A stretch of 50,485 nucleotides of DNA from a virus, in IMG/VR virus record IMGVR_UViG_3300042474_000541, positions 1 to 50,485 of that record. One strand, 5' to 3'. The notes below the pieces were generated by a model. That model was not told the origin of the DNA. It saw nothing but the letters and a program-made list of their open reading frames with translations, and did not search any database. The position numbers and the translations under genes are program-made. Positions 1 to 50,485 of the stretch are shown here, in pieces; the stretch's first letter is position 1; each line of letters starts with the position of its first letter.

Positions 1-614
1 CAGCATCAATAAATCCTATATGGAACTATTATGGTGTGGGATATGGACTTAGTAGAAATACAGAAAAAAGAACAACAACAATACAAACATTTTATTCTAC
101 GGACTTTGATTTCCAAAAAGATATTAATCTATCTTTTATAGATGTGTTTAGAACAAAAAAGTATGGAACATTCGGTTATAGTTTAACGGCATCAAAATCA
201 TTTTGGGGAACATACAAAGGTGAGTGGGAAGGAAAATATACGGTAGATGAAAATGGTGATTTTAAAGATTTAATATATCCACAAATGCCAGCATCAAGTG
301 AATTAAGTTATAGAGGTATGGTGATGTACACATATACATTAAAAACAAAAAGAGTAAACATCTCACCACAAATATTTGCTATGAGTGATATCTACAAAGT
401 ATTCAAAGATGGTACTGAATCGGATTTAGCATATATAGATGATTTTAATTTGGACTTATATTATGGAACATCTATTGATTGGAAAATAACTAAAAGATTT
501 GTGTTAAATACTAATATCAGATATAACACAACTTGGGATAAATTATCAGAATCAGTTGGTTATAAAAAAAGTAACCCGATAATGTTTATGATAGGAACAA
601 ACTTTCAATTTTAA
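1..614 (+). CDS. Outer-membrane beta-barrel-like protein, C-terminal part (5' end outside window)
   Basis: The reading frame is open from the first bases, so the start lies upstream. The visible 204 residues alternate polar and aromatic/hydrophobic positions and end in a terminal Phe (NFQF), as outer-membrane barrels do. The C-terminal third resembles the end of the protein at 4636-6108: both have an SPQIF(A/T)M motif, then a G(T/S)S(I/F)D(W/Y)K(I/L)(T/S)KRF strand and a closing strand. The two are probably paralogues. The stop overlaps the next start by one base, suggesting translational coupling with the lipoprotein genes. The barrel assignment is inference from strand pattern and terminal residue; the exact function is unknown. 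Confidence 0.55.
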   Translation, partial: ASINPIWNYYGVGYGLSRNTEKRTTTIQTFYSTDFDFQKDINLSFIDVFRTKKYGTFGYSLTASKSFWGTYKGEWEGKYTVDENGDFKDLIYPQMPASSELSYRGMVMYTYTLKTKRVNISPQIFAMSDIYKVFKDGTESDLAYIDDFNLDLYYGTSIDWKITKRFVLNTNIRYNTTWDKLSESVGYKKSNPIMFMIGTNFQF

Positions 615-958
615 TGAAAAAATTAATATTAATATCATTTATTTTGTTGACAGGGTGTGTTAAACCCGAATTACCGATGCCCGAGGTGGTTGCGAAAGAT
701 AATATCTTTAATGTAACAGAAAGTAAGGTAACAAACGGACAATCTATCTATTTTGATTTACCCTCCGCAGGTACGTATACATTGACCTTAATAGATGTGA
801 CAACAAATCAAGTTATTAGTCGAGAAAAATTTATTGGACAAAATGGTGAAAATGTGAAGAAGATTTATACCAATTCCCTACCTAAAGGATATTTATATTT
901 AGTACTTGAGAATGTGGATAAGAATCAATTAAAAAAGACAAAAATAATTATAAACTAA
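614..958 (+). CDS. Predicted lipoprotein with a type IX sorting-domain-like C-terminus
   Basis: A short lipoprotein signal is visible: positive N-terminus, hydrophobic core and LLTG-Cys with the lipid-accepting Cys at residue 15. The rest (about residues 50-114) has the pattern of a C-terminal Bacteroidota secretion/sorting-type beta domain: TYTLTLID, a basic strand, KIYTNSLPKGYLYLVL and a final KKTKIIIN strand. It starts inside the stop of the barrel-like gene and is followed 13 bases later by a related lipoprotein gene. Having a lipid anchor together with a sorting-like domain is unusual, so the domain may simply be a small Ig-like fold. No enzymatic residues are evident. Confidence 0.6.
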   Translation: MKKLILISFILLTGCVKPELPMPEVVAKDNIFNVTESKVTNGQSIYFDLPSAGTYTLTLIDVTTNQVISREKFIGQNGENVKKIYTNSLPKGYLYLVLENVDKNQLKKTKIIIN

Positions 959-971
959 AAAAACAACAAAA

Positions 972-1343
972 ATGAAAAAAATTCTCTCATTATTATTCAT
1001 GTCCGTACTATTAACAGGATGTTATAAGGATGATATTTTACCTGCACCTCAATCGGTATCGGAAGATCTTAAAATGACAAGTTCAGTTGGTATTAAATTA
1101 CAAACTGTTTTTGTGACCTCTGAAGTTGCAATGAATGTTAAAACTGAAACCGCAGGTTCGGTAACGGTTAAAATATTCGATATTTCAAATAGAGTGGTAT
1201 CTAAAGAAACAATGAATGTAATTGCGGGTGATAACCTTTTAAAGGTATACACTAACGCATTACCATCATCTGCATACAGAATAGGGTTATTCGATTCTAA
1301 CAACAAACAATTAGGAATAACAGATTTCAATAAAATAAACTAA
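972..1343 (+). CDS. Predicted lipoprotein, paralogue of the preceding gene
   Basis: It carries a lipoprotein signal ending LLTG-Cys (Cys at residue 17). The following 105 residues share the layout of the upstream lipoprotein: a V(T/K)(L/V)-I-F/L-D strand near residue 70, then K(V/I)YTNALP and a final strand with a Lys-Gln-Leu-Gly turn. Sequence identity by eye is low but the order of strands matches, so the pair looks like an old tandem duplication. The likely location is the outer-membrane periplasmic face or cell surface. Function is unknown; a role in altering the host surface or blocking superinfection is a guess from phage lipoproteins elsewhere. Confidence 0.6.
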   Translation: MKKILSLLFMSVLLTGCYKDDILPAPQSVSEDLKMTSSVGIKLQTVFVTSEVAMNVKTETAGSVTVKIFDISNRVVSKETMNVIAGDNLLKVYTNALPSSAYRIGLFDSNNKQLGITDFNKIN

Positions 1344-1361
1344 AAATTAAAAACAAATACA

Positions 1362-1667
1362 ATGTCAGAAGAAGTAGAACAATCAGAAGGAACTTGGTCG
1401 GGTTTAAAAAAGACAATAATTGGGGTTGCAGGAACATTAGTAACCGCAGGTGGTGTATGGTTATCAACACTTTTAGGTGGTGGTGATAAGGCAGAACCTG
1501 CACCACAACAAGCGGCACCAGTAATAAACATTACAAACTCAAACCAACAAGCTCAACAGGCTTCAGGTGGTGGAGGTAAAACAGTTATTATTAAAGAAAA
1601 AGAACCCGCAAAACCGGTTAAGAAAAAAGAAGGTGATGAATTTAAAGAAGAAGCCCCTAAGTGGTAA
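1362..1667 (+). CDS. Small single-span membrane protein with charged tail
   Basis: The 101-residue protein has an acidic N-terminus, one hydrophobic segment (about residues 18-42, Gly/Thr/Val/Leu-rich, ending LLGGG), an Ala/Gln/Gly linker and a Lys/Glu/Pro-rich tail. The topology is that of a small anchored protein with a flexible soluble tail. It sits among other small membrane proteins downstream of the lipoproteins and shares their strand and close spacing. It could belong to a lysis set or be a structural anchor, but no family was recognised. Confidence 0.55.
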   Translation: MSEEVEQSEGTWSGLKKTIIGVAGTLVTAGGVWLSTLLGGGDKAEPAPQQAAPVINITNSNQQAQQASGGGGKTVIIKEKEPAKPVKKKEGDEFKEEAPKW

Positions 1668-1676
1668 AAAATTAAA

Positions 1677-1835
1677 ATGGAACAGGGATTAAGTTTTATA
1701 GCGGTAATCGTATTATGTATGATAGCTATGTTTGTATTTAATTCTCCATTGATGTTTTTAACATTTTTTATTGGGGGTTGTAGTTATTTATTAATAAGAG
1801 GTAGAAAAAAAGGATGGTCGTGGAAAAGACCATAA
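1677..1835 (+). CDS. Very small membrane protein (52 aa)
   Basis: A 52-codon frame starts with ATG ten bases after the preceding stop and ends just before an A-rich leader. It encodes two hydrophobic stretches (about residues 5-20 and 24-38) followed by a basic tail with RGRKKGW and a C-terminal KRP. The two-helix hairpin plus basic tail is the layout of small holin-like or accessory membrane proteins. Placement between two membrane-protein genes supports it being real. No homologue was recognised. Confidence 0.5.
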   Translation: MEQGLSFIAVIVLCMIAMFVFNSPLMFLTFFIGGCSYLLIRGRKKGWSWKRP

Positions 1836-1861
1836 ATTAAAAAAAAAATAAAATAAGTAAA

Positions 1862-2485
1862 ATGGCAGAACAAACACCAAGTGGGTTTAAAGACCTTTTG
1901 AGTAATATGATGAAACGCAGATGGTACATTACTGCGTTGGTATTGGGAGGATTTATGTTTATTGTTGGGGGAATGTTCTTCGCAATATTTTCTAAATCGG
2001 CAATAGAAGGAGAATGGAAAGAACTTCTTCTATTATTATTAGGCGCTTTCATTGGTTCTTATGGTAAAATCATTGACTATTGGTTTAGTGATACTGATAA
2101 GGATAAGATGTTAGTTCAAAAAATGGACGAGGAAGATGGTACATCATTAAGCAATACCGCCGATTTACCACCAACTCCACCAAACAATACCCCATTAATT
2201 CCAGAAGCATTTCAAACTGCCATTGAAAACTCAAAAATAGAAAAGGTAAAAGATACATTTGAACAGGTACCAACCGTTCAACCGAGAACTGGTGTTGAGG
2301 TTGATGAAGATGGTGATGGTACAATGGATGGTATTGATTTTGATGGTGACGGTAAAATAGACATGTATTTCGCACATAGACAATGTGAACACGTTTGGGG
2401 TGACTTAGATGGAGACGGAATTGAGGAATGTTTAAAGTGTGGTAAAATAAAAGATGAAAATGCAGAAATGCACATGGAAGGATAA
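1862..2485 (+). CDS. Membrane-anchored protein with Asp-rich calcium-type repeats and a Cys/His cluster
   Basis: The N-terminal region has hydrophobic segments at about residues 23-44 and 52-66. A linker rich in Pro/Thr/Asn follows. From about residue 143 there are three DxDxDG-type loops (VDEDGDGTMDG, FDGDGKIDM, LDGDGIEE), as in EF-hand, dockerin or thrombospondin type 3 calcium sites. Interleaved with the last loop is a potential zinc site, Cys-x-His ... Cys-x-x-Cys. The combination of metal-binding motifs on a membrane anchor suggests a structural or sensing role at the envelope. The function is unknown. Confidence 0.6.
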   Translation: MAEQTPSGFKDLLSNMMKRRWYITALVLGGFMFIVGGMFFAIFSKSAIEGEWKELLLLLLGAFIGSYGKIIDYWFSDTDKDKMLVQKMDEEDGTSLSNTADLPPTPPNNTPLIPEAFQTAIENSKIEKVKDTFEQVPTVQPRTGVEVDEDGDGTMDGIDFDGDGKIDMYFAHRQCEHVWGDLDGDGIEECLKCGKIKDENAEMHMEG

Positions 2486-2513
2486 AATAAACATAAATTA
2501 AAACAAGACAAAA

Positions 2514-2762
2514 ATGAAATTTAAAGAATGGGTAATCGAACTTTTCAAAGATGAAAGAGGTTCAATATCGGTAAAACCGGTAATAGCAATGGTAGGTGCA
2601 ATGTTCCTATGTATAACGATGATTTTAAATTCGTTCTCTCATGCGGATTTTGCCCCATCACCTGAATTGGTGAATGCGGTGATGTTAATCACGGGAATTG
2701 GGATGGGTGCCGACACTTTGGATAAGTTCTCTCACAAAAAGAAAGATGAGATGGAAGGTTAA
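2514..2762 (+). CDS. Small two-span membrane protein, holin candidate
   Basis: The protein is 82 residues, with an amphipathic N-terminus (KEWVIELFKDERGS), a hydrophobic segment at about residues 22-40, a short loop, a second segment at about residues 53-68 and a charged C-terminal tail (KKKDEMEG). Two helices with a charged tail in under 100 residues is typical of phage holins, but that is topology only. A rho-independent terminator directly follows, so this gene closes the first cluster of the envelope block. Confidence 0.5.
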   Translation: MKFKEWVIELFKDERGSISVKPVIAMVGAMFLCITMILNSFSHADFAPSPELVNAVMLITGIGMGADTLDKFSHKKKDEMEG

Positions 2763-2766
2763 TATT

Positions 2767-2792
2767 AAGGAGGGATAAAACCCTCCTTTTTA
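2767..2792 (+). terminator. Rho-independent terminator after the small membrane-protein cluster
   Basis: The stem AAGGAGGG pairs with CCCTCCTT across a 6-base loop, followed by a T run. It lies 5 bases after the stop of the 82-residue membrane protein. The ascending arm contains a Shine-Dalgarno-like GGAGG that is buried in the stem. Confidence 0.9.
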
Positions 2793-2822
2793 ATAAAAAT
2801 TTATTTAAAAAATTAATTAAAA

Positions 2823-2990
2823 ATGGAAGAAAATAATGAAATTGTTACTGTTATTGAAGAAATAATTACGGAACCTGAAATTGTTTCAGTTGTTGAGGAA
2901 GTTATTCCTGAACCGGAAATTGTTGTTGTAGAAGAAATTATAAATAACACACCTAAAAGAAAATCCCACCCAAAAAATTGGAAGGGTTAA
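2823..2990 (+). CDS. Small acidic repeat protein (55 aa)
   Basis: A 55-codon frame begins with ATG in the usual A-rich context. It encodes three imperfect units of the form V-x-E-E-(I/V)-I-x-(E)-P-E-I-V, then a basic tail (PKRKSHPKNWKG). The repeat is short and highly biased, so the protein is probably extended and flexible. It lies between a terminator and the CsgG-like gene, with only 10 bases separating its stop from the next start. The function is unknown. Codon structure and repeat regularity support it being expressed. Confidence 0.5.
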   Translation: MEENNEIVTVIEEIITEPEIVSVVEEVIPEPEIVVVEEIINNTPKRKSHPKNWKG

Positions 2991-3000
2991 GATAAAATGT

Positions 3001-3723
3001 ATGAAAAAATTATTAATATTATTAAGCGTTTTTTTACTAAGCGTTGTTGTTGTTAACGGACAAACAATAGGTAAAACTAAAACAGAAGACTACAAGGCGG
3101 ACTTCGAAAAGAAAAGAGATATTAGTGATTATATGGATTACGACGGTCCACAAATTCCAATTCAAATATTAAAGGCAGGAATTTCTGATGAGATGTATGA
3201 AATGTATCCTGAACTAAAAGAAAAACGTGTTGGTTTGGGGGTTGCTAATATTTCAATGGAATATCTTGAAAACTTAAACAGATTCAAATTTACTGAGGAT
3301 AAAACAGAAATTAAGAATCGTATGGTAAAGCAATTCCAAGCATCCCAATCTGGTATTTCCGAGAATAAATTAGATGGTCGTGGTAAAATCAATTTGGCAA
3401 AGTATTTTGTCACTATTGAGTGTTATGATTACTCGGTGTCGGAAGATGAAACCATCAACCTTAAAAATGGTATACAAGACAATATGGTGACTCGTATAGG
3501 TCTTCAGGTTAGATTTACAGATGCTGAAACAGGTGTTGTATTTGGTGGATCGGGTTTAGGTGAGGCAACCACAAAAAGAGAGTTAACCCTTTTATCTGAT
3601 GCAACTGTAGACCCAATAAAATTTAATCAATCAACAATTTCCATAGCAACTAAAAAGGCTTTAGATATTGCATGTGCTAACATCCTTGATAGAATGATTA
3701 AAAAAGGAATATTCACAAAATAG
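3001..3723 (+). CDS. Secreted CsgG-like protein
   Basis: The N-terminal signal peptide ends VVVVNG|QT, a common Bacteroidota cleavage pattern. After about residue 75 the layout matches the CsgG fold: a VGLGVANIS strand, an amphipathic helix, FVTIECYDYSV, then IGLQVRFTDAETGVVFGGSGLGEAT and a long helix STISIATKKALDIACANILDRMI. CsgG proteins form outer-membrane or periplasmic export assemblies for curli; CsgG-like genes have been annotated in some marine T4-like phages. There is no lipobox Cys here, unlike canonical CsgG, so a periplasmic protein is possible. A terminator follows immediately. Confidence 0.6.
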   Translation: MKKLLILLSVFLLSVVVVNGQTIGKTKTEDYKADFEKKRDISDYMDYDGPQIPIQILKAGISDEMYEMYPELKEKRVGLGVANISMEYLENLNRFKFTEDKTEIKNRMVKQFQASQSGISENKLDGRGKINLAKYFVTIECYDYSVSEDETINLKNGIQDNMVTRIGLQVRFTDAETGVVFGGSGLGEATTKRELTLLSDATVDPIKFNQSTISIATKKALDIACANILDRMIKKGIFTK

Positions 3724-3747
3724 TTTAATTACATTAAGAATTATTTA

Positions 3748-3775
3748 AAAGGAGGTGTAATAACCTCCTTTTTTT
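3748..3775 (+). terminator. Rho-independent terminator after the CsgG-like gene
   Basis: The stem AAAGGAGGT pairs with ACCTCCTTT around a 6-base loop and runs into seven or more T. The arms match a perfect Shine-Dalgarno sequence and its anti-Shine-Dalgarno complement. Confidence 0.9.
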
Positions 3776-3776
3776 A

Positions 3777-3784
3777 TATTTATA
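3777..3784 (+). promoter_or_regulatory. TATTTATA motif upstream of a barrel-like gene
   Basis: An exact TATTTATA lies 16 bases before the ATG at 3801 and directly after the preceding terminator, where a new promoter is expected. It is one of a set of identical octamers upstream of virion genes in this window. Confidence 0.5.
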
Positions 3785-3800
3785 ATAAAAGAATAACCAT

Positions 3801-4634
3801 ATGAAAACGTTATTAATATTATTATTACTTATCCCAACTATCATGTTAGGACAAGTCTCATCATGGAGAAATAATCCACCCACACCTCAAAGGTCTACAC
3901 CATCAATACAACCGTCGGTACCACAAAGAAACAATGTTAGTAATTGGAGGAGTCAACCACCATCAAGAGGGTATGATAGACCTATAAGAACAAGACCGGG
4001 TTCAAATATAATTGTTAGAGACCCATGGTTAATGAATAATTTTGGATGGGGATGGAATAGATGGGATATGTGGGGGGCACCTGCATTTGGTTGGAACTTT
4101 TGGAACCCAGGCTTTTACTTAAACGATTGGGGTTATAGACAACCTGCAAGAGTGTATGTTTATGATAATGGAAAATTGGACACCATTAAAGGTAAGAGAC
4201 CAATCGTCAGCTTTGGTATTCAGAAAACAGGTGGTAATCAGATTGGTGGATTTTTTACAATAGGGACTAAAGCATATTTTATTGCTGAATATAACTCAAC
4301 ATTTGAAAGAGATAATTCAACATTCTTTCCTTATGGTAATATAACACAAGTCGATTTTCCAATGGTAAGTGATTTGATAGAACAAAGAAATTTCTATGTT
4401 GGTGTTGGTAAGAGGATTAAAAGAACGGGTATTCACCTTATGATTGGTAGTGTGACAGAAGATGTGAAGTGGAGAGGTAAAGATGATATTGGATATATTA
4501 CTTTCCCAAAATATAAAGATAGATTCGCAACTGTTAAAGTTGGAATATTACACGATTTCAAAAATATAACAATAAAGTATGACTATGACCCGGTAATTCG
4601 TAACGGTACCTTTGGTTTAGGTATCAATTTTTAA
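3801..4634 (+). CDS. Secreted outer-membrane beta-barrel-like protein
   Basis: A signal peptide ends IMLG|QV. The mature N-terminus (residues 19-70) is Pro/Ser/Arg-rich with two copies of SxWRxxPP. A Trp/Gly/Asn-rich segment (FGWGWNRWDMWGAPAFGWNFW) lies at about residues 81-105. From residue 130 on, alternating strands with Gly turns and aromatic girdle residues end in GLGINF, with a terminal Phe. The layout suggests a small outer-membrane barrel preceded by a surface or periplasmic extension. It ends one base before the next barrel-like gene, so the two are co-translated. The specific role is unknown. Confidence 0.6.
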   Translation: MKTLLILLLLIPTIMLGQVSSWRNNPPTPQRSTPSIQPSVPQRNNVSNWRSQPPSRGYDRPIRTRPGSNIIVRDPWLMNNFGWGWNRWDMWGAPAFGWNFWNPGFYLNDWGYRQPARVYVYDNGKLDTIKGKRPIVSFGIQKTGGNQIGGFFTIGTKAYFIAEYNSTFERDNSTFFPYGNITQVDFPMVSDLIEQRNFYVGVGKRIKRTGIHLMIGSVTEDVKWRGKDDIGYITFPKYKDRFATVKVGILHDFKNITIKYDYDPVIRNGTFGLGINF

Positions 4635-4635
4635 A

Positions 4636-6108
4636 ATGAAAAAATATATTATCTCTCTCCTAATATTGTTTTTTTGTGGTAAATCTTTTGGACAAACGTA
4701 CACTCAAACATTTATTGATAAATGTAGTGGTGAAAAAAAGATAGCAACAACAACCATCATAAATGGTAATGCTACTGTGTCTTTTTACAATCAAGTAAGA
4801 ACATTTTCTCCTATGGAAGTACAAACGGGAGTTGTACAGACTTGGTTATTTACAACTAAAGCAACATATGAGGCATTAACTTGTCCTGTAATTAATAATC
4901 CAATTGTTCAACAAACGGTAGCAAATGCGGCTGCACAAACCGCAAGTAATGCTGCAGCATCGGCAGCATCTGCAGCCGCTAGTTCTGCTGCAAGTGGAGC
5001 GGCAAGTAGTGCTGCATCATCATCGGCAAGTTCTGCTGCTAGTTCAAGTGCAAGTTCAGCTGCCGCAAGTTCCGCCGCGTCAACACCACCACCCACTACT
5101 CCACCACCAACAAGTAGTAGTTCATCAACACCTCCACCACCAAGTAGTGGAAGTTCATCATCTTCATCAAGTGGTTCGTCATCAAGTGGTTCGTCATCAA
5201 GTGGTGGATCATCCTCATCTTCTGAAACTAAAACAGAAACAAAAACCGAAACTAAATCGGAGACTAAGTCAGAATCGAAAACCGAAAGTAAATCTGAATC
5301 AAAAGAAGAATCTAAATCTGAAAGTAAATCCGAAGAAAAGAAAGAGGAATCTAAATCGGAAGAGAAAAAAGAAGAAAAGAAAGAGGAATCTAAAGAAGAA
5401 AAGAAGGAAGAGGAAAAGAAAAAAGAAGAGAAGAAAAAAGAAAAGGCGGTCGCAACAAATCCTATGTTATTATCTTCTGATTTATCAACAATAGAATCAC
5501 CTGACGGTAGATGGTTACAATCGGCCACTATTGGGGTATCTAAATCATCCTTGATGGGGGATAAAAGTTATTCCGCAAATACGGTTATTATGAGTGACCT
5601 AAAAACATTTATTGTTAGTGGTGGATACACTAAGATGGATTTCTCAGAAGGTAAATTAAAAGCAATACACTCATATTCTACCGCATTTGCTTATTTGAAT
5701 GGGAACTACATGAATTTATTAGGTTATACATATATTAAACCAACACCAAATCATGGTGTATTTGGTTATAATTTAGGATTGATAAATTTATTTCTTAAAA
5801 ATGAAAAAGATAACTATGATTATAACATGTCGTCATCGGTAGTTGCTTTTTGGACTAAACCATATCAATATAGTAAAAAGTTGACGGTGTCTCCACAAAT
5901 ATTTACAATGTTTGCACCATTATCTTGGAACACTGTTGCAGGAACGTCCACCGTTAATCGACATATGGGATTCTTATTAGGTAGTTCGTTTGATTACAAG
6001 TTGAGTAAACGATTTGGGTTTAGTTTTAACTACAAATTGAGTGGAAACACATCTCCAGGTTCACCTTGGTTAAGTAATTTCTTAATAGGGTCAAGAATGG
6101 TACTATAA
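4636..6108 (+). CDS. Outer-membrane-like protein with long Ala/Ser, Pro/Ser and Lys/Glu low-complexity stalk
   Basis: The signal peptide ends KSFG|QT. A small domain (residues 20-95) holds two Cys. Then come three zones of low complexity: Ala/Ser repeats (about 96-149), Pro/Ser/Gly (about 149-197) and Lys/Glu/Ser/Thr (about 197-270). A C-terminal domain (about 275-490) of alternating strands ends with a terminal Leu after SRMV. That domain resembles the end of the partial protein at the window's left edge. The charged zone could form a helix spanning the periplasm, with the C-terminal domain as a barrel. The function is unknown. The repeat DNA at about 4920-5450 is prone to length variation. 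Confidence 0.6.
   Translation: MKKYIISLLILFFCGKSFGQTYTQTFIDKCSGEKKIATTTIINGNATVSFYNQVRTFSPMEVQTGVVQTWLFTTKATYEALTCPVINNPIVQQTVANAAAQTASNAAASAASAAASSAASGAASSAASSSASSAASSSASSAAASSAASTPPPTTPPPTSSSSSTPPPPSSGSSSSSSSGSSSSGSSSSGGSSSSSETKTETKTETKSETKSESKTESKSESKEESKSESKSEEKKEESKSEEKKEEKKEESKEEKKEEEKKKEEKKKEKAVATNPMLLSSDLSTIESPDGRWLQSATIGVSKSSLMGDKSYSANTVIMSDLKTFIVSGGYTKMDFSEGKLKAIHSYSTAFAYLNGNYMNLLGYTYIKPTPNHGVFGYNLGLINLFLKNEKDNYDYNMSSSVVAFWTKPYQYSKKLTVSPQIFTMFAPLSWNTVAGTSTVNRHMGFLLGSSFDYKLSKRFGFSFNYKLSGNTSPGSPWLSNFLIGSRMVL
4920..5450. repeat. Low-complexity coding repeat tract
   Basis: Short degenerate repeats encode Ala/Ser, then Ser/Pro/Gly, then Lys/Glu/Ser runs inside the 490-residue barrel-like protein. 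GCA/AGT-, TCA- and GAA/AAA-type codons recur. The bias leaves long open frames in other registers that are not genes. Confidence 0.85.
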
Positions 6109-6113
6109 AAAAA

Positions 6114-6141
6114 ATCCCCGATGATTAAAACCAACGGGGAT
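6114..6141 (-). terminator. Leftward rho-independent terminator between convergent genes
   Basis: Read on the minus strand, ATCCCCG pairs with CGGGGAT and is followed by a run of nine T (6105-6113 as A on the plus strand). It lies downstream of the leftward operon ending at 6179. On the plus strand the hairpin lacks a T run, so it mainly serves the minus strand. Confidence 0.75.
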
Positions 6142-6178
6142 GTGACAAAAATGAAAATGTACCTCTCTCCTGATACAA

Positions 6179-6529
6179 TTAAATTATAGACAATTCTTTT
6201 TTATTTGTCAATACTTCATATAAATTTTTTATTTCTGAACATTTTTCATAATCCTCAATACTTTCAAAATACGGTAATACGTCTCTCGTTAAAACAATTG
6301 TGTCAGTTCTATTAAATTTAAACTCGGTATCCCATTCCAAACCTTGTATAATCGCTTGAATATAAAGTGTTAATACTCTTTTTTTATTGTCTTTAAAACC
6401 ATAAAAAACCTCCAAAATATTTTCATAAATTGATTTTTTATTAATATCATAAAAATCGGTGAAATCTTCATATTTCCCCTTTATATACATTTTTTTATAT
6501 GGTGTTCTTGTTTTTTTTGTGTAAGCCAT
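6179..6529 (-). CDS. Unidentified 116-residue basic protein
   Basis: The protein has a very basic N-terminus (KKTRTPYKKMYIKGKYED) followed by mixed helices with aromatic residues and an acidic C-terminal half. It has no signal peptide or membrane segment. It is the last gene of the leftward group that includes the RNA-repair genes, separated from them by 50 bases. No family was recognised; the basic N-terminus could bind nucleic acid. Confidence 0.5.
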   Translation of the reverse strand: MAYTKKTRTPYKKMYIKGKYEDFTDFYDINKKSIYENILEVFYGFKDNKKRVLTLYIQAIIQGLEWDTEFKFNRTDTIVLTRDVLPYFESIEDYEKCSEIKNLYEVLTNKKELSII

Positions 6530-6552
6530 TGTCTAATATTTGGTTAGTGTAA

Positions 6553-6560
6553 TATAAATA
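6553..6560 (-). promoter_or_regulatory. TATTTATA motif upstream of the 116-residue protein gene
   Basis: An exact TATTTATA on the minus strand lies 23 bases before the ATG at 6529. It matches the motif seen before virion genes, although this gene's role is unknown and the surrounding DNA is very AT-rich. Confidence 0.35.
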
Positions 6561-6579
6561 ATTTTTTTTAAAATAAAAA

Positions 6580-7065
6580 TTAATTTTCCTTACTTCTATC
6601 CCATTTTGCTTTTCTGGCTTCTGGAGAAAGTACCATTGGTTCATCTATTGTGTGTTCAATTTTAACCCTAATACAAGTTTGGGGTAAACTACAGTTCATT
6701 AAATAATTATTAATATATCCAATTATATTAGCACTACCGATTGGATTTGCGGAATGAACATAGATTTGAGGTAGGGGTATTTTTTTAGTCATACTTTCCG
6801 CCACTAAAAATTTACAACAATCATATCCAGTTTTTTCATTAATTATGTTGTCATAATTTAACACATAATTATTTTTTACATTTGTATAGTATTCAATCAT
6901 AGATTCATCACCTAAATCATGGTCTAATGAAATAACATCAAAATTCTCTAACCCATATAATCTAATGGTGGATACAAATTGGTCATAATTTCTTGCAATA
7001 ACCCAATCGTTCCCAATTGGTGTTCTAACGTCGTCTAAGTATAATCTTTTTTTCTCAGTTTTCAT
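6580..7065 (-). CDS. Cyclic-phosphate processing receiver-like protein (cREC type)
   Basis: The 161-residue protein has the hallmarks of the receiver-fold family that Burroughs and Aravind linked to RNA repair. These are an early LYLDDVRTP motif (residues 8-16), a second acidic motif VISLDHDLGD (about 44-53), TGYDCCKFLV, and a strand-turn PQIYVHSANPIG (about 99-110). In that family these residues are proposed to act on 2',3'-cyclic phosphates or related ends. The start overlaps the RNA ligase gene by 11 bases and a kinase follows upstream, which strongly supports an RNA-end-processing role. The enzymatic activity is predicted, not shown. Confidence 0.75.
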   Translation of the reverse strand: MKTEKKRLYLDDVRTPIGNDWVIARNYDQFVSTIRLYGLENFDVISLDHDLGDESMIEYYTNVKNNYVLNYDNIINEKTGYDCCKFLVAESMTKKIPLPQIYVHSANPIGSANIIGYINNYLMNCSLPQTCIRVKIEHTIDEPMVLSPEARKAKWDRSKEN

Positions 7066-8260
7066 CTTTCTTAAATGGTTTTGAATATTTTGGTTTAACT
7101 ATTTTCCAAATTATGTCGTCAACTTTTTCATTGTTCCCGTTCCACATTGCAAACATAATCGCATGTAAAACTTTTTGTTGTTTCATCACAAATTCAGCAA
7201 ATTCTTTTTTAGATGGTTCAGGGTCTCTATCGCCATATTTTCCATACCTAAAACCATCATGTAATTTACCCGCACGTTCTCTTAGTTGAAAACATGCATA
7301 TCTTAAATCTCGAACAGTTTCTTTAACCCATTGATTAAATTCGTCCGGAACTTTTTCAAGTAGTTCATCAAATGGTTTATTATCCTTCAAATATTCCCAT
7401 ATATCTCTATTTGATATGTTAGTTAAAATTTTGTGAAGTCTAACATATTCTTCTCCTTTAATTTTCATACGAAAACCACTCTTGAATTTTATTACGTAAC
7501 CTTCTTTATCTTTACTAATTTCTTCTTTTAGTAAATCGTATCCCTCACCCCAAGTTTTATATGTTGTTACAATTTCAAATCCACAATCTTGTAACCAAAA
7601 TAATGAACTGTCAGGGACTTCTTCACTACTATCAGTATGAATGGCACCAAGTACCACTAATTTTTCTTCACCTTTGTAATCAACAACAATTCTATTTTCG
7701 GGATAAATAATTTCAAACAAATATGTATTGTCTTTTCTTATTGCACTAATATCGTGTCTGTCAAGTATTTCTTTTCCTTTAATTGCTTGTGGTGATGTGA
7801 ACGAACCTCGAGTTGCTAATATCCATTCACCTTTTGTTTTTGGTGTTGGGTCATAGTATGGATTATCGTAATCAGGTAAATTATTTGGGTCGAAGAAATT
7901 TTCCATACCTGTTTCATAATTGTTATTAAACCATATGTTGTATCTTCTCTCTTCACTTAATTCATATTCATAATAAAAGAGAATACCTAAAGAACCATCC
8001 ATTTTTTCATAGACAACATAATCTTCATTTGGGATGTCTTCTGGTTTATGTTCTTCGTAGTTGAAGAATTTCTTAAACGGTCTTGCAACAATTTTTCCTT
8101 TTGAGTTGGTTACCAATCCACGACATTGCAAAGTAATCTCATCCCATAATCTTTCATACTGAACTTTTGGTGAATAATTCCAAATAGTTAAATCAAGAGT
8201 TGGGTGAGTTTGTTTATGTAACAAACCATCAGTATGGTATTTCTGTAAAATTTCCAACAT
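7055..8260 (-). CDS. rnlA: RNA ligase, T4 Rnl1-like
   Basis: ATP-dependent ligases of this family seal 5'-phosphate to 3'-OH RNA ends and repair tRNA cut by host defence nucleases. The protein is 401 residues (T4 RnlA is 374). It shows CRGLV plus ARPFKKFFNYEE upstream of the nucleotidyl-Lys motif EKMDGS (Lys86), a FEIIYPENRIVVDY motif III-like segment, KEGYVIKFKSG (motif IV) and MKIKGEEY (motif V). The C-terminal 150 residues are a family-specific domain. It overlaps the receiver-like gene downstream by 11 bases and shares a start/stop junction with the small gene upstream. The gene symbol is given by analogy with T4. Confidence 0.88.
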   Translation of the reverse strand: MLEILQKYHTDGLLHKQTHPTLDLTIWNYSPKVQYERLWDEITLQCRGLVTNSKGKIVARPFKKFFNYEEHKPEDIPNEDYVVYEKMDGSLGILFYYEYELSEERRYNIWFNNNYETGMENFFDPNNLPDYDNPYYDPTPKTKGEWILATRGSFTSPQAIKGKEILDRHDISAIRKDNTYLFEIIYPENRIVVDYKGEEKLVVLGAIHTDSSEEVPDSSLFWLQDCGFEIVTTYKTWGEGYDLLKEEISKDKEGYVIKFKSGFRMKIKGEEYVRLHKILTNISNRDIWEYLKDNKPFDELLEKVPDEFNQWVKETVRDLRYACFQLRERAGKLHDGFRYGKYGDRDPEPSKKEFAEFVMKQQKVLHAIMFAMWNGNNEKVDDIIWKIVKPKYSKPFKKDEN

Positions 8261-8505
8261 TATCTAATAGGTTTATAAAATCCAATATTGTAAGTCCATT
8301 TTAACCAATTAAAAGACAAGTACACCGCACATATTTTATTTTCAAGTAATGTTTTATGTGATTCTGGTTCACACGTTTCAAAATAGATATATGCAAAGGG
8401 TAATGGGTATACAGCCCATTGATTTTTAAATAAATGTGAACTAAATTTCATTTTTGATTTTTTTGGTGAGATTATTTTAAAATAAGATTCAATAAATTGA
8501 CTCAT
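8260..8505 (-). CDS. Unidentified 81-residue protein in the RNA-repair operon
   Basis: A compact protein rich in aromatic residues (Phe/Tyr/Trp) with Lys-rich patches (SPKKSKMKFSS). It has no signal peptide. Its stop touches the ligase start and its own start abuts the kinase stop, so it is certainly in the operon. No family was recognised. The tight packing suggests a partner or regulator of RNA repair, but this is inference only. Confidence 0.5.
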   Translation of the reverse strand: MSQFIESYFKIISPKKSKMKFSSHLFKNQWAVYPLPFAYIYFETCEPESHKTLLENKICAVYLSFNWLKWTYNIGFYKPIR

Positions 8506-8934
8506 CTATAACTTTATTTCAAACCTATCCTTCATTTGTTGGAGTTTATTTTCAGGTACTCCATGAATATTTTTATTACCATGTCTATTCTCTACAATTA
8601 TTGTATGAACTCTATAATTGTACCTTTCAGCCATTTTAAAATATTCATCCATTTCCCACTCCTGTGTAAATGTATTTGCAACCACAATTCTCACTTTTTG
8701 TTGTCTCATTCTTTCGGAACATCTAAATTGACAATAATTGTGTGCTTCTTTTAATTTTGTTGGGTCGAAATTATATTCACCATTTTCATCCTCAAAAAAA
8801 TCATCTGCAGACAATATTTCTTGTGGGTTGTTATTTGGTTGTTGTAATATAACATTGGCAAATGTTGTTTTACCCGAACCGGGAATACCTCTGAGAAGTA
8901 TTAAATCGCCTTGTTTTTCTGTATTTGTATCCAT
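8506..8934 (-). CDS. P-loop polynucleotide-kinase-like protein
   Basis: A 142-residue kinase of the AAA_33/N4BP2-like group. It has a Walker A GIPGSGKTT (residues 16-24), an acidic SADDFF motif after strand 2, VVANTFTQEWEM as the core strand-3 region, and the C-terminal NIHGVPENKLQQMKDRFE signature typical of this family. Such kinases phosphorylate 5'-OH ends of nucleic acids. Only the kinase half is present; there is no phosphatase domain as in T4 Pnkp. The neighbouring RNA ligase and cyclic-phosphate receiver-like gene could supply the remaining steps. The substrate is inferred from context. Confidence 0.78.
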   Translation of the reverse strand: MDTNTEKQGDLILLRGIPGSGKTTFANVILQQPNNNPQEILSADDFFEDENGEYNFDPTKLKEAHNYCQFRCSERMRQQKVRIVVANTFTQEWEMDEYFKMAERYNYRVHTIIVENRHGNKNIHGVPENKLQQMKDRFEIKL

Positions 8935-8962
8935 TGGAGAAAGATTTAAAAATTAAAAATAA

Positions 8963-8982
8963 GGTCGGATTGGTTACCGACC
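8963..8982 (-). terminator. Hairpin terminator after the small lipoprotein gene
   Basis: GGTCGG pairs with CCGACC over an 8-base loop. On the minus strand it is followed by a T-rich stretch with interruptions. It lies 8 bases beyond the stop of the lipoprotein gene, so it probably ends that transcript. Confidence 0.5.
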
Positions 8983-8989
8983 CCAATTT

Positions 8990-9169
8990 TTATTTTACGG
9001 ATGAACCGTCTGCAGGAATTTGTGCAGTTGTTGAATCTGTCGCAGATACTGCGGCAGTGTCTACTTGAACCGCAGTTGAGTCAGTTGTTTCAGTTGCGGT
9101 TGACCCTGAACCACATGCAGTTAGTGTAAGTGCTACACCAAGTGCTAAGATAAATGTATATTTTTTCAT
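8990..9169 (-). CDS. Tiny predicted lipoprotein (59 aa)
   Basis: The chosen start gives MKKYTFIL..., with a hydrophobic core and a lipobox LTAC (Cys19). An upstream in-frame ATG at 9187 would only add a non-signal MLYLHY. The mature part is 40 residues of Thr/Ser/Ala/Asp with no fold, like small Bacteroidota lipoproteins. Phage lipoproteins of this size are known to mask receptors against superinfection, which is a possible role here. A TATATTTA box lies just upstream of the start on the minus strand. It is a monocistronic unit between two hairpins. Confidence 0.65.
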   Translation of the reverse strand: MKKYTFILALGVALTLTACGSGSTATETTDSTAVQVDTAAVSATDSTTAQIPADGSSVK

Positions 9170-9217
9170 ATAATGTAAATATAACAAAATTCATCCACAA
9201 AACCAAATTTCAATAAA

Positions 9218-9243
9218 AAACCCCAACGAGATGTCGGGGTTTA
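9218..9243 (-). terminator. Leftward terminator after the ClpC-like gene
   Basis: On the minus strand AAACCCCGAC... pairs with the matching CCCC/GGGG arm over the centre ATCTCG and is followed by six T. It lies 115 bases after the clpC-like stop. Confidence 0.7.
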
Positions 9244-9253
9244 AGGTCTTTGG

Positions 9254-9269
9254 GTGGGTTCAACCCCAC
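9254..9269. other. Unexplained hairpin between clpC-like stop and its terminator
   Basis: GTGGG pairs with CCCAC around TTCAAC. There is no T run on either strand, so it is not a terminator by itself. The 170-base gap between 9188 and 9357 otherwise holds only the adjacent terminator and AT-rich sequence with no gene that I can support. Confidence 0.4.
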
Positions 9270-9357
9270 TTACTTATGAAAATAAAACGAAAAGGTAATC
9301 GACAAAGAGAACCTCCAAGAATATAAATATATATAACTTTAATAAAAAGTCAACTAT

Positions 9358-11376
9358 TTATAACAATTTTTTTGAAATTGTTAATTTTTCATCTTTATAT
9401 TTAAGAGTTATTGGTTCGTTTTCCTTTATATTTCCTCTTAGTATTTCTTCACTTAAAAAATCTTCACAAAGATTTTGAATGATTCGTTTTAAAGGACGAG
9501 CACCATATTCTTCTTGACTGTTTAATTCAAAAATTCTATTTGTAACGGTTTTATCAAAAGTTACTAAGAAATTCTTATCCAACAATCTACTGTTTAATTT
9601 ACCAACCTCTATTTGAATTATTTTCTTAAGGGTTTCTTCGTTAAGTGCATTGAATAATATTACGTCATCAATACGATTTAAAAATTCTGGATTAAATTGT
9701 TGTTTTAATGCTTTTTGTATCATCGACTTTCTTACTTCATACTTTTGAGTTTCACTTGATGATGTATTAAAACCAACTCCTCCACCAAATTCAGAAACTC
9801 TTTTAGCTCCCAAATTGGATGTCATAATAACCAAGCAATTTGTGAAGTTTATTTTTCGACCAAATGAATCTGTTAAATGTCCTTCATCTAAAATTTGTAA
9901 TAATAGATTAAAAACGTCTTTATGTGCTTTTTCAATCTCATCAAATAAAATAACAGAGAATGGGTTGTTTTTAACCTTTTCAGTTAATTGACCACCTTCA
10001 TCGTACCCAACGTAACCCGGAGGAGAACCGATTAATTTAGAAACATTGTGTCTATCCATAAACTCACTCATATCAACACGAATGATTTTTTCAGGGTCAC
10101 CAAATAAAAGATTAGCCAATGATTTCGCTAAATGTGTTTTACCAACACCCGTAGATCCTAAAAAGATAAATGAACCTATAGGTTTATTTGCATCTTTGAT
10201 TCCAACACGATTCCTTCTAATTGCTTTTGATATTGTTGTAATCGCTTCTTCTTGTCCAATTACTTTATCAGTCAATAAGGTTTCCATTTTTAACAGTTTC
10301 TCTGTTTCCTTACTATCAAGTTTAGTAATTGGTACACCAGTCATTTCGGAAACTATGGTATAAACATCATCAACGGACACAGGAATTTTATTCCCCTTTT
10401 GTTTTTCTGACCATTTTACCTTTTCGTTTTCAAGTTTATCAAAAATTTTCTTTTCTTCATCTCTTAATTTTGCCGCTTGTTCATAATTTTGAGATTTAAC
10501 AACTTGTATTTTTCTTTCTTTTATCTCATCAATCAATTTTTTTAATTTTTCAATTGATTCGGGTACTCTACTCGATACTCTTTTTTCTGAACCTAATTCG
10601 TCTATTACATCAATCGCCTTATCAGGAAATTGTCTATCTGTAATGTATCTACCGGAAAGTTTAACAATTGTTTCTATTACATTTTCCTCATAAGATACCC
10701 TATGAAATGTTTCATATGACTCTTTTAAATTTTTAAGAATCTCAACTGTTTCTGCCATCGTAGGTTCTTTCAAAATTACCTTCTGAAATCTTCTAACCAA
10801 TGCGGAATCTTTTTCGATGTGTTTTTTAAATTCATCAAAAGTAGTTGCACCAATACATTGAATTTCACCACGAGCCAAAGCCGGTTTCATAATATTTGCA
10901 GCATCCATCGCACCACTCGCATTACCTGCACCCACCATTGTGTGTAATTCATCAATAAACACGATTACATTTGGTGATTCTTGTAATTCGTTTAAAATTG
11001 CTTTAATACGTTCTTCAAATTGTCCACGATATTTTGTACCAGCAACAAGTGAAGTTAAATCTAAAGACATAATTCGCTTATCTAATAAATTTGTTGGACA
11101 ATCTCCTTTAACAATCATTAAAGCAAGTTTTTCAACGAGTGCGGACTTACCAACACCGGCATCACCAACAATAACCGCATTATTTTTCTTTTTACGTGAA
11201 AGAATTTGCGCTATTCTTTTCACTTCTTTATCCCTACCAACAACGGGATCAATTTTACCTTCTTCTGCGAGTTTAATTAAATCTCTTGAGAAGTTATCTA
11301 AAATTGGTGTGGTTGAACCTTTGCGTCCCTTTTTAGGGGTTGAGGTTGGTCCGTCCTCAAAGAAATCTACTGCCAT
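9358..11376 (-). CDS. ClpC-like AAA+ unfoldase lacking the N-terminal domain
   Basis: Two AAA+ modules are present. D1 has Walker A GDAGVGKS (residues 71-78) and Walker B VIVFIDE (137-143). D2 has Walker A GSTGVGKT (about 405-412) and Walker B VILFDE. Between them is a short UVR-like coiled segment (QAAKLRDEEKK), as in ClpC rather than ClpB. A VGFN tripeptide loop after D2 Walker B (about residue 534) matches the ClpP-docking loop of ClpC. The roughly 150-residue Clp N-domain that binds adaptors is missing, replaced by a 20-residue linker. The length of 672 residues fits two complete modules. It is divergent from an Hsp20 gene, suggesting a proteostasis unit. Confidence 0.9.
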   Translation of the reverse strand: MAVDFFEDGPTSTPKKGRKGSTTPILDNFSRDLIKLAEEGKIDPVVGRDKEVKRIAQILSRKKKNNAVIVGDAGVGKSALVEKLALMIVKGDCPTNLLDKRIMSLDLTSLVAGTKYRGQFEERIKAILNELQESPNVIVFIDELHTMVGAGNASGAMDAANIMKPALARGEIQCIGATTFDEFKKHIEKDSALVRRFQKVILKEPTMAETVEILKNLKESYETFHRVSYEENVIETIVKLSGRYITDRQFPDKAIDVIDELGSEKRVSSRVPESIEKLKKLIDEIKERKIQVVKSQNYEQAAKLRDEEKKIFDKLENEKVKWSEKQKGNKIPVSVDDVYTIVSEMTGVPITKLDSKETEKLLKMETLLTDKVIGQEEAITTISKAIRRNRVGIKDANKPIGSFIFLGSTGVGKTHLAKSLANLLFGDPEKIIRVDMSEFMDRHNVSKLIGSPPGYVGYDEGGQLTEKVKNNPFSVILFDEIEKAHKDVFNLLLQILDEGHLTDSFGRKINFTNCLVIMTSNLGAKRVSEFGGGVGFNTSSSETQKYEVRKSMIQKALKQQFNPEFLNRIDDVILFNALNEETLKKIIQIEVGKLNSRLLDKNFLVTFDKTVTNRIFELNSQEEYGARPLKRIIQNLCEDFLSEEILRGNIKENEPITLKYKDEKLTISKKLL

Positions 11377-11398
11377 GTGTTATTAAGTTTTGTTGGTA

Positions 11399-11406
11399 CA
11401 AACATA
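11399..11406 (-). promoter_or_regulatory. Host-type promoter box upstream of clpC-like gene
   Basis: On the minus strand TATGTTTG matches the Bacteroidota -7 consensus TAnnTTTG and lies 22 bases before the ATG. No convincing -33 TTG partner is seen at the usual distance. Confidence 0.5.
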
Positions 11407-11432
11407 ACACATTTAATTCTAAAAAAAAAATA

Positions 11433-11490
11433 AATGTCAAAATGTCTAAAAAAATGTCTAACCAATGTCTAAATGTCAGTTTTAGACATT
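11433..11490. repeat. Cluster of AATGTC(T)AAA repeats, direct and inverted
   Basis: Copies start at 11433 (AATGTCAAA), 11441, 11453, 11464 and 11472 (truncated), with one inverted copy TTTAGACATT at 11481-11490. Spacings are 8, 12, 11 and 8 bases, near one helical turn for two of them. The cluster lies in the divergent clpC-hsp20 intergenic region, so operator sites for a shared regulator are the simplest reading. Confidence 0.75.
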
Positions 11491-11493
11491 TGG

Positions 11494-11508
11494 TTTACAA
11501 TTTGTAAA
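11494..11508. promoter_or_regulatory. Palindrome overlapping a possible hsp20 promoter
   Basis: TTTACA-ATT-TGTAAA is a perfect inverted repeat 24 bases upstream of the hsp20 ATG. It includes TACAATTTG, one base longer than the TAnnTTTG box. It could be a regulator site overlapping the promoter. Confidence 0.4.
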
Positions 11509-11532
11509 ACACATGTTAAAAATATAAAAACT

Positions 11533-11889
11533 ATGATAACATTATTTAAAGACCCATTCTTCACAGGATTTGATACTAACAGATTTTTATCTACTCCTGA
11601 AACTAACATTAGTAAAAGTGAAACTGAGTATTCGGTTTCGATAAGTGTACCTGGATTAACCAAAGACGATTTAAAAATCTCAACAAAAGAAGGTATATTA
11701 AAAATCATTTACGAAAAAGAAGAAAGTGATAAAACACATCATTTTATTGGAAGTTTTGTAAAATCTTATAATATACCTGACGATGTAAAGGAAAAAGACA
11801 TTGTCGGTAAGGTTGAAAACGGAGTTCTTGAACTTACTTTACCTATTGATAGGAAAAAATCACTTGAAAGGTTAATTTCACTTAATTAA
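11533..11889 (+). CDS. Hsp20-family small heat-shock protein
   Basis: The alpha-crystallin domain is clear: SKSETEYSVSISVPGLTKDDLKISTKEGILKI, a short loop, GSFVKSYNIPDDVKEKDIVGKVENGVLELTLPI. The A-x-x-x-N-G-V-L-E-L-x-(L/I)-P signature is present. I chose the ATG at 11533 (118 residues, MITLFKDPFF...). The in-frame ATG at 11473 lies within the repeat cluster and adds 20 residues unlike any Hsp20. It is an ATP-independent holdase, probably acting with the divergent ClpC-like protein during capsid production. A terminator follows the stop. Confidence 0.88.
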   Translation: MITLFKDPFFTGFDTNRFLSTPETNISKSETEYSVSISVPGLTKDDLKISTKEGILKIIYEKEESDKTHHFIGSFVKSYNIPDDVKEKDIVGKVENGVLELTLPIDRKKSLERLISLN

Positions 11890-11893
11890 ATCT

Positions 11894-11917
11894 AACCCCC
11901 GTTATCGGGGGTTTTTA
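11894..11917 (+). terminator. Rho-independent terminator after hsp20
   Basis: AACCCCCG pairs with CGGGGGTT around TTAT and runs into five T. Confidence 0.92.
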
Positions 11918-11923
11918 TTTTGA

Positions 11924-11931
11924 TATTTATT
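11924..11931 (+). promoter_or_regulatory. TATTTATT motif upstream of the KTSC gene
   Basis: This is a one-mismatch copy of TATTTATA located just after the hsp20 terminator and 31 bases before the ATG at 11963, where a new promoter is expected. Confidence 0.35.
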
Positions 11932-11962
11932 GTGTATATTATGGTACTAAATCAATTATATT

Positions 11963-12208
11963 ATGGCAATAATTTCAGAAACAATTAATGGAAAGATGAT
12001 TGACGTTATTATCAATTCATCTAATTTAAAATCAGCTTCATTTAATACAGAAAATGAGGATTTGACTGTCACTTTTAATAATGGTGCTATTTATGAGTAT
12101 AATAAAGTTCCTTGGGCAAAGTTCACTAAGTTTAGACTTGCTGAATCACAAGGAAAATACTTCAACGAGAATATCGCCAGAAGTCATAAGTACACAAAAA
12201 AAGGATGA
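11963..12208 (+). CDS. KTSC-domain protein
   Basis: The 81-residue protein is almost all KTSC domain: INSSNLKSASFNTENEDLTVTFNNGAIYEYNKVP, then a helix with AESQGKYFNENI. KTSC is a small fold common in phages and bacteria, named for the Lys-Thr-Ser-Cys of one member, with a suspected nucleic-acid or peptide-binding role. The ATGA junction overlaps the following nucleotidyltransferase-like gene by 4 bases, so the two are co-translated and may act together. Confidence 0.8.
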   Translation: MAIISETINGKMIDVIINSSNLKSASFNTENEDLTVTFNNGAIYEYNKVPWAKFTKFRLAESQGKYFNENIARSHKYTKKG

Positions 12209-12951
12209 GTTTATTTGAAGAACTGATTGAGGATAAAGACGAAGATAAAAAAATTATCAAGTCTTTTAAACCAAAAGATTCACTATCGGAACAAATTTTT
12301 GAAGGTTCTGATGGTGAATTCTCTATGAGAGATGATATCAGAAAAAATTTATTAAAGATATCAAATGACTTTATTGAAAGTCTTGGTATTGAGTTTTTTA
12401 TTCATGACATAGTTCTTACAGGTTCTTTAGCTAACTATAATTGGTCAAACTATTCTGACGTGGATTTACATGTTTTAATTGATTTTAAAGAGACTGATTA
12501 CAATTTAGATTTACTAAAGGAGTTTTTTGATGCTAAGAAAAATGTATGGAATGAAAAGCATAATATCACAATTAAAGGATATGATGTTGAATTATATGTT
12601 CAGGATATTGATGAAGAACATGTATCTTCAGGGGTATATTCCATTTTAAACGATAAATGGATTGTTGAACCAGATAAGGTTAAATCCAACATTGATGATA
12701 ATATGATTCTTCAAAAATCCGAAGAATACATGAAAAAAATCGATTTACTCATTAAGAAGGAAGGACCTATTGAATCGATTGAGGGGTTAAGGAAGAAGTT
12801 AAAAGAATTTAGACAAAGTGGTTTAGAATCCGGCGGAGAGTATTCTTATGAAAACTTAACCTTTAAATTACTTAGACGAAATGGGTATATTGAGAAATTA
12901 TTAAAACTAAAAACAACACTTGTAGATAAGAAATTATCTATAACACAATAA
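12205..12951 (+). CDS. Predicted nucleotidyltransferase (pol-beta superfamily)
   Basis: The core signature GSLANYNWSNYSDVDLHVLI (about residues 73-92) fits the pol-beta fold G-S-x(n)-S-D-x-D motif, with the two catalytic Asp in SDVDLH. A third carboxylate is probable in YDVELYVQD (about 128-136). The N-terminal 45 residues are acidic and Lys-rich, and the C-terminal 80 are helical. Such enzymes transfer NMP to RNA, small molecules or proteins; the substrate cannot be told from sequence. It overlaps the KTSC gene. It may act on tRNA ends, given the RNA-repair genes nearby, but that is speculation. Confidence 0.78.
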   Translation: MSLFEELIEDKDEDKKIIKSFKPKDSLSEQIFEGSDGEFSMRDDIRKNLLKISNDFIESLGIEFFIHDIVLTGSLANYNWSNYSDVDLHVLIDFKETDYNLDLLKEFFDAKKNVWNEKHNITIKGYDVELYVQDIDEEHVSSGVYSILNDKWIVEPDKVKSNIDDNMILQKSEEYMKKIDLLIKKEGPIESIEGLRKKLKEFRQSGLESGGEYSYENLTFKLLRRNGYIEKLLKLKTTLVDKKLSITQ

Positions 12952-12980
12952 AGAACCTTATTTTTTTCCCTATATCAATG

Positions 12981-12988
12981 TATTTATA
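12981..12988 (+). promoter_or_regulatory. TATTTATA motif upstream of a putative virion gene
   Basis: An exact TATTTATA lies 33 bases before the ATG at 13022 and overlaps an inverted repeat CCTATA...TATAGG (12969-12990). Confidence 0.5.
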
Positions 12989-13021
12989 GGATAAGAATAA
13001 GCATATCTAACAATTAATAAA

Positions 13022-14029
13022 ATGGCAGATTTAAAACCACTTGGTAGTGAAAAACTTAACGGAGATGACAAATTAAAGAGAATTCTCGAGTTAACCTACT
13101 ACAACAATAACCAATCATCAACTAAAAAATCCGAACTAGTGAAGGAGTCAACTAATGGGGGTGTTTATGGTATCGTTAAAGAAAAAGACGGATACTATGT
13201 AAAAAAGGGATTAAACGAAAGTTCTCTTGACTACATTGGTGGTATGTTTATGAAAAATAAAAATAAATTTTCGTCTTATGCTGAGGCATTTAAAAGATTA
13301 GACCTTTTAAAGGGTCAAGAAGATTTACAAGAAGCAACAAAATATGTTTTAAAGCAAACAAAACCACAAGAAGAGTCTCCTTTAGCGGAACCTTCTATGG
13401 ATGCACCTGCAGCACCCGTAGCACCTGACGCTGGTATGGGTGTTCCACCTGCGGCCGAAGAGCCAATGGGGGATGTACCAGCAGAAGAACCAATGGGTGA
13501 ATTACCTCCATCAGGTGGTGAAGAAATGGGTGGTGAAGGGAAACGCTCAGATTATATGGCGGAAGCTCAGAAGTTTGCTGGTAAATTAGGTCAAGAACTA
13601 AGAGATTTACAGGATAAAATGGAAAGTGATGACATCAAATACATTTTAAACATGATTATTTCTGCTGTTGATTTGGATAAATTAGACGACGAGGATATTG
13701 AGGACATTGCTAAGAAATTCGAAAGAGAGGAAGAAGAGATGGGTGGAGAAGAACCAATTACAGAACCATCTGCAGAAGATGAGGTACCTGCTGAAGAACC
13801 AGTAACTGGTGATGAGGACTTAGGTGAAACTATGGATTTATTAAATAGTTTTATAGAATCACCGATTGGTGAGGAAGATACAAACGAATTAGATTTAAGT
13901 AAATTTGCTGACATTGAAGCAAGTGAGGGACAATCTTATGAAGACGATGTTCAAGAACTTGATTTAGACGAAATTAAAAACGATATTAATCAAGCAATTA
14001 GCGAAAAATTAAGTAAATACTTTAAATAA
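13022..14029 (+). CDS. Acidic Pro/Ala-rich protein upstream of the head genes
   Basis: The 335-residue protein has an N-terminal ordered part (about 1-105) containing NGGVYGIVKEKDGYYVKKGLN, a typical short beta-hairpin domain. A Pro/Ala/Met/Glu linker (about 115-175) follows with repeated EEPMG units, then acidic helices to the end. No enzyme motif is visible. It opens a four-gene run before terminase with 1-base to 10-base gaps. A head-associated, scaffold-like or connector role is inferred from position, acidity and the upstream late-type motif; no family was recognised. Confidence 0.6.
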   Translation: MADLKPLGSEKLNGDDKLKRILELTYYNNNQSSTKKSELVKESTNGGVYGIVKEKDGYYVKKGLNESSLDYIGGMFMKNKNKFSSYAEAFKRLDLLKGQEDLQEATKYVLKQTKPQEESPLAEPSMDAPAAPVAPDAGMGVPPAAEEPMGDVPAEEPMGELPPSGGEEMGGEGKRSDYMAEAQKFAGKLGQELRDLQDKMESDDIKYILNMIISAVDLDKLDDEDIEDIAKKFEREEEEMGGEEPITEPSAEDEVPAEEPVTGDEDLGETMDLLNSFIESPIGEEDTNELDLSKFADIEASEGQSYEDDVQELDLDEIKNDINQAISEKLSKYFK

Positions 14030-14030
14030 A

Positions 14031-14432
14031 ATGCATCTTATCTATGTTAATGAAATAGGTTCTGATTATAAAGGACAAAAACAGTACGAATTTATCTTTA
14101 GTAAAAGTACTGAAATTGACATGGATGAGTGGTTTATTATACCAGCATCCGCATCCTCACAACCTAAATCTCCAGAAATGGAATACGTTGATTTAGTTGG
14201 GTTATTAAAAAATACAGACTTACAATTAGAATTAGTTCAAGACTCCGATTATTTCGGAGTTATTGATGCTGTAGATGGGGTGGTTGCGATGGCTTGGGAA
14301 AAATTTGATATGGATTCGGATAGTGAAAGGTTAACCTTTAAATTTGGGGAGTCGATTGATAGTGTAACAAAAAAATTAAAAATAAGAAGTTATCTTCTTA
14401 TAAAAGAGGAAATTAAATTCAAAGAAATATGA
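14031..14432 (+). CDS. Unidentified 133-residue acidic protein
   Basis: It is a compact mixed alpha/beta protein with no signal peptide, membrane segment or low-complexity region. Notable segments are FIFSKSTEIDMDEWFIIPA and GVVAMAWEKFDMDSDSERL. It lies one base after the previous stop and overlaps the next start by 4 bases (ATGA). The position within the pre-terminase run suggests a virion or assembly protein. No family was recognised. Confidence 0.6.
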   Translation: MHLIYVNEIGSDYKGQKQYEFIFSKSTEIDMDEWFIIPASASSQPKSPEMEYVDLVGLLKNTDLQLELVQDSDYFGVIDAVDGVVAMAWEKFDMDSDSERLTFKFGESIDSVTKKLKIRSYLLIKEEIKFKEI

Positions 14433-15262
14433 AAAGGTCAGAATTAGTTGATAAATTAATCAAAGAAGGTATGTCAGAAAAGACATTAGTAAAATTTACT
14501 GATAAACAACTTAACAACTTAGCTGAAAGAATGATAGGTGAAGCTATCACAACTACTGCAGATGCATTATCTAAAAGTGCCGCATTACAAAATTTAGCAA
14601 AAAAACAAGACATTAAACTTGTTGGTGAAGAAGGAGAAGTTTCTGAAGAATTGAAAGGTAATCAAAAGAAATTAGATAAGAACCACAATGGTAAAATTGA
14701 TGGTCAAGATTTTAAAATATTAAGAGGTCAGAAAAAAGAAGTTAAAGAGGGTAAGAAATGTGATAGTTGTGGAGAATCTATAAAGGATTGTAAATGTGAC
14801 CATACACATATGGATGAATCTAAAGAAATAAAAAAATGGATTAATACATTGGCGGAAGAAAGTTTTCATAGTTTTACATCAAAAAATGAAATTATGGAAT
14901 TAATCAATGTTAAATTAAACGAATCAGAAGTACATGAGTACGGTCCAAATGTTAAAACCGGACACAATGGTTTACCAGAATTTATGACATATGATGCAAT
15001 TATGAGTAATGGACCAAAAATTGCACCGAGTAAACCTAAAGTTGACCCAGGTACAAAACCTAACAAACCTAAAACACCATTTCAACCTGGACCAAAGGTA
15101 AACCCTAATCCTAAGGCATTAGGTGAGGATAATCCTAAAATTGCTCCAAGCAAACCAAAGGTTAATCCTGGTACCAAACCAAATAAACCTATAACTCCGC
15201 TTAGACCCGGACCTAAAGTTAATCCTTTCCCTAAAGCAACAACTAAGGGAGATAAAAAATAA
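14429..15262 (+). CDS. Modular protein with EF-hand-like loop, Cys cluster and Pro/Lys tail repeats
   Basis: An N-terminal helical part (1-75) is followed by an EF-hand-like loop LDKNHNGKIDGQDF (about 82-95). Next is a Cys cluster CDSCGESIKDCKCDHTH (about 111-127) that could bind zinc. A helical stretch follows, and the C-terminal 85 residues hold two copies of a unit NGPKIAPSKPKVDPGTKPNKP...PGPKVNP. The tail is basic and extended. The gene overlaps its predecessor by 4 bases and precedes another unidentified structural candidate by 9. A virion role is inferred from context only. Confidence 0.6.
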   Translation: MKRSELVDKLIKEGMSEKTLVKFTDKQLNNLAERMIGEAITTTADALSKSAALQNLAKKQDIKLVGEEGEVSEELKGNQKKLDKNHNGKIDGQDFKILRGQKKEVKEGKKCDSCGESIKDCKCDHTHMDESKEIKKWINTLAEESFHSFTSKNEIMELINVKLNESEVHEYGPNVKTGHNGLPEFMTYDAIMSNGPKIAPSKPKVDPGTKPNKPKTPFQPGPKVNPNPKALGEDNPKIAPSKPKVNPGTKPNKPITPLRPGPKVNPFPKATTKGDKK

Positions 15263-15271
15263 TTTAGAAAT

Positions 15272-16768
15272 ATGAAATTATCTAAGAAAAATTTGTTATC
15301 TTTAATTAACGAAAATTTAAAAGAGATGGCAATGGATTTTGACACTCCCGATAGACCAAATCCCGATTTGCAATCTAAATTGGCTTCAGGAGATACACCC
15401 TTAAAAAAAATACCTTTTCCTAAAACAGGAAATGAACCTAACCAAAATTTTCAAGAACTTTTGGCTTCTGAGAGATATAGACAAATTGTAAATAATGTTA
15501 GACAATATACAAACTACCAAGGTACATTAAACGGTACTGAAATGGGTCCATTATTAACAATGATGTATACTGCACATAACAACATTATAAGACTTGAAAA
15601 TACACATAAAGAGGCTTTAGAACAATTAGCAATTGAAATTGTAAAAGAAGAAATGGGTATTGGTGAGGAAGTTGAGTTTGATGCAAAAATCGTTGGTATG
15701 AATCAAATCGATACGAGTGATTTCAATAGAGAACAGGGTCCTGAACAAAATCCAGATGAAGTTGATGTTGAAGATGAGGAAGACGATGAGGAAAATAACC
15801 AAGAACAACCTCAAGTTAATCCCGAAAATCAAGAAGTTGAAGAAGAATTATATATTGATTTAAAACAATTAGATTTAGAGAGAGCAAAATTAACTTTAAT
15901 TAATAGTATTATCCAAGGAGCATCAAAAAGGGGTCATTATATGTACCAACTTGTTGGTGAGAAACTTAGAGAAATTACAGGTTCTGATGAGTTATATAAT
16001 GACTATGGAGTGATGATGTCGGTTAACGATGCAAACTATTGGCAATTTAGTCCTGCAATGATTAAAGGGGCTTCTGATAGTGTTGCTGGTAAAGTTAAAA
16101 CGGAATTTCCTGGTGATGATGAGACAGGTGAAACCGGTGATGAAGGAGAAGAAGGTGGTGAAGAACAAGAAGAACAAAAAGTTAAAGTGATTGCAAGAGG
16201 AATTAATTTTCCAGTTTTAATACATGAATTAATTAAAGGTGTTTTTGAAATATTAGGTAGTCACGGACAACCGGGAGAATACACAAATCCACAAGATAGG
16301 GCAATGTATCAACAAGCTCAAAAGTTAGAAAGTACATTAGAAAAAGAAATGTGGACATTACTTTTGGGACCTGCAATTTGGGATAGAATTAGAGGACAGT
16401 TTCCAGACGAGGTAATTTTGGAAAATGGTAAGCAATTACAGAATTACATGTTAATGCACATCTTCCAACTACCAGCTAAACAGTTCTTAGTTTTAATGAA
16501 AGAAGTTGTTAGTAATAGTGAAAACGGAAAACGTTTAATGACAGATTTAATGGCATCAATTCAACAAATGTTTAACCAACAAGATTATGAAGAATCTTTG
16601 AATCAATTTAATGATGAATTGGAAACAATGTCAGAAGAGACTGAACCGGATGATTTAAAAGATTTCTTAAAGGGATTTAATATTGATTTATCAAGTGATG
16701 ATGGGGACGATGGAGATGATTTAGATGATTTGTTCAGACAATTAGGTATCGATAAACCTAAAGAATAA
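15272..16768 (+). CDS. Large putative head-assembly or virion protein
   Basis: A 498-residue protein with no recognised family. It begins with an amphipathic segment (KKNLLSLINENLKEMAMDF), has a central acidic run (about 155-190), a helical domain (200-265), a second acidic run (about 275-300) and a hydrophobic helical domain (310-440) with WTLLLGPAIWDRIRG. An Asp/Gly-rich C-terminus follows. The size and position directly before terminase, with a terminator between, suggest a head-related protein expressed late. Its function is unknown. Confidence 0.6.
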   Translation: MKLSKKNLLSLINENLKEMAMDFDTPDRPNPDLQSKLASGDTPLKKIPFPKTGNEPNQNFQELLASERYRQIVNNVRQYTNYQGTLNGTEMGPLLTMMYTAHNNIIRLENTHKEALEQLAIEIVKEEMGIGEEVEFDAKIVGMNQIDTSDFNREQGPEQNPDEVDVEDEEDDEENNQEQPQVNPENQEVEEELYIDLKQLDLERAKLTLINSIIQGASKRGHYMYQLVGEKLREITGSDELYNDYGVMMSVNDANYWQFSPAMIKGASDSVAGKVKTEFPGDDETGETGDEGEEGGEEQEEQKVKVIARGINFPVLIHELIKGVFEILGSHGQPGEYTNPQDRAMYQQAQKLESTLEKEMWTLLLGPAIWDRIRGQFPDEVILENGKQLQNYMLMHIFQLPAKQFLVLMKEVVSNSENGKRLMTDLMASIQQMFNQQDYEESLNQFNDELETMSEETEPDDLKDFLKGFNIDLSSDDGDDGDDLDDLFRQLGIDKPKE

Positions 16769-16772
16769 TATG

Positions 16773-16798
16773 AAGGAGGTTTTAAACCTCCTTTTTTT
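16773..16798 (+). terminator. Rho-independent terminator before the terminase gene
   Basis: AAGGAGGTTT pairs with AAACCTCCTT and is followed by seven T. It separates the pre-terminase run from the terminase-portal unit. The arms contain perfect Shine-Dalgarno and anti-Shine-Dalgarno sequences. Confidence 0.92.
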
Positions 16799-16799
16799 G

Positions 16800-16807
16800 T
16801 ATTTATA
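16800..16807 (+). promoter_or_regulatory. TATTTATA motif 3 nt before the terminase start
   Basis: The exact octamer ends 3 bases before the ATG at 16811. If it is a -7 type box, transcription would start at or next to the ATG, giving a leaderless mRNA. Confidence 0.55.
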
Positions 16808-16810
16808 TAT

Positions 16811-18586
16811 ATGAATTCCAAAATAGAACAACTAAAGGAGTATGCGAAAATTATAAAGGATGCACCATATGCGTTAAAAACATATTTGCAAACCTATGAC
16901 AATACTCAAAAAAAATATGTTCCATTAGAGTTGTTTCCTGACCAAATTCAATTAATTCAGGATTATGAAAATTATAATGAAAACATAACTAGAAAATATA
17001 GACAGGCTGGTGTTACTACGGTAACCGCCGCTTGGATTTCTAAAAAATTACAAACTGCAAAGGAAAGTGAACCAGAAAGGGTTCTTCTTATTGCAAATAA
17101 ACGTGATACTGCGGTAGAGATGGCTAATAAAGTTAGACACTTTATTGAACAATGGCCTGAGTGGATTAATGTTGGGTTTTCACCCGATAAGAACTCGGAG
17201 AGTAGATTTAGATTAAACAATGGGTGTGAGGTTAAGGCGGTAGCAACATCTGCAGATGCGTTACGTGGTTATACACCAACTATACTTGTATTTGATGAGG
17301 CGGCTTATATTGAAGCAGGTGAGGATTTTTGGGCAGCGTCTATGGCGTCCCTATCAACGGGGGGTAAGATTATTCTTATCTCAACACCAAATGGTTATGA
17401 CCCCATATATTATGGTGTTTATGACCAAGCATTACGTGGAATCAATGATTTCCATATAACAGATTTAAGATGGTTTAAAGACCCTCGTTATACTAAAGAT
17501 TTACATTGGGTTAAGTGTCAAGACATCTGTCATTATATGTTGAATAGAGAACAATATAATGATGATGAAGTTGTAATGAAGGATTTTAATCCAGAGAATT
17601 ATAATGAATATATTGAACAAGGATATAAACCGTTCTCTTCTTGGTTTGAATCAATGTCTAAGAAATTTAAATATGATAGACGTAAGATTGCTCAGGAATT
17701 GGAATGCGATTTCTTAGGTTCGGGTGATGGTGTTATTCCGGGTGATATTCAAGAGAACATTGCTAAGAATATGATACGTGTACCTAAAGAAAAATATATG
17801 CAGGGTACATTTTGGCATTGGAAGGAACCCGTTCAGGGACATCGTTACATTATGGGTGTAGATGTTAGTAGAGGTGATAGTGAAGACTTCTCCTCAATTA
17901 ATATTATCGACTTTGATGAAAGGGAACAGGTTGCAGAATACATTGGAAAAATACCTCCTGATGATTTGGCTGCAGTTGCGTATAAATGGGGTGTTTTGTA
18001 TGAGGCATATATTGTTATTGATATTACAGGGGGTATGGGTGTTGCAACGTCTAGGAAGTTACAAGAGATGCAATATAAAAATCTATACATCGATGGGATA
18101 AATACTCAAAATATATGGGAGTGGAATAAAAAGGCCATGGATAAAATCCCCGGTATAAATTTTAACAATAAAAGAACTCAAATAGTTGCTGCTTTCGAGG
18201 AACAATTAAGAAAGGGGTTTTTAGTTAGGTCAAGTAGATTATTAAATGAACTTAATACGTTTGTTTATATAAATGGTAGACCCGACCACATGAAAGGTGC
18301 TCACGATGATGCAATTATGAGTATGTCAATGGCGTTATATGCTGCCGATATGTGTTTCAATCAATTACAAAAGAACGAAAATGCAAATAAAGCAATGTTG
18401 GAATCTTGGACGATGTCAGAAAGATCGTATGAACCCAATAAATCGTTTTATTCTTACGGTACTGCATTTGACCAAATTGGTTCTATGGGGATTGATAATC
18501 AAAATTTATATCACCCAAATAATAATATGAATGTATCAAAGGACGCATATAGAGAACATATGTGGTTATTTGGTAAATCAAAATAA
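16811..18586 (+). CDS. 17: Terminase large subunit (T4 gp17-like)
   Basis: This is the motor that packages DNA into the prohead. The ATPase half has an atypical Walker A RQAGVTT (residues 64-70), Walker B TILVFDE (157-163) and coupling motif STPNG (191-195). The nuclease half has the first metal Asp in IMGVDVSRGDS (about residue 350), a second acidic strand AYIVIDITGGMG, and GAHDDAIMSMSMAL near residue 500. The length of 591 is close to T4 gp17 (610). It starts 12 bases after a terminator with its own motif. No separate small subunit is recognised nearby. Confidence 0.95.
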   Translation: MNSKIEQLKEYAKIIKDAPYALKTYLQTYDNTQKKYVPLELFPDQIQLIQDYENYNENITRKYRQAGVTTVTAAWISKKLQTAKESEPERVLLIANKRDTAVEMANKVRHFIEQWPEWINVGFSPDKNSESRFRLNNGCEVKAVATSADALRGYTPTILVFDEAAYIEAGEDFWAASMASLSTGGKIILISTPNGYDPIYYGVYDQALRGINDFHITDLRWFKDPRYTKDLHWVKCQDICHYMLNREQYNDDEVVMKDFNPENYNEYIEQGYKPFSSWFESMSKKFKYDRRKIAQELECDFLGSGDGVIPGDIQENIAKNMIRVPKEKYMQGTFWHWKEPVQGHRYIMGVDVSRGDSEDFSSINIIDFDEREQVAEYIGKIPPDDLAAVAYKWGVLYEAYIVIDITGGMGVATSRKLQEMQYKNLYIDGINTQNIWEWNKKAMDKIPGINFNNKRTQIVAAFEEQLRKGFLVRSSRLLNELNTFVYINGRPDHMKGAHDDAIMSMSMALYAADMCFNQLQKNENANKAMLESWTMSERSYEPNKSFYSYGTAFDQIGSMGIDNQNLYHPNNNMNVSKDAYREHMWLFGKSK

Positions 18587-18628
18587 GATTCCATTTATCA
18601 ATAATTTAGTTTATATTGTAAAGAAAAG

Positions 18629-18636
18629 TATTTATA
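18629..18636 (+). promoter_or_regulatory. TATTTATA motif 3 nt before the portal start
   Basis: The exact octamer ends 3 bases before the ATG at 18640, the same geometry as at the terminase gene. Confidence 0.55.
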
Positions 18637-18639
18637 TAC

Positions 18640-20475
18640 ATGGCAGAACAGAATCTTACCGTCTTTCAGAGATTAACAAAGGTGTTTGGTTACCCAAATC
18701 AAGCAAAACAAAAAAATGTTGCACCACCTTCGTTTAATTTCAACAAAGATGAAATATTAAAAACGGATAGTAGAGAAGAATATGAAAAGGCAATGTTACA
18801 AGCTCAACAGAGTCAATACATTGCAGATAAGTGGACTAAATTAGACCAATCACTTTACAATCAATCTGTTTATTACGAACCAAATAGGTTATCGGCATAT
18901 TACGATTATGAATCTATGGAGTTTACTCCCGAAATATCTGCGGCGTTAGACATTTACGCTGAAGAATCAACAACAATGTCTGAGAAAGGACAAATATTAA
19001 CAATATTTTCAGATTCAGATAGAGTTAAAAATATATTAGACGATTTATTCAATAACAAACTAGATGTTAACACTAACTTACAAATGTGGACTAGAGGTCT
19101 TTGTAAGTATGGTGATGATTTTGTTTATTTAAAAATAGACCCTGAAAAGGGAGTCGTTGGTTGTCAACAGTTACCAAATATTGAAATTGAGAGAATTGAA
19201 GGTGCGGCTTCTAAAACACCGAACTCATATACTGATATTAAAGTTCCAACAAGAGAGTTAAGATTTACTTGGAAGAATAAAGATTTAGAATTTCAAGCAT
19301 GGGAGATTGCACACTTTAGATTATTAGGTGATGATAGAAAACTTCCTTATGGAACTTCTATGTTAGACAAGATTAGAAGAATTTGGAAACAATTACTTCT
19401 TGCGGAAGATGCAATGTTAATTTACAGAACATCTAGAGCACCTGAAAGACGTGTGTTTAAAGTATTCGTTGGTAACATGGACGATAAGGATATTGAACCT
19501 TATGTACAACGTGTTGCTAACAAATTTAAAAGAGACCAAGTTTCAGATCCACGTAACGGTAATGTAGACATGAGATATAATCAAATGGCGGTAGACCAAG
19601 ATTATTTCATTCCTGTTCGTGACCCAGCACAAAGCAACCCAATTGAAACATTGCCGGGAGCACAAAATTTAGGTGAAATTGCCGATATTGAATATATTCA
19701 AAAAAAGTTATTAGCCGCATTACGTATCCCAAAGGCATTCTTAGGATTTGAAGAAGTTGTTGGTGAGGGTAAGAGTTTAGCATTAATGGATATTCGTTTT
19801 GCGAGAACGATTAATAGAATTCAAAAATCTATTATTCAAGAATTAAATAAAATTGCATTAGTACATTTATATCTTTTAGGTTTAGAAGATGAGTTAGATA
19901 ATTTTTCTTTATCGTTAACTAATCCTTCAGCACAATCTGATTTATTAAAAATAGAACAGTGGAAAGAAAAGATTACACTTTATAAAGACGCAACATCTGA
20001 CCAATCACAAGTCGGTATTTTACCAGTATCTCACACGTGGGCTAAAAAGAATATTCTTGGTATGAGTGATTCAGAGGTTATTTTAGATTTACAACAACAA
20101 AGACTTGAAAGGGCGATGGGATTTGAATTAACAAATACACAAAACATAATTAAACGTTCTGGCGTATTTGACGACGTGGATTCTAAGTATGGTATTTCTG
20201 AAGAAGAAAGACAAAAATTAGAAGCTGCAGGTGCAATGGGTGGTGATACTGCTGGTGCAGGAGCAATGGATATGGGTGGAGCACCCGCAACCCCTCCATC
20301 GGGAGGTGAGGGAGAAGCTCCATTGAGTGAATCTTTTACTAAATCTAAAAAATCAAAGATATTAAGTATGTTGGGGGAAGAAAAAGAAGGAAAAAATGTT
20401 TTATTTGATATGGAAAGAGCTCAACAGAATATTTATGAAATAGAAAATAAATTGAACGATATTATAAACGATTAA
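18640..20475 (+). CDS. 20: Portal protein (T4 gp20-like)
   Basis: The dodecameric portal nucleates head assembly and is the DNA channel. The 611-residue sequence contains typical gp20 stretches: YYDYESMEFTPEISAALDIYAEEST, LGDDRKLPYGTSMLDKIRRIWKQLLLAEDAMLIYRTSRAPERRVF, and the crown/stem region IPKAFLGFEEVVGEGKSLALMDIRFARTI. T4 gp20 is 524 residues. The extra length is a Gly/Ala/Met-rich C-terminal linker (about 530-560) and a basic amphipathic tail. It is followed after 2 bases by a prohead-core candidate, matching T4 order. Confidence 0.95.
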   Translation: MAEQNLTVFQRLTKVFGYPNQAKQKNVAPPSFNFNKDEILKTDSREEYEKAMLQAQQSQYIADKWTKLDQSLYNQSVYYEPNRLSAYYDYESMEFTPEISAALDIYAEESTTMSEKGQILTIFSDSDRVKNILDDLFNNKLDVNTNLQMWTRGLCKYGDDFVYLKIDPEKGVVGCQQLPNIEIERIEGAASKTPNSYTDIKVPTRELRFTWKNKDLEFQAWEIAHFRLLGDDRKLPYGTSMLDKIRRIWKQLLLAEDAMLIYRTSRAPERRVFKVFVGNMDDKDIEPYVQRVANKFKRDQVSDPRNGNVDMRYNQMAVDQDYFIPVRDPAQSNPIETLPGAQNLGEIADIEYIQKKLLAALRIPKAFLGFEEVVGEGKSLALMDIRFARTINRIQKSIIQELNKIALVHLYLLGLEDELDNFSLSLTNPSAQSDLLKIEQWKEKITLYKDATSDQSQVGILPVSHTWAKKNILGMSDSEVILDLQQQRLERAMGFELTNTQNIIKRSGVFDDVDSKYGISEEERQKLEAAGAMGGDTAGAGAMDMGGAPATPPSGGEGEAPLSESFTKSKKSKILSMLGEEKEGKNVLFDMERAQQNIYEIENKLNDIIND

Positions 20476-20477
20476 AA

Positions 20478-21224
20478 ATGAACAAATTCGGGGTTATTAA
20501 AACCAAAATGTTGACAAAATTAACTGAGTCTTATTCTAAAGAAAATAAGAAAGAAGTTAAGGATATATTAAACACAATTAAAGAAAACAAAGCGTTTAAA
20601 GAAATGTATTTGTTTTATGAAGAAATTGAAAACAAATATATTGAAGATAAGGAAACCGCAAAATTGTATGTTGAGGGATTAAACACATATTTTGGTCAAC
20701 CAATGGGTAATTGGAATGAGTTAAATGTATTTTGTGAATCTCTACATAGTAAATTGGGTGACATCGAAATAGAAACTAACGAATTATATGAGTCTTTAGA
20801 TATGTTATCTGAAAAAGATTCATTATCAAATATTGAAAAGAAAGTAATAGCTAAAAATAAATTAGTAAATTATTTAACAACTAAAAAGGAAATACAAGAA
20901 TCTAAAGGTTCGACATTAGTACCAAACGAATCATTATTACAGGCCGTTTTGGCAAACAATTTTAATATATTATATTCTAATACATTATCAGAATCGGAAA
21001 AAGAAGAGTTAAAAACTATCTTATCAATTCCTCAAGAGGAACTATCAACCAAAACAACAGAATTAAAAGAATCAATTATTAATCAGGTATCTACACTTTT
21101 AAGTGAATCGAATGACACCGGTTTAACCACTAAATTAAATAAAGTAAAAGATGAAGTTACTCAAATGACAACATCTAAGTACAATTACTACAGATTAACA
21201 GAATTAAAAAACGGTCTTAATTAA
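20478..21224 (+). CDS. Prohead-core candidate protein between portal and protease
   Basis: The 248-residue protein is predominantly helical and rich in Lys/Glu/Asn, with no enzyme motif. It occupies the slot of T4 genes 67/68 (prohead core) between portal and protease, but I cannot align it to them by eye. The last codons lie within a perfect palindromic terminator shared with the convergent bS21 gene. A core/scaffold role is inferred from position and composition. Confidence 0.6.
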   Translation: MNKFGVIKTKMLTKLTESYSKENKKEVKDILNTIKENKAFKEMYLFYEEIENKYIEDKETAKLYVEGLNTYFGQPMGNWNELNVFCESLHSKLGDIEIETNELYESLDMLSEKDSLSNIEKKVIAKNKLVNYLTTKKEIQESKGSTLVPNESLLQAVLANNFNILYSNTLSESEKEELKTILSIPQEELSTKTTELKESIINQVSTLLSESNDTGLTTKLNKVKDEVTQMTTSKYNYYRLTELKNGLN

Positions 21225-21235
21225 GACCGTTTTTT
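21206..21235. terminator. Bidirectional palindromic terminator encoding both C-termini
   Basis: A perfect 30-base palindrome (six A, CGGTCTTAA, TTAAGACCG, six T) terminates the core-candidate gene on the plus strand and the bS21 gene on the minus strand. Both stops lie inside it (21222-21224 and 21217-21219), so both proteins end in the same residues, KNGLN. Confidence 0.93.
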
Positions 21236-21408
21236 ATTTGTTGAACATACACAGCTTTTAAAACTTCTTTTCTTCTAGTAACTGAAGGTTTTTCAAATTG
21301 TTGTCTTTCCCTCAATTTTTGAATTTGCTTAGTTTTTTGAACCTTTTGTTTATAGGTTCTAAGTGCACTTTCAATACTTTTTTCTTTTGTTAAATCGATA
21401 ATAATCAT
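21217..21408 (-). CDS. rpsU: Ribosomal protein bS21 (phage-encoded)
   Basis: The 63-residue protein aligns over its whole length with bacterial bS21. It has an N-terminal beta strand MIIIDLTKEKSIESALRTYKQKVQKT, then LRERQQFEKPSVTRRKEVLKA with the family's R-x-R-x-x-(F/Y)-E-K-P-S signature. The C-terminal extension (VYVQQIKNGLN) resembles that of Bacteroidota bS21. bS21 binds the 30S platform near the anti-Shine-Dalgarno site. The gene sits on the opposite strand within the head operon, has its own TATATTTG box and lacks a Shine-Dalgarno. Phage bS21 is known from large phages; it may adapt host ribosomes to phage mRNAs. Confidence 0.93.
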   Translation of the reverse strand: MIIIDLTKEKSIESALRTYKQKVQKTKQIQKLRERQQFEKPSVTRRKEVLKAVYVQQIKNGLN

Positions 21409-21426
21409 AATATAATAAGTATACTA

Positions 21427-21434
21427 CAAATATA
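21427..21434 (-). promoter_or_regulatory. Host-type promoter box upstream of bS21
   Basis: On the minus strand TATATTTG matches TAnnTTTG and lies 18 bases before the bS21 ATG. The intervening leader is pure A/T-rich with no Shine-Dalgarno. The -33 element is not clear. Confidence 0.55.
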
Positions 21435-21515
21435 TAAAATTATTTTTGGTTTTGTAAGTTTTTTTTCTTATTTTTTAGATAACACCATAAAATAATATAT
21501 AATAATGAGAAATTA

Positions 21516-21941
21516 ATGAAAACAGGTAAGTATATCCCATTAGGGACTTACAATAATGTAAAAATTGGTTATGGTACCGTAGATTTTAAAAATCTTAAAA
21601 CCGTTTATTTGAAATTGAATTCATGGGTACAACCAGAAAATGATACTGAAGATTATAATCAAACCATTTCAAAGACAAGAAGAAAAATAAAAGAATCAAT
21701 ATACAATCTTAAAGATTCAAATTTTAAAGACCAATGTATTGTTGATTTAGATATAAGAACAAAAGGTATTAAGTTAGAAAAAAGGTCATTCATGAACCTC
21801 GAAATAACTTTATATGTTGAGAAACAATTTGATGTTAAATCAAAAGAAATTAAAAATACAATTAAAAATTTATTGGTAGATGTTGTTAATGACGGTTTAA
21901 TTGATAAAAAACTGTTCAATTTTCACAAAAGCAAGAAATAA
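21516..21941 (+). CDS. Unidentified 141-residue basic protein
   Basis: A mixed alpha/beta protein, Lys-rich, with the pattern VYLKLNSWVQPEN...KTRRKIKESIYNL...IVDLDIRTKGIKLEKRSFMNLEITLYV...IKNLLVDVVNDGLI. It has no signal peptide. It lies between the bS21 gene (opposite strand) and the prohead protease. The alternating beta pattern with a positive surface hints at a nucleic-acid or ribosome-associated role, but no family was recognised. The start ATG at 21516 has an A/T-rich leader. Confidence 0.55.
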   Translation: MKTGKYIPLGTYNNVKIGYGTVDFKNLKTVYLKLNSWVQPENDTEDYNQTISKTRRKIKESIYNLKDSNFKDQCIVDLDIRTKGIKLEKRSFMNLEITLYVEKQFDVKSKEIKNTIKNLLVDVVNDGLIDKKLFNFHKSKK

Positions 21942-21955
21942 CTTGGTTCTTGATG

Positions 21956-21963
21956 TATTTATA
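21956..21963 (+). promoter_or_regulatory. TATTTATA motif upstream of the prohead protease
   Basis: An exact octamer lies 16 bases before the ATG at 21980. Confidence 0.5.
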
Positions 21964-21979
21964 GTAATAAAATCTATAA

Positions 21980-22663
21980 ATGAAGATATTAGGACCAAAA
22001 GAGACGGGGCACGGAATTTTAATAGAGTACGATGCTGGTCACGTTTCACCAGAGGATAACAAACAAATTATTAAAGAGGCGAAGGATATGGACTTTTCAC
22101 AAGACCTTATCCTTTATGCCGTTTTGCAAAAATACGACACTGCAAATAAGAACGGAAGGATTTATCCTGAGATGTTACTTAAGAGAGAAAACGAGAAATA
22201 TCAATCACTTATCAAAAAGGGTGGAGCACTTAATGAATTAAACCATCCCTCATCTTCACTTATCGACTTAGATAGAGTATCCCATTCAATTCTTGAAACA
22301 TGGTGGGACGGTAAAATCCTAATGGGTAAAATTAAATTATTCACTTCTCCAGGTTGGAGAAAGATGGGTATTGTATCTACTAGAGGAGACCAAGCTGCAA
22401 TGTTAATTATGAACGGAGCAACTTTAGGTATATCTTCTCGTGGTGTTGGTTCACTTAAAAATGTAAAAGGACAAAATATTGTTCAGGAGGACTTCGAGTT
22501 AGTGTGTTTTGATTTAGTATCATCACCATCAACTCCAGGTGCGTATGTTTTTGCGGACCAATCTGAAAGAGACCAATATCAAGAGTCTGAAGAGAAAAAA
22601 CCCCAAGTTGAGGATAGAATGAAAAAATTAATGGGAAATTTAGATACTTTTTTATCTAAATAA
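21980..22663 (+). CDS. 21: Prohead maturation protease (T4 gp21-like)
   Basis: This serine protease is active inside the prohead and cleaves scaffold and capsid proteins. It is 227 residues long (T4 gp21 is 212). The catalytic His is in GALNELNHPSS (His89) and the nucleophile Ser in LGISSRGVGS (Ser152 or Ser153). The following GxxSLK and CFDLVSSPSTPGAYV segments are typical of the family. It precedes scaffold and capsid genes as in T4. A gap of 85 bases with a late-type motif separates it from the scaffold gene. Confidence 0.93.
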   Translation: MKILGPKETGHGILIEYDAGHVSPEDNKQIIKEAKDMDFSQDLILYAVLQKYDTANKNGRIYPEMLLKRENEKYQSLIKKGGALNELNHPSSSLIDLDRVSHSILETWWDGKILMGKIKLFTSPGWRKMGIVSTRGDQAAMLIMNGATLGISSRGVGSLKNVKGQNIVQEDFELVCFDLVSSPSTPGAYVFADQSERDQYQESEEKKPQVEDRMKKLMGNLDTFLSK

Positions 22664-22717
22664 TAAATTTTATAGGGGTAGTTATATCGAAAAAGAGAAT
22701 TTTTCATAAAAACGTAC

Positions 22718-22725
22718 TATTTATA
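22718..22725 (+). promoter_or_regulatory. TATTTATA motif upstream of the scaffold gene
   Basis: An exact octamer (within CTATTTATAAG) lies 23 bases before the ATG at 22749. Confidence 0.55.
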
Positions 22726-22748
22726 AGATAATAAAACAAAATTTCACA

Positions 22749-23927
22749 ATGACTGAAAAATCAATTTTAGAACAAGCGTTACTTCAAGTACAAACACTTG
22801 AAGAAGCCGTAAAGCAAAATGCAAAGGGTATACTTGCTTCAACTATGAAACAAGAACTGAATGACTTGCTTAAAGAATCATTGGAAGAAGAGGAAGAAAC
22901 TGAAAACCCTATGATTGCCGCTGAGCAACCTGAGGACGAAGTTAATCCTGACGAAGAGGCAGATGATATGTCAGACGATGAAGCAACAGCAGATGATGCT
23001 GAAGCTGATGATGCTGAAAATGACGCAACAGACCTCGATAACGAAGATCCTATGAAAGGTATCGACTCATTAGACTCAGAAATGGGTGATGATGAATTAC
23101 CTACAGATTCAGAATCAGAAGACGAAGAAGCATCTATGGATGATTTTTCTGCAGATGATGAAGATGTGATGGACATGACAGGTGCTTCAGATGATGAAGT
23201 ATTAAAAGTTTTTAAGGCTATGAAACCAGAAGATGGTATTGTAGTAAAAAAAGACGGTAACAATGTCGAAATGTCTACAGGTGATGACGACTATATTATC
23301 AAACTTGATGATGATGATGATGAATCAGAAATGGAAGCTCCATCAATGGAACCTGAAATGGACGAAGAAATTATGTACGAAATTGAGTTAGATGAAGAAG
23401 ACGAAGATTCTGAAGAAATTGAGGTTTCTGAAGAGGAAGAAGAATCTAAAGAAGGAGAGTTTGGCGAAGCTGCAAGAACATATGGAGCTGACGTTAGAGC
23501 ACCTCAGGGTAAAAAATACAAAGCTGGTCGTCACGAAATGAATGAAGAAGTTGAAAACTTAAAAAAGCAAAATTCTGAGTATAAGAAGGCGTTAATCCTT
23601 TTTAAAGAAAAACTTAATGAAGTTGCCGTTTTCAATGCAAACTTAGCTTATGCTACTCGTTTATTCACAGAACATTCCACAACAAAACAGGAGAAATTGA
23701 ATATATTAAAGAGATTTGATTCAGTTTCTACTATGAATGAGGCTAAAAATCTATTCAATACAATAAAAACTGAATTAGGTACAAAAATAACAGTTACCGA
23801 ATCAGTAGTTGAAAAAATCTCAAACACTCCATCAACATCAACATCTCAAGAAGTGTTATCAGAAGCTAAGGCTTATGAGAATCCACAATTCAAGAGAATG
23901 AAAGATTTGATGAGTAAAATAAAATAA
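22749..23927 (+). CDS. 22: Prohead scaffold/core protein (T4 gp22-like)
   Basis: The 392-residue protein sits between protease and capsid genes, as T4 gp22 does. The N-terminal helix (1-45) is followed by a very acidic region (about 48-240; runs of Asp/Glu with Ser/Met). A basic patch (GKKYKAGRHEMNEE) and a long coiled-coil C-terminus (about 265-392) ending in NPQFKRMKDLMSKIK come next. Scaffold proteins assemble the inner core and are degraded on maturation. gp22 is smaller in T4 (269 residues); the difference is the acidic insert. The assignment rests on position and composition. Confidence 0.8.
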   Translation: MTEKSILEQALLQVQTLEEAVKQNAKGILASTMKQELNDLLKESLEEEEETENPMIAAEQPEDEVNPDEEADDMSDDEATADDAEADDAENDATDLDNEDPMKGIDSLDSEMGDDELPTDSESEDEEASMDDFSADDEDVMDMTGASDDEVLKVFKAMKPEDGIVVKKDGNNVEMSTGDDDYIIKLDDDDDESEMEAPSMEPEMDEEIMYEIELDEEDEDSEEIEVSEEEEESKEGEFGEAARTYGADVRAPQGKKYKAGRHEMNEEVENLKKQNSEYKKALILFKEKLNEVAVFNANLAYATRLFTEHSTTKQEKLNILKRFDSVSTMNEAKNLFNTIKTELGTKITVTESVVEKISNTPSTSTSQEVLSEAKAYENPQFKRMKDLMSKIK

Positions 23928-23958
23928 TAAATAAAAAAACCAAAAACAAATATTCAAA

Positions 23959-25713
23959 ATGGGAGCATTATTAGAATCAGGTATGGTAGGTAACATCGGT
24001 CTTAAGCACCTTCGTGTTATCAAAGAAGATACCATCAAAAAATGGGATGACTTAGGCTTTTTAGAAGGTCTTAACGGTCACCAAAAAGATAACATCGCGC
24101 AATTGTATGAAAACCAAGCGTCTTACTTAATCAATGAAGCAGCAACAGCTGATGCATCTGGTTCTTTCGAGACTGTAGTTTTCCCAATTATCCGTCGTGT
24201 ATTCTCTAAATTATTAGCAAACGACATCGTTTCAGTACAAGCAATGAACTTACCAATTGGTAAATTGTTCTTCTTCGTACCTAAAATTCAAGAAAGAAAC
24301 GCAAGTAACGCACACTATTCTCCTTACGGTATCCCAGGTGGTGCTGGTGGAGCAAGTGCTTCTACTGGTTATACAGGTATTAACTTGTACGATCGTTTCT
24401 ACGAGAACAGTGATGCAAACGACCAAGGTTTGTTTGATTACTCTAAAGGTGATTTCACTACAGTTTCTTTAACTGGTACTTCACTTCATGAATTCGCAGC
24501 TGGTGCATCAGGTGACGCAGTAACTTACACAACAGGTTCTACTGTAACTTCATTAGGTTCAGTTATCTTAAAGTTAACTGGTTTCTCTAAATTAGGTCAA
24601 GGTAAATTAGCTGGTCCAGACGGTAACGAAATGGATACAGAAGAATTCTTGGCTTCATTATCTTTAACATGTCCTCGTATTGCTAACTTAAGTGGTAGAA
24701 CATCTTTACCATTTAACGTAGTTACACAAAAATACGGTAAAGGTATTGTTGAATATGGTCAAAGATCTGCAGGTGCAAATGGTCTTAACTTTAATGACAT
24801 TTGTGATGAAGATGGTGTAATCTACTTAAACGTTGATTTACAATCTTATTCATCTACTGCAGGTTATTCTAACTACTCTGTAACAGGTACAACATCTTTA
24901 GATGGTACTGACTTTACAGCAACTTACCGTCGTTATGCAACTTTAGAATTTGAAGATGCAATCGGTGAAGTATCTTTTGATTTAGAATCAGTAACAGTTT
25001 CTGTAACTGAAAGAAAATTAAGAGCTAGCTGGTCTCCTGAATTGGCTCAAGACGTTAGTGCATTCCACAACATCGATGCTGAGGCAGAATTGACAGCTTT
25101 ATTATCAGAGCAAATCGCTGCTGAAGTTGACCGTGAAATCTTACGTGACTTACGTAAAGGTGCAGCATGGAAAGCTAAGTGGGATTATAACGAATGGAAA
25201 TACGGTGGAACTGGTGGAGCAACTCTACAAGGTTACACTCAAAAAGATTGGAACCAAACTTTAGTTACTAAAGTTAACCAAATTTCTGCTCAAATCCACA
25301 AGACTACATTAAGAGGTGGTGCTAACTGGATTGTTGTTTCTTCAGAAGTTTCTGCAGTATTCGATGATTTAGAGTATTTCCACGTATCTAATGCAGCTCC
25401 TGAGCAAGATTCATACAACATGGGTATCGAGAAAATCGGTTCTCTTGCTGGAAGATATCAAGTATATCGTGACCCTTACTTCCCAGCTGGAAAAATCTTG
25501 ATTGGACATAAAGGAAAATCATTATTGGACGCAGGATATGTATACGCACCATATGTGCCATTACAATTAACTCCAACAATGTACAATCCATTCAACATGA
25601 CTCCTATCAAAGGTATCATGACACGTTACGCAAAGAAAATGGTGAACAACCGTTACTTCGGTGTAATCGATGTACAAGGTATTGTAACATTCAATATGGA
25701 TACATTAAGATAA
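23959..25713 (+). CDS. 23: Major capsid protein (T4 gp23-like)
   Basis: The 584-residue protein follows the scaffold gene. It has the gp23 landmarks: an N-terminal delta segment, a core opening SFETVVFPIIRRVFSKLLANDIVSVQAMNLPIGKLFFF, a long middle with Gly/Ser/Thr loops, and a C-terminal SLAGRYQVYRDPYFPAGKILIGHKG...AGYVYAPYVPLQ...GIMTRYAKKMVNNRYFG. A maturation cleavage by the gp21-like protease is expected at LINE|AA after residue 60, matching the (L/I)-x-E|(A/G) rule. Codon use is richer in C-ending and CGT codons than its neighbours, as expected for very high expression. A GNRA-loop terminator follows. Confidence 0.95.
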   Translation: MGALLESGMVGNIGLKHLRVIKEDTIKKWDDLGFLEGLNGHQKDNIAQLYENQASYLINEAATADASGSFETVVFPIIRRVFSKLLANDIVSVQAMNLPIGKLFFFVPKIQERNASNAHYSPYGIPGGAGGASASTGYTGINLYDRFYENSDANDQGLFDYSKGDFTTVSLTGTSLHEFAAGASGDAVTYTTGSTVTSLGSVILKLTGFSKLGQGKLAGPDGNEMDTEEFLASLSLTCPRIANLSGRTSLPFNVVTQKYGKGIVEYGQRSAGANGLNFNDICDEDGVIYLNVDLQSYSSTAGYSNYSVTGTTSLDGTDFTATYRRYATLEFEDAIGEVSFDLESVTVSVTERKLRASWSPELAQDVSAFHNIDAEAELTALLSEQIAAEVDREILRDLRKGAAWKAKWDYNEWKYGGTGGATLQGYTQKDWNQTLVTKVNQISAQIHKTTLRGGANWIVVSSEVSAVFDDLEYFHVSNAAPEQDSYNMGIEKIGSLAGRYQVYRDPYFPAGKILIGHKGKSLLDAGYVYAPYVPLQLTPTMYNPFNMTPIKGIMTRYAKKMVNNRYFGVIDVQGIVTFNMDTLR

Positions 25714-25737
25714 TCTTAGGATTTATCATATTAAAAG

Positions 25738-25763
25738 ACCCTCGAGAAATCGGGGGTTTTTTA
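25738..25763 (+). terminator. Rho-independent terminator after the capsid gene
   Basis: ACCCTCGA pairs with TCGGGGGT (one G-T wobble) around a GAAA tetraloop, then six T. Confidence 0.92.
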
Positions 25764-25775
25764 TTTAAACTGAAA

Positions 25776-25783
25776 TATTTATA
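25776..25783 (+). promoter_or_regulatory. TATTTATA motif upstream of a small virion candidate
   Basis: An exact octamer lies 18 bases before the ATG at 25802 and just past the capsid terminator. Confidence 0.5.
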
Positions 25784-25801
25784 TCTATAAACAATTAAAA
25801 A

Positions 25802-26122
25802 ATGAACAAAAAACTTGCAAAATTACAAAACATAATTGAGGCTAACCAAAGATTAAACAAAACATTATTAAATGAACAACACCAACCTAAAAATTTTAGT
25901 GTGGGTCAAGTAGTTAATACTAAGAGAGATGTTGATGGCCAAATGTATACAATAAAAATTACAGCGGCAGAACCAAATTTTATGGTTGGTACTATAACAG
26001 GTCCAGGAACATACAGTGGGGCATCGTTAAAAAATGGACAATCGGGTCTTGAATTATATTCAGACACTCCCGGTGTACTAAGTGGTAATTCACAATTAGG
26101 TAAATTTACAGTAGTAAGATAA
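25802..26122 (+). CDS. Small putative head-associated protein
   Basis: The 106-residue protein has an N-terminal amphipathic helix (KKLAKLQNIIEANQRLNKTLLNEQ), followed by a small beta domain (FSVGQVVNTKRDVDGQMYTIKITAAEPNFMVGTITGPG...). The LLNE|Q junction after the helix resembles prohead protease sites, so the helix may be a targeting peptide removed at maturation. It is monocistronic between two terminators with its own late-type motif, directly after the capsid gene. A minor capsid or internal head protein is a reasonable guess. Confidence 0.55.
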   Translation: MNKKLAKLQNIIEANQRLNKTLLNEQHQPKNFSVGQVVNTKRDVDGQMYTIKITAAEPNFMVGTITGPGTYSGASLKNGQSGLELYSDTPGVLSGNSQLGKFTVVR

Positions 26123-26125
26123 TTT

Positions 26126-26150
26126 AAACCCCCAATTATGGGGGTTTTTT
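26126..26150 (+). terminator. Rho-independent terminator after the small head-associated candidate
   Basis: AAACCCCC pairs with GGGGGTTT over AATTAT and continues into six T. Confidence 0.93.
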
Positions 26151-26153
26151 ATT

Positions 26154-26185
26154 TTTGGTATATTCCAGAATATTATTTATATTTG
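26154..26185 (+). promoter_or_regulatory. Host-type promoter (TTTG...TATATTTG) before the SAP-like gene
   Basis: TATATTTG at 26178-26185 is preceded by a TTTGG about 20 bases upstream, fitting the Bacteroidota -33/-7 pattern. The box ends 4 bases before the ATG at 26190, implying a leaderless or nearly leaderless mRNA. Confidence 0.65.
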
Positions 26186-26189
26186 CATT

Positions 26190-26486
26190 ATGGAATACGA
26201 GAATCTTAGATTAGATGTTCTTATTAAACTCATTGATGAAAGGGGTATTTCTTGTAAAAGCAAGAAGGATGAGATTATAAAATACCTTAAATTGGACGAT
26301 GAGGATAAATATATCAGAGAAACCACTTATATGAAGGATGGTAATGGATATGCTGTGGGTATTGATATTAAAAATAGAGACCATTTACTACAAATGAGTA
26401 AATTAATCGAGAAAAAAGAAGGGAAACATTTAAATAGGTACGAGGATAATCGTATTATGTTTTGGTCACCACAAAAATTAATATAA
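26190..26486 (+). CDS. SAP-like DNA-binding protein
   Basis: The 98-residue protein opens with a helix-turn-helix-like pattern fitting the SAP motif: YENLRLDVLIKLIDERGISCKSKKDEIIKYLKLDD (about residues 3-37), including the conserved hydrophobic spacing and a Gly-Ile-x-x-x-x-K turn. The C-terminal part has a small beta-alpha unit (YAVGIDIKNRDHLLQMSKLIEKKEGKHL). SAP modules bind AT-rich DNA. It overlaps the deaminase start by one base, so the two are co-translated. The function is unknown beyond possible DNA binding. Confidence 0.6.
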   Translation: MEYENLRLDVLIKLIDERGISCKSKKDEIIKYLKLDDEDKYIRETTYMKDGNGYAVGIDIKNRDHLLQMSKLIEKKEGKHLNRYEDNRIMFWSPQKLI

Positions 26487-26926
26487 TGAATTGGACGGAA
26501 TATTTTTTAGAAATTGCGGAGGTTGTAAAACTTAAATCTAAGGACCAATCTACACAGATAGGTGCTGTTGTCGTTGGGGAGGGTAGAAACGTCCTTTCTA
26601 CGGGTTATAATTCCTTTCCAAGGGGTTTAGATGATTCTAAACCTGAACGTCAGGAAAGACCCGAGAAATACTTCTGGATGGAACATGCGGAACGTAATGC
26701 GATTTATAATGCTGCGTTAGAGGGTGTGTCCCTTAAAAACTCAACAATCTATTTAACATCGGGATTACCTTGTATGGATTGTGCTAGAGGAATTGTTAAT
26801 TCTGGTATAAAGACGGTATATTGTAAGGAAATCTGCACTACTAAAAATAAAGAAAAGTGGGATGAATCCCAAAGTAAGGCCAAACAACTTTTAAATGAGT
26901 GTGGGGTTAATATAATTTATTATTAA
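26486..26926 (+). CDS. dCMP deaminase
   Basis: The enzyme converts dCMP to dUMP, feeding dTTP synthesis together with the dUTPase found at 38 kb. The zinc site is visible: WMEHAERNAI (His and catalytic Glu) and SGLPCMDCAR (PCxxC). The N-terminal TEYFLEIAEVVKLKSKDQSTQIGAVVV is typical. I took the ATG at 26486 (146 residues), which overlaps the preceding stop; an in-frame ATG at 26462 would only add eight residues inside the SAP-like gene. It converges on a minus-strand gene with directly adjacent stops and no hairpin between them. Confidence 0.9.
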   Translation: MNWTEYFLEIAEVVKLKSKDQSTQIGAVVVGEGRNVLSTGYNSFPRGLDDSKPERQERPEKYFWMEHAERNAIYNAALEGVSLKNSTIYLTSGLPCMDCARGIVNSGIKTVYCKEICTTKNKEKWDESQSKAKQLLNECGVNIIYY

Positions 26927-27808
26927 TTACCAAGTTTTACAAGCCCAATATCTTGGTTTCCAACGAGGTCCAGGATTTTCACAATTATGTCTAGCTCTAA
27001 AAGATTTACGTCTCTGAGGATTATTTTTCTTAATAACCATTCTTTTTCCTTTCGCAGATTTACCTCCGAAACCGAAATTTACTTTAACGACCTTACCCTT
27101 GTCATTCTTGACATACACTTTAAACTTTTTAATATCACCTTGCATGATTTTGCCAAGTTGAACCTTACGTCCTTGATACTCGGCCTCATTTAACATATTG
27201 GTTGATTCAAAATTTGTATTTTGAACAGAACCCGACTCATCTTCATAAATTAAAACAGGAGTCTCTTCGTTATATTCAAAAAGTCTTTCAAATTGATCTT
27301 CAGATATTTGAATAATTGTTCTTTTTTCTACACTTTCAGATAATCTATCAGATTCTCTATATCTAAGGGGATTAGACATTTTTTCTGATTGACTAAACAA
27401 TCTTTTTTTTCTTGTAAACGCAAAACTTCTACTTCTTTCGTCAACATTTTGTTGTTCATCGAATTTTGTCATTGTTGGTTTATTACCTTTCCCAATTTTT
27501 GGGTCTTTCTTTTCTGCGTTTCTTTTTTGAGATGTCATTGCTTTCTTTTCTTTTTTATCATAAGAAGAAGCTACTTTAGGGGTGTCTTTTGATACTTTTT
27601 TGGAGGGTCTACATTTTGGGTAACCCTTTCTTCCCTTTTCACCATCGGCGTCACTACGACCACATGGAGGATGTTTACCGTCAATTTTACGACTTACATC
27701 AACCCATTTTTCTTTAAACCATCTACCTAAGTCTTCTTCTAAGACTTCACCATTTTTAATAGATAATTTAATATATCGTAAATCTTCTTCGTTTATGTGT
27801 ATTTTCAT
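26927..27808 (-). CDS. Phage protein with DUF5872-like N-domain and Cys/Trp-rich C-terminal domain
   Basis: The N-terminal tag (HINEEDLRYIKLSIKNGE) precedes a segment GRWFKEKWVDVSRKIDGKHPPCGRSDADG...GYPKCRPSKKV (about 27-75), which I recognise as DUF5872-like. A Lys-rich linker follows. The C-terminal domain (about 210-293) contains GKIMQGDIKKFKVYVKNDKGKVVKVNFG and ends with RRKSFRARHNCENPGP...YWACKTW. The conserved Cys and His residues suggest metal binding. Similar C-terminal domains occur in T4-like phages; the role is unknown. It is co-transcribed with the next gene upstream, 3 bases away. Confidence 0.7.
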   Translation of the reverse strand: MKIHINEEDLRYIKLSIKNGEVLEEDLGRWFKEKWVDVSRKIDGKHPPCGRSDADGEKGRKGYPKCRPSKKVSKDTPKVASSYDKKEKKAMTSQKRNAEKKDPKIGKGNKPTMTKFDEQQNVDERSRSFAFTRKKRLFSQSEKMSNPLRYRESDRLSESVEKRTIIQISEDQFERLFEYNEETPVLIYEDESGSVQNTNFESTNMLNEAEYQGRKVQLGKIMQGDIKKFKVYVKNDKGKVVKVNFGFGGKSAKGKRMVIKKNNPQRRKSFRARHNCENPGPRWKPRYWACKTW

Positions 27809-27811
27809 AAT

Positions 27812-28270
27812 TTACCTTTTACCACTACAGTATGAACCGGAGCATTGTTTTTTACCATCTAATCCTTTAATTTTACCCTTACAGACTTGTACTGCGTACC
27901 CATTTGCATATGCCGATGGATAAACTTTAAATTTAGATTTGGCTGCGGACATTCCTCTTGAACAAAGTTTGTTTCTTTTTTTCTCTGATTCTGACAGATT
28001 TTTTTGTTCAAAATAACCATCAATGAAGTTAGCAACCTCCTCAATATCATCCGCAGATGTTGTTATATGGTCACCAGCCCAAGCATGTTCTCCTGTGACT
28101 AATTTAGGGAAATCGGTTTGGTGTTTAAATGACAGTATTGTTTCAATATCATTCTTTATTTTAACAAGGTTACTTAAAACCATGTACGTTCCGTCCTCAG
28201 ATATGTGAGATTCCTGTTGTTCTTTAACCACCTTACTTAAATGTTTTTTAATTAATTCACTTATGTTCAT
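27812..28270 (-). CDS. Phage protein with Cys-rich C-terminal 'AAKSKFKVYPSAYANGYA' domain
   Basis: The 152-residue protein starts with an amphipathic helix (NISELIKKHLSKVVKEQQ), has an acidic helical middle (about 25-95), and ends with LCSRGMSAAKSKFKVYPSAYANGYAVQVCKG...CSGSYC (about 103-150). That domain is recurrent in phage proteins and holds four Cys, likely a metal site. It lies 3 bases upstream of the DUF5872-like gene, and both share the N-terminal amphipathic tag and Cys-rich tail layout. The function is unknown; a virion or internal head role is possible. Confidence 0.6.
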   Translation of the reverse strand: MNISELIKKHLSKVVKEQQESHISEDGTYMVLSNLVKIKNDIETILSFKHQTDFPKLVTGEHAWAGDHITTSADDIEEVANFIDGYFEQKNLSESEKKRNKLCSRGMSAAKSKFKVYPSAYANGYAVQVCKGKIKGLDGKKQCSGSYCSGKR

Positions 28271-28273
28271 AAT

Positions 28274-28281
28274 AATAAATA
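28274..28281 (-). promoter_or_regulatory. TATTTATT motif 3 nt before a leftward gene
   Basis: A one-mismatch copy on the minus strand ends 3 bases before the ATG at 28270, the leaderless geometry seen at terminase and portal. Confidence 0.45.
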
Positions 28282-28284
28282 TTT

Positions 28285-29655
28285 TTATTTTTCAGATAAA
28301 ATTTCAAATTTTATATGTTCTTTATAGAAGATTTCTTCTGTGTGGGTTTTTCCTTTTATTTCTATAAAATACTCCCTCGGAATATAAATAGATGTGTCCA
28401 AAGTAAAAGAATTTTCATTTGTGGTATCTGTCAAAGTCCAATCATGAATAATAACATCGGTAACCCCCTCCTTTATGAACATTCTATAATAAACTTCGTC
28501 AAATAACACCGTTTTAGGATTGTCAATTGATTTAAAACTTATTACAACTTTTCTTTTTTCTCCTCTTTTTATCTTATCGGATTGTTTTATACCAAAATAT
28601 TGTATTGCATATCTTTGTAATTCTGTTTGATTTGCACCAATAGTATATAATGAGGTGTATGGTTTAGGTACGAATTTTTGAGTGACATCTGAAATGTCAA
28701 CACCATCTAAGGTTAAATTTTTCCACTTATCAAAAAAGAATTTTTTACCATCACACAAAACACCATCAATTCCAAATGTAATTTTGTAAACACCCCTTTT
28801 AACTTTTGTTGCAGTAAAATTAGATAATCCACTAATAACGGTATTTGTACTATCCAATATATCCACCATTGGAAGTTCATCTAAATCATAAAAATTAGAA
28901 CCTTTTGTAACATACAAATACAAATTTTGGTCAACTCCACCGATAAAATTTTGTCTATCATCTTCTATTCTATCATCAAATGTTGATTCAAGATAAGGTT
29001 CAAAAAACGTTTGGGTATATTTTGTAAAAAATGCTACAGAGTTATCAACTTCGGGACTTAAATCTTGGTATAATACCGAAAATGCAATTCCCAATCCGTG
29101 ATTTGTATCTCCCGATAATATACCATTAATATATCCTGTTATATCGACATTAATATCCTCATTACCATTGTCAAAATGCATTGAAGTTACTATAATTGGG
29201 TCTGTTGCATATACACCTTGACTTGTCCATTCATTTAAAGTGGTTCTATTAAACCAGTTAGATGGTCTCTCATCAAATGTGTGGTTACCGGTTGTAAAAT
29301 CATAACCCGAGTCTTGATAATCAAAACCAATACCCTCGTCCCAAAATTCTGTTATTTTAAAGATTATTAAATCAAAAGAAGTTGCTCTATCTCTTGAGGT
29401 ACTTCTGTTTTTACCTTTTAGTCCCTCGTCACCAAAAATCGTGTTTGTTAGATGTAATGTGTGGTTAGTGGTGTTGGTTACAACCAATTCACCTGAGTTT
29501 ACTTTATTTTGTAAACTGTCTAAATCTAATTTAAATATAAATTTAGAAAATCCAGAACCATAAAATATCTCAGTTGTTGGATTTTTAGAGGTATTAACAG
29601 CAGAATCCTTTATGATTGTGTTGTTTTTCTCAAAATATGAACGAAAATATGACAT
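28285..29655 (-). CDS. Large beta-rich virion candidate, DNRLRE-like segment
   Basis: The 456-residue protein is rich in beta strands and aromatic residues and lacks a signal peptide. The region around residues 85-200 (FDLIIFKITEFWDEGIGFDYQDSGYDF...FDERPSNWFNRTTLNEWTSQGVY...VDITGYINGILSGDTNHGLGIAF) resembles the DNRLRE-type jelly-roll found in adhesins. The C-terminal half has Ig-like strand patterns. It lies next to the gp5-like gene in a baseplate/tail block, so a baseplate wedge or fibre-attachment role is likely. No exact family was recognised. Confidence 0.6.
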   Translation of the reverse strand: MSYFRSYFEKNNTIIKDSAVNTSKNPTTEIFYGSGFSKFIFKLDLDSLQNKVNSGELVVTNTTNHTLHLTNTIFGDEGLKGKNRSTSRDRATSFDLIIFKITEFWDEGIGFDYQDSGYDFTTGNHTFDERPSNWFNRTTLNEWTSQGVYATDPIIVTSMHFDNGNEDINVDITGYINGILSGDTNHGLGIAFSVLYQDLSPEVDNSVAFFTKYTQTFFEPYLESTFDDRIEDDRQNFIGGVDQNLYLYVTKGSNFYDLDELPMVDILDSTNTVISGLSNFTATKVKRGVYKITFGIDGVLCDGKKFFFDKWKNLTLDGVDISDVTQKFVPKPYTSLYTIGANQTELQRYAIQYFGIKQSDKIKRGEKRKVVISFKSIDNPKTVLFDEVYYRMFIKEGVTDVIIHDWTLTDTTNENSFTLDTSIYIPREYFIEIKGKTHTEEIFYKEHIKFEILSEK

Positions 29656-29666
29656 CTCTTTTTATT

Positions 29667-29674
29667 TATAAATA
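29667..29674 (-). promoter_or_regulatory. TATTTATA motif upstream of the beta-rich virion gene
   Basis: An exact octamer on the minus strand lies 11 bases before the ATG at 29655. Confidence 0.55.
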
Positions 29675-29679
29675 TCAAA

Positions 29680-31191
29680 TTAGTTGATTCTAATCGATTT
29701 ATTTAAAATGTCATTTTCAAAAGAGGAATATAACCCCATTAATCTTTCGTAATTTGGGTCTCCTTTCACTAAAGGACCCATTAAATTATGTTTATGTCCG
29801 TTTAATAAATCTATAATTGCTCTTAACAATTCTAATAAATTTTCACCTCTAACAGTTGAGTATGTGTTTGGTCCAATATCCTTTAAATAATTTTCTTGGG
29901 TTAATTCATATTTGTCTAAATTGGTAAAATCAATTGTTTTACCTGAATCGTTAGTATCTGTAGATATAAGATATATGTTATCCGATTTCAAAGACGCAAA
30001 AGTCTGTTCCCCCGGAATGTTTGAATCTTTAAGAACGTTTTCTTTTTTTGTAACTGGAGTTACCGGCGGTGAAACCTTTGTTCTTGAAAATACCAAACCA
30101 TTAATTGGACCACATCCTTTATTAATGGTTATTTTATTGAATATAGTTTTTCTTTCAGTTTTTTGGGTTGTGTCGGATAAAACTCTATTTTTACATTCAC
30201 TTGTTGGTCTAAAATAAAAAGGATGTAAATCTCCTTCTGAGTATGATGTATTAAATTCATTAAGACTCTTTAAGTGTAATGTTTTTAAGACATCTCTTAT
30301 TGTACAATAAGTTTCTTCGGTATCTTCGGTTGTAAAGGTGAGAGTTGCTCCCGTTGTTGTCCCATCTAAATTTAATAACTTATAATGGTCTTGAATTAAA
30401 TCAACATCGGATAATTTTGGATTATCCGTTCTATATAAACCACCGAACGGCTTTGTTAATTTATAAACATATAAACTAACGGTTCTTGTTGTACCGCTAA
30501 ATTTATCTATTGAATATTCTATAAGATGTGATAAGTCAGATATTGCAACGGTGTTCGTGGTTATTTTTTCTTCCTTAAATTCTTTTCTTTTACCAAATTT
30601 TTTAAGGTATAGTGTTGATACTTTATTGGACATTAATGGTTGATTTACCATTATTGTTTTTTGACCCGTCGATGCATAGTCTTTGGCGATTAATTTACCA
30701 CCTCTAAGTTGTACACCATTTTCTGTAAAAATCACATCAGAACCGTATTTTCCATAAACACCAAAGTCTGTTGTTTTTGCGAACGCAGCAACTGATTTAG
30801 GATTTTTATATCCATCTGCTTTAGTGGAATCCATAACCGCAGGTCCGTGTTTTGCTGAAACTCCATATGTTGTATTTTCAACCTGTGCGGAATGTGTTTG
30901 TGAATTATAGTCAAACATTGTTGTAAAAGGACCGGCAATATATTCTGTATTTACAGTATCTTTATCAGGATTGTAATTTATAATTTTAACCGCTTGACCT
31001 TTTTCTGGAATAAAATTAATATTTGTTGGTAGGAATGGATATGCTAAAAATAAATCATTATCATCCCATTTTGTGTATTCTAAAGCCTTTTCTTGTTGAC
31101 TAACCCAAGAACTATATCTAACACATCTAATTGCACCTAAACCAGCCGGATCAAAATTATCAACACAAATACCAATATCTATTATTTTCAT
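29680..31191 (-). CDS. Baseplate hub protein with gp5-like OB fold
   Basis: The N-terminal 110 residues (DPAGLGAIRCVRYSSW...DDNDLFLAYPFLPTNINFIPEKGQAVKIINYN) fit the OB fold that opens gp5-type hub proteins in T4-like phages: a small barrel with a proline-rich loop and an ExGQxV strand. The next region (110-180) has the pattern of a short repeat with KYGSDVIFTENGVQLRGGKLIA. No lysozyme catalytic motif is visible, so the lytic domain, if any, is encoded elsewhere. The remaining 300 residues are beta-rich. Its start overlaps the stop of a small helical gene by 4 bases. Confidence 0.65.
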   Translation of the reverse strand: MKIIDIGICVDNFDPAGLGAIRCVRYSSWVSQQEKALEYTKWDDNDLFLAYPFLPTNINFIPEKGQAVKIINYNPDKDTVNTEYIAGPFTTMFDYNSQTHSAQVENTTYGVSAKHGPAVMDSTKADGYKNPKSVAAFAKTTDFGVYGKYGSDVIFTENGVQLRGGKLIAKDYASTGQKTIMVNQPLMSNKVSTLYLKKFGKRKEFKEEKITTNTVAISDLSHLIEYSIDKFSGTTRTVSLYVYKLTKPFGGLYRTDNPKLSDVDLIQDHYKLLNLDGTTTGATLTFTTEDTEETYCTIRDVLKTLHLKSLNEFNTSYSEGDLHPFYFRPTSECKNRVLSDTTQKTERKTIFNKITINKGCGPINGLVFSRTKVSPPVTPVTKKENVLKDSNIPGEQTFASLKSDNIYLISTDTNDSGKTIDFTNLDKYELTQENYLKDIGPNTYSTVRGENLLELLRAIIDLLNGHKHNLMGPLVKGDPNYERLMGLYSSFENDILNKSIRIN

Positions 31192-31388
31192 TTCTTAATT
31201 CTTTTCTCTATTTCATTATTTACATTATTATATAAAATTTCAATAGATTCTAAATGTCTTGTTAAATCTATAATTAAATTTTTTGTTTTTTCGTGTTCAC
31301 CATATAATTCATTAACCACAACAAATAAATCTTTATTTGATTTATTTTTAGGGTCTTTTGCTATTTCAATTAAATTTTCTTTTTCCAT
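31188..31388 (-). CDS. Small coiled-coil protein in the baseplate block
   Basis: The 66-residue protein is helical with heptad-like spacing (LIEIAKDPKNKSNKDLFVVVNELYGEHEKTKNLIIDLTRHLESIEILYNNVNNEIEKRI). It overlaps the gp5-like gene by 4 bases and lies 1 base after the large structural gene. It may be a small baseplate or chaperone component. No family was recognised. Confidence 0.55.
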   Translation of the reverse strand: MEKENLIEIAKDPKNKSNKDLFVVVNELYGEHEKTKNLIIDLTRHLESIEILYNNVNNEIEKRIKK

Positions 31389-31389
31389 A

Positions 31390-33297
31390 TTAAAACATTT
31401 TTCCTGAACTTGTTATAATACCCGGTGGAATTATAATTGGTAATCCAAACGGTGTTGGTATAATAACCTCTTGTGTTGATACTTGTATAAAACTGTTTGC
31501 GTCGTGTTCTTCGGTTTGACCATCAATTACAGATTTAACTAATGCAGTTAAATTATTTGATTCTCCAAAAATTGGACCTGTACTAATTCCAGAAGATTCT
31601 AATTTTTCAGTAATATTTAATAACGCTCTATCCGTACTAAAACCAGGTAAATAATGAGACAACCCTAACAAAAATCCCGGCACTTGAGCACCTCCAGTAA
31701 GACCTCCCGTAATACTAGAAATACCACCCTTTAAAGCTAAATCTATTGATTGGGATATGATTTTAAATAATGAATCACAATTATCTAATCCTAATTCTAA
31801 TAATTTTGTTAATAGTGCAATTAACGATGTTATAATAAGATAATAACGTTTTGCTTTATTTTTTAATATTTTTAATGCTAATCTTTGTAAGAAATTTAAT
31901 AAATCTATTTTAACTCGTTTCCAAAACTCAGATAAAAATTTCCAAAGTAGATTTCTAATAATTTCATTAAATAATTTACTCAATTTTTTCATTATTTCTT
32001 TTGCGGATTCAACCAATCCTCCAACACCAGCAACAACTGATTTGTATATAATAACAATTGGTAGCATATATTTCGGTGCCAATACGGAACCTATTAATGC
32101 CTTTGGTAAATTTAAAATAAAAGTGTTTAATAATGATAAATGAAAATTATCTGGCGGTATAGACGAGTCTGATGTCTCATGTGCAGCAGCCGCGGCATTT
32201 AACAATGCATTATTAACAGCATCGTTTAAATTTTTCTTATTTGATAAGTAAACAAAATCTTCAAAGTGAGAGGTGTCAGCCACAGATTCAAAATTGTTAC
32301 AATCTTTAAATCTCAATACTTTTTTATATCTCGCACTTTCATCATCCAAATCAATACCCTCAACATTATCAAAATCAAAATAAAATTCAATGTCTTCATC
32401 GTTTTCATTAAATTCAGTGGTTGGATTTTGATTTGTACCTGTAGATGTTGGGTTGTTACATAATGCACATAATTTTGCCAATAATCTATTTAATTCATTA
32501 AAACCTTTATCAAATAAAGGAGGTTCGGTACCATCTCCTTGTAATGTCATTAACATTGCTGTTTTTGTAACACCACTGATGTCTAAAAACTCTATATTAG
32601 TGTAGTATGTTGTTAAAAATTCATCAACTTTGGTTACACTAAAATTATCAAATGTATATTTTTGAGTTGATGCGTTCCAATTAATGTCAAATATTGGGTC
32701 GGGGTCCTTTGTATAAAATGTTTGTGGTGAAGTAAAACCACTATAAAGTAATTGGTTCATTTTAACTAAACCTCTATCTTTATTATCTTCATAAACAATT
32801 TTACCACTATTACTAACAGGTGAAACCGTTAATACATTCATAAAATCAAATTCAGAAGGTGATATAGTTACACTACTAACTAAAGTTCTATTTGTACCGC
32901 AAATACCATCGCCAGCGAATAAAACTTTTTTAACACTATCCATAACAATCTGCTTTGAGCTTTTTAAAGTTTCATTTATAGAATCGTTTGTGTGTTGTTT
33001 AAGTCTTTGTTTGTTTGTACTTTTTTCGTTAATCTCTATCTTATTGTTTGTTCCTAAAAATCCTTCAACTGTATCGATTAATTCACCAAAAATATCTTTG
33101 TTATTTTCTTTTTTCTTTTTTCTTTTTTCGGCAAAGTCCGAAAGTTTTTTACCAAAAAGGGCATCAGTTGTTGGTAAGTCCTTTAAGAATTTATCACTTT
33201 TCTCATTGAAACTTTTCTCACCGTCGTCGGCAATTCTCTTAACCGCATCAATTTTGGCCTTTATTTTGGACTTCTGTTCTTTTATTTTAGATGCCAT
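31390..33297 (-). CDS. Large structural/baseplate candidate
   Basis: The 635-residue protein has a Lys/Glu-rich coiled N-terminus (about 1-110), a beta-rich region (about 135-260), and a Gly/Asn linker. A hydrophobic helical portion (about 395-560) contains long amphipathic and apolar helices (LAPKYMLPIVIIYKSVVAGVGGL, YYLIITSLIALLTKLLELGL), and the C-terminus is rich in Gly/Pro/Ile (PTPFGLPIIIPPGI). The apolar helices could cross a membrane at DNA entry or pack in the virion. It is flanked by a helical gene and the gp5-like gene. No family was recognised. Confidence 0.6.
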   Translation of the reverse strand: MASKIKEQKSKIKAKIDAVKRIADDGEKSFNEKSDKFLKDLPTTDALFGKKLSDFAEKRKKKKENNKDIFGELIDTVEGFLGTNNKIEINEKSTNKQRLKQHTNDSINETLKSSKQIVMDSVKKVLFAGDGICGTNRTLVSSVTISPSEFDFMNVLTVSPVSNSGKIVYEDNKDRGLVKMNQLLYSGFTSPQTFYTKDPDPIFDINWNASTQKYTFDNFSVTKVDEFLTTYYTNIEFLDISGVTKTAMLMTLQGDGTEPPLFDKGFNELNRLLAKLCALCNNPTSTGTNQNPTTEFNENDEDIEFYFDFDNVEGIDLDDESARYKKVLRFKDCNNFESVADTSHFEDFVYLSNKKNLNDAVNNALLNAAAAAHETSDSSIPPDNFHLSLLNTFILNLPKALIGSVLAPKYMLPIVIIYKSVVAGVGGLVESAKEIMKKLSKLFNEIIRNLLWKFLSEFWKRVKIDLLNFLQRLALKILKNKAKRYYLIITSLIALLTKLLELGLDNCDSLFKIISQSIDLALKGGISSITGGLTGGAQVPGFLLGLSHYLPGFSTDRALLNITEKLESSGISTGPIFGESNNLTALVKSVIDGQTEEHDANSFIQVSTQEVIIPTPFGLPIIIPPGIITSSGKMF

Positions 33298-33677
33298 TAT
33301 AATCTATAGTTAGTTTCGTTTTTATTGTCACCGTCATTAACCAACTTATCCAATAAATCTCTATCCTCCTCAGATAATGTTAATTTACCCATAGGTCCAC
33401 CTTTACCACTACCCGTTCCTTGGGTCTGTTTAAGGAGTGCACTTTGTAATTTTACAAGGGATATTTTCTTTTCGGTAAGGTCATTTAAAACCTTTTGTTG
33501 TTCTTTGATTACGGGACCAATAACACTCATATCTTCAGCATCTTTCATAAAAGAAAGCATTTTTTTCATAATAATTGAGGCGGTGTTTCGGTTCTCAACT
33601 ACATCATTATATATCTCCTGCATTAAAGCCAATGCAGAATCAACATCTAATGATATTAAATTTCTTTGTGTTCTCAT
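33297..33677 (-). CDS. Helical 126-residue protein at the head of the baseplate operon
   Basis: The protein is largely helical, with coiled-coil spacing around DMSVIGPVIKEQQKVLNDLTEKKISLVKLQSALLKQT, a Gly/Lys linker (GTGSGKGGPMG), and an acidic tail. The size and central coiled coil are reminiscent of small terminase subunits, but there is no clear DNA-binding motif, so this is only a possibility. A late-type motif lies 3 bases before the ATG. Its stop shares a base with the following start. Confidence 0.55.
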   Translation of the reverse strand: MRTQRNLISLDVDSALALMQEIYNDVVENRNTASIIMKKMLSFMKDAEDMSVIGPVIKEQQKVLNDLTEKKISLVKLQSALLKQTQGTGSGKGGPMGKLTLSEEDRDLLDKLVNDGDNKNETNYRL

Positions 33678-33680
33678 ACC

Positions 33681-33688
33681 TATAAATA
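33681..33688 (-). promoter_or_regulatory. TATTTATA motif 3 nt before the baseplate operon's first gene
   Basis: An exact octamer on the minus strand ends 3 bases before the ATG at 33677, as at terminase and portal. It lies within the 3' end of the sigma-factor gene just to its right (33692-34390) minus a few bases. Confidence 0.55.
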
Positions 33689-33691
33689 GAT

Positions 33692-34390
33692 TTATTCTAA
33701 AAATCCACCCAAAATCCCGTCGTACATCTTTTTGAATTTTTTTAGAGATATTCTAATTTCTTTGGTGGAAAGGGATGTCATTTCTCGTAATGATAATAAA
33801 ATTAGGTTTTTGTTAAATTTATTACCGTCACCGACTTGGAATATTCTATCAAAATTATTAAAAATTTCAAGTAATGCATAACCTAATTTCTGTTCGTTAT
33901 CTGTTAGGTCTTCTTTTTCCATAAACTCCTCTAAGGATATTGTTAGTTTAATAATAACATCCCGATAGTCTACGATATACTCATCAATAACATAGGATAA
34001 ATCCGTTCTATCCTCAATGTCAGATGATATATCATCATAAGAAACTTGTCTATTCTGTTCTTTTGTGTCTTTCTGTATTGCCCCCATTAGGTAGTTTTTA
34101 CAGATTGTCCCAAAATAGGAGTATGCTTTATGATTTTTTGTGTGATCAAATTTGTGAATTTTAGTAATTAAAAACGACATTGTATCGTTATGAATTTCCT
34201 CAAATTCTAAATCTTTTCTGTAAAGTTTATAACGTCGAATAATTGATTCGACCATTATAATTAGGGGTTCTCGTAAATATTCGTTGAATATCTTGTTTTT
34301 TTCTGCATCGTCACTACTTTCAAGGTAACTGACTACCGCCTTCTCTTGATCCTCCCCAAAATAAATTTTTTGGGTACGTTTTCTCGGCAT
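33692..34390 (-). CDS. Sigma-70-like factor, probable late sigma (T4 gp55-like)
   Basis: Region 2 of sigma factors is recognisable (about residues 30-115): LIIMVESIIRRYKLY, DLEFEEIHNDTMSFLITKIHKFDHTKNHKAYSYFGTICKNYLMGAIQK. This matches the core-binding helix and the -10 recognition helix with the aromatic-rich F-x-T/Y-x(n)-I pattern. A region-4-like helical part (about 165-230) ends with TSLSTKEIRISLKKFKKMYDG. Regions 1.1 and 3 are missing, as in phage late sigmas. It is the last gene of a tightly coupled operon, with its ATG inside the preceding stop. It is the natural candidate to read the TATTTATA box. Confidence 0.75.
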   Translation of the reverse strand: MPRKRTQKIYFGEDQEKAVVSYLESSDDAEKNKIFNEYLREPLIIMVESIIRRYKLYRKDLEFEEIHNDTMSFLITKIHKFDHTKNHKAYSYFGTICKNYLMGAIQKDTKEQNRQVSYDDISSDIEDRTDLSYVIDEYIVDYRDVIIKLTISLEEFMEKEDLTDNEQKLGYALLEIFNNFDRIFQVGDGNKFNKNLILLSLREMTSLSTKEIRISLKKFKKMYDGILGGFLE

Positions 34391-35169
34391 TAAGCTGGTT
34401 GATAATTTACATCTCGTTTATTTTTAAAGAAAAATTCTTTCTTTGCTGTGTCCAACCAAAATTTAACTTCGTTTTCAGATAGAATCATTTTTTCCTCATT
34501 TTTATATTTCCAAAATAATGAATCTTCTCTTAGATTTACGTGTTGATATCCCGCCTTAGGAACTGTCATTATTCTAACACCATTGTGTGTTAATCTTAAT
34601 AAGAATTCATAAACAAATGTTAATTTAATATTTTCTTTAAATTTACCATTGTCTTTAATGACTTGTGTTTTAAATAATCCACCGCTTGTTTGATAATTTT
34701 GGAAATCTAATAAAACTTCGTTATCGATAAATCCTTGCATATCGGTAAAACCATATGCCCAAGCAGATTCATTAGTATAATTAATAAATTTACCCTCTAC
34801 ATTAATATCTTTAACTATTGGTAAAAATACAGAAACATCTGTAAAGACTTTACTATATTCGTTCATTGATTTTAACCAAACTGGTTTAAATTCGTCATCA
34901 ATTTCTAAAATTGTAAACCATTCAGTATCGCAATTGTCAATACCTAAATTTACTTGTGAACAAAAATCGGTCTCACCTTTATTTGTAACAATCGTTATTT
35001 CTAATTTATTTGATAAATCTTTTAAATCTTTTTTTAATGATGTTGGACAAACAATAGAAACTTTTACATCATTATGAAAATCTTCGACTGATGATAGTGC
35101 GTTATTTAACATTTCCTTATAATCATCAGATAAGGTATGAATTGGTAAAATTACTGTTATATTTTTCAT
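34390..35169 (-). CDS. Glycosyltransferase, GT2-like (GT-A fold)
   Basis: The 259-residue protein opens with ITVILPIHTLSDDYKEMLNNALSSVEDF (nucleotide-sugar binding, residues 4-31), has the strand VKVSIVCP, a conserved NLGIDNCDTEWFTILEIDDEF with the metal-binding EIDDEF motif (about 94-99), and an acceptor-side helix. The family transfers sugars from nucleotide donors. It overlaps the upstream GT4-like gene by 4 bases and the sigma-factor gene by one. The acceptor could be phage DNA, virion proteins or a host glycan; the sequence does not say. Confidence 0.8.
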   Translation of the reverse strand: MKNITVILPIHTLSDDYKEMLNNALSSVEDFHNDVKVSIVCPTSLKKDLKDLSNKLEITIVTNKGETDFCSQVNLGIDNCDTEWFTILEIDDEFKPVWLKSMNEYSKVFTDVSVFLPIVKDINVEGKFINYTNESAWAYGFTDMQGFIDNEVLLDFQNYQTSGGLFKTQVIKDNGKFKENIKLTFVYEFLLRLTHNGVRIMTVPKAGYQHVNLREDSLFWKYKNEEKMILSENEVKFWLDTAKKEFFFKNKRDVNYQPA

Positions 35170-36233
35170 GCTGTAGTTTCTTCTTCTTTTAATTTATTAA
35201 GTGCATTCTCGATAGATTCCACTCTTTTATTTATTAGTGATTTGAAAATTGATAGTACATTGTTTTTTGTTATATCAAGACTATATGGTAATAAAGTATC
35301 CTTCATTTTTTCCTTAACCTCATCACTTAATTCAACTCCTTCAACCCACGCCAATACATAAGTTGCTAATATTTCTACCAACTTATTGATATCATATGTC
35401 CACATTCCATTTTCGTCTAACCATTCAGGTTCAATATTTGGTATTTTACCAACAACAGGAACTCCACATTTCATCGACTCCAATGGGAACGTACCGAACG
35501 TAGAGTCATCGTCAACCCAAACAGAAACCATACATTCTTTTAATGCGGTTGCAAATTCATCATAAGATAATTGAACCATATCTTTAAATGTTATCCAACG
35601 TAATTGTGGGTATTTTAAATAAAATTCAGATATGATTCTTCTATGAATTAATCTATCTCTTGAACTAATTGCGATATATGGTTTTAATGGTAATGATATT
35701 GGTTTGAAATTTTCACCAATAATTGGGGGGATAACAAAAACTAAAGATTCTGGAAATATATCTAAAATATATTTCTTAGTTTCTTCTGTTGTTGTAATAA
35801 CTCTATCAAAACCATAGTCACTCCAACGACTACCGATTGGCAAATTTTCAAAAATATAATCTTTTTGTTGTATTAACATTACCTTTACACATTTAACACT
35901 AGATAATTGTTCTAATGCGTTTGAATAATATTCAGGTACTACAAGTACGTCATCTATTTTTATTTCTATTTTATCTTCTTTAATTGTAACAACACTTAAT
36001 TCGTCATATGTGCTACCTAACCAATTACTAACTCCAGTATAGCTTTTATCCTCTACTAATATTTTAACATTGTAATCGTTTTGTTTCAATATCAATGCCA
36101 TATCGTAGATATGTTTTACGGATGCTCTTGCATTATTTCTTGTGTCATATGTTAAAAAGTATATGACATTTTCTTTTGTTGCGAGTCTTCCTAATGAGGA
36201 CTCTAATTTTTCAATGTTTTCTTTATTATTCAT
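35166..36233 (-). CDS. Glycosyltransferase, GT4-like (GT-B fold)
   Basis: The 355-residue protein has two Rossmann-like halves. The N-half has NVIYFLTYDTRNNARASVKHIYDMALILKQNDYNVKILV; the C-half has PYIAISSRDRLIHRRIISEFYLKYPQLRWITF and the donor-binding FGTFPLESMKCGVPVVG (about 265-281), with the E-x(3)-C/G-x-P-V/V-G signature of GT-B enzymes. The start overlaps the 97-residue gene upstream by 8 bases, and the stop overlaps the GT2-like start by 4 bases. It is probably a sugar-transfer step paired with its GT2 neighbour. The target is unknown. Confidence 0.78.
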   Translation of the reverse strand: MNNKENIEKLESSLGRLATKENVIYFLTYDTRNNARASVKHIYDMALILKQNDYNVKILVEDKSYTGVSNWLGSTYDELSVVTIKEDKIEIKIDDVLVVPEYYSNALEQLSSVKCVKVMLIQQKDYIFENLPIGSRWSDYGFDRVITTTEETKKYILDIFPESLVFVIPPIIGENFKPISLPLKPYIAISSRDRLIHRRIISEFYLKYPQLRWITFKDMVQLSYDEFATALKECMVSVWVDDDSTFGTFPLESMKCGVPVVGKIPNIEPEWLDENGMWTYDINKLVEILATYVLAWVEGVELSDEVKEKMKDTLLPYSLDITKNNVLSIFKSLINKRVESIENALNKLKEEETTA

Positions 36234-36519
36234 CGTCTTCGTTTAATTCTTCGATTAAGATTTTATATTTTATTAGGGTGTTAAATGCTATTTTAAATGA
36301 TGTGGTGGTTGAGTTTTGTGCAAACGCACCCATCTCTTCATCAACATCATCTACCTCACCTAAGATTCTTTCTAAACACATTTTAATAATTTCATATTTG
36401 AAAATGTTTATTTCTAAAGTATCTTCTTCTTCTTCAGTTTTTATTTTGTTTCCTGTTCTACATTTTTCTGTGATTCCGTCAAGGTCAATGTAGTAGTATT
36501 TTCCGAAAATTTCGACCAT
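36226..36519 (-). CDS. Unidentified 97-residue acidic protein
   Basis: The first 20 residues (EIFGKYYYIDLDGITEKC) look like a beta-hairpin opening, followed by a Glu-rich loop and helices (INIFKYEIIKMCLERILGEVDD; FKIAFNTLIKYKILIEELNEDDE). It has no signal peptide. It overlaps the HAD-like gene by 79 bases at its 5' end and the GT4-like gene by 8 bases at its 3' end. The long overlap is unusual, but both frames look protein-like. The role is unknown. Confidence 0.6.
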   Translation of the reverse strand: MVEIFGKYYYIDLDGITEKCRTGNKIKTEEEEDTLEINIFKYEIIKMCLERILGEVDDVDEEMGAFAQNSTTTSFKIAFNTLIKYKILIEELNEDDE

Positions 36520-37091
36520 GGTTCTTGTATTTCAGTTAATTTAGTTATTTCTTTATTATAAGTAAAGTGTCCGTTATATTTGCTATTGAATTTTATTCCT
36601 GTTTTATTTTCAGGACACGAATCTAAAATTTGTTTATTATCAGTTATCCAAGCATCACATAAGTCCCACGTATTTTTAATATCCTCAGTTTTAATAAATT
36701 TTATATTATTACCAAGAAAACCATTTTTTGATAGAAAAAATAAAGTAGCGGGCTTTGCTTTACCCAATTCATTTAAACCAACCAACGTAAAATTATGTTC
36801 TTTATTTTCGAACAACAATTTATGTAAATCGGTAAATGTTGTTGAATAACTTAAACCAGCGTGACCAAATATCTCAATAGGATATTCCATAAAAAGAAAA
36901 AATTCGAATTCGTCTTGTGATTGAAACCTATAATGATTAAACAAATCATCATTTTTAATTGGCTCAACAACACCGTATTCGAACTTATTTTCGTTCTCAA
37001 AATCAGATGCTAGATATGCATCATTATAGTGGTAGTCAAATTTTTGTATTGTGTTTCTTAAAACACCATCGATACTAATGAATATTTCCAT
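36441..37091 (-). CDS. HAD-like protein with altered catalytic motif
   Basis: The N-terminus IFISIDGVLRN (residues 3-13) occupies the place of the HAD motif I DxDG(T/V), but the first, nucleophilic Asp is Ser6; only Asp8 remains. Later segments fit the fold: FTLVGLNELGKAKPATLFFLSK (about 100-121) as motif II/III, and WDLCDAWITDNKQILDSCPENKTGIKF (about 140-166) as the acidic motif IV region. The enzyme may be inactive or use a different mechanism. It starts the operon leading to the glycosyltransferases and sigma factor. The identification is by pattern, so it is moderate. Confidence 0.55.
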   Translation of the reverse strand: MEIFISIDGVLRNTIQKFDYHYNDAYLASDFENENKFEYGVVEPIKNDDLFNHYRFQSQDEFEFFLFMEYPIEIFGHAGLSYSTTFTDLHKLLFENKEHNFTLVGLNELGKAKPATLFFLSKNGFLGNNIKFIKTEDIKNTWDLCDAWITDNKQILDSCPENKTGIKFNSKYNGHFTYNKEITKLTEIQEPWSKFSENTTTLTLTESQKNVEQETK

Positions 37092-37128
37092 ATAAGAAAT
37101 ATAACATTATCGAGATTATAAGTAAACC

Positions 37129-37860
37129 CTATTCGTATCTATTTAGTATTTCACCGATGATTGGATTTCGTACAATATCCTCCATACCAAATTCAAATAT
37201 TCCAATCCCCTTTACATCTTGTAATCTTTTCTTTGCATCAAATAAACCAGATTTTGTTTTATCTCTAAATTTATCCGATTGCTCAAGATCACCTGAAATA
37301 AAGAATTTTGAATTGTATCCAATACGAGTTAATAACAACTTAATTTGAGATGGTGTAGCGTTTTGGGCTTCTTCAAACACTAATATTGTATTATCTACGT
37401 TCCACCCTCTCATGTACGCAAGTGCCGCCACTTCAATATAACCCATATCTTTTAAAGTTTCACGAGCCTCTTTACCGATAATCTTATTTAAAAGGTAATA
37501 TGATGGATAAATGTATGGGTCTAATTTCTCTTCTAAACCTCCCGGAAGGGACCCTAATTTCTCCTCAGCTTCAACTGCGGGTCTAACTATGATTATCTTC
37601 TCATACTTGTTAGAATCGTCGTATAATAGGTCTACGGCTCTTTTCATCGCTATGTAGGACTTACCCACACCCGCAGGACCGAAACATAATGTAATTTGAT
37701 TTTCTCCAAGAATGTCCCAATAGGTTTCTTGATTCTTAGTTAGGAACTTTTCTTTTGGTCTTTTTATTATTTGTCTAATCTTATCTTTATGAGATATTTT
37801 CTTATCTTCAACTACAACGGGAACTGAGTAGTTTTTCCCAACCTTAGGTTTTAATGCCAA
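37129..37860 (-). CDS. phoH: PhoH-like ATPase
   Basis: The 243-residue protein contains the PhoH-type P-loop core. Walker A is CFGPAGVGKSYIAMKRA (about 59-75), followed by KIIIVRPAVEAEEKLGSLPGGLEEKLDPYIYP, Walker B with NTILVFEEAQNATPSQIKLLLTRIG, and SKFFISGDLEQSD. These proteins are RNA-binding ATPases/helicases common in marine phages; the phage role is not settled. The N-terminal 40 residues are basic. A late-type motif lies 34 bases upstream and the gene is separated from dUTPase by 47 bases. Confidence 0.9.
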   Translation of the reverse strand: MALKPKVGKNYSVPVVVEDKKISHKDKIRQIIKRPKEKFLTKNQETYWDILGENQITLCFGPAGVGKSYIAMKRAVDLLYDDSNKYEKIIIVRPAVEAEEKLGSLPGGLEEKLDPYIYPSYYLLNKIIGKEARETLKDMGYIEVAALAYMRGWNVDNTILVFEEAQNATPSQIKLLLTRIGYNSKFFISGDLEQSDKFRDKTKSGLFDAKKRLQDVKGIGIFEFGMEDIVRNPIIGEILNRYE

Positions 37861-37894
37861 AACTTTTAAATTTTAAATTTCAATTGTTATTTTA

Positions 37895-37902
37895 TATAAA
37901 TA
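37895..37902 (-). promoter_or_regulatory. TATTTATA motif upstream of phoH
   Basis: An exact octamer on the minus strand lies 34 bases before the phoH ATG, in the gap after the dUTPase stop. Confidence 0.45.
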
Positions 37903-37907
37903 TCTCA

Positions 37908-38507
37908 CTATTGACCTGTGGACCCAAATCCACCCGTTCCTCTTTCAGTATCGGATAATTCATCTGATTCGACCATTTTAACTTGTGGGTAGGGTAATAT
38001 AATAATCTGAGCACCCCTATCTCCTACTTTGTATTTAATTGAGTCCAATCCATTTGTTTTCTTGAATGTTGCTTGTATTTCACCTCGATACCCACTGTCA
38101 ATTACACCCACACAATTTGATAAAATCAAATCTTGGTTACGTACTGATGAACGCGGAAATACTAAACCAACGAAATTTTTTGGAATTTCCATTGAGATTC
38201 CAAATCCATAGGAAACACTAAAAGATGTATTTTCAATTTCTCTTGTAATTGTTAAATCCATACCAGCATCACCAACTTTAGAATAAGATGGTATAACGGC
38301 ATTATCACTCAATTTTTTAACTTTAACAATTAATGAATTATTATATATCGGTGTTTCTTGAGTTTCATTTTTAATGTCGGTATTAATTTTATTTAAAACA
38401 CCATTTAATTCATTAATAAAATTAAAATCCAAATCATCATCATTAGATAATTCTGTTTCAAACTCTTTTAATTTTTTTATATAGTCCTCAATTTCTTTTT
38501 TATTCAT
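37908..38507 (-). CDS. dut: dUTPase (trimeric type)
   Basis: It hydrolyses dUTP to dUMP, keeping uracil out of DNA and supplying dTMP synthesis with the dCMP deaminase at 26.5 kb. All five motifs are visible: DAGMDL (motif 1), PRSSVRN (2), GVIDSGYRGEI (3), KVGDRGAQIII (4) and RGTGGFGSTGQ (5). The catalytic dUTPase domain begins near residue 60. The first 58 residues are an extra acidic helical extension not found in the usual 140-150-residue enzymes. Its 5' end overlaps the next gene's stop by 8 bases. Confidence 0.93.
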   Translation of the reverse strand: MNKKEIEDYIKKLKEFETELSNDDDLDFNFINELNGVLNKINTDIKNETQETPIYNNSLIVKVKKLSDNAVIPSYSKVGDAGMDLTITREIENTSFSVSYGFGISMEIPKNFVGLVFPRSSVRNQDLILSNCVGVIDSGYRGEIQATFKKTNGLDSIKYKVGDRGAQIIILPYPQVKMVESDELSDTERGTGGFGSTGQ

Positions 38508-38721
38508 TTTTTAGTTTTTTTTCTAATATCCATTTATCTAATTTCTTAACTCTCTCTTTTAAGTCATTATCTTGTGGTCTTAAACAACACTCGACAAATA
38601 CATCCGTTACACGTTGTAATTCCTCAAATGTAACTTGAACACCAACTGTATTAAGGTATTCTAAAGCCATTTTACTTTGCGATTGTCGCATTATCTGTAT
38701 ATCTCTACCGTAGAAATCCAT
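38500..38721 (-). CDS. Unidentified 73-residue helical protein
   Basis: The protein is helical and charged (DFYGRDIQIMRQSQSKMALEYLNTVGVQVTFEELQRVTDVFVECCLRPQDNDLKERVKKLDKWIL). It has a Cys pair. It overlaps the dUTPase start by 8 bases and is the first of the two-gene unit. No family was recognised. Confidence 0.55.
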   Translation of the reverse strand: MDFYGRDIQIMRQSQSKMALEYLNTVGVQVTFEELQRVTDVFVECCLRPQDNDLKERVKKLDKWILEKKLKNE

Positions 38722-38743
38722 AATTCAGTTGGTGTGTTTGTTA

Positions 38744-38977
38744 TTAAGCCTTGTAATATTCCGGTGTGTTCTTTTTGTCGATAACACATTCAATTGCCAT
38801 TTTTGCAACCGAAATACTTTCGCTTGTTCGAACATCTCCCGCTCTATATTTTGACGCAACAATTGTTGCTTCTTCAACAGTTTCCGCTTCGATAATGTAC
38901 TTTAATTTTTGAAGACGGGCGTTTCCGTTTCTGTCCATTTGTTCGGTTTCATAACCGATAGTTACTAAGTAATGCAT
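38744..38977 (-). CDS. Small DUF4494-like protein
   Basis: The 77-residue protein starts with a beta strand HYLVTIGYETEQ and a Lys-rich turn, then YIIEAETVEEATIVASKYRAGDVR. This order (strand, basic turn, YxVEAxTxxEA helix) resembles the DUF4494 family found in Bacteroidota and their phages. No catalytic residues are visible. It lies 22 bases upstream of the 73-residue gene and 11 bases downstream of a glycosyltransferase-like gene. The similarity is by eye and moderate. Confidence 0.5.
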   Translation of the reverse strand: MHYLVTIGYETEQMDRNGNARLQKLKYIIEAETVEEATIVASKYRAGDVRTSESISVAKMAIECVIDKKNTPEYYKA

Positions 38978-38988
38978 ACGTTTTTGTT

Positions 38989-40212
38989 TTATTTATTTAT
39001 AATTGATTTGAAAAATTCTACTCTATCTTGACACACTTTTTTTAGTGAGTATGTGTCTTTAACTGTTTCATATAAACGGTTTCCTAAGTCTTCAATCATA
39101 TTTGGATTTTCAACTAATCGTTTCATATGTCTTGCCCAATCTTTGTGATTCTTTTTTGTACCTACCAATAATGCGTTTCCTTTATCATTAAAATTACCCT
39201 CGTTTACCGCAGACAATAAATCCAAAGTGAATGGGTCTGTATCACTTGCAATCAAAGCCTTTTTATGAAAACCAGCTTCAATGACTTTTAATTGTGATTT
39301 ATTTGCATTAAACACAGATTCAACTAACGGAGCCAAAGATACGTCAAAAGTGTTATAGTTTGTTGCATATGTGTTTATTTCTTTTGTCCATCTTCTTCTA
39401 TATGGTTCATTTTCATCATCATATGGAATTTCCATAAACGTATTAAGATATGATTTATATTCTTCACTTAAAACTTTATAATCATCTGTAAAGAACTTTT
39501 CATATTTGAACCAAACCGTTTCATGTGGTTTAATTGGTCTATTTCTACGATTACCTTTATCGTCAATTTCCATTACATTACCTCTTAAATCAAATCCACA
39601 TAAAACAAATTGTACTTTATCTTTAAATAAATTATGTGTCGCGGAAATACCACTTGCCATTAACTCAATATCGTGTAAATGTGATGACCCACCTAACCAA
39701 CCGAATCTAACTTTATCTGATTTAATTGGATTTAGTTTAAACTGAGGTTCTTCATTGTTCACGGCATTTGGAAAAATAACAATGTTTTTAACACCTAATC
39801 TTTCTTTAATTGTTTTAGCAAAGATGGAAGTTGTTGTGGAAACATAATCGGCAATTTTAAGTAACTCGATTTTTTTCTCACCCATTTTAGAAATTTTTAT
39901 TTGTTGGTACATTGGATGTCTTTGGTCAACAAACCATAAATCATCAATGTCCATTACAACTTTAATTCCTTGTTTCTTTAACCATAAAACTCTATTAACG
40001 TTATCTTCGTGATTTGTTTGGTGTATAAAACTATGAAACACAACAATGTCATAATTTAAAAACGCTTCATCATTATTTTCAACATTATATGAAATGTCAA
40101 CATGAAATTCATCCATGTGATTATCACCAATATATTTGTATGGATCCATTATCCTAAATTTACCCACACCATGGGCATCGGACGGAATAGCTAAAATTCT
40201 CAATTTTGACAT
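38989..40212 (-). CDS. Glycosyltransferase, GT4-like (GT-B fold)
   Basis: The 407-residue protein opens with LRILAIPSDAHGVGKFRIMDPYKY (residues 4-27), has the acceptor-side segment VVMDIDDLWFVDQRHPMY, then VRFGWLGGSSHLHDIELM at the start of the C-half. The donor-binding part (SVFNANKSQLKVIEAGFHKKALIASDTDPFTLDLL; about 310-344) carries the Glu characteristic of GT-B enzymes. It is a separate transcription unit from the other two glycosyltransferases. The sugar and acceptor are unknown. Confidence 0.78.
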   Translation of the reverse strand: MSKLRILAIPSDAHGVGKFRIMDPYKYIGDNHMDEFHVDISYNVENNDEAFLNYDIVVFHSFIHQTNHEDNVNRVLWLKKQGIKVVMDIDDLWFVDQRHPMYQQIKISKMGEKKIELLKIADYVSTTTSIFAKTIKERLGVKNIVIFPNAVNNEEPQFKLNPIKSDKVRFGWLGGSSHLHDIELMASGISATHNLFKDKVQFVLCGFDLRGNVMEIDDKGNRRNRPIKPHETVWFKYEKFFTDDYKVLSEEYKSYLNTFMEIPYDDENEPYRRRWTKEINTYATNYNTFDVSLAPLVESVFNANKSQLKVIEAGFHKKALIASDTDPFTLDLLSAVNEGNFNDKGNALLVGTKKNHKDWARHMKRLVENPNMIEDLGNRLYETVKDTYSLKKVCQDRVEFFKSIINK

Positions 40213-40263
40213 TATGTTACTTTATATGTCTAAAATATAACTAAAAAAATTGGAAAAACAAAA

Positions 40264-40848
40264 TTACTTGGCTTTATTTACGCCAGTAATTTTACCCTTA
40301 AAAATAGAATCACCAACTTTTAATACTAAATTTTCATTTATAGTTGATGTTGTTTGGGCGGTTAGAATTTGATTTAATTTTTCATCCAATACTTTACGTA
40401 TGGTGTTTTCAATAAGAACCGCAATTGCACCCATATCAATATTACCACCTGAAGATTGTTGTCTTTGTGGTTGTACTTGTTGTTTTTTAGTTGCAACACC
40501 TTCTTGTTCCATTAATCGTTTTGCTCCCTTAATAAAATCCATATCAAGAGTATCATTTAATGAAATTTGGTTCATTTGTTGTATTGGACTTTCAATCATA
40601 GCCCTTTTAATTGCGTCGGGTAATTTAGAATTTTGTATTTTATCAATTGAAGGGGAACCTATTGGTCTTGTTGGAGTTGATTGATATTCAGTATTGTTCA
40701 TTACATCTTCAGGCGAAGATAATAACATAGATTCATTAACGTGACCTCTTTCATAATCTCCTCCATCTACTTTATTCATAACTTTTTTGGCCTGAACTAA
40801 TTTTTTCATTAAATCGTTTTGTGATATACTTCCTTTACCTTGTGACAT
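40264..40848 (-). CDS. Unidentified 194-residue Gln/Asn-rich protein
   Basis: The protein has helical N-terminal residues (LMKKLVQAKKVMNKV), a Pro/Ser linker (TPTRPIGSPS), a helix (DFIKGAKRLMEQEG), a Gln-rich linker (KKQQVQPQRQQSS) and a small ordered C-terminus from about residue 135 (AIAVLIENTIRKVLDEKLNQIL; LVLKVGDSIFKGKITGV). The alternation of short ordered parts and flexible linkers suggests a virion-associated or assembly protein. No family was recognised. It has no overlap with its neighbours. Confidence 0.55.
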   Translation of the reverse strand: MSQGKGSISQNDLMKKLVQAKKVMNKVDGGDYERGHVNESMLLSSPEDVMNNTEYQSTPTRPIGSPSIDKIQNSKLPDAIKRAMIESPIQQMNQISLNDTLDMDFIKGAKRLMEQEGVATKKQQVQPQRQQSSGGNIDMGAIAVLIENTIRKVLDEKLNQILTAQTTSTINENLVLKVGDSIFKGKITGVNKAK

Positions 40849-40883
40849 GATAATAATATTTTCTTTTTTAATTATAACTATTT

Positions 40884-41606
40884 TTATAGTAACATTAAAC
40901 TCTTAATTCTTTTTAAATTTTCTTGAAGATTGTTATCCTCCTCAGGGTTTTGAGTTGGTTTATCTTCTGGTTTTGGTTGTGGTAAGTCCTCTGGTTTTGG
41001 TTCTTCCTTAGGAGGTTCCTGTGCTTTTGTTGGTTTTACTTCTGGTTTTGGTTGAGGTAATTCTGTTGGTTTTGGTTCCGTTGTTTTAACTTGTGGTTGG
41101 GGTTTTTCAGCTTTAACATCAGGTTTTTCAATAGGTGGTTTAACTGTAGTTTTTGGTTCAACTTTTGGTTGTGGTTTTTCGACTTTTTTGGTTTTGGGTT
41201 GTTTAGTCCAATCAGTTGTTACATATGTAACACTTAATCCATTGTCATCACCTTCTTTATAACCCGGTCTCTTCTCGTTAAAAATTTCATCGGTCACATT
41301 AGTTCCACTCATCCTACTCAACATAAACGTTCTCCATCCATGTTTTGCAAACCCCTTTTTTGAGGTTGATGGGGGTTGAACATATGCTCTCATAACCAAA
41401 TTACCTTTTTTACTTAATCCTAATGCAACGACTTCTGCCTTTACTCTATAACCCGGTTTCACACTATCTTTTTTAGGTTTTCTTGGTCCAGAATAATAAA
41501 ACGTAATTTTTTTCCTATTTTTGATGGCATCAACAATAGGTTTCGTTTTAGTTGTTTTAAGTATAGATTGTTCTTCGATTATGTCAAAGATTGTATTATT
41601 TAACAT
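40884..41606 (-). CDS. WYL-like domain protein with Pro/Lys-rich tail
   Basis: Residues 20-120 match the WYL fold pattern: IVDAIKNRKKITFYYSGPRKP, GYRVKAEVVALGLSKKGNLVMRAYVQPP, then WRTFMLSRMSGTNVTDEIF. WYL domains bind nucleic acids or small ligands and usually sit on regulators with an HTH, which is absent here. The C-terminal 105 residues are a Pro/Lys/Glu/Gln repeat (units like PQPKPEVKP and EPKPE) ending in NNLQENLKRIKSLMLL. A DNA-binding regulator or virion-packaged protein are both possible. Confidence 0.6.
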   Translation of the reverse strand: MLNNTIFDIIEEQSILKTTKTKPIVDAIKNRKKITFYYSGPRKPKKDSVKPGYRVKAEVVALGLSKKGNLVMRAYVQPPSTSKKGFAKHGWRTFMLSRMSGTNVTDEIFNEKRPGYKEGDDNGLSVTYVTTDWTKQPKTKKVEKPQPKVEPKTTVKPPIEKPDVKAEKPQPQVKTTEPKPTELPQPKPEVKPTKAQEPPKEEPKPEDLPQPKPEDKPTQNPEEDNNLQENLKRIKSLMLL

Positions 41607-41609
41607 AAA

Positions 41610-41987
41610 TTAAAAATCAGGGTAACCTTTTGATTCATTGTATTTATTTCTAGCAACAACGTCAGTTCTTGTTTTAATATCGGTTAATGAACCAACTTGT
41701 CCGTTAACATCACCTTTACCAAATTCATCCCCATCAGATAGGGCGTCCTTATTAACAGATGAATATTCATTACCGTTGTTGTATCTATTTCGTCCTAAAT
41801 TATCGATTCTGTTTTGTATATCAATGGAGGAACCAACTTGTCCATTAACGTCACCCTTACCCTTTTCGTCTCCATCAGACAAGGCGTTCTTATTAACTGA
41901 AGAATAACCGTTACTACTATTGTAACTATTCTTACTAATAACTTCTTTTCTAAGTTTTTCTGCTAAAATTTCTAATTGTGTTGCCAT
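41610..41987 (-). CDS. Tandem-repeat protein (two ~49-residue units)
   Basis: The 125-residue protein consists of an N-terminal helix (about 1-20) and two near-identical units. Each has the order N-x-Y-N-x(2-4)-Y-S-S-V-N-K-(N/D)-A-L-S-D-G-D-E-x-G-K-G-D-V-N-G-Q-V-G-S, followed by a short helix. The Asp-rich DGDE and KGDVNGQ loops may bind Ca2+. The repeat unit (about 147 bases) is visible in the DNA at 41.68-41.92 kb. No family was recognised. It is sandwiched between the WYL-like gene and another unidentified gene in the same operon. Confidence 0.6.
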   Translation of the reverse strand: MATQLEILAEKLRKEVISKNSYNSSNGYSSVNKNALSDGDEKGKGDVNGQVGSSIDIQNRIDNLGRNRYNNGNEYSSVNKDALSDGDEFGKGDVNGQVGSLTDIKTRTDVVARNKYNESKGYPDF

Positions 41988-41988
41988 A

Positions 41989-42486
41989 TTAATATGATAT
42001 TAATTTTTTAAATTTTTGAATTTGTTCAAACAATCCAAGAGATGATATTGGACTTATTGTATTTTTATGTGAATTACTTTTTAATAAATTGGTTGGTATT
42101 TTAAAAGTTTCATCTTTAGTATGTGATTTAAGATGACTATTCTTTCTTTCTCCACCTATACTACTAATTTCATCCGCTCTTTTTCTTGCGTCTTTAACAT
42201 TACTAACTAAATCTCTTTCTCCCTGTAAATGTTGTTTAGACCACTTATCCATTAAATCTCCGCCGGATAAATCATATTTAACCCTTTCTACTGCCTTATC
42301 CATTTTTTGGAAATCGTGGATAATTCTTTTAAGTTGACCATATTTTACAGTTTTATCTGTTAAGAGTTTTTGTGCTCTTTGTACACCATGTACGTGTTGT
42401 CCACCCAAACTCTTAATAGTGTGATTAATTTTGTCCAATATGTTTTGAGGTATGTTGAATACCCTATCTTTTAAATCTTTATTCAT
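41989..42486 (-). CDS. Unidentified 165-residue basic helical protein
   Basis: The protein is helical and Lys/His-rich, with VHGVQRAQKLLTDKTVKYGQLKRIIHDFQKMDKAVERVKYDL (about 33-74) and a C-terminal linker followed by SSLGLFEQIQKFKKLISY. The terminal amphipathic tag recurs in other proteins of this window. It has no signal peptide. It overlaps the upstream gene by 8 bases. A virion DNA-binding or head-internal role would fit the basic nature, but no family was recognised. Confidence 0.55.
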   Translation of the reverse strand: MNKDLKDRVFNIPQNILDKINHTIKSLGGQHVHGVQRAQKLLTDKTVKYGQLKRIIHDFQKMDKAVERVKYDLSGGDLMDKWSKQHLQGERDLVSNVKDARKRADEISSIGGERKNSHLKSHTKDETFKIPTNLLKSNSHKNTISPISSLGLFEQIQKFKKLISY

Positions 42487-43222
42487 TATCTTTTAAATGT
42501 TTCATAATATCATTAATTGATAATTTATGACTATTCATTGTATTTTTCAATGATTTTAATTGTTTTAAAACAATTGGGTTAATTTCTTTTTCTTCTGTTT
42601 GTTCGTCTTTTGAAACGATTTCATTGTCTTTTGCCCTTTTAGATAAAACACTTTCGATATATTCCTCCATGAATTTTTTAGGATTTTCAACCAATCTTAC
42701 CTTATCTGCTGGTAATTTTTTATCATAACCCATTTGAGACAACCTATCTTCAGCTTCAGGTTCATCTAAACCTAATTCACCCTTAAAATGGTCTTCAGCA
42801 TCCTCATAATCAGCATCTTTTGCCATCGTGTCGTCAAATCCTAACGCTTTACTCATATCCGATTCGGCCCAATATCTCATTGTTGATCCGCCAACATTAG
42901 CCATTCTACCCATAGAACCATGAGCTGCCTTTGCAACATCATCACTTGTTTTCTTTTGTGTGACACCTTTCGTATTAAAATCAGTTGGTTTTTTACCTGT
43001 AGCAATATTTCCGTATTTGTCTACAATCTCATCGACCTCTGTCTCTACCTTATCAGGTATTTCGTCATAATTTGTTTTATCTGAGAATTCCTTAGCCCAT
43101 TTACTCCATTTCTTCTTTTCTTTCTTAGGTTTACCCTTTTCATTCGCCTTAGCGTAGAAGAACCTTTGTTGTGCTTTTGATGCAAATTTCTCCTCAATTA
43201 CCTGTTTTATAAAATTATTCAT
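42479..43222 (-). CDS. Protein with DUF3008-like SKAQQRFF N-terminus
   Basis: The 247-residue protein begins with NNFIKQVIEEKFASKAQQRFFYAKANEKGKPKKEKKKWSKWAKEFSDKT (about 1-50), which fits the DUF3008-like SKAQQRF(F/M) motif frequent in phage proteins. The middle is flexible, with a Gly/Met-rich segment and an acidic helical region. The C-terminal part (about 200-247) is helical (VLKQLKSLKNTMNSHKLSINDIMKHL). The role is unknown. It is divergent from the fibre-like gene at 43276, with mirror-image late-type motifs between them. Confidence 0.6.
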   Translation of the reverse strand: MNNFIKQVIEEKFASKAQQRFFYAKANEKGKPKKEKKKWSKWAKEFSDKTNYDEIPDKVETEVDEIVDKYGNIATGKKPTDFNTKGVTQKKTSDDVAKAAHGSMGRMANVGGSTMRYWAESDMSKALGFDDTMAKDADYEDAEDHFKGELGLDEPEAEDRLSQMGYDKKLPADKVRLVENPKKFMEEYIESVLSKRAKDNEIVSKDEQTEEKEINPIVLKQLKSLKNTMNSHKLSINDIMKHLKDNE

Positions 43223-43237
43223 CTAAATCGATTTTAT

Positions 43238-43245
43238 TATAAATA
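43238..43245 (-). promoter_or_regulatory. TATTTATA motif for the leftward gene in a divergent pair
   Basis: An exact octamer (within GATATTTATA) on the minus strand lies 15 bases before the ATG at 43222. Confidence 0.55.
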
Positions 43246-43262
43246 TCAAATCTTATGAAAGA

Positions 43263-43270
43263 TATTTATA
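43263..43270 (+). promoter_or_regulatory. TATTTATA motif for the rightward gene in a divergent pair
   Basis: An exact octamer (again GATATTTATA) ends 5 bases before the ATG at 43276. Its position argues against the in-frame ATG at 43255 as the start. Confidence 0.55.
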
Positions 43271-43275
43271 TAAAC

Positions 43276-44769
43276 ATGAATAGACAGAATATTTTAAATT
43301 TTTATGGGTCAAAATTAGATTTAAGGTTGGATTCTTCCGAATTATATGATTTTGAGTTGAGTAAAACTCAAGGTGACTATGATGAGGAAGTGTTAGATTT
43401 AAACACTCCTATAGTTTATTCTACGTTGGTTATCGATACCGATTTGACTGATTTTGATTGTGTTAGGACTACTATTACATTAACAGAATACGATAATAGG
43501 GTAAATAACTCAATTTATCCATTTTCTGGATTAACAACCACCATATCTTATACCGGATTTACTAACTTTATATCCAATTATCATAAAAGGGTAATATTGA
43601 ATAATGACGTTTACATTTTTGAGGGTATTACGGGAGAGGTTCATTATATGAGAATAACGGGGTATAATAATCCATTATCTTTTAACCCAAATATGGGTAA
43701 TTCAAGTGAAGAAATCATTAACAAGTTTGATAATGAATACTTAGAATGTACGTCTAAATTAACAACATTGGGTTCAAGAGCTTGTTGTCCAATAACCTCA
43801 AAATTATCAAGTAAACCTTGGGCTTACCAATTTTATCAACCGGAGACTGATTGCACCTCACCTATTATAAAACAAAGAACAGAAAAAGGATGGACTTTGG
43901 ATTTTGTTTTTAATAGGGAAAGTCTTTCTTGGTCAAATGGTAATATATTCTACTATTATGGTGTTAGAGGTAGTACCAGTACGCCAGAATTAGCCGATAA
44001 TAGTTTAACATTCAAATTTACAAGTGATGGAAAAATAGAATATAACGCTATTAGATATAGTGGGAATTGTGACCCATCTTCAGGATATACTGAAAATTAT
44101 TACACGGAGGTTGGGGTCACTCCAACATTATGTACTACAGGTTTAACTGAAGATTTTAATGTTACAATTGTTTTTGATAGATACAAACACTATCAAGATT
44201 GTGAACTTGAAAATGAGGGTGGGTTAAATGATTTAATCGTCGGACCTCGCCCAATTCAATATACTGATAATGAGGTTACGGCCGTCACATCGACTCAAAT
44301 AACAACAGGTTATTTGATAACTAACTCATCTGAGGTTTTAACTGGAGCAACCCCAAATTACCAATATGCACAAGAGTTAAATAAAAAATGGAATTCAGAA
44401 AGACAAAAAAGATTGGGAGTATTAAAAATATACTTAAATGGTAATTTAATTTATAAGAAGGAAAACTTTGAGGAGGTAATTGCCTCAAATATAGGTATTC
44501 AACCTTTTATACAATCTTGGGGAGGAGTTAATAATGAAAGTGGTGGGGCTTGTTGTTTTAATATAAAATCAATAAAATATTTTGAGGAGCCTTTAAATTT
44601 CCCAAGAGTAAGACACCATTACATAACCGAAATCAAACCAAATTTTGATATTATCGAATGTTATGGAGATTGTTTAGATACATTAAGTGGTGTATTTTCA
44701 AACACATTACTGACAGAGGATGGTGAAGACATAATAACTGAAAATAATAATGATATCATACTATTTTAA
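43276..44769 (+). CDS. Fibre/adhesin-like protein with LamG-type features
   Basis: From the chosen start (MNRQNILNFYGSK) it has 497 residues; seven more are possible from 43255. It is beta-rich and Cys-containing, with segments GWTLDFVFNRESLSWSNGNIFYYYGVRG and TEDFNVTIVFDRY...RLGVLKIYLNGNLIYKKENFEEV, typical of a concanavalin/LamG-type lectin fold. There is no signal peptide. Position next to a Gly/Ser/Thr-rich fibre gene suggests a receptor-binding or fibre-tip component. Cys pairs (CCPIT, CC in GGACCF) are unusual in a cytoplasmically folded virion protein. Confidence 0.6.
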   Translation: MNRQNILNFYGSKLDLRLDSSELYDFELSKTQGDYDEEVLDLNTPIVYSTLVIDTDLTDFDCVRTTITLTEYDNRVNNSIYPFSGLTTTISYTGFTNFISNYHKRVILNNDVYIFEGITGEVHYMRITGYNNPLSFNPNMGNSSEEIINKFDNEYLECTSKLTTLGSRACCPITSKLSSKPWAYQFYQPETDCTSPIIKQRTEKGWTLDFVFNRESLSWSNGNIFYYYGVRGSTSTPELADNSLTFKFTSDGKIEYNAIRYSGNCDPSSGYTENYYTEVGVTPTLCTTGLTEDFNVTIVFDRYKHYQDCELENEGGLNDLIVGPRPIQYTDNEVTAVTSTQITTGYLITNSSEVLTGATPNYQYAQELNKKWNSERQKRLGVLKIYLNGNLIYKKENFEEVIASNIGIQPFIQSWGGVNNESGGACCFNIKSIKYFEEPLNFPRVRHHYITEIKPNFDIIECYGDCLDTLSGVFSNTLLTEDGEDIITENNNDIILF

Positions 44770-44771
44770 AC

Positions 44772-44779
44772 TATTTATT
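44772..44779 (+). promoter_or_regulatory. TATTTATT motif 3 nt before a fibre gene
   Basis: A one-mismatch copy ends 3 bases before the ATG at 44783, the leaderless geometry again. Confidence 0.45.
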
Positions 44780-44782
44780 TAA

Positions 44783-45586
44783 ATGGCAGGAAAAAAAATA
44801 ACAGAACTATCTAGTTCAATCGCTCCAAGTTTAACCGGAGTAACAGCGGTTGCGTTTGGCGGTACAACGTATAAATCAACATTGTCCACACTTAGACAAA
44901 TTTTAGTTGATAGTGGTTCACATAGATTCACTGGTAGTCAATTTATTAGTGGTAGTTTAACATTAACGGGGTCTATGCCTAATTTAACCATAGGTAGTGG
45001 AACATATCATGTAGATAATCCTGAAATATTACACGTACAAAATAGTGGTAGTTTTAATATTGCACATTTTGAGGCAAATAATCAATATTACGCACAAGTA
45101 AACATAAAAAATACAAATTCGGGTAATAATTCAAGTACTGATTTAGTTTTAACTGCGGATAATGGTACCGAATCAAACCATTATGTTGATTTAGGTATAA
45201 ATTCATCAACATATACAGGTGGATTAGTTGGATTAGTTAACGATGCCTACCTTTTAAATGTTGGTAAAGACATGTACGTCGGTACTGTAGGTGGTACTGG
45301 ACATCCCGCTAATTTAAAATTGTTTGCACAAAATTTATGGGAAAATCCACAAATATCAATTAGTGGATCTCGTCAAATAAGTTTTAACACAGGTTCAGTA
45401 TCAAGTGATTACACATATGAATTTAGCGGTAGTGTTAAATTAAATAATAATTTAAAAACGGACGGATTTACAATATTGTCAAATGTAACCTCAAGTTTTA
45501 CAAATGACGCGGCAGCCGCGGCTGGTGGTGTACCATTACAAGGACTATATAGAAGTGGTAGTTACGTTTTAATTAGATTAACATAA
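44783..45586 (+). CDS. Tail-fibre-like protein
   Basis: The 267-residue protein opens with AGKKITELSSSIAPSLTGVTAVAFGG, the common N-terminus of fibre and neck-fibre proteins in T4-like phages. It has repeated TGSxxxSGSLTLTGS motifs (about 48-66), then beta-rich Gly/Ser/Asn/Thr turns (GTYHVDNPEILHVQNSGSFNI), and ends with GVPLQGLYRSGSYVLIRLT, a C-terminal pattern of trimeric fibres. It lies 13 bases after the LamG-like gene. It is probably a trimeric fibre or whisker component. Confidence 0.7.
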   Translation: MAGKKITELSSSIAPSLTGVTAVAFGGTTYKSTLSTLRQILVDSGSHRFTGSQFISGSLTLTGSMPNLTIGSGTYHVDNPEILHVQNSGSFNIAHFEANNQYYAQVNIKNTNSGNNSSTDLVLTADNGTESNHYVDLGINSSTYTGGLVGLVNDAYLLNVGKDMYVGTVGGTGHPANLKLFAQNLWENPQISISGSRQISFNTGSVSSDYTYEFSGSVKLNNNLKTDGFTILSNVTSSFTNDAAAAAGGVPLQGLYRSGSYVLIRLT

Positions 45587-45587
45587 T

Positions 45588-45956
45588 ATGGAATTTTTTA
45601 TCAGACAGGGTGCAAGTGACCCAATATTAAAAATGAAATTGATTGATGATGGAAAGAATGATAAGTCATCATTTAATGATATGCTCGAAAATGCAGACAT
45701 CACATTTGAAATGTCTGATGTTAAAACAGGAGAACCCGTAATATTGAATAGTGATTGTTTAATTACAACGAGAACAAAATTATATAACCAAACAACCGAG
45801 GAATATTATATTACACATAGATTTACTGAAACCCAAACTTCAGAGATGGGTAAATTTGAGGGTAAAATAACTATACAATTTTTAGACACAAACGGAAACC
45901 CAACAACAAAATTGATATTACCCGTTAAAGAAAAATTATACATCAACATTTTTTAA
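45588..45956 (+). CDS. Small baseplate/fibre-associated protein (BppU-like N-domain)
   Basis: The 122-residue protein has a beta-sandwich pattern: FFIRQGASDPILKMKLIDDG, FNDMLENADITFEMSDVKTGEPVI, EEYYITHRFTETQTSEMGKFEGKITIQFLDTNG. That order resembles the N-terminal domain of baseplate upper proteins (BppU) that link fibres to baseplates. It follows the fibre gene by one base. A linker role between baseplate and fibre is inferred. Confidence 0.55.
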   Translation: MEFFIRQGASDPILKMKLIDDGKNDKSSFNDMLENADITFEMSDVKTGEPVILNSDCLITTRTKLYNQTTEEYYITHRFTETQTSEMGKFEGKITIQFLDTNGNPTTKLILPVKEKLYINIF

Positions 45957-45972
45957 TACCAATTTTAATTCT

Positions 45973-45980
45973 TATATTTG
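45973..45980 (+). promoter_or_regulatory. Host-type promoter box upstream of DNA polymerase
   Basis: TATATTTG fits the Bacteroidota TAnnTTTG box and is preceded by T-rich sequence. It lies 67 bases before the polymerase ATG, so the leader is long compared with its neighbours. Confidence 0.55.
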
Positions 45981-46000
45981 TAGATGAAAACAAGGCAAAC

Positions 46001-46015
46001 TACTGATTTTCAGTA
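46001..46015 (+). promoter_or_regulatory. Hairpin in the DNA polymerase leader
   Basis: TACTGA pairs with TCAGTA around TTT, 32 bases before the polymerase ATG and downstream of the promoter box. T4 and RB69 polymerases bind a leader hairpin in their own mRNA to repress translation; a similar role is possible but only by analogy. Confidence 0.35.
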
Positions 46016-46047
46016 AGCTAATACGTCACATTTAAAAAAATTATAAG

Positions 46048-48951
46048 ATGAAAGAAGTTATCTCTCAGGAAGTTATAGAAAACTTCCTTAACGGTGGCGA
46101 CCCCGAAGAGTTCATTGTCGGAGTCGAATACGACTACCCCACCAACACAATTTACAAAATTATTCAGGACCCCGAAAAGGGAAAGATTGTAAAATCAGAT
46201 TCATTTACCCCGTTTATGTGGGTTGGTGATTTATCAGGTTTAGGTTTTTACAATAATTCAAAATCCATACAAAAAAAACGTATGGGTGAATTTGGTATTC
46301 TAATTGAAAAATTAGATACTCATGGAGATGAACGACTTGAGTCGGGTATGAAATATTTGGTAAAAAGTCTTAAATCGTATACCGATTTAATTTCATTTTT
46401 CAGAATGGGTGGTATTAATCCGTGGGATGAAAAATATAGACAACATTTTACGGTTTTATCACCGGTAGAACAATATCTTGTTCAAACGAAAAAAAGATTA
46501 TTCAAAGGTATTGATGATTATGGTGGTGTTAATCGATTTGTATTTGATATTGAAACCACAGGTCTTGACCCTGAAACTTGTGTTATTATATTAATTGGGG
46601 TTAAAGATAATCGTGGTTTAAACGTAACAATTCCCGCCTTTGGGGAAGACGGAGAAAAAAAATGTATTGAAAGATTTTTCCAATATATAAGGGACTTAAA
46701 ACCAACAATCATTGCTGGTTACAACTCCGCATTTTTTGATTGGCCGTTCATATTAAAACGTGCGGAAATTCTTGGTGTTGATGTTGATGGAATGACTCAA
46801 ATTTTCACGTCCCAAGGAATGAAAGAAAAAGAGGGAATGTTAAAATTGGCAAATGAAGTTGAGCCATATAAACAACATATTATTTGGGGGTTTAATATTA
46901 TTGATATTGCACATTCAGTACGACGTGCTCAAGCAATCAATTCTGAAATTAAATCATGGGGTTTGAAATACATTACCACATATTTGGAAAAAGAAAAACC
47001 TAATCGTGTGTATGTTGAAGGTAGTAAAATATCAAAAATATATCTCGATAATGAAAGTTATTATGTAAATCCAAAAACAGGTGGATATAAACAAATAGGT
47101 GAGCCAGGTACCGAAGATTTATTACGAAAATATCCAGGTAAATTTGAGATTTGGCCAGGTAGGAAAATTGTTGAGCAATATCTTGACGATGACCTTTATG
47201 AGACAATGATTGTTGATGATTCATTTTCTCAATCAACATTCTTATTATCAAAACTTGTACCGACAACGTATGAGAGGATTGCAACAATGGGTACTGCAAC
47301 ATTATGGAAAATCATTATGTTAGCTTGGTCTTATGAAAATAACTTAGCGGTTCCATCTAAGGATGAGAAACGTGCTTTCACAGGAGGTTTATCTCGTTTA
47401 TTAAATGTTGGTTATGCGAAGAATATTGTTAAATTTGACTACTCATCACTCTACCCGTCAATTCAATTAGTGTATGATGTGTTTCCGGCATGTGATGTTA
47501 TGGGAGTACAAAAATCAATGTTAAAATATTTCCGTAACATTCGTATTAAGTATAAACATCTTGCCAGTGAATTAAAAGATAGTAATCCTGTTGCTGCGGA
47601 AATGTATGACCGTAAACAATTACCAATCAAAATTTTTATTAACGCATACTTCGGTTCACTATCCGCTCCACACGTATTCCCTTGGGGAGAAATGGATTCA
47701 GGTGAAACCATTACTTGCATTGGTCGTCAGTGTTTACGTATGATGATTATGTTCTACATGCAAAAAGGTTATAAACCTCTTGTAATGGACACGGACGGTG
47801 TGAACTTTGAAACACCTGATAGTGCATTAGACGCTGTGTATGTTGGTAAAGGTTTAAATGAATTAGTAATAGAAGGAAAAGAATATAAAGGTATTGAAGC
47901 TCACACTGCGGAATTCAATGATATATTCATGAGAGGTGAAATGGGTTTAGATATTGACTATACCGCACCTTCTTGTATTAACGTATCCCGTAAAAATTAT
48001 ATTATTAAATTAATTAAGAAAGGTAAGGAGAAAATTAAATTAACAGGTAACACAATTAAATCAAAAAAATTACAAACATATATTGTTGAATTTTTGGATG
48101 AAGGTTTTAAATATTTGTTAAATGGTGACGGACATTCTTTTGTGGAGCTATATTACAATTACGTAGAAAAAATTTATAATAAAGAAATACCATTATCGAA
48201 AATTGCAAATAAAGCTCGTGTTAAACAATCTATTAACGAATATAAAAAACACGTACAAAAAACAACTAAATCTGGTTCTTTAATGTCTCGTCAGGCACAC
48301 ATGGAATTAATAATTCAAAATGATTATCCTGCCGGTTTAGGTGATACAATATACTATGTTAATAACGGTATAAAAAAATCATCTGGTGATGTGGAAAGAA
48401 AAACTAGATGGACAAAAAAAGAAATGATTGAGTATGTTGAAACTATTGGTAGTGAAATGCCAAAAGACCACGCGGTTATAAATGTTAATTGTTACATGAT
48501 TGATGAGAAGGAAATTACAAATAATCCTGATTTAAAAGGTGATTATAATGTTCCACGTTATCTTAGTAATTTTAACAAACGTGTTGAACCTTTATTAGTT
48601 GCGTTTAACCCAAATATAAGAGAAGATATTCTTATTGAGGACCCAAAAGATAGACAATACTTTACTAAATTACAATGTGAACTTGTTAATGGTTATCCAT
48701 TAAAGGAAAGTGGACAAGATAAGTTTGATGAGGTAATGACACTTTCAGATAGTGAAGTTATTTTTTGGAATAAAGTGGGTAGAGATCCTTACTTTATGTA
48801 TGTTGAAGATAGTCTAAAATTAGTTGACCAACATTGGGTGGAACATAATAGAAAAGTGGTAACACTACAAGCTGAAAGTACAATCAGTAATGAGGATGAA
48901 ATCATCGAAAATGATGGACACGATTACGCTTACCACGCAATAGAAGTTTAG
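46048..48951 (+). CDS. 43: DNA polymerase, family B (T4 gp43-like)
   Basis: The replicative polymerase is 967 residues (T4 gp43 is 898). The 3'-5' exonuclease is shown by FDIETTGLDP (Exo I, about 166-175), IIAGYNSAFFDWPF (Exo II), and a Tyr-x-x-x-Asp region near 375. The polymerase motifs are FDYSSLYPSIQ (motif A, about 464), LPIKIFINAYFGSL (motif B, with Asn-Ala in place of Asn-Ser) and VMDTDGVNF (motif C, about 580, with Gly after the catalytic Asp pair instead of Ser). The C-terminal 380 residues hold the palm/thumb. It converges on the neck gene; the stops overlap. Confidence 0.95.
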   Translation: MKEVISQEVIENFLNGGDPEEFIVGVEYDYPTNTIYKIIQDPEKGKIVKSDSFTPFMWVGDLSGLGFYNNSKSIQKKRMGEFGILIEKLDTHGDERLESGMKYLVKSLKSYTDLISFFRMGGINPWDEKYRQHFTVLSPVEQYLVQTKKRLFKGIDDYGGVNRFVFDIETTGLDPETCVIILIGVKDNRGLNVTIPAFGEDGEKKCIERFFQYIRDLKPTIIAGYNSAFFDWPFILKRAEILGVDVDGMTQIFTSQGMKEKEGMLKLANEVEPYKQHIIWGFNIIDIAHSVRRAQAINSEIKSWGLKYITTYLEKEKPNRVYVEGSKISKIYLDNESYYVNPKTGGYKQIGEPGTEDLLRKYPGKFEIWPGRKIVEQYLDDDLYETMIVDDSFSQSTFLLSKLVPTTYERIATMGTATLWKIIMLAWSYENNLAVPSKDEKRAFTGGLSRLLNVGYAKNIVKFDYSSLYPSIQLVYDVFPACDVMGVQKSMLKYFRNIRIKYKHLASELKDSNPVAAEMYDRKQLPIKIFINAYFGSLSAPHVFPWGEMDSGETITCIGRQCLRMMIMFYMQKGYKPLVMDTDGVNFETPDSALDAVYVGKGLNELVIEGKEYKGIEAHTAEFNDIFMRGEMGLDIDYTAPSCINVSRKNYIIKLIKKGKEKIKLTGNTIKSKKLQTYIVEFLDEGFKYLLNGDGHSFVELYYNYVEKIYNKEIPLSKIANKARVKQSINEYKKHVQKTTKSGSLMSRQAHMELIIQNDYPAGLGDTIYYVNNGIKKSSGDVERKTRWTKKEMIEYVETIGSEMPKDHAVINVNCYMIDEKEITNNPDLKGDYNVPRYLSNFNKRVEPLLVAFNPNIREDILIEDPKDRQYFTKLQCELVNGYPLKESGQDKFDEVMTLSDSEVIFWNKVGRDPYFMYVEDSLKLVDQHWVEHNRKVVTLQAESTISNEDEIIENDGHDYAYHAIEV

Positions 48952-50063
48952 ATTACATTAAACGGGCTTGGCATTGCTCTAAACTTAAGTGCTTTATTTA
49001 AATTCTCCGCTTCTGAACCTTTTCTTTCAAGAATTTTTTCAGGGCGGAGTCTTTCTAATCTAGCCATAAGTTCCTCAACCAATTTCATTCTTTCGTCTTT
49101 ACCTTCTGTTAGTAAAGAACTATAATCTAACTTAACCGCACTATCGGGAACTTGTAAATCACCCGAAAATTTACCCCAAATACGACCTAATCCTTCTTTA
49201 GAATAACCTATTAGGTATTTTCTTACCCAGTTTTGGGATGGTTTGTTTAATTTATCCCACGTAAGTTCTTCGGTCATAACATCAGAAGGTAATTTAATAA
49301 CATCTTTGTTTTTTTGTAGACAAGTGTCTCTATCCATGGTATCATAATACCAATACCATACTTGATAGTTTTTATTAGCGTTATTACCAAAATCGTATTT
49401 TCCACCAGGCACATTGTAAAGGTGAATATATTTTTTACCTTCAGGTCCCGCGGTAATTCTATATGTTAAATCCCCACCAATTATTCTATTTTTTATACTT
49501 CTGTCTTGCATTCTCAATAGAAGGTCGAAAGCCGGTAACATAAAATATGAACCTGAAGAACCAACCTGAGCAAATCCCCCCACACCACCAAAACCAACAC
49601 CCCCAAGACCACCGAAACCACCTAAAAATGGGTCAACAATTGAATCGGTTAATTCTGCCCTTGTAAACCATAATAGTTCATTTATTTCACGACCCGCAGG
49701 TATTTCATATGTCTGTGTACCCCCCGTAAGAGTAAAATAATCTTTTTTAAGTTCGTTATCACCACCAGCCTGTAAACCAACTATTTTGGAATATGAATAA
49801 GTGTATTGTGTCTCATAATCTAAACTTCTTGTGGTAAACGCTCTAGAAAGGGATTGTGTATCAACATCTAATCCCGCCAATGCAGACCATTGTGATTCAA
49901 TCAACCAATCACTAACGTATTGTTCATATTCAGACAAGGAAAACTCTAAAAAAGTATCCATTTGTTCTTCAGTAAGTTCAATACCACGAACGGGCATCCC
50001 CAATAGGTGAAAAACCTGTGTATATAATTTGTCCTTTTCAGATTGTGAAATAATTGTAGCCAT
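48948..50063 (-). CDS. Neck protein (T4 gp13-like) with Gly-rich insert
   Basis: The N-terminal 60 residues (VFHLLGMPVRGIELTEEQMDTFLEFSLSEYEQYVSDW) match the gp13-type head-completion pattern LG-x-P-V-x-x-(I/V)-E-(L/V)-T-E-E-Q. A middle segment YFTLTGGTQTYEIPAGREINELLWF also fits. A Gly/Phe-rich insert at about residues 145-169 (FLGGFGGLGGVGFGG and onward) breaks the domain. The rest is mixed with aromatic clusters (QVWYWYYDTMDRD). T4 gp13 is 309 residues; this has 371. The protein seals the head before tail joining. Confidence 0.65.
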   Translation of the reverse strand: MATIISQSEKDKLYTQVFHLLGMPVRGIELTEEQMDTFLEFSLSEYEQYVSDWLIESQWSALAGLDVDTQSLSRAFTTRSLDYETQYTYSYSKIVGLQAGGDNELKKDYFTLTGGTQTYEIPAGREINELLWFTRAELTDSIVDPFLGGFGGLGGVGFGGVGGFAQVGSSGSYFMLPAFDLLLRMQDRSIKNRIIGGDLTYRITAGPEGKKYIHLYNVPGGKYDFGNNANKNYQVWYWYYDTMDRDTCLQKNKDVIKLPSDVMTEELTWDKLNKPSQNWVRKYLIGYSKEGLGRIWGKFSGDLQVPDSAVKLDYSSLLTEGKDERMKLVEELMARLERLRPEKILERKGSEAENLNKALKFRAMPSPFNVI

Positions 50064-50078
50064 AATTTGGTATATTTC

Positions 50079-50086
50079 AATAAATA
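50079..50086 (-). promoter_or_regulatory. TATTTATT motif upstream of the neck gene
   Basis: A one-mismatch copy on the minus strand lies 15 bases before the neck ATG at 50063. Confidence 0.45.
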
Positions 50087-50089
50087 GTT

Positions 50090-50097
50090 TATTTTTG
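50090..50097 (+). promoter_or_regulatory. Host-type box TATTTTTG before the small rightward gene
   Basis: TATTTTTG fits TAnnTTTG and ends 5 bases before the ATG at 50103, in the 39-base divergent gap with the neck gene. Confidence 0.4.
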
Positions 50098-50102
50098 GTA
50101 TT

Positions 50103-50312
50103 ATGACTACAACGAATAAACTAAATGAACTATTAATCCTTTGTGGAATAAATAATATTGTTTTTACATATCAAAAAGAGGAAGGCGGGAACTACGTCAA
50201 CTTTAATGAACCTGAAAAAACAATAGTTGTTAACGTATCGGATTATGAAGATAAGGAGTTGGATTCTTTATTGGATAAAAAAATTGGTGAGTTAAAAGAG
50301 TTGTTTAAGTAA
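50103..50312 (+). CDS. Unidentified 69-residue protein
   Basis: The small protein has a beta-hairpin-like middle (NNIVFTYQKEEGGNYVNF, then KTIVVNVSDYEDKELDSLLDKKIGELKELF). It is acidic, with no signal peptide. It is divergent from the neck gene, and its end overlaps the convergent helicase gene by 21 bases. No family was recognised. Confidence 0.5.
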   Translation: MTTTNKLNELLILCGINNIVFTYQKEEGGNYVNFNEPEKTIVVNVSDYEDKELDSLLDKKIGELKELFK

Positions 50313-50485
50313 GTCCTTACTAAAGGATTCTGAATATTCTCCGTCACCCATTACTTGGTCAATAATCCCCTTTTTCTTTTGTAATATATTGTAAATTATT
50401 TTTTCTACCGTGTTTTCAAAAACGGGATAATAAACTAATACACTATTTTGTTGACCATAACGATATGCTCTATCTTCTCCTTGTG
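50292..50485 (-). CDS. SNF2-type helicase, C-terminal end (partial)
   Basis: Only the last 63 residues lie in the window; the rest is beyond the right edge. The frame opens with QGEDRAYRYGQQNSVLVYYPVF, matching helicase motif VI of the SWI2/SNF2 group (Q-x-x-D-R-x-x-R-x-G-Q). It then has ENTVEKIIYNILQKKKGIIDQVM, as in the C-terminal lobe of SNF2 ATPases. The stop is at 50292-50294. In phages such proteins remodel replication or recombination intermediates (compare T4 UvsW). The 3' overlap with the small rightward gene is 21 bases. Confidence 0.85.
   Translation of the reverse strand, partial: QGEDRAYRYGQQNSVLVYYPVFENTVEKIIYNILQKKKGIIDQVMGDGEYSESFSKDLLKQLF

Follow-up and report, generated by a model that had tools for sequence, protein, structure and literature searches.

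A probable late promoter box, TATTTAT[A/T], in T4-like relatives of Flavobacterium phage immuto

Introduction

Late transcription in bacteriophage T4 is a textbook system. A review of the subject, which compares phages of Proteobacteria and cyanobacteria, describes gp55 as the T4 late promoter factor and gp55 homologues as core genes of T4 relatives; it also covers Aeromonas phage Aeh1, a T4 relative with an altered late-box consensus, in which the change lies at -13/-12 and not at -10/-9 (PMC2988020). Rhodothermus phage RM378 encodes a gp20-like portal and a gp55 homologue, and in the 41 kb read the T-rich word TATTTAAA precedes 8 of 53 called genes, including the annotated tail sheath and tail tube genes; this word ends differently from the box described here, and terminase and portal are not among the eight. 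Bacteroidota sigma-A promoters carry the element TAHHTTTG, which starts with TA and lies 4–5 nt from the start site. Among the open-access papers listed in literature searches, none was found by title and abstract to deal with the present box or with leaderless late mRNAs in such phages; one of those listed, PMC9004378, mentions leaderless and late promoter once each.

Here we analyzed a 50,485-nt stretch of viral DNA (IMG/VR record IMGVR_UViG_3300042474_000541; hereafter, the window) in which the 8-mer TATTTATA recurs before genes. The best reading of its sequence is a T4-type late promoter that would differ from the T4 late box, TATAAATA, only at positions 4–5, and TATTTAT[A/T] very likely marks the late promoters of a T4-like phage group to which Flavobacterium phage immuto is related. 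As in T4, the element is a single 8-bp AT box without a -35 partner, standing before virion genes in phages with a gp55-type sigma region 2 protein. The phages with the box carry a T4-type portal, prohead protease, major head protein and late sigma.

Results

Within 60 nt upstream of their starts, 14 of the 62 window genes carry sense TATTTATA, which is the top 8-mer there on the coding strand; its reverse complement precedes only 4 of the 62. The sequence-only reading had proposed a comparison with composition-matched DNA, and this revealed clear enrichment near starts: the simulations gave means of 0.9–1.8 genes with the box, and 14 was reached in 0 of 500 simulations for each Markov order (1, 2 and 3). 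With an automatic gene caller that accepts only ATG, the box preceded 12 of 63 window genes. The total count by itself is a modest excess (21 exact copies on both strands, against a mean of 10.4 and sd of 2.9 in 100 shuffles, one of which had 21), while the placement is a strong signal, with 16 of the 21 copies intergenic although intergenic DNA makes up 5.1% of the window. The remaining copies comprise four within genes and one across a gene end, the start at 43276 being used for that gene. Every copy named earlier, 13 exact and four TATTTATT, was found in the window. The exact copy upstream of 26190 is likely to be incidental; among the leaders of its relatives, TATTTATA is kept in 2 of 17 and TATATTTG is present in 14 of 17. 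At 29663 the plus-strand copy mirrors the minus-strand box at 29667, with which it overlaps.

Table 1. Probable late boxes and associated features of the window (gap, nucleotides between box and start codon; TATTTATW, TATTTAT[A/T])
Feature	Position	Strand	Evidence
Late box of terminase large subunit (16811), gap 3	16800..16807	+	terminase by PHROG
Intrinsic terminator, T-tract enters terminase late box	16772..16794	+	hairpin with T-tract in 39/39 distinct leaders
Late box, 3 nt before portal ATG (18640)	18629..18636	+	TATTTATW in 48/48 distinct leaders, gaps 3–5
Late box of prohead protease (21980), gap 16	21956..21963	+	TATTTATW in 32/32 distinct leaders
Late box of scaffold-like gene (22749), gap 23	22718..22725	+	TATTTATW in 23/23 distinct leaders
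Late box of 13022, gap 33	12981..12988	+	13/13 distinct leaders, gaps 33–38
Late box of 33677 (126 aa), gap 3	33681..33688	-	TATTTATW in 48/49 distinct leaders, gaps 3–6
Late box of 29655, gap 11	29667..29674	-	TATTTATW in 7/7 leaders, 5 exact
Late box of 43222, gap 15, divergent with 43263 box	43238..43245	-	3/3 leaders
Late box, start 43276, gap 5	43263..43270	+	present in sole comparable relative, gap 7
Late box of PhoH-like gene (TTG start 37860), gap 34	37895..37902	-	2/2 leaders
Candidate late box of 3801, gap 16	3777..3784	+	kept in G001; other relative not alignable at start
Candidate late box of 6529, gap 23	6553..6560	-	kept in G001, 1/2 relatives
Candidate late box of 25802, gap 18	25776..25783	+	only G001 comparable
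gp55-like late sigma factor, 232 aa, proposed box reader	33692..34390	-	PHROG late sigma E 2.7e-4

Orthologous leaders were compared with identical leaders counted once. Orthologues were dropped when the alignment started past residue 6 or, in the main comparison, covered less than 30% of the query; alignments under 180 residues were dropped from the terminator and portal-element sets. In every set, leaders with less than 60 nt upstream (80 nt in the terminator set) were dropped as well. TATTTAT[A/T] was found in 38 of 40 terminase leaders (gaps 3–6) and in every distinct portal and protease leader (Table 1), with exact TATTTATA in 46 of the 48 portal leaders. The negative-control leaders carried none, either before gp23 (0/23) or before 31191 (0/3). 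The boxes before 3801, 6529 and 25802, for which only one or two relatives were comparable, are candidates, and a search for relatives of gene 44783 for the leader comparison found none. The scaffold label of 22749 comes from its position and a weak immuto match. As judged by eye, a hairpin and T-tract precede the candidate box at 3777..3784.

When words were ranked by upstream enrichment, TATTTATA came first in the diverged relative G002 (29 of 213 genes) and in the cultured phage immuto (24 of 218), which infects Flavobacterium sp. LMO8. In another diverged relative, G004 (28 of 162), and the part read of phage Mel-JY01 (6 of 42), only ATATTTAT, a word that overlaps it, ranked higher. TATTTATA also stands upstream of 24 of 139 genes in G001, which is not independent of the window because it contains a near-copy of it. 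As a control of the method, the T4 late region yielded TATAAATA first (12 of 53 genes). With upstream enrichment, strand bias and retention in orthologous leaders, the phage-specific promoter box proposed from the letters alone is well supported.

The box stands before virion rather than replication genes, as a late promoter should. In immuto it precedes 8 of 24 late and 0 of 38 other genes (p = 2e-4), with classes picked by product name; one of the 38 (106221) is annotated as hypothetical, and the late set includes three lysis genes and 125626 (‘DNA polymerase phi-like’), taken as scaffold by position. In G001 the counts were 8 of 12 late and 0 of 8 labelled replication genes (p = 0.005; 20 labelled genes counted by hand), with PhoH omitted, as the ATG-only gene caller had not recognized its TTG start. 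The low share of box-bearing late genes in immuto, only 8 of 24 with operon genes included, counts against the late-promoter reading. No upstream partner element was seen: at 82 clade sites no position exceeded 0.18 bits, except the base adjoining the box (0.35 bits), and at 24 immuto sites the highest value besides the adjoining base (0.95) was 0.48 bits at one position. For immuto TATATTTA[GC] promoters the same search did recover a partner: all 17 have a TTG that ends 20 nt upstream of their own box. What was found is a single -10-like box without a -35 element, at a presumed distance from the start site.

The sequence-only reading correctly recognized TATTTATA as the reverse complement of TATAAATA, but set the T4 late box aside on that ground, although the two are more closely related. 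The reverse complementarity arises because the TAT..ATA arms form a palindromic frame; the clade box is the same TAT..ATA box with TT instead of AA at -10/-9, and A at -12 and -8 is retained. Use of the T4 box on the opposite strand was ruled out, because it is TATTTATA that stands on the sense strand ahead of the starts. Exact matches to the T4 consensus are infrequent, a point against the T4-type reading: among 514 distinct clade leaders, 16 carry sense TATAAATA and 81 carry TATTTATA, and in the 224 immuto leaders the counts are 6 vs 24.

The distance from box to ATG has a sharp peak at 3–5 nt, which holds 44 of 117 boxes in three clade genomes (13/36, 15/37 and 16/44; p below 1e-7 each against a uniform null, the three tests being not fully independent because the genomes share ancestry). 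The lower limit is sharp at 3 nt. The other 73 boxes lie more than 5 nt upstream; a broad second group spans about 10–23 nt and trails off to about 40 nt and farther. The 3-nt spacing claimed earlier therefore stands in part: five of the 17 named sites do end 3 nt before ATG, but there is not one fixed distance. Among the 14 exact boxes counted in the window, three lie at 3 nt and one at 5, and the 3–5 nt preference is strong only after relatives are added. No such peak was observed for the mirrored box or for GTG or TTG starts, nor a 3–5 nt cluster among the 8 boxes of Mel-JY01. Immuto has a few boxes at 3–4 nt, for instance the one before 81525. The 12 T4 late boxes found, in contrast, lie 14–28 nt before ATG, with none at 3–5.

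The near boxes are followed by AUG starts, as leaderless mRNAs would require: the codon is ATG in 48/48 portal, 49/49 33677 and 39/40 terminase orthologues, the other being an alignment offset. Shine-Dalgarno-like words precede 5/139, 4/213 and 6/162 clade genes and 9/221 immuto genes, no commoner than in a control stretch farther upstream, so that a promoter can abut the start codon, unlike in T4, where they precede 20 of 30 genes. The earlier argument from Bacteroidota -7 geometry agrees with the 4–5 nt between -7 element and start site in F. johnsoniae (PMC6847099). Depletion of A at -3 (0.44 vs about 0.58, p = 0.054) is confounded by the T-rich box and was not used as an indicator of leaderlessness.

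In all 39 distinct terminase leaders analyzed for it, the terminator adjoins the box, and its stems vary by compensatory changes. Since this covarying terminator enters the box and the ATG mostly follows 3–6 nt later, a leaderless mRNA is likely for terminase. For portal the prediction is plausible; its leader has a second conserved element, TATATTNT, in 45 of 48 leaders, 9 nt before the box in 40 of them, which could be another promoter yielding a leadered mRNA.

A profile of the gp55-like family detects T4 gp55 and PDB gp55, and the predicted model of the 33692–34390 product matches gp55 (7d7c_F, Z 11.0). In a Foldseek search with the whole model, sigma factors were prominent at E 0.03 or worse. 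The gp55 homologue expected with a T4-type late promoter is thus present, and 10 of 13 relative contigs encode one; the homologue of immuto is immuto26A_153. The residue aligned with T4 Y97, which stacks on A-12, is Tyr in 7/7 gp55s of this type; that aligned with N13, which contacts -9, is Asn in 0/7 vs 9/10 T4-type gp55s, the ten being grouped by kinship with the late box itself checked in T4 only. The contact changes are not one-to-one with the box, because T99, which contacts A(-8), also differs while A(-8) is unchanged. H95 was ruled out as a specificity residue, as cyanophage gp55s also carry Phe there.

Neither T4 partner was detected in seven records. The profile for gp33, a short divergent protein, matched 0/7 (phrog_254), and that for gp45 also matched 0/7 (phrog_223), Mel-JY01 included; the clamp search is probably insensitive, because Mel-JY01 encodes a gp44-type clamp loader yet gave no clamp match. 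Unlike T4 gp55, the homologue has an additional C-terminal helical domain. Its identification as sigma region 4 was not accepted: sigma-A region 4 (Z 5.2, rmsd 3.5 over 67 residues) came second, outranked by an unrelated protein (Z 5.6), Foldseek E was above 1, and Pfam gave no match for four clade sequences and one chance-level match for immuto. The likeness in the model is a lead only.

Discussion

With the T4 reading of TATAAATA by gp55 as a model for TATTTAT[A/T], the gp55 homologue would join the host RNA polymerase and read the box at the -10 position, and the two central box bases and part of the gp55 contact surface may have changed together. From a box 3–5 nt before ATG, transcription would start on the start codon or no more than one or two bases from it, giving a leaderless mRNA, while boxes farther away would give ordinary short leaders. 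On this measured geometry, the mRNA probably starts at the first letter of the gene in about a third of cases.

The boxes could be promoters without the near class being leaderless, if transcripts begin upstream, from a second promoter or by read-through, or if slippage occurs; we consider this unlikely, although with an appreciable chance. The portal element TATATTNT is in its favor, and 33677, whose box sits directly after the gp55-like gene, may be co-transcribed with it. Leaders exceed 10 nt in 87% of F. johnsoniae transcripts with a probable promoter (PMC6847099), and leaderless mRNAs make up 5.5% in F. psychrophilum (PMC9723704). Against it are the terminator that abuts the terminase box and the sharp 3-nt limit.

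It is improbable that the box is a promoter of the host's own sigma, a loose form of TAHHTTTG. It shares TA and a T-rich center with this element, and the F. johnsoniae distance matches the 3–5 nt peak. However, TTTG, at -12 to -5 in Bacteroidota sigma-A promoters, is absent from the box along with the nearly invariant final G; sense TATTTATG occurs in 9 of 514 leaders vs 81 for TATTTATA, and the eleven best one-mismatch variants listed include none at box position 6. The box also prefers late genes in immuto and G001, and immuto possesses a separate host-like promoter class. The F. psychrophilum promoters given in the source extract (sigma-54, TAnnTTGY, CGT motifs and TAnnTTTG) include none alike (PMC9723704). 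Strict TAHHTTTG showed no strand bias in clade leaders (sense/antisense 10/11, 16/14 and 6/7), which ruled out strict host -7 promoters as a second clade class. The phage host itself we infer only from kinship.

We also regard it as very improbable that another phage protein reads the box, leaving the gp55 homologue with some other function. In favor of this reading, the link between this homologue and the box is indirect, and jumbo phage LR756508 has a gp55 of this type, yet in the 49 kb read none of 52 genes is preceded by TATTTATW. On the other side are the role of gp55 at T4 late promoters, its place among core genes, and the finding that this homologue is the sole sigma-like protein in the subset of window proteins searched.

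A translation signal in the mRNA would explain why the element clusters near starts, but it has little to recommend it: most copies lie beyond 5 nt, the terminase copy comes after a terminator, most genes including gp23 have no copy, and the element is T-rich, whereas A at -3 favors Flavobacterium initiation (PMC6847099). Chance in AT-rich DNA, for which a total merely twice expectation might speak, is refuted by conservation in orthologous leaders, besides the upstream enrichment in window and relatives and the spacing peak, and has a negligible probability.

Returning to the late-promoter reading, a wider version of it is that a T4-like branch exchanged TATAAATA for TATTTATA in its late code and altered the gp55 -9 contact along with it, that late promoters became joined to start codons, so that about a third of late units, including terminase and portal, are leaderless, and that the system may lack gp33. 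We hold this whole to be rather unlikely. Running without gp33 is suggested by the C-terminal domain of the gp55 homologue itself, which would resemble sigma region 4; against it, a comparative paper reports a gp33 orthologue in its group 2 jumbo phages, a group with Bacteroidetes members (PMC7824862).

The box and its presumed sigma appear to have changed in step, both in the uncultivated relatives examined and in a single cultured Flavobacterium phage, which offers a natural experiment on DNA reading by gp55. Should the near boxes yield leaderless mRNAs, terminase, and perhaps portal, would be expressed from transcripts of a type rare among the presumed hosts; in B. thetaiotaomicron, leaders under 10 nt make up about 3.7%. 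One scan found at least 594 stretches encoding portal relatives, and the box allows late transcription units to be annotated in this phage group.

Enrichment of the box and its phage context

The virus record of 50,485 bases, which makes up the entire window, encodes T4-type families (terminase, portal, prohead protease and major head protein), together with a PhoH-like protein, a late-sigma match and a family B DNA polymerase. The phage also encodes a Clp-type AAA+ ATPase assigned to the PHROG ATP-dependent protease. In the annotated phage collection, the top-ranked relatives of the portal were Microcystis phage Mel-JY01 (45% identity over 62%), an uncultured jumbo phage, and immuto (37% over 64%), a cultured Flavobacterium phage (MW353175). 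Closer uncultivated relatives are numerous, with at least 594 stretches having a portal relative, of which the best 80 were retained. This kinship suggests a Bacteroidota host. Mel-JY01, although recorded from Microcystis, has the box as well as a portal and a gp55 similar to those of this group, reflecting either a host jump or a questionable host label. Family A DNA polymerase was found in immuto, and family B in Mel-JY01, Rhodothermus phage RM378 and the uncultivated relatives G001, G002 and G004; the relative fragment G003, searched for both families, yielded neither.

All sites that the sequence-only reading had named for the candidate late promoter box TATTTATA are present in the window, and its observation of the motif is correct, beyond chance. 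Within 60 nt upstream of genes on the coding strand, TATTTATA was the top 8-mer, preceding 14 of 62 genes (its reverse complement, 4), and for each of the three Markov orders simulated, 0 of 500 runs attained this number. The whole-window total of 21 copies is only a modest excess over the 10.4 expected. The decisive evidence is where the copies lie: intergenic DNA constitutes 5% of the window yet contains 16 of the 21. Coding strands are A-rich, with AT skew tracking gene direction; composition alone would therefore favour the T4 late box TATAAATA, not TATTTATA.

Words were then ranked by upstream count multiplied by the share of copies lying upstream, using an automatic ATG-only gene caller. 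TATTTATA ranked first in the window (12/63), G001 (24/139), G002 (29/213) and immuto (24/218 genes), and second in G004 (28/162), behind the overlapping word ATATTTAT, and in the part of Mel-JY01 that was read (6/42 genes). G001 includes a near-copy of the window, the more independent repeats being G002, G004 and immuto. As a control of the method, the T4 late region returned TATAAATA first (12/53 genes).

Conservation in orthologous leaders

The relaxed form TATTTAT[A/T] was followed in the DNA directly upstream of orthologous start codons, identical leaders being counted once.

Features of the window and retention of TATTTAT[A/T] in orthologous leaders
Feature	Coordinates	Strand	Leaders with TATTTAT[A/T]	Remark
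Clp-type ATPase	9358-11376	minus		
Gene 11963			14/16	
Gene 13022			13/13	
Terminase			38/40 distinct	
Terminase terminator-promoter	16772-16807			
Portal			48/48 distinct	
Portal leader	~18605-18636			
Prohead protease			32/32 distinct	
Scaffold-like gene			23/23 distinct	
Overlapping TATTTATA and TATATTTG	26174-26190			
Gene 29655			7/7	
Gene 33677			48/49	
gp55 homologue	33692-34390	minus		232 aa; PHROG late sigma match, E 2.7e-4
gp55 homologue C-terminus	33692-33979	minus		
Divergent late boxes	43222-43276			

The relaxed box was found in 0/23 leaders of gp23, which may share the transcript of the scaffold gene, and in 0/3 leaders of gene 31191. For the sites before 3801, 6529 and 25802 the comparison rests on one or two relatives, and for 44783 no relative was found. 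The exact copy at 26174 overlaps an TATATTTG element; relatives keep the box in 2/17 cases and TATATTTG in 14/17, and the element is probably a host-type promoter. The divergent boxes lie back-to-back between two genes, and the 43222 leaders also contain a mirrored copy in 3/3 relatives.

Gene class and promoter architecture

In immuto, the exact box lies within 60 nt upstream of 8/24 annotated virion or lysis genes vs 0/38 others (p = 2e-4), namely terminase, portal, tail sheath, tail completion, hub, tape measure, tail spike and a small tail-fibre gene. The corresponding figures in G001 were 8/12 late vs 0/8 other labelled genes. Alignment of 82 clade sites on the box revealed no upstream position above 0.18 bits except the adjacent base (0.35 bits); for 24 immuto sites the adjacent base reached 0.95 bits and the next-highest upstream position 0.48. 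By contrast, at the TATATTTA[GC] sites of immuto, TTG ends 20 nt before that box in 17/17. Between 22 and 77 kb of this phage, 17 mostly small genes have in common AGTTGC...TTCnTATATTTAGGTAT, a promoter-like sequence preceded by TTG, and this host-like class is probably the early one. Late promoters of T4 are likewise built of a single -10-like box (PMC2988020, PMC7892883).

Spacing to the start codon

The spacing, previously described as fixed at 3 nt before the ATG, does form a sharp cluster, but one that ranges over 3-5 nt and is accompanied by a second hump. The nearest box lies 3-5 nt before the ATG in 13/36 (G001), 15/37 (G002) and 16/44 (G004) cases (p < 1e-7 each, uniform null), and gaps of 0-2 nt occur for 1/117 boxes of these three genomes. 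In a gene-call-free scan, ATGs numbered 15 at offset 3, 21 at offset 4 and 12 at offset 5, with most other offsets in single figures at most and the second hump at ~13-19; the mirrored control lacked the 3-5 peak. The smallest gap found in T4, in contrast, was 14. Shine-Dalgarno-like words precede 5/139, 4/213 and 6/162 clade genes and 9/221 immuto genes, frequencies that do not exceed those of control stretches, whereas in T4 they precede 20/30. None of the 8 Mel-JY01 boxes falls in the 3-5 nt class, which is small in immuto (3/24 exact boxes, at 4 nt).

In F. johnsoniae, -7 elements lie 4-5 nt from the start site, according to PMC6847099; with such geometry the 5' end would fall at the ATG or within a base or two. 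Leaderless mRNAs had been proposed for terminase and portal. In 39/39 distinct terminase leaders an intrinsic terminator with compensatory stem differences adjoins the late box, and the stem closes 2-9 nt upstream of that box in the 37 leaders with both measured. Read-through aside, this arrangement hardly accommodates a start further upstream, and the terminase mRNA is likely leaderless. The terminase leader is thus a compact terminator-promoter-start codon unit. For portal the proposal is less straightforward. Coding-type variation in codons 2-30 begins right after the ATG, so the start is correct; a second conserved element, TATATTNT, precedes the late box in 45/48 leaders (in 40 of them at a distance of 9 nt), is possibly a tandem promoter, and might give a leadered transcript.

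A gp55 homologue as proposed reader of the box

The window protein resembling the T4 late sigma factor gp55 is matched by 24/37 aligned members of the PHROG late sigma family; its Pfam sigma region 2 match falls below the Pfam cut-off. The family profile of this protein recovered, among the ORFs searched, T4 gp55 at E 5e-6, a hypothetical protein of immuto at 3e-20 and a protein of RM378 at 1.5e-5, and ranked T4 gp55 top in the PDB (E 0.0023). The AlphaFold model was moderate (mean pLDDT 69.9). Its residues 8-115 aligned to gp55 7d7c_F with Z 11.0 and rmsd 2.8 over 101 residues, at rank 2 of a list largely of sigma factors; plain Foldseek with the model gave no significant E-values. At 232 aa the homologue is longer than T4 gp55 (185): past the aligned sigma region, ~90 further residues constitute a conserved helical domain. 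T4 gp55 shows no counterpart of this domain, which modelled separately at pLDDT 80.6 and resembles sigma region 4 only weakly. Searches for the co-activator gp33 and the sliding clamp gp45 each returned 0/7 records, the latter being weak evidence, as Mel-JY01 has a strong gp44-type loader yet no clamp match.

The sequence-only reading had set TATTTATA apart as the reverse complement of the T4 late box. Positions 4 and 5 alone distinguish it from TATAAATA, of which it is indeed the reverse complement: the outer letters TAT..ATA complement each other, so that replacing AA by TT necessarily produces that relation. On the T4 numbering of -13 to -6 (PMC2988020), the substitutions fall at -10 and -9. 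According to PMC7892883, T4 gp55 accommodates A-12 at Y97, A-9 at N13 and H95, and A-8 at T99. In an alignment of 17 gp55 proteins (7 of this group, 10 T4-type), Tyr97 is retained in 7/7 and 9/10, and Asn13 in 0/7 and 9/10, respectively, the group of 7 sharing ancestry, so that the change represents one or few events, and the late box itself having been checked among the ten in T4 only. Loss of Asn13 fits an altered -9 contact, a fit that is only suggestive, since position 99 is Thr in 8/10 T4-type proteins vs 0/7 of this group although A-8 is unchanged, and position 95 varies in both groups. The late consensus of KVP40 and a cyanophage resembles that of T4, according to PMC2988020. In RM378, TATTTAAA precedes 8/53 called genes, tail sheath and tube among them, and is perhaps a further late-box spelling; jumbo phage LR756508, which carries the gp55 type of the group of 7, showed no TATTTAT[A/T] box within the part read.

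Because TATTTATA departs from the literal T4 consensus, we class it as a variant that would work like a T4 late promoter, not as a T4 late promoter, with the gp55 homologue as its proposed reader. The explanation that best fits the box is a late promoter of T4 type with an altered spelling, a conserved subset of which would be positioned for leaderless transcription.
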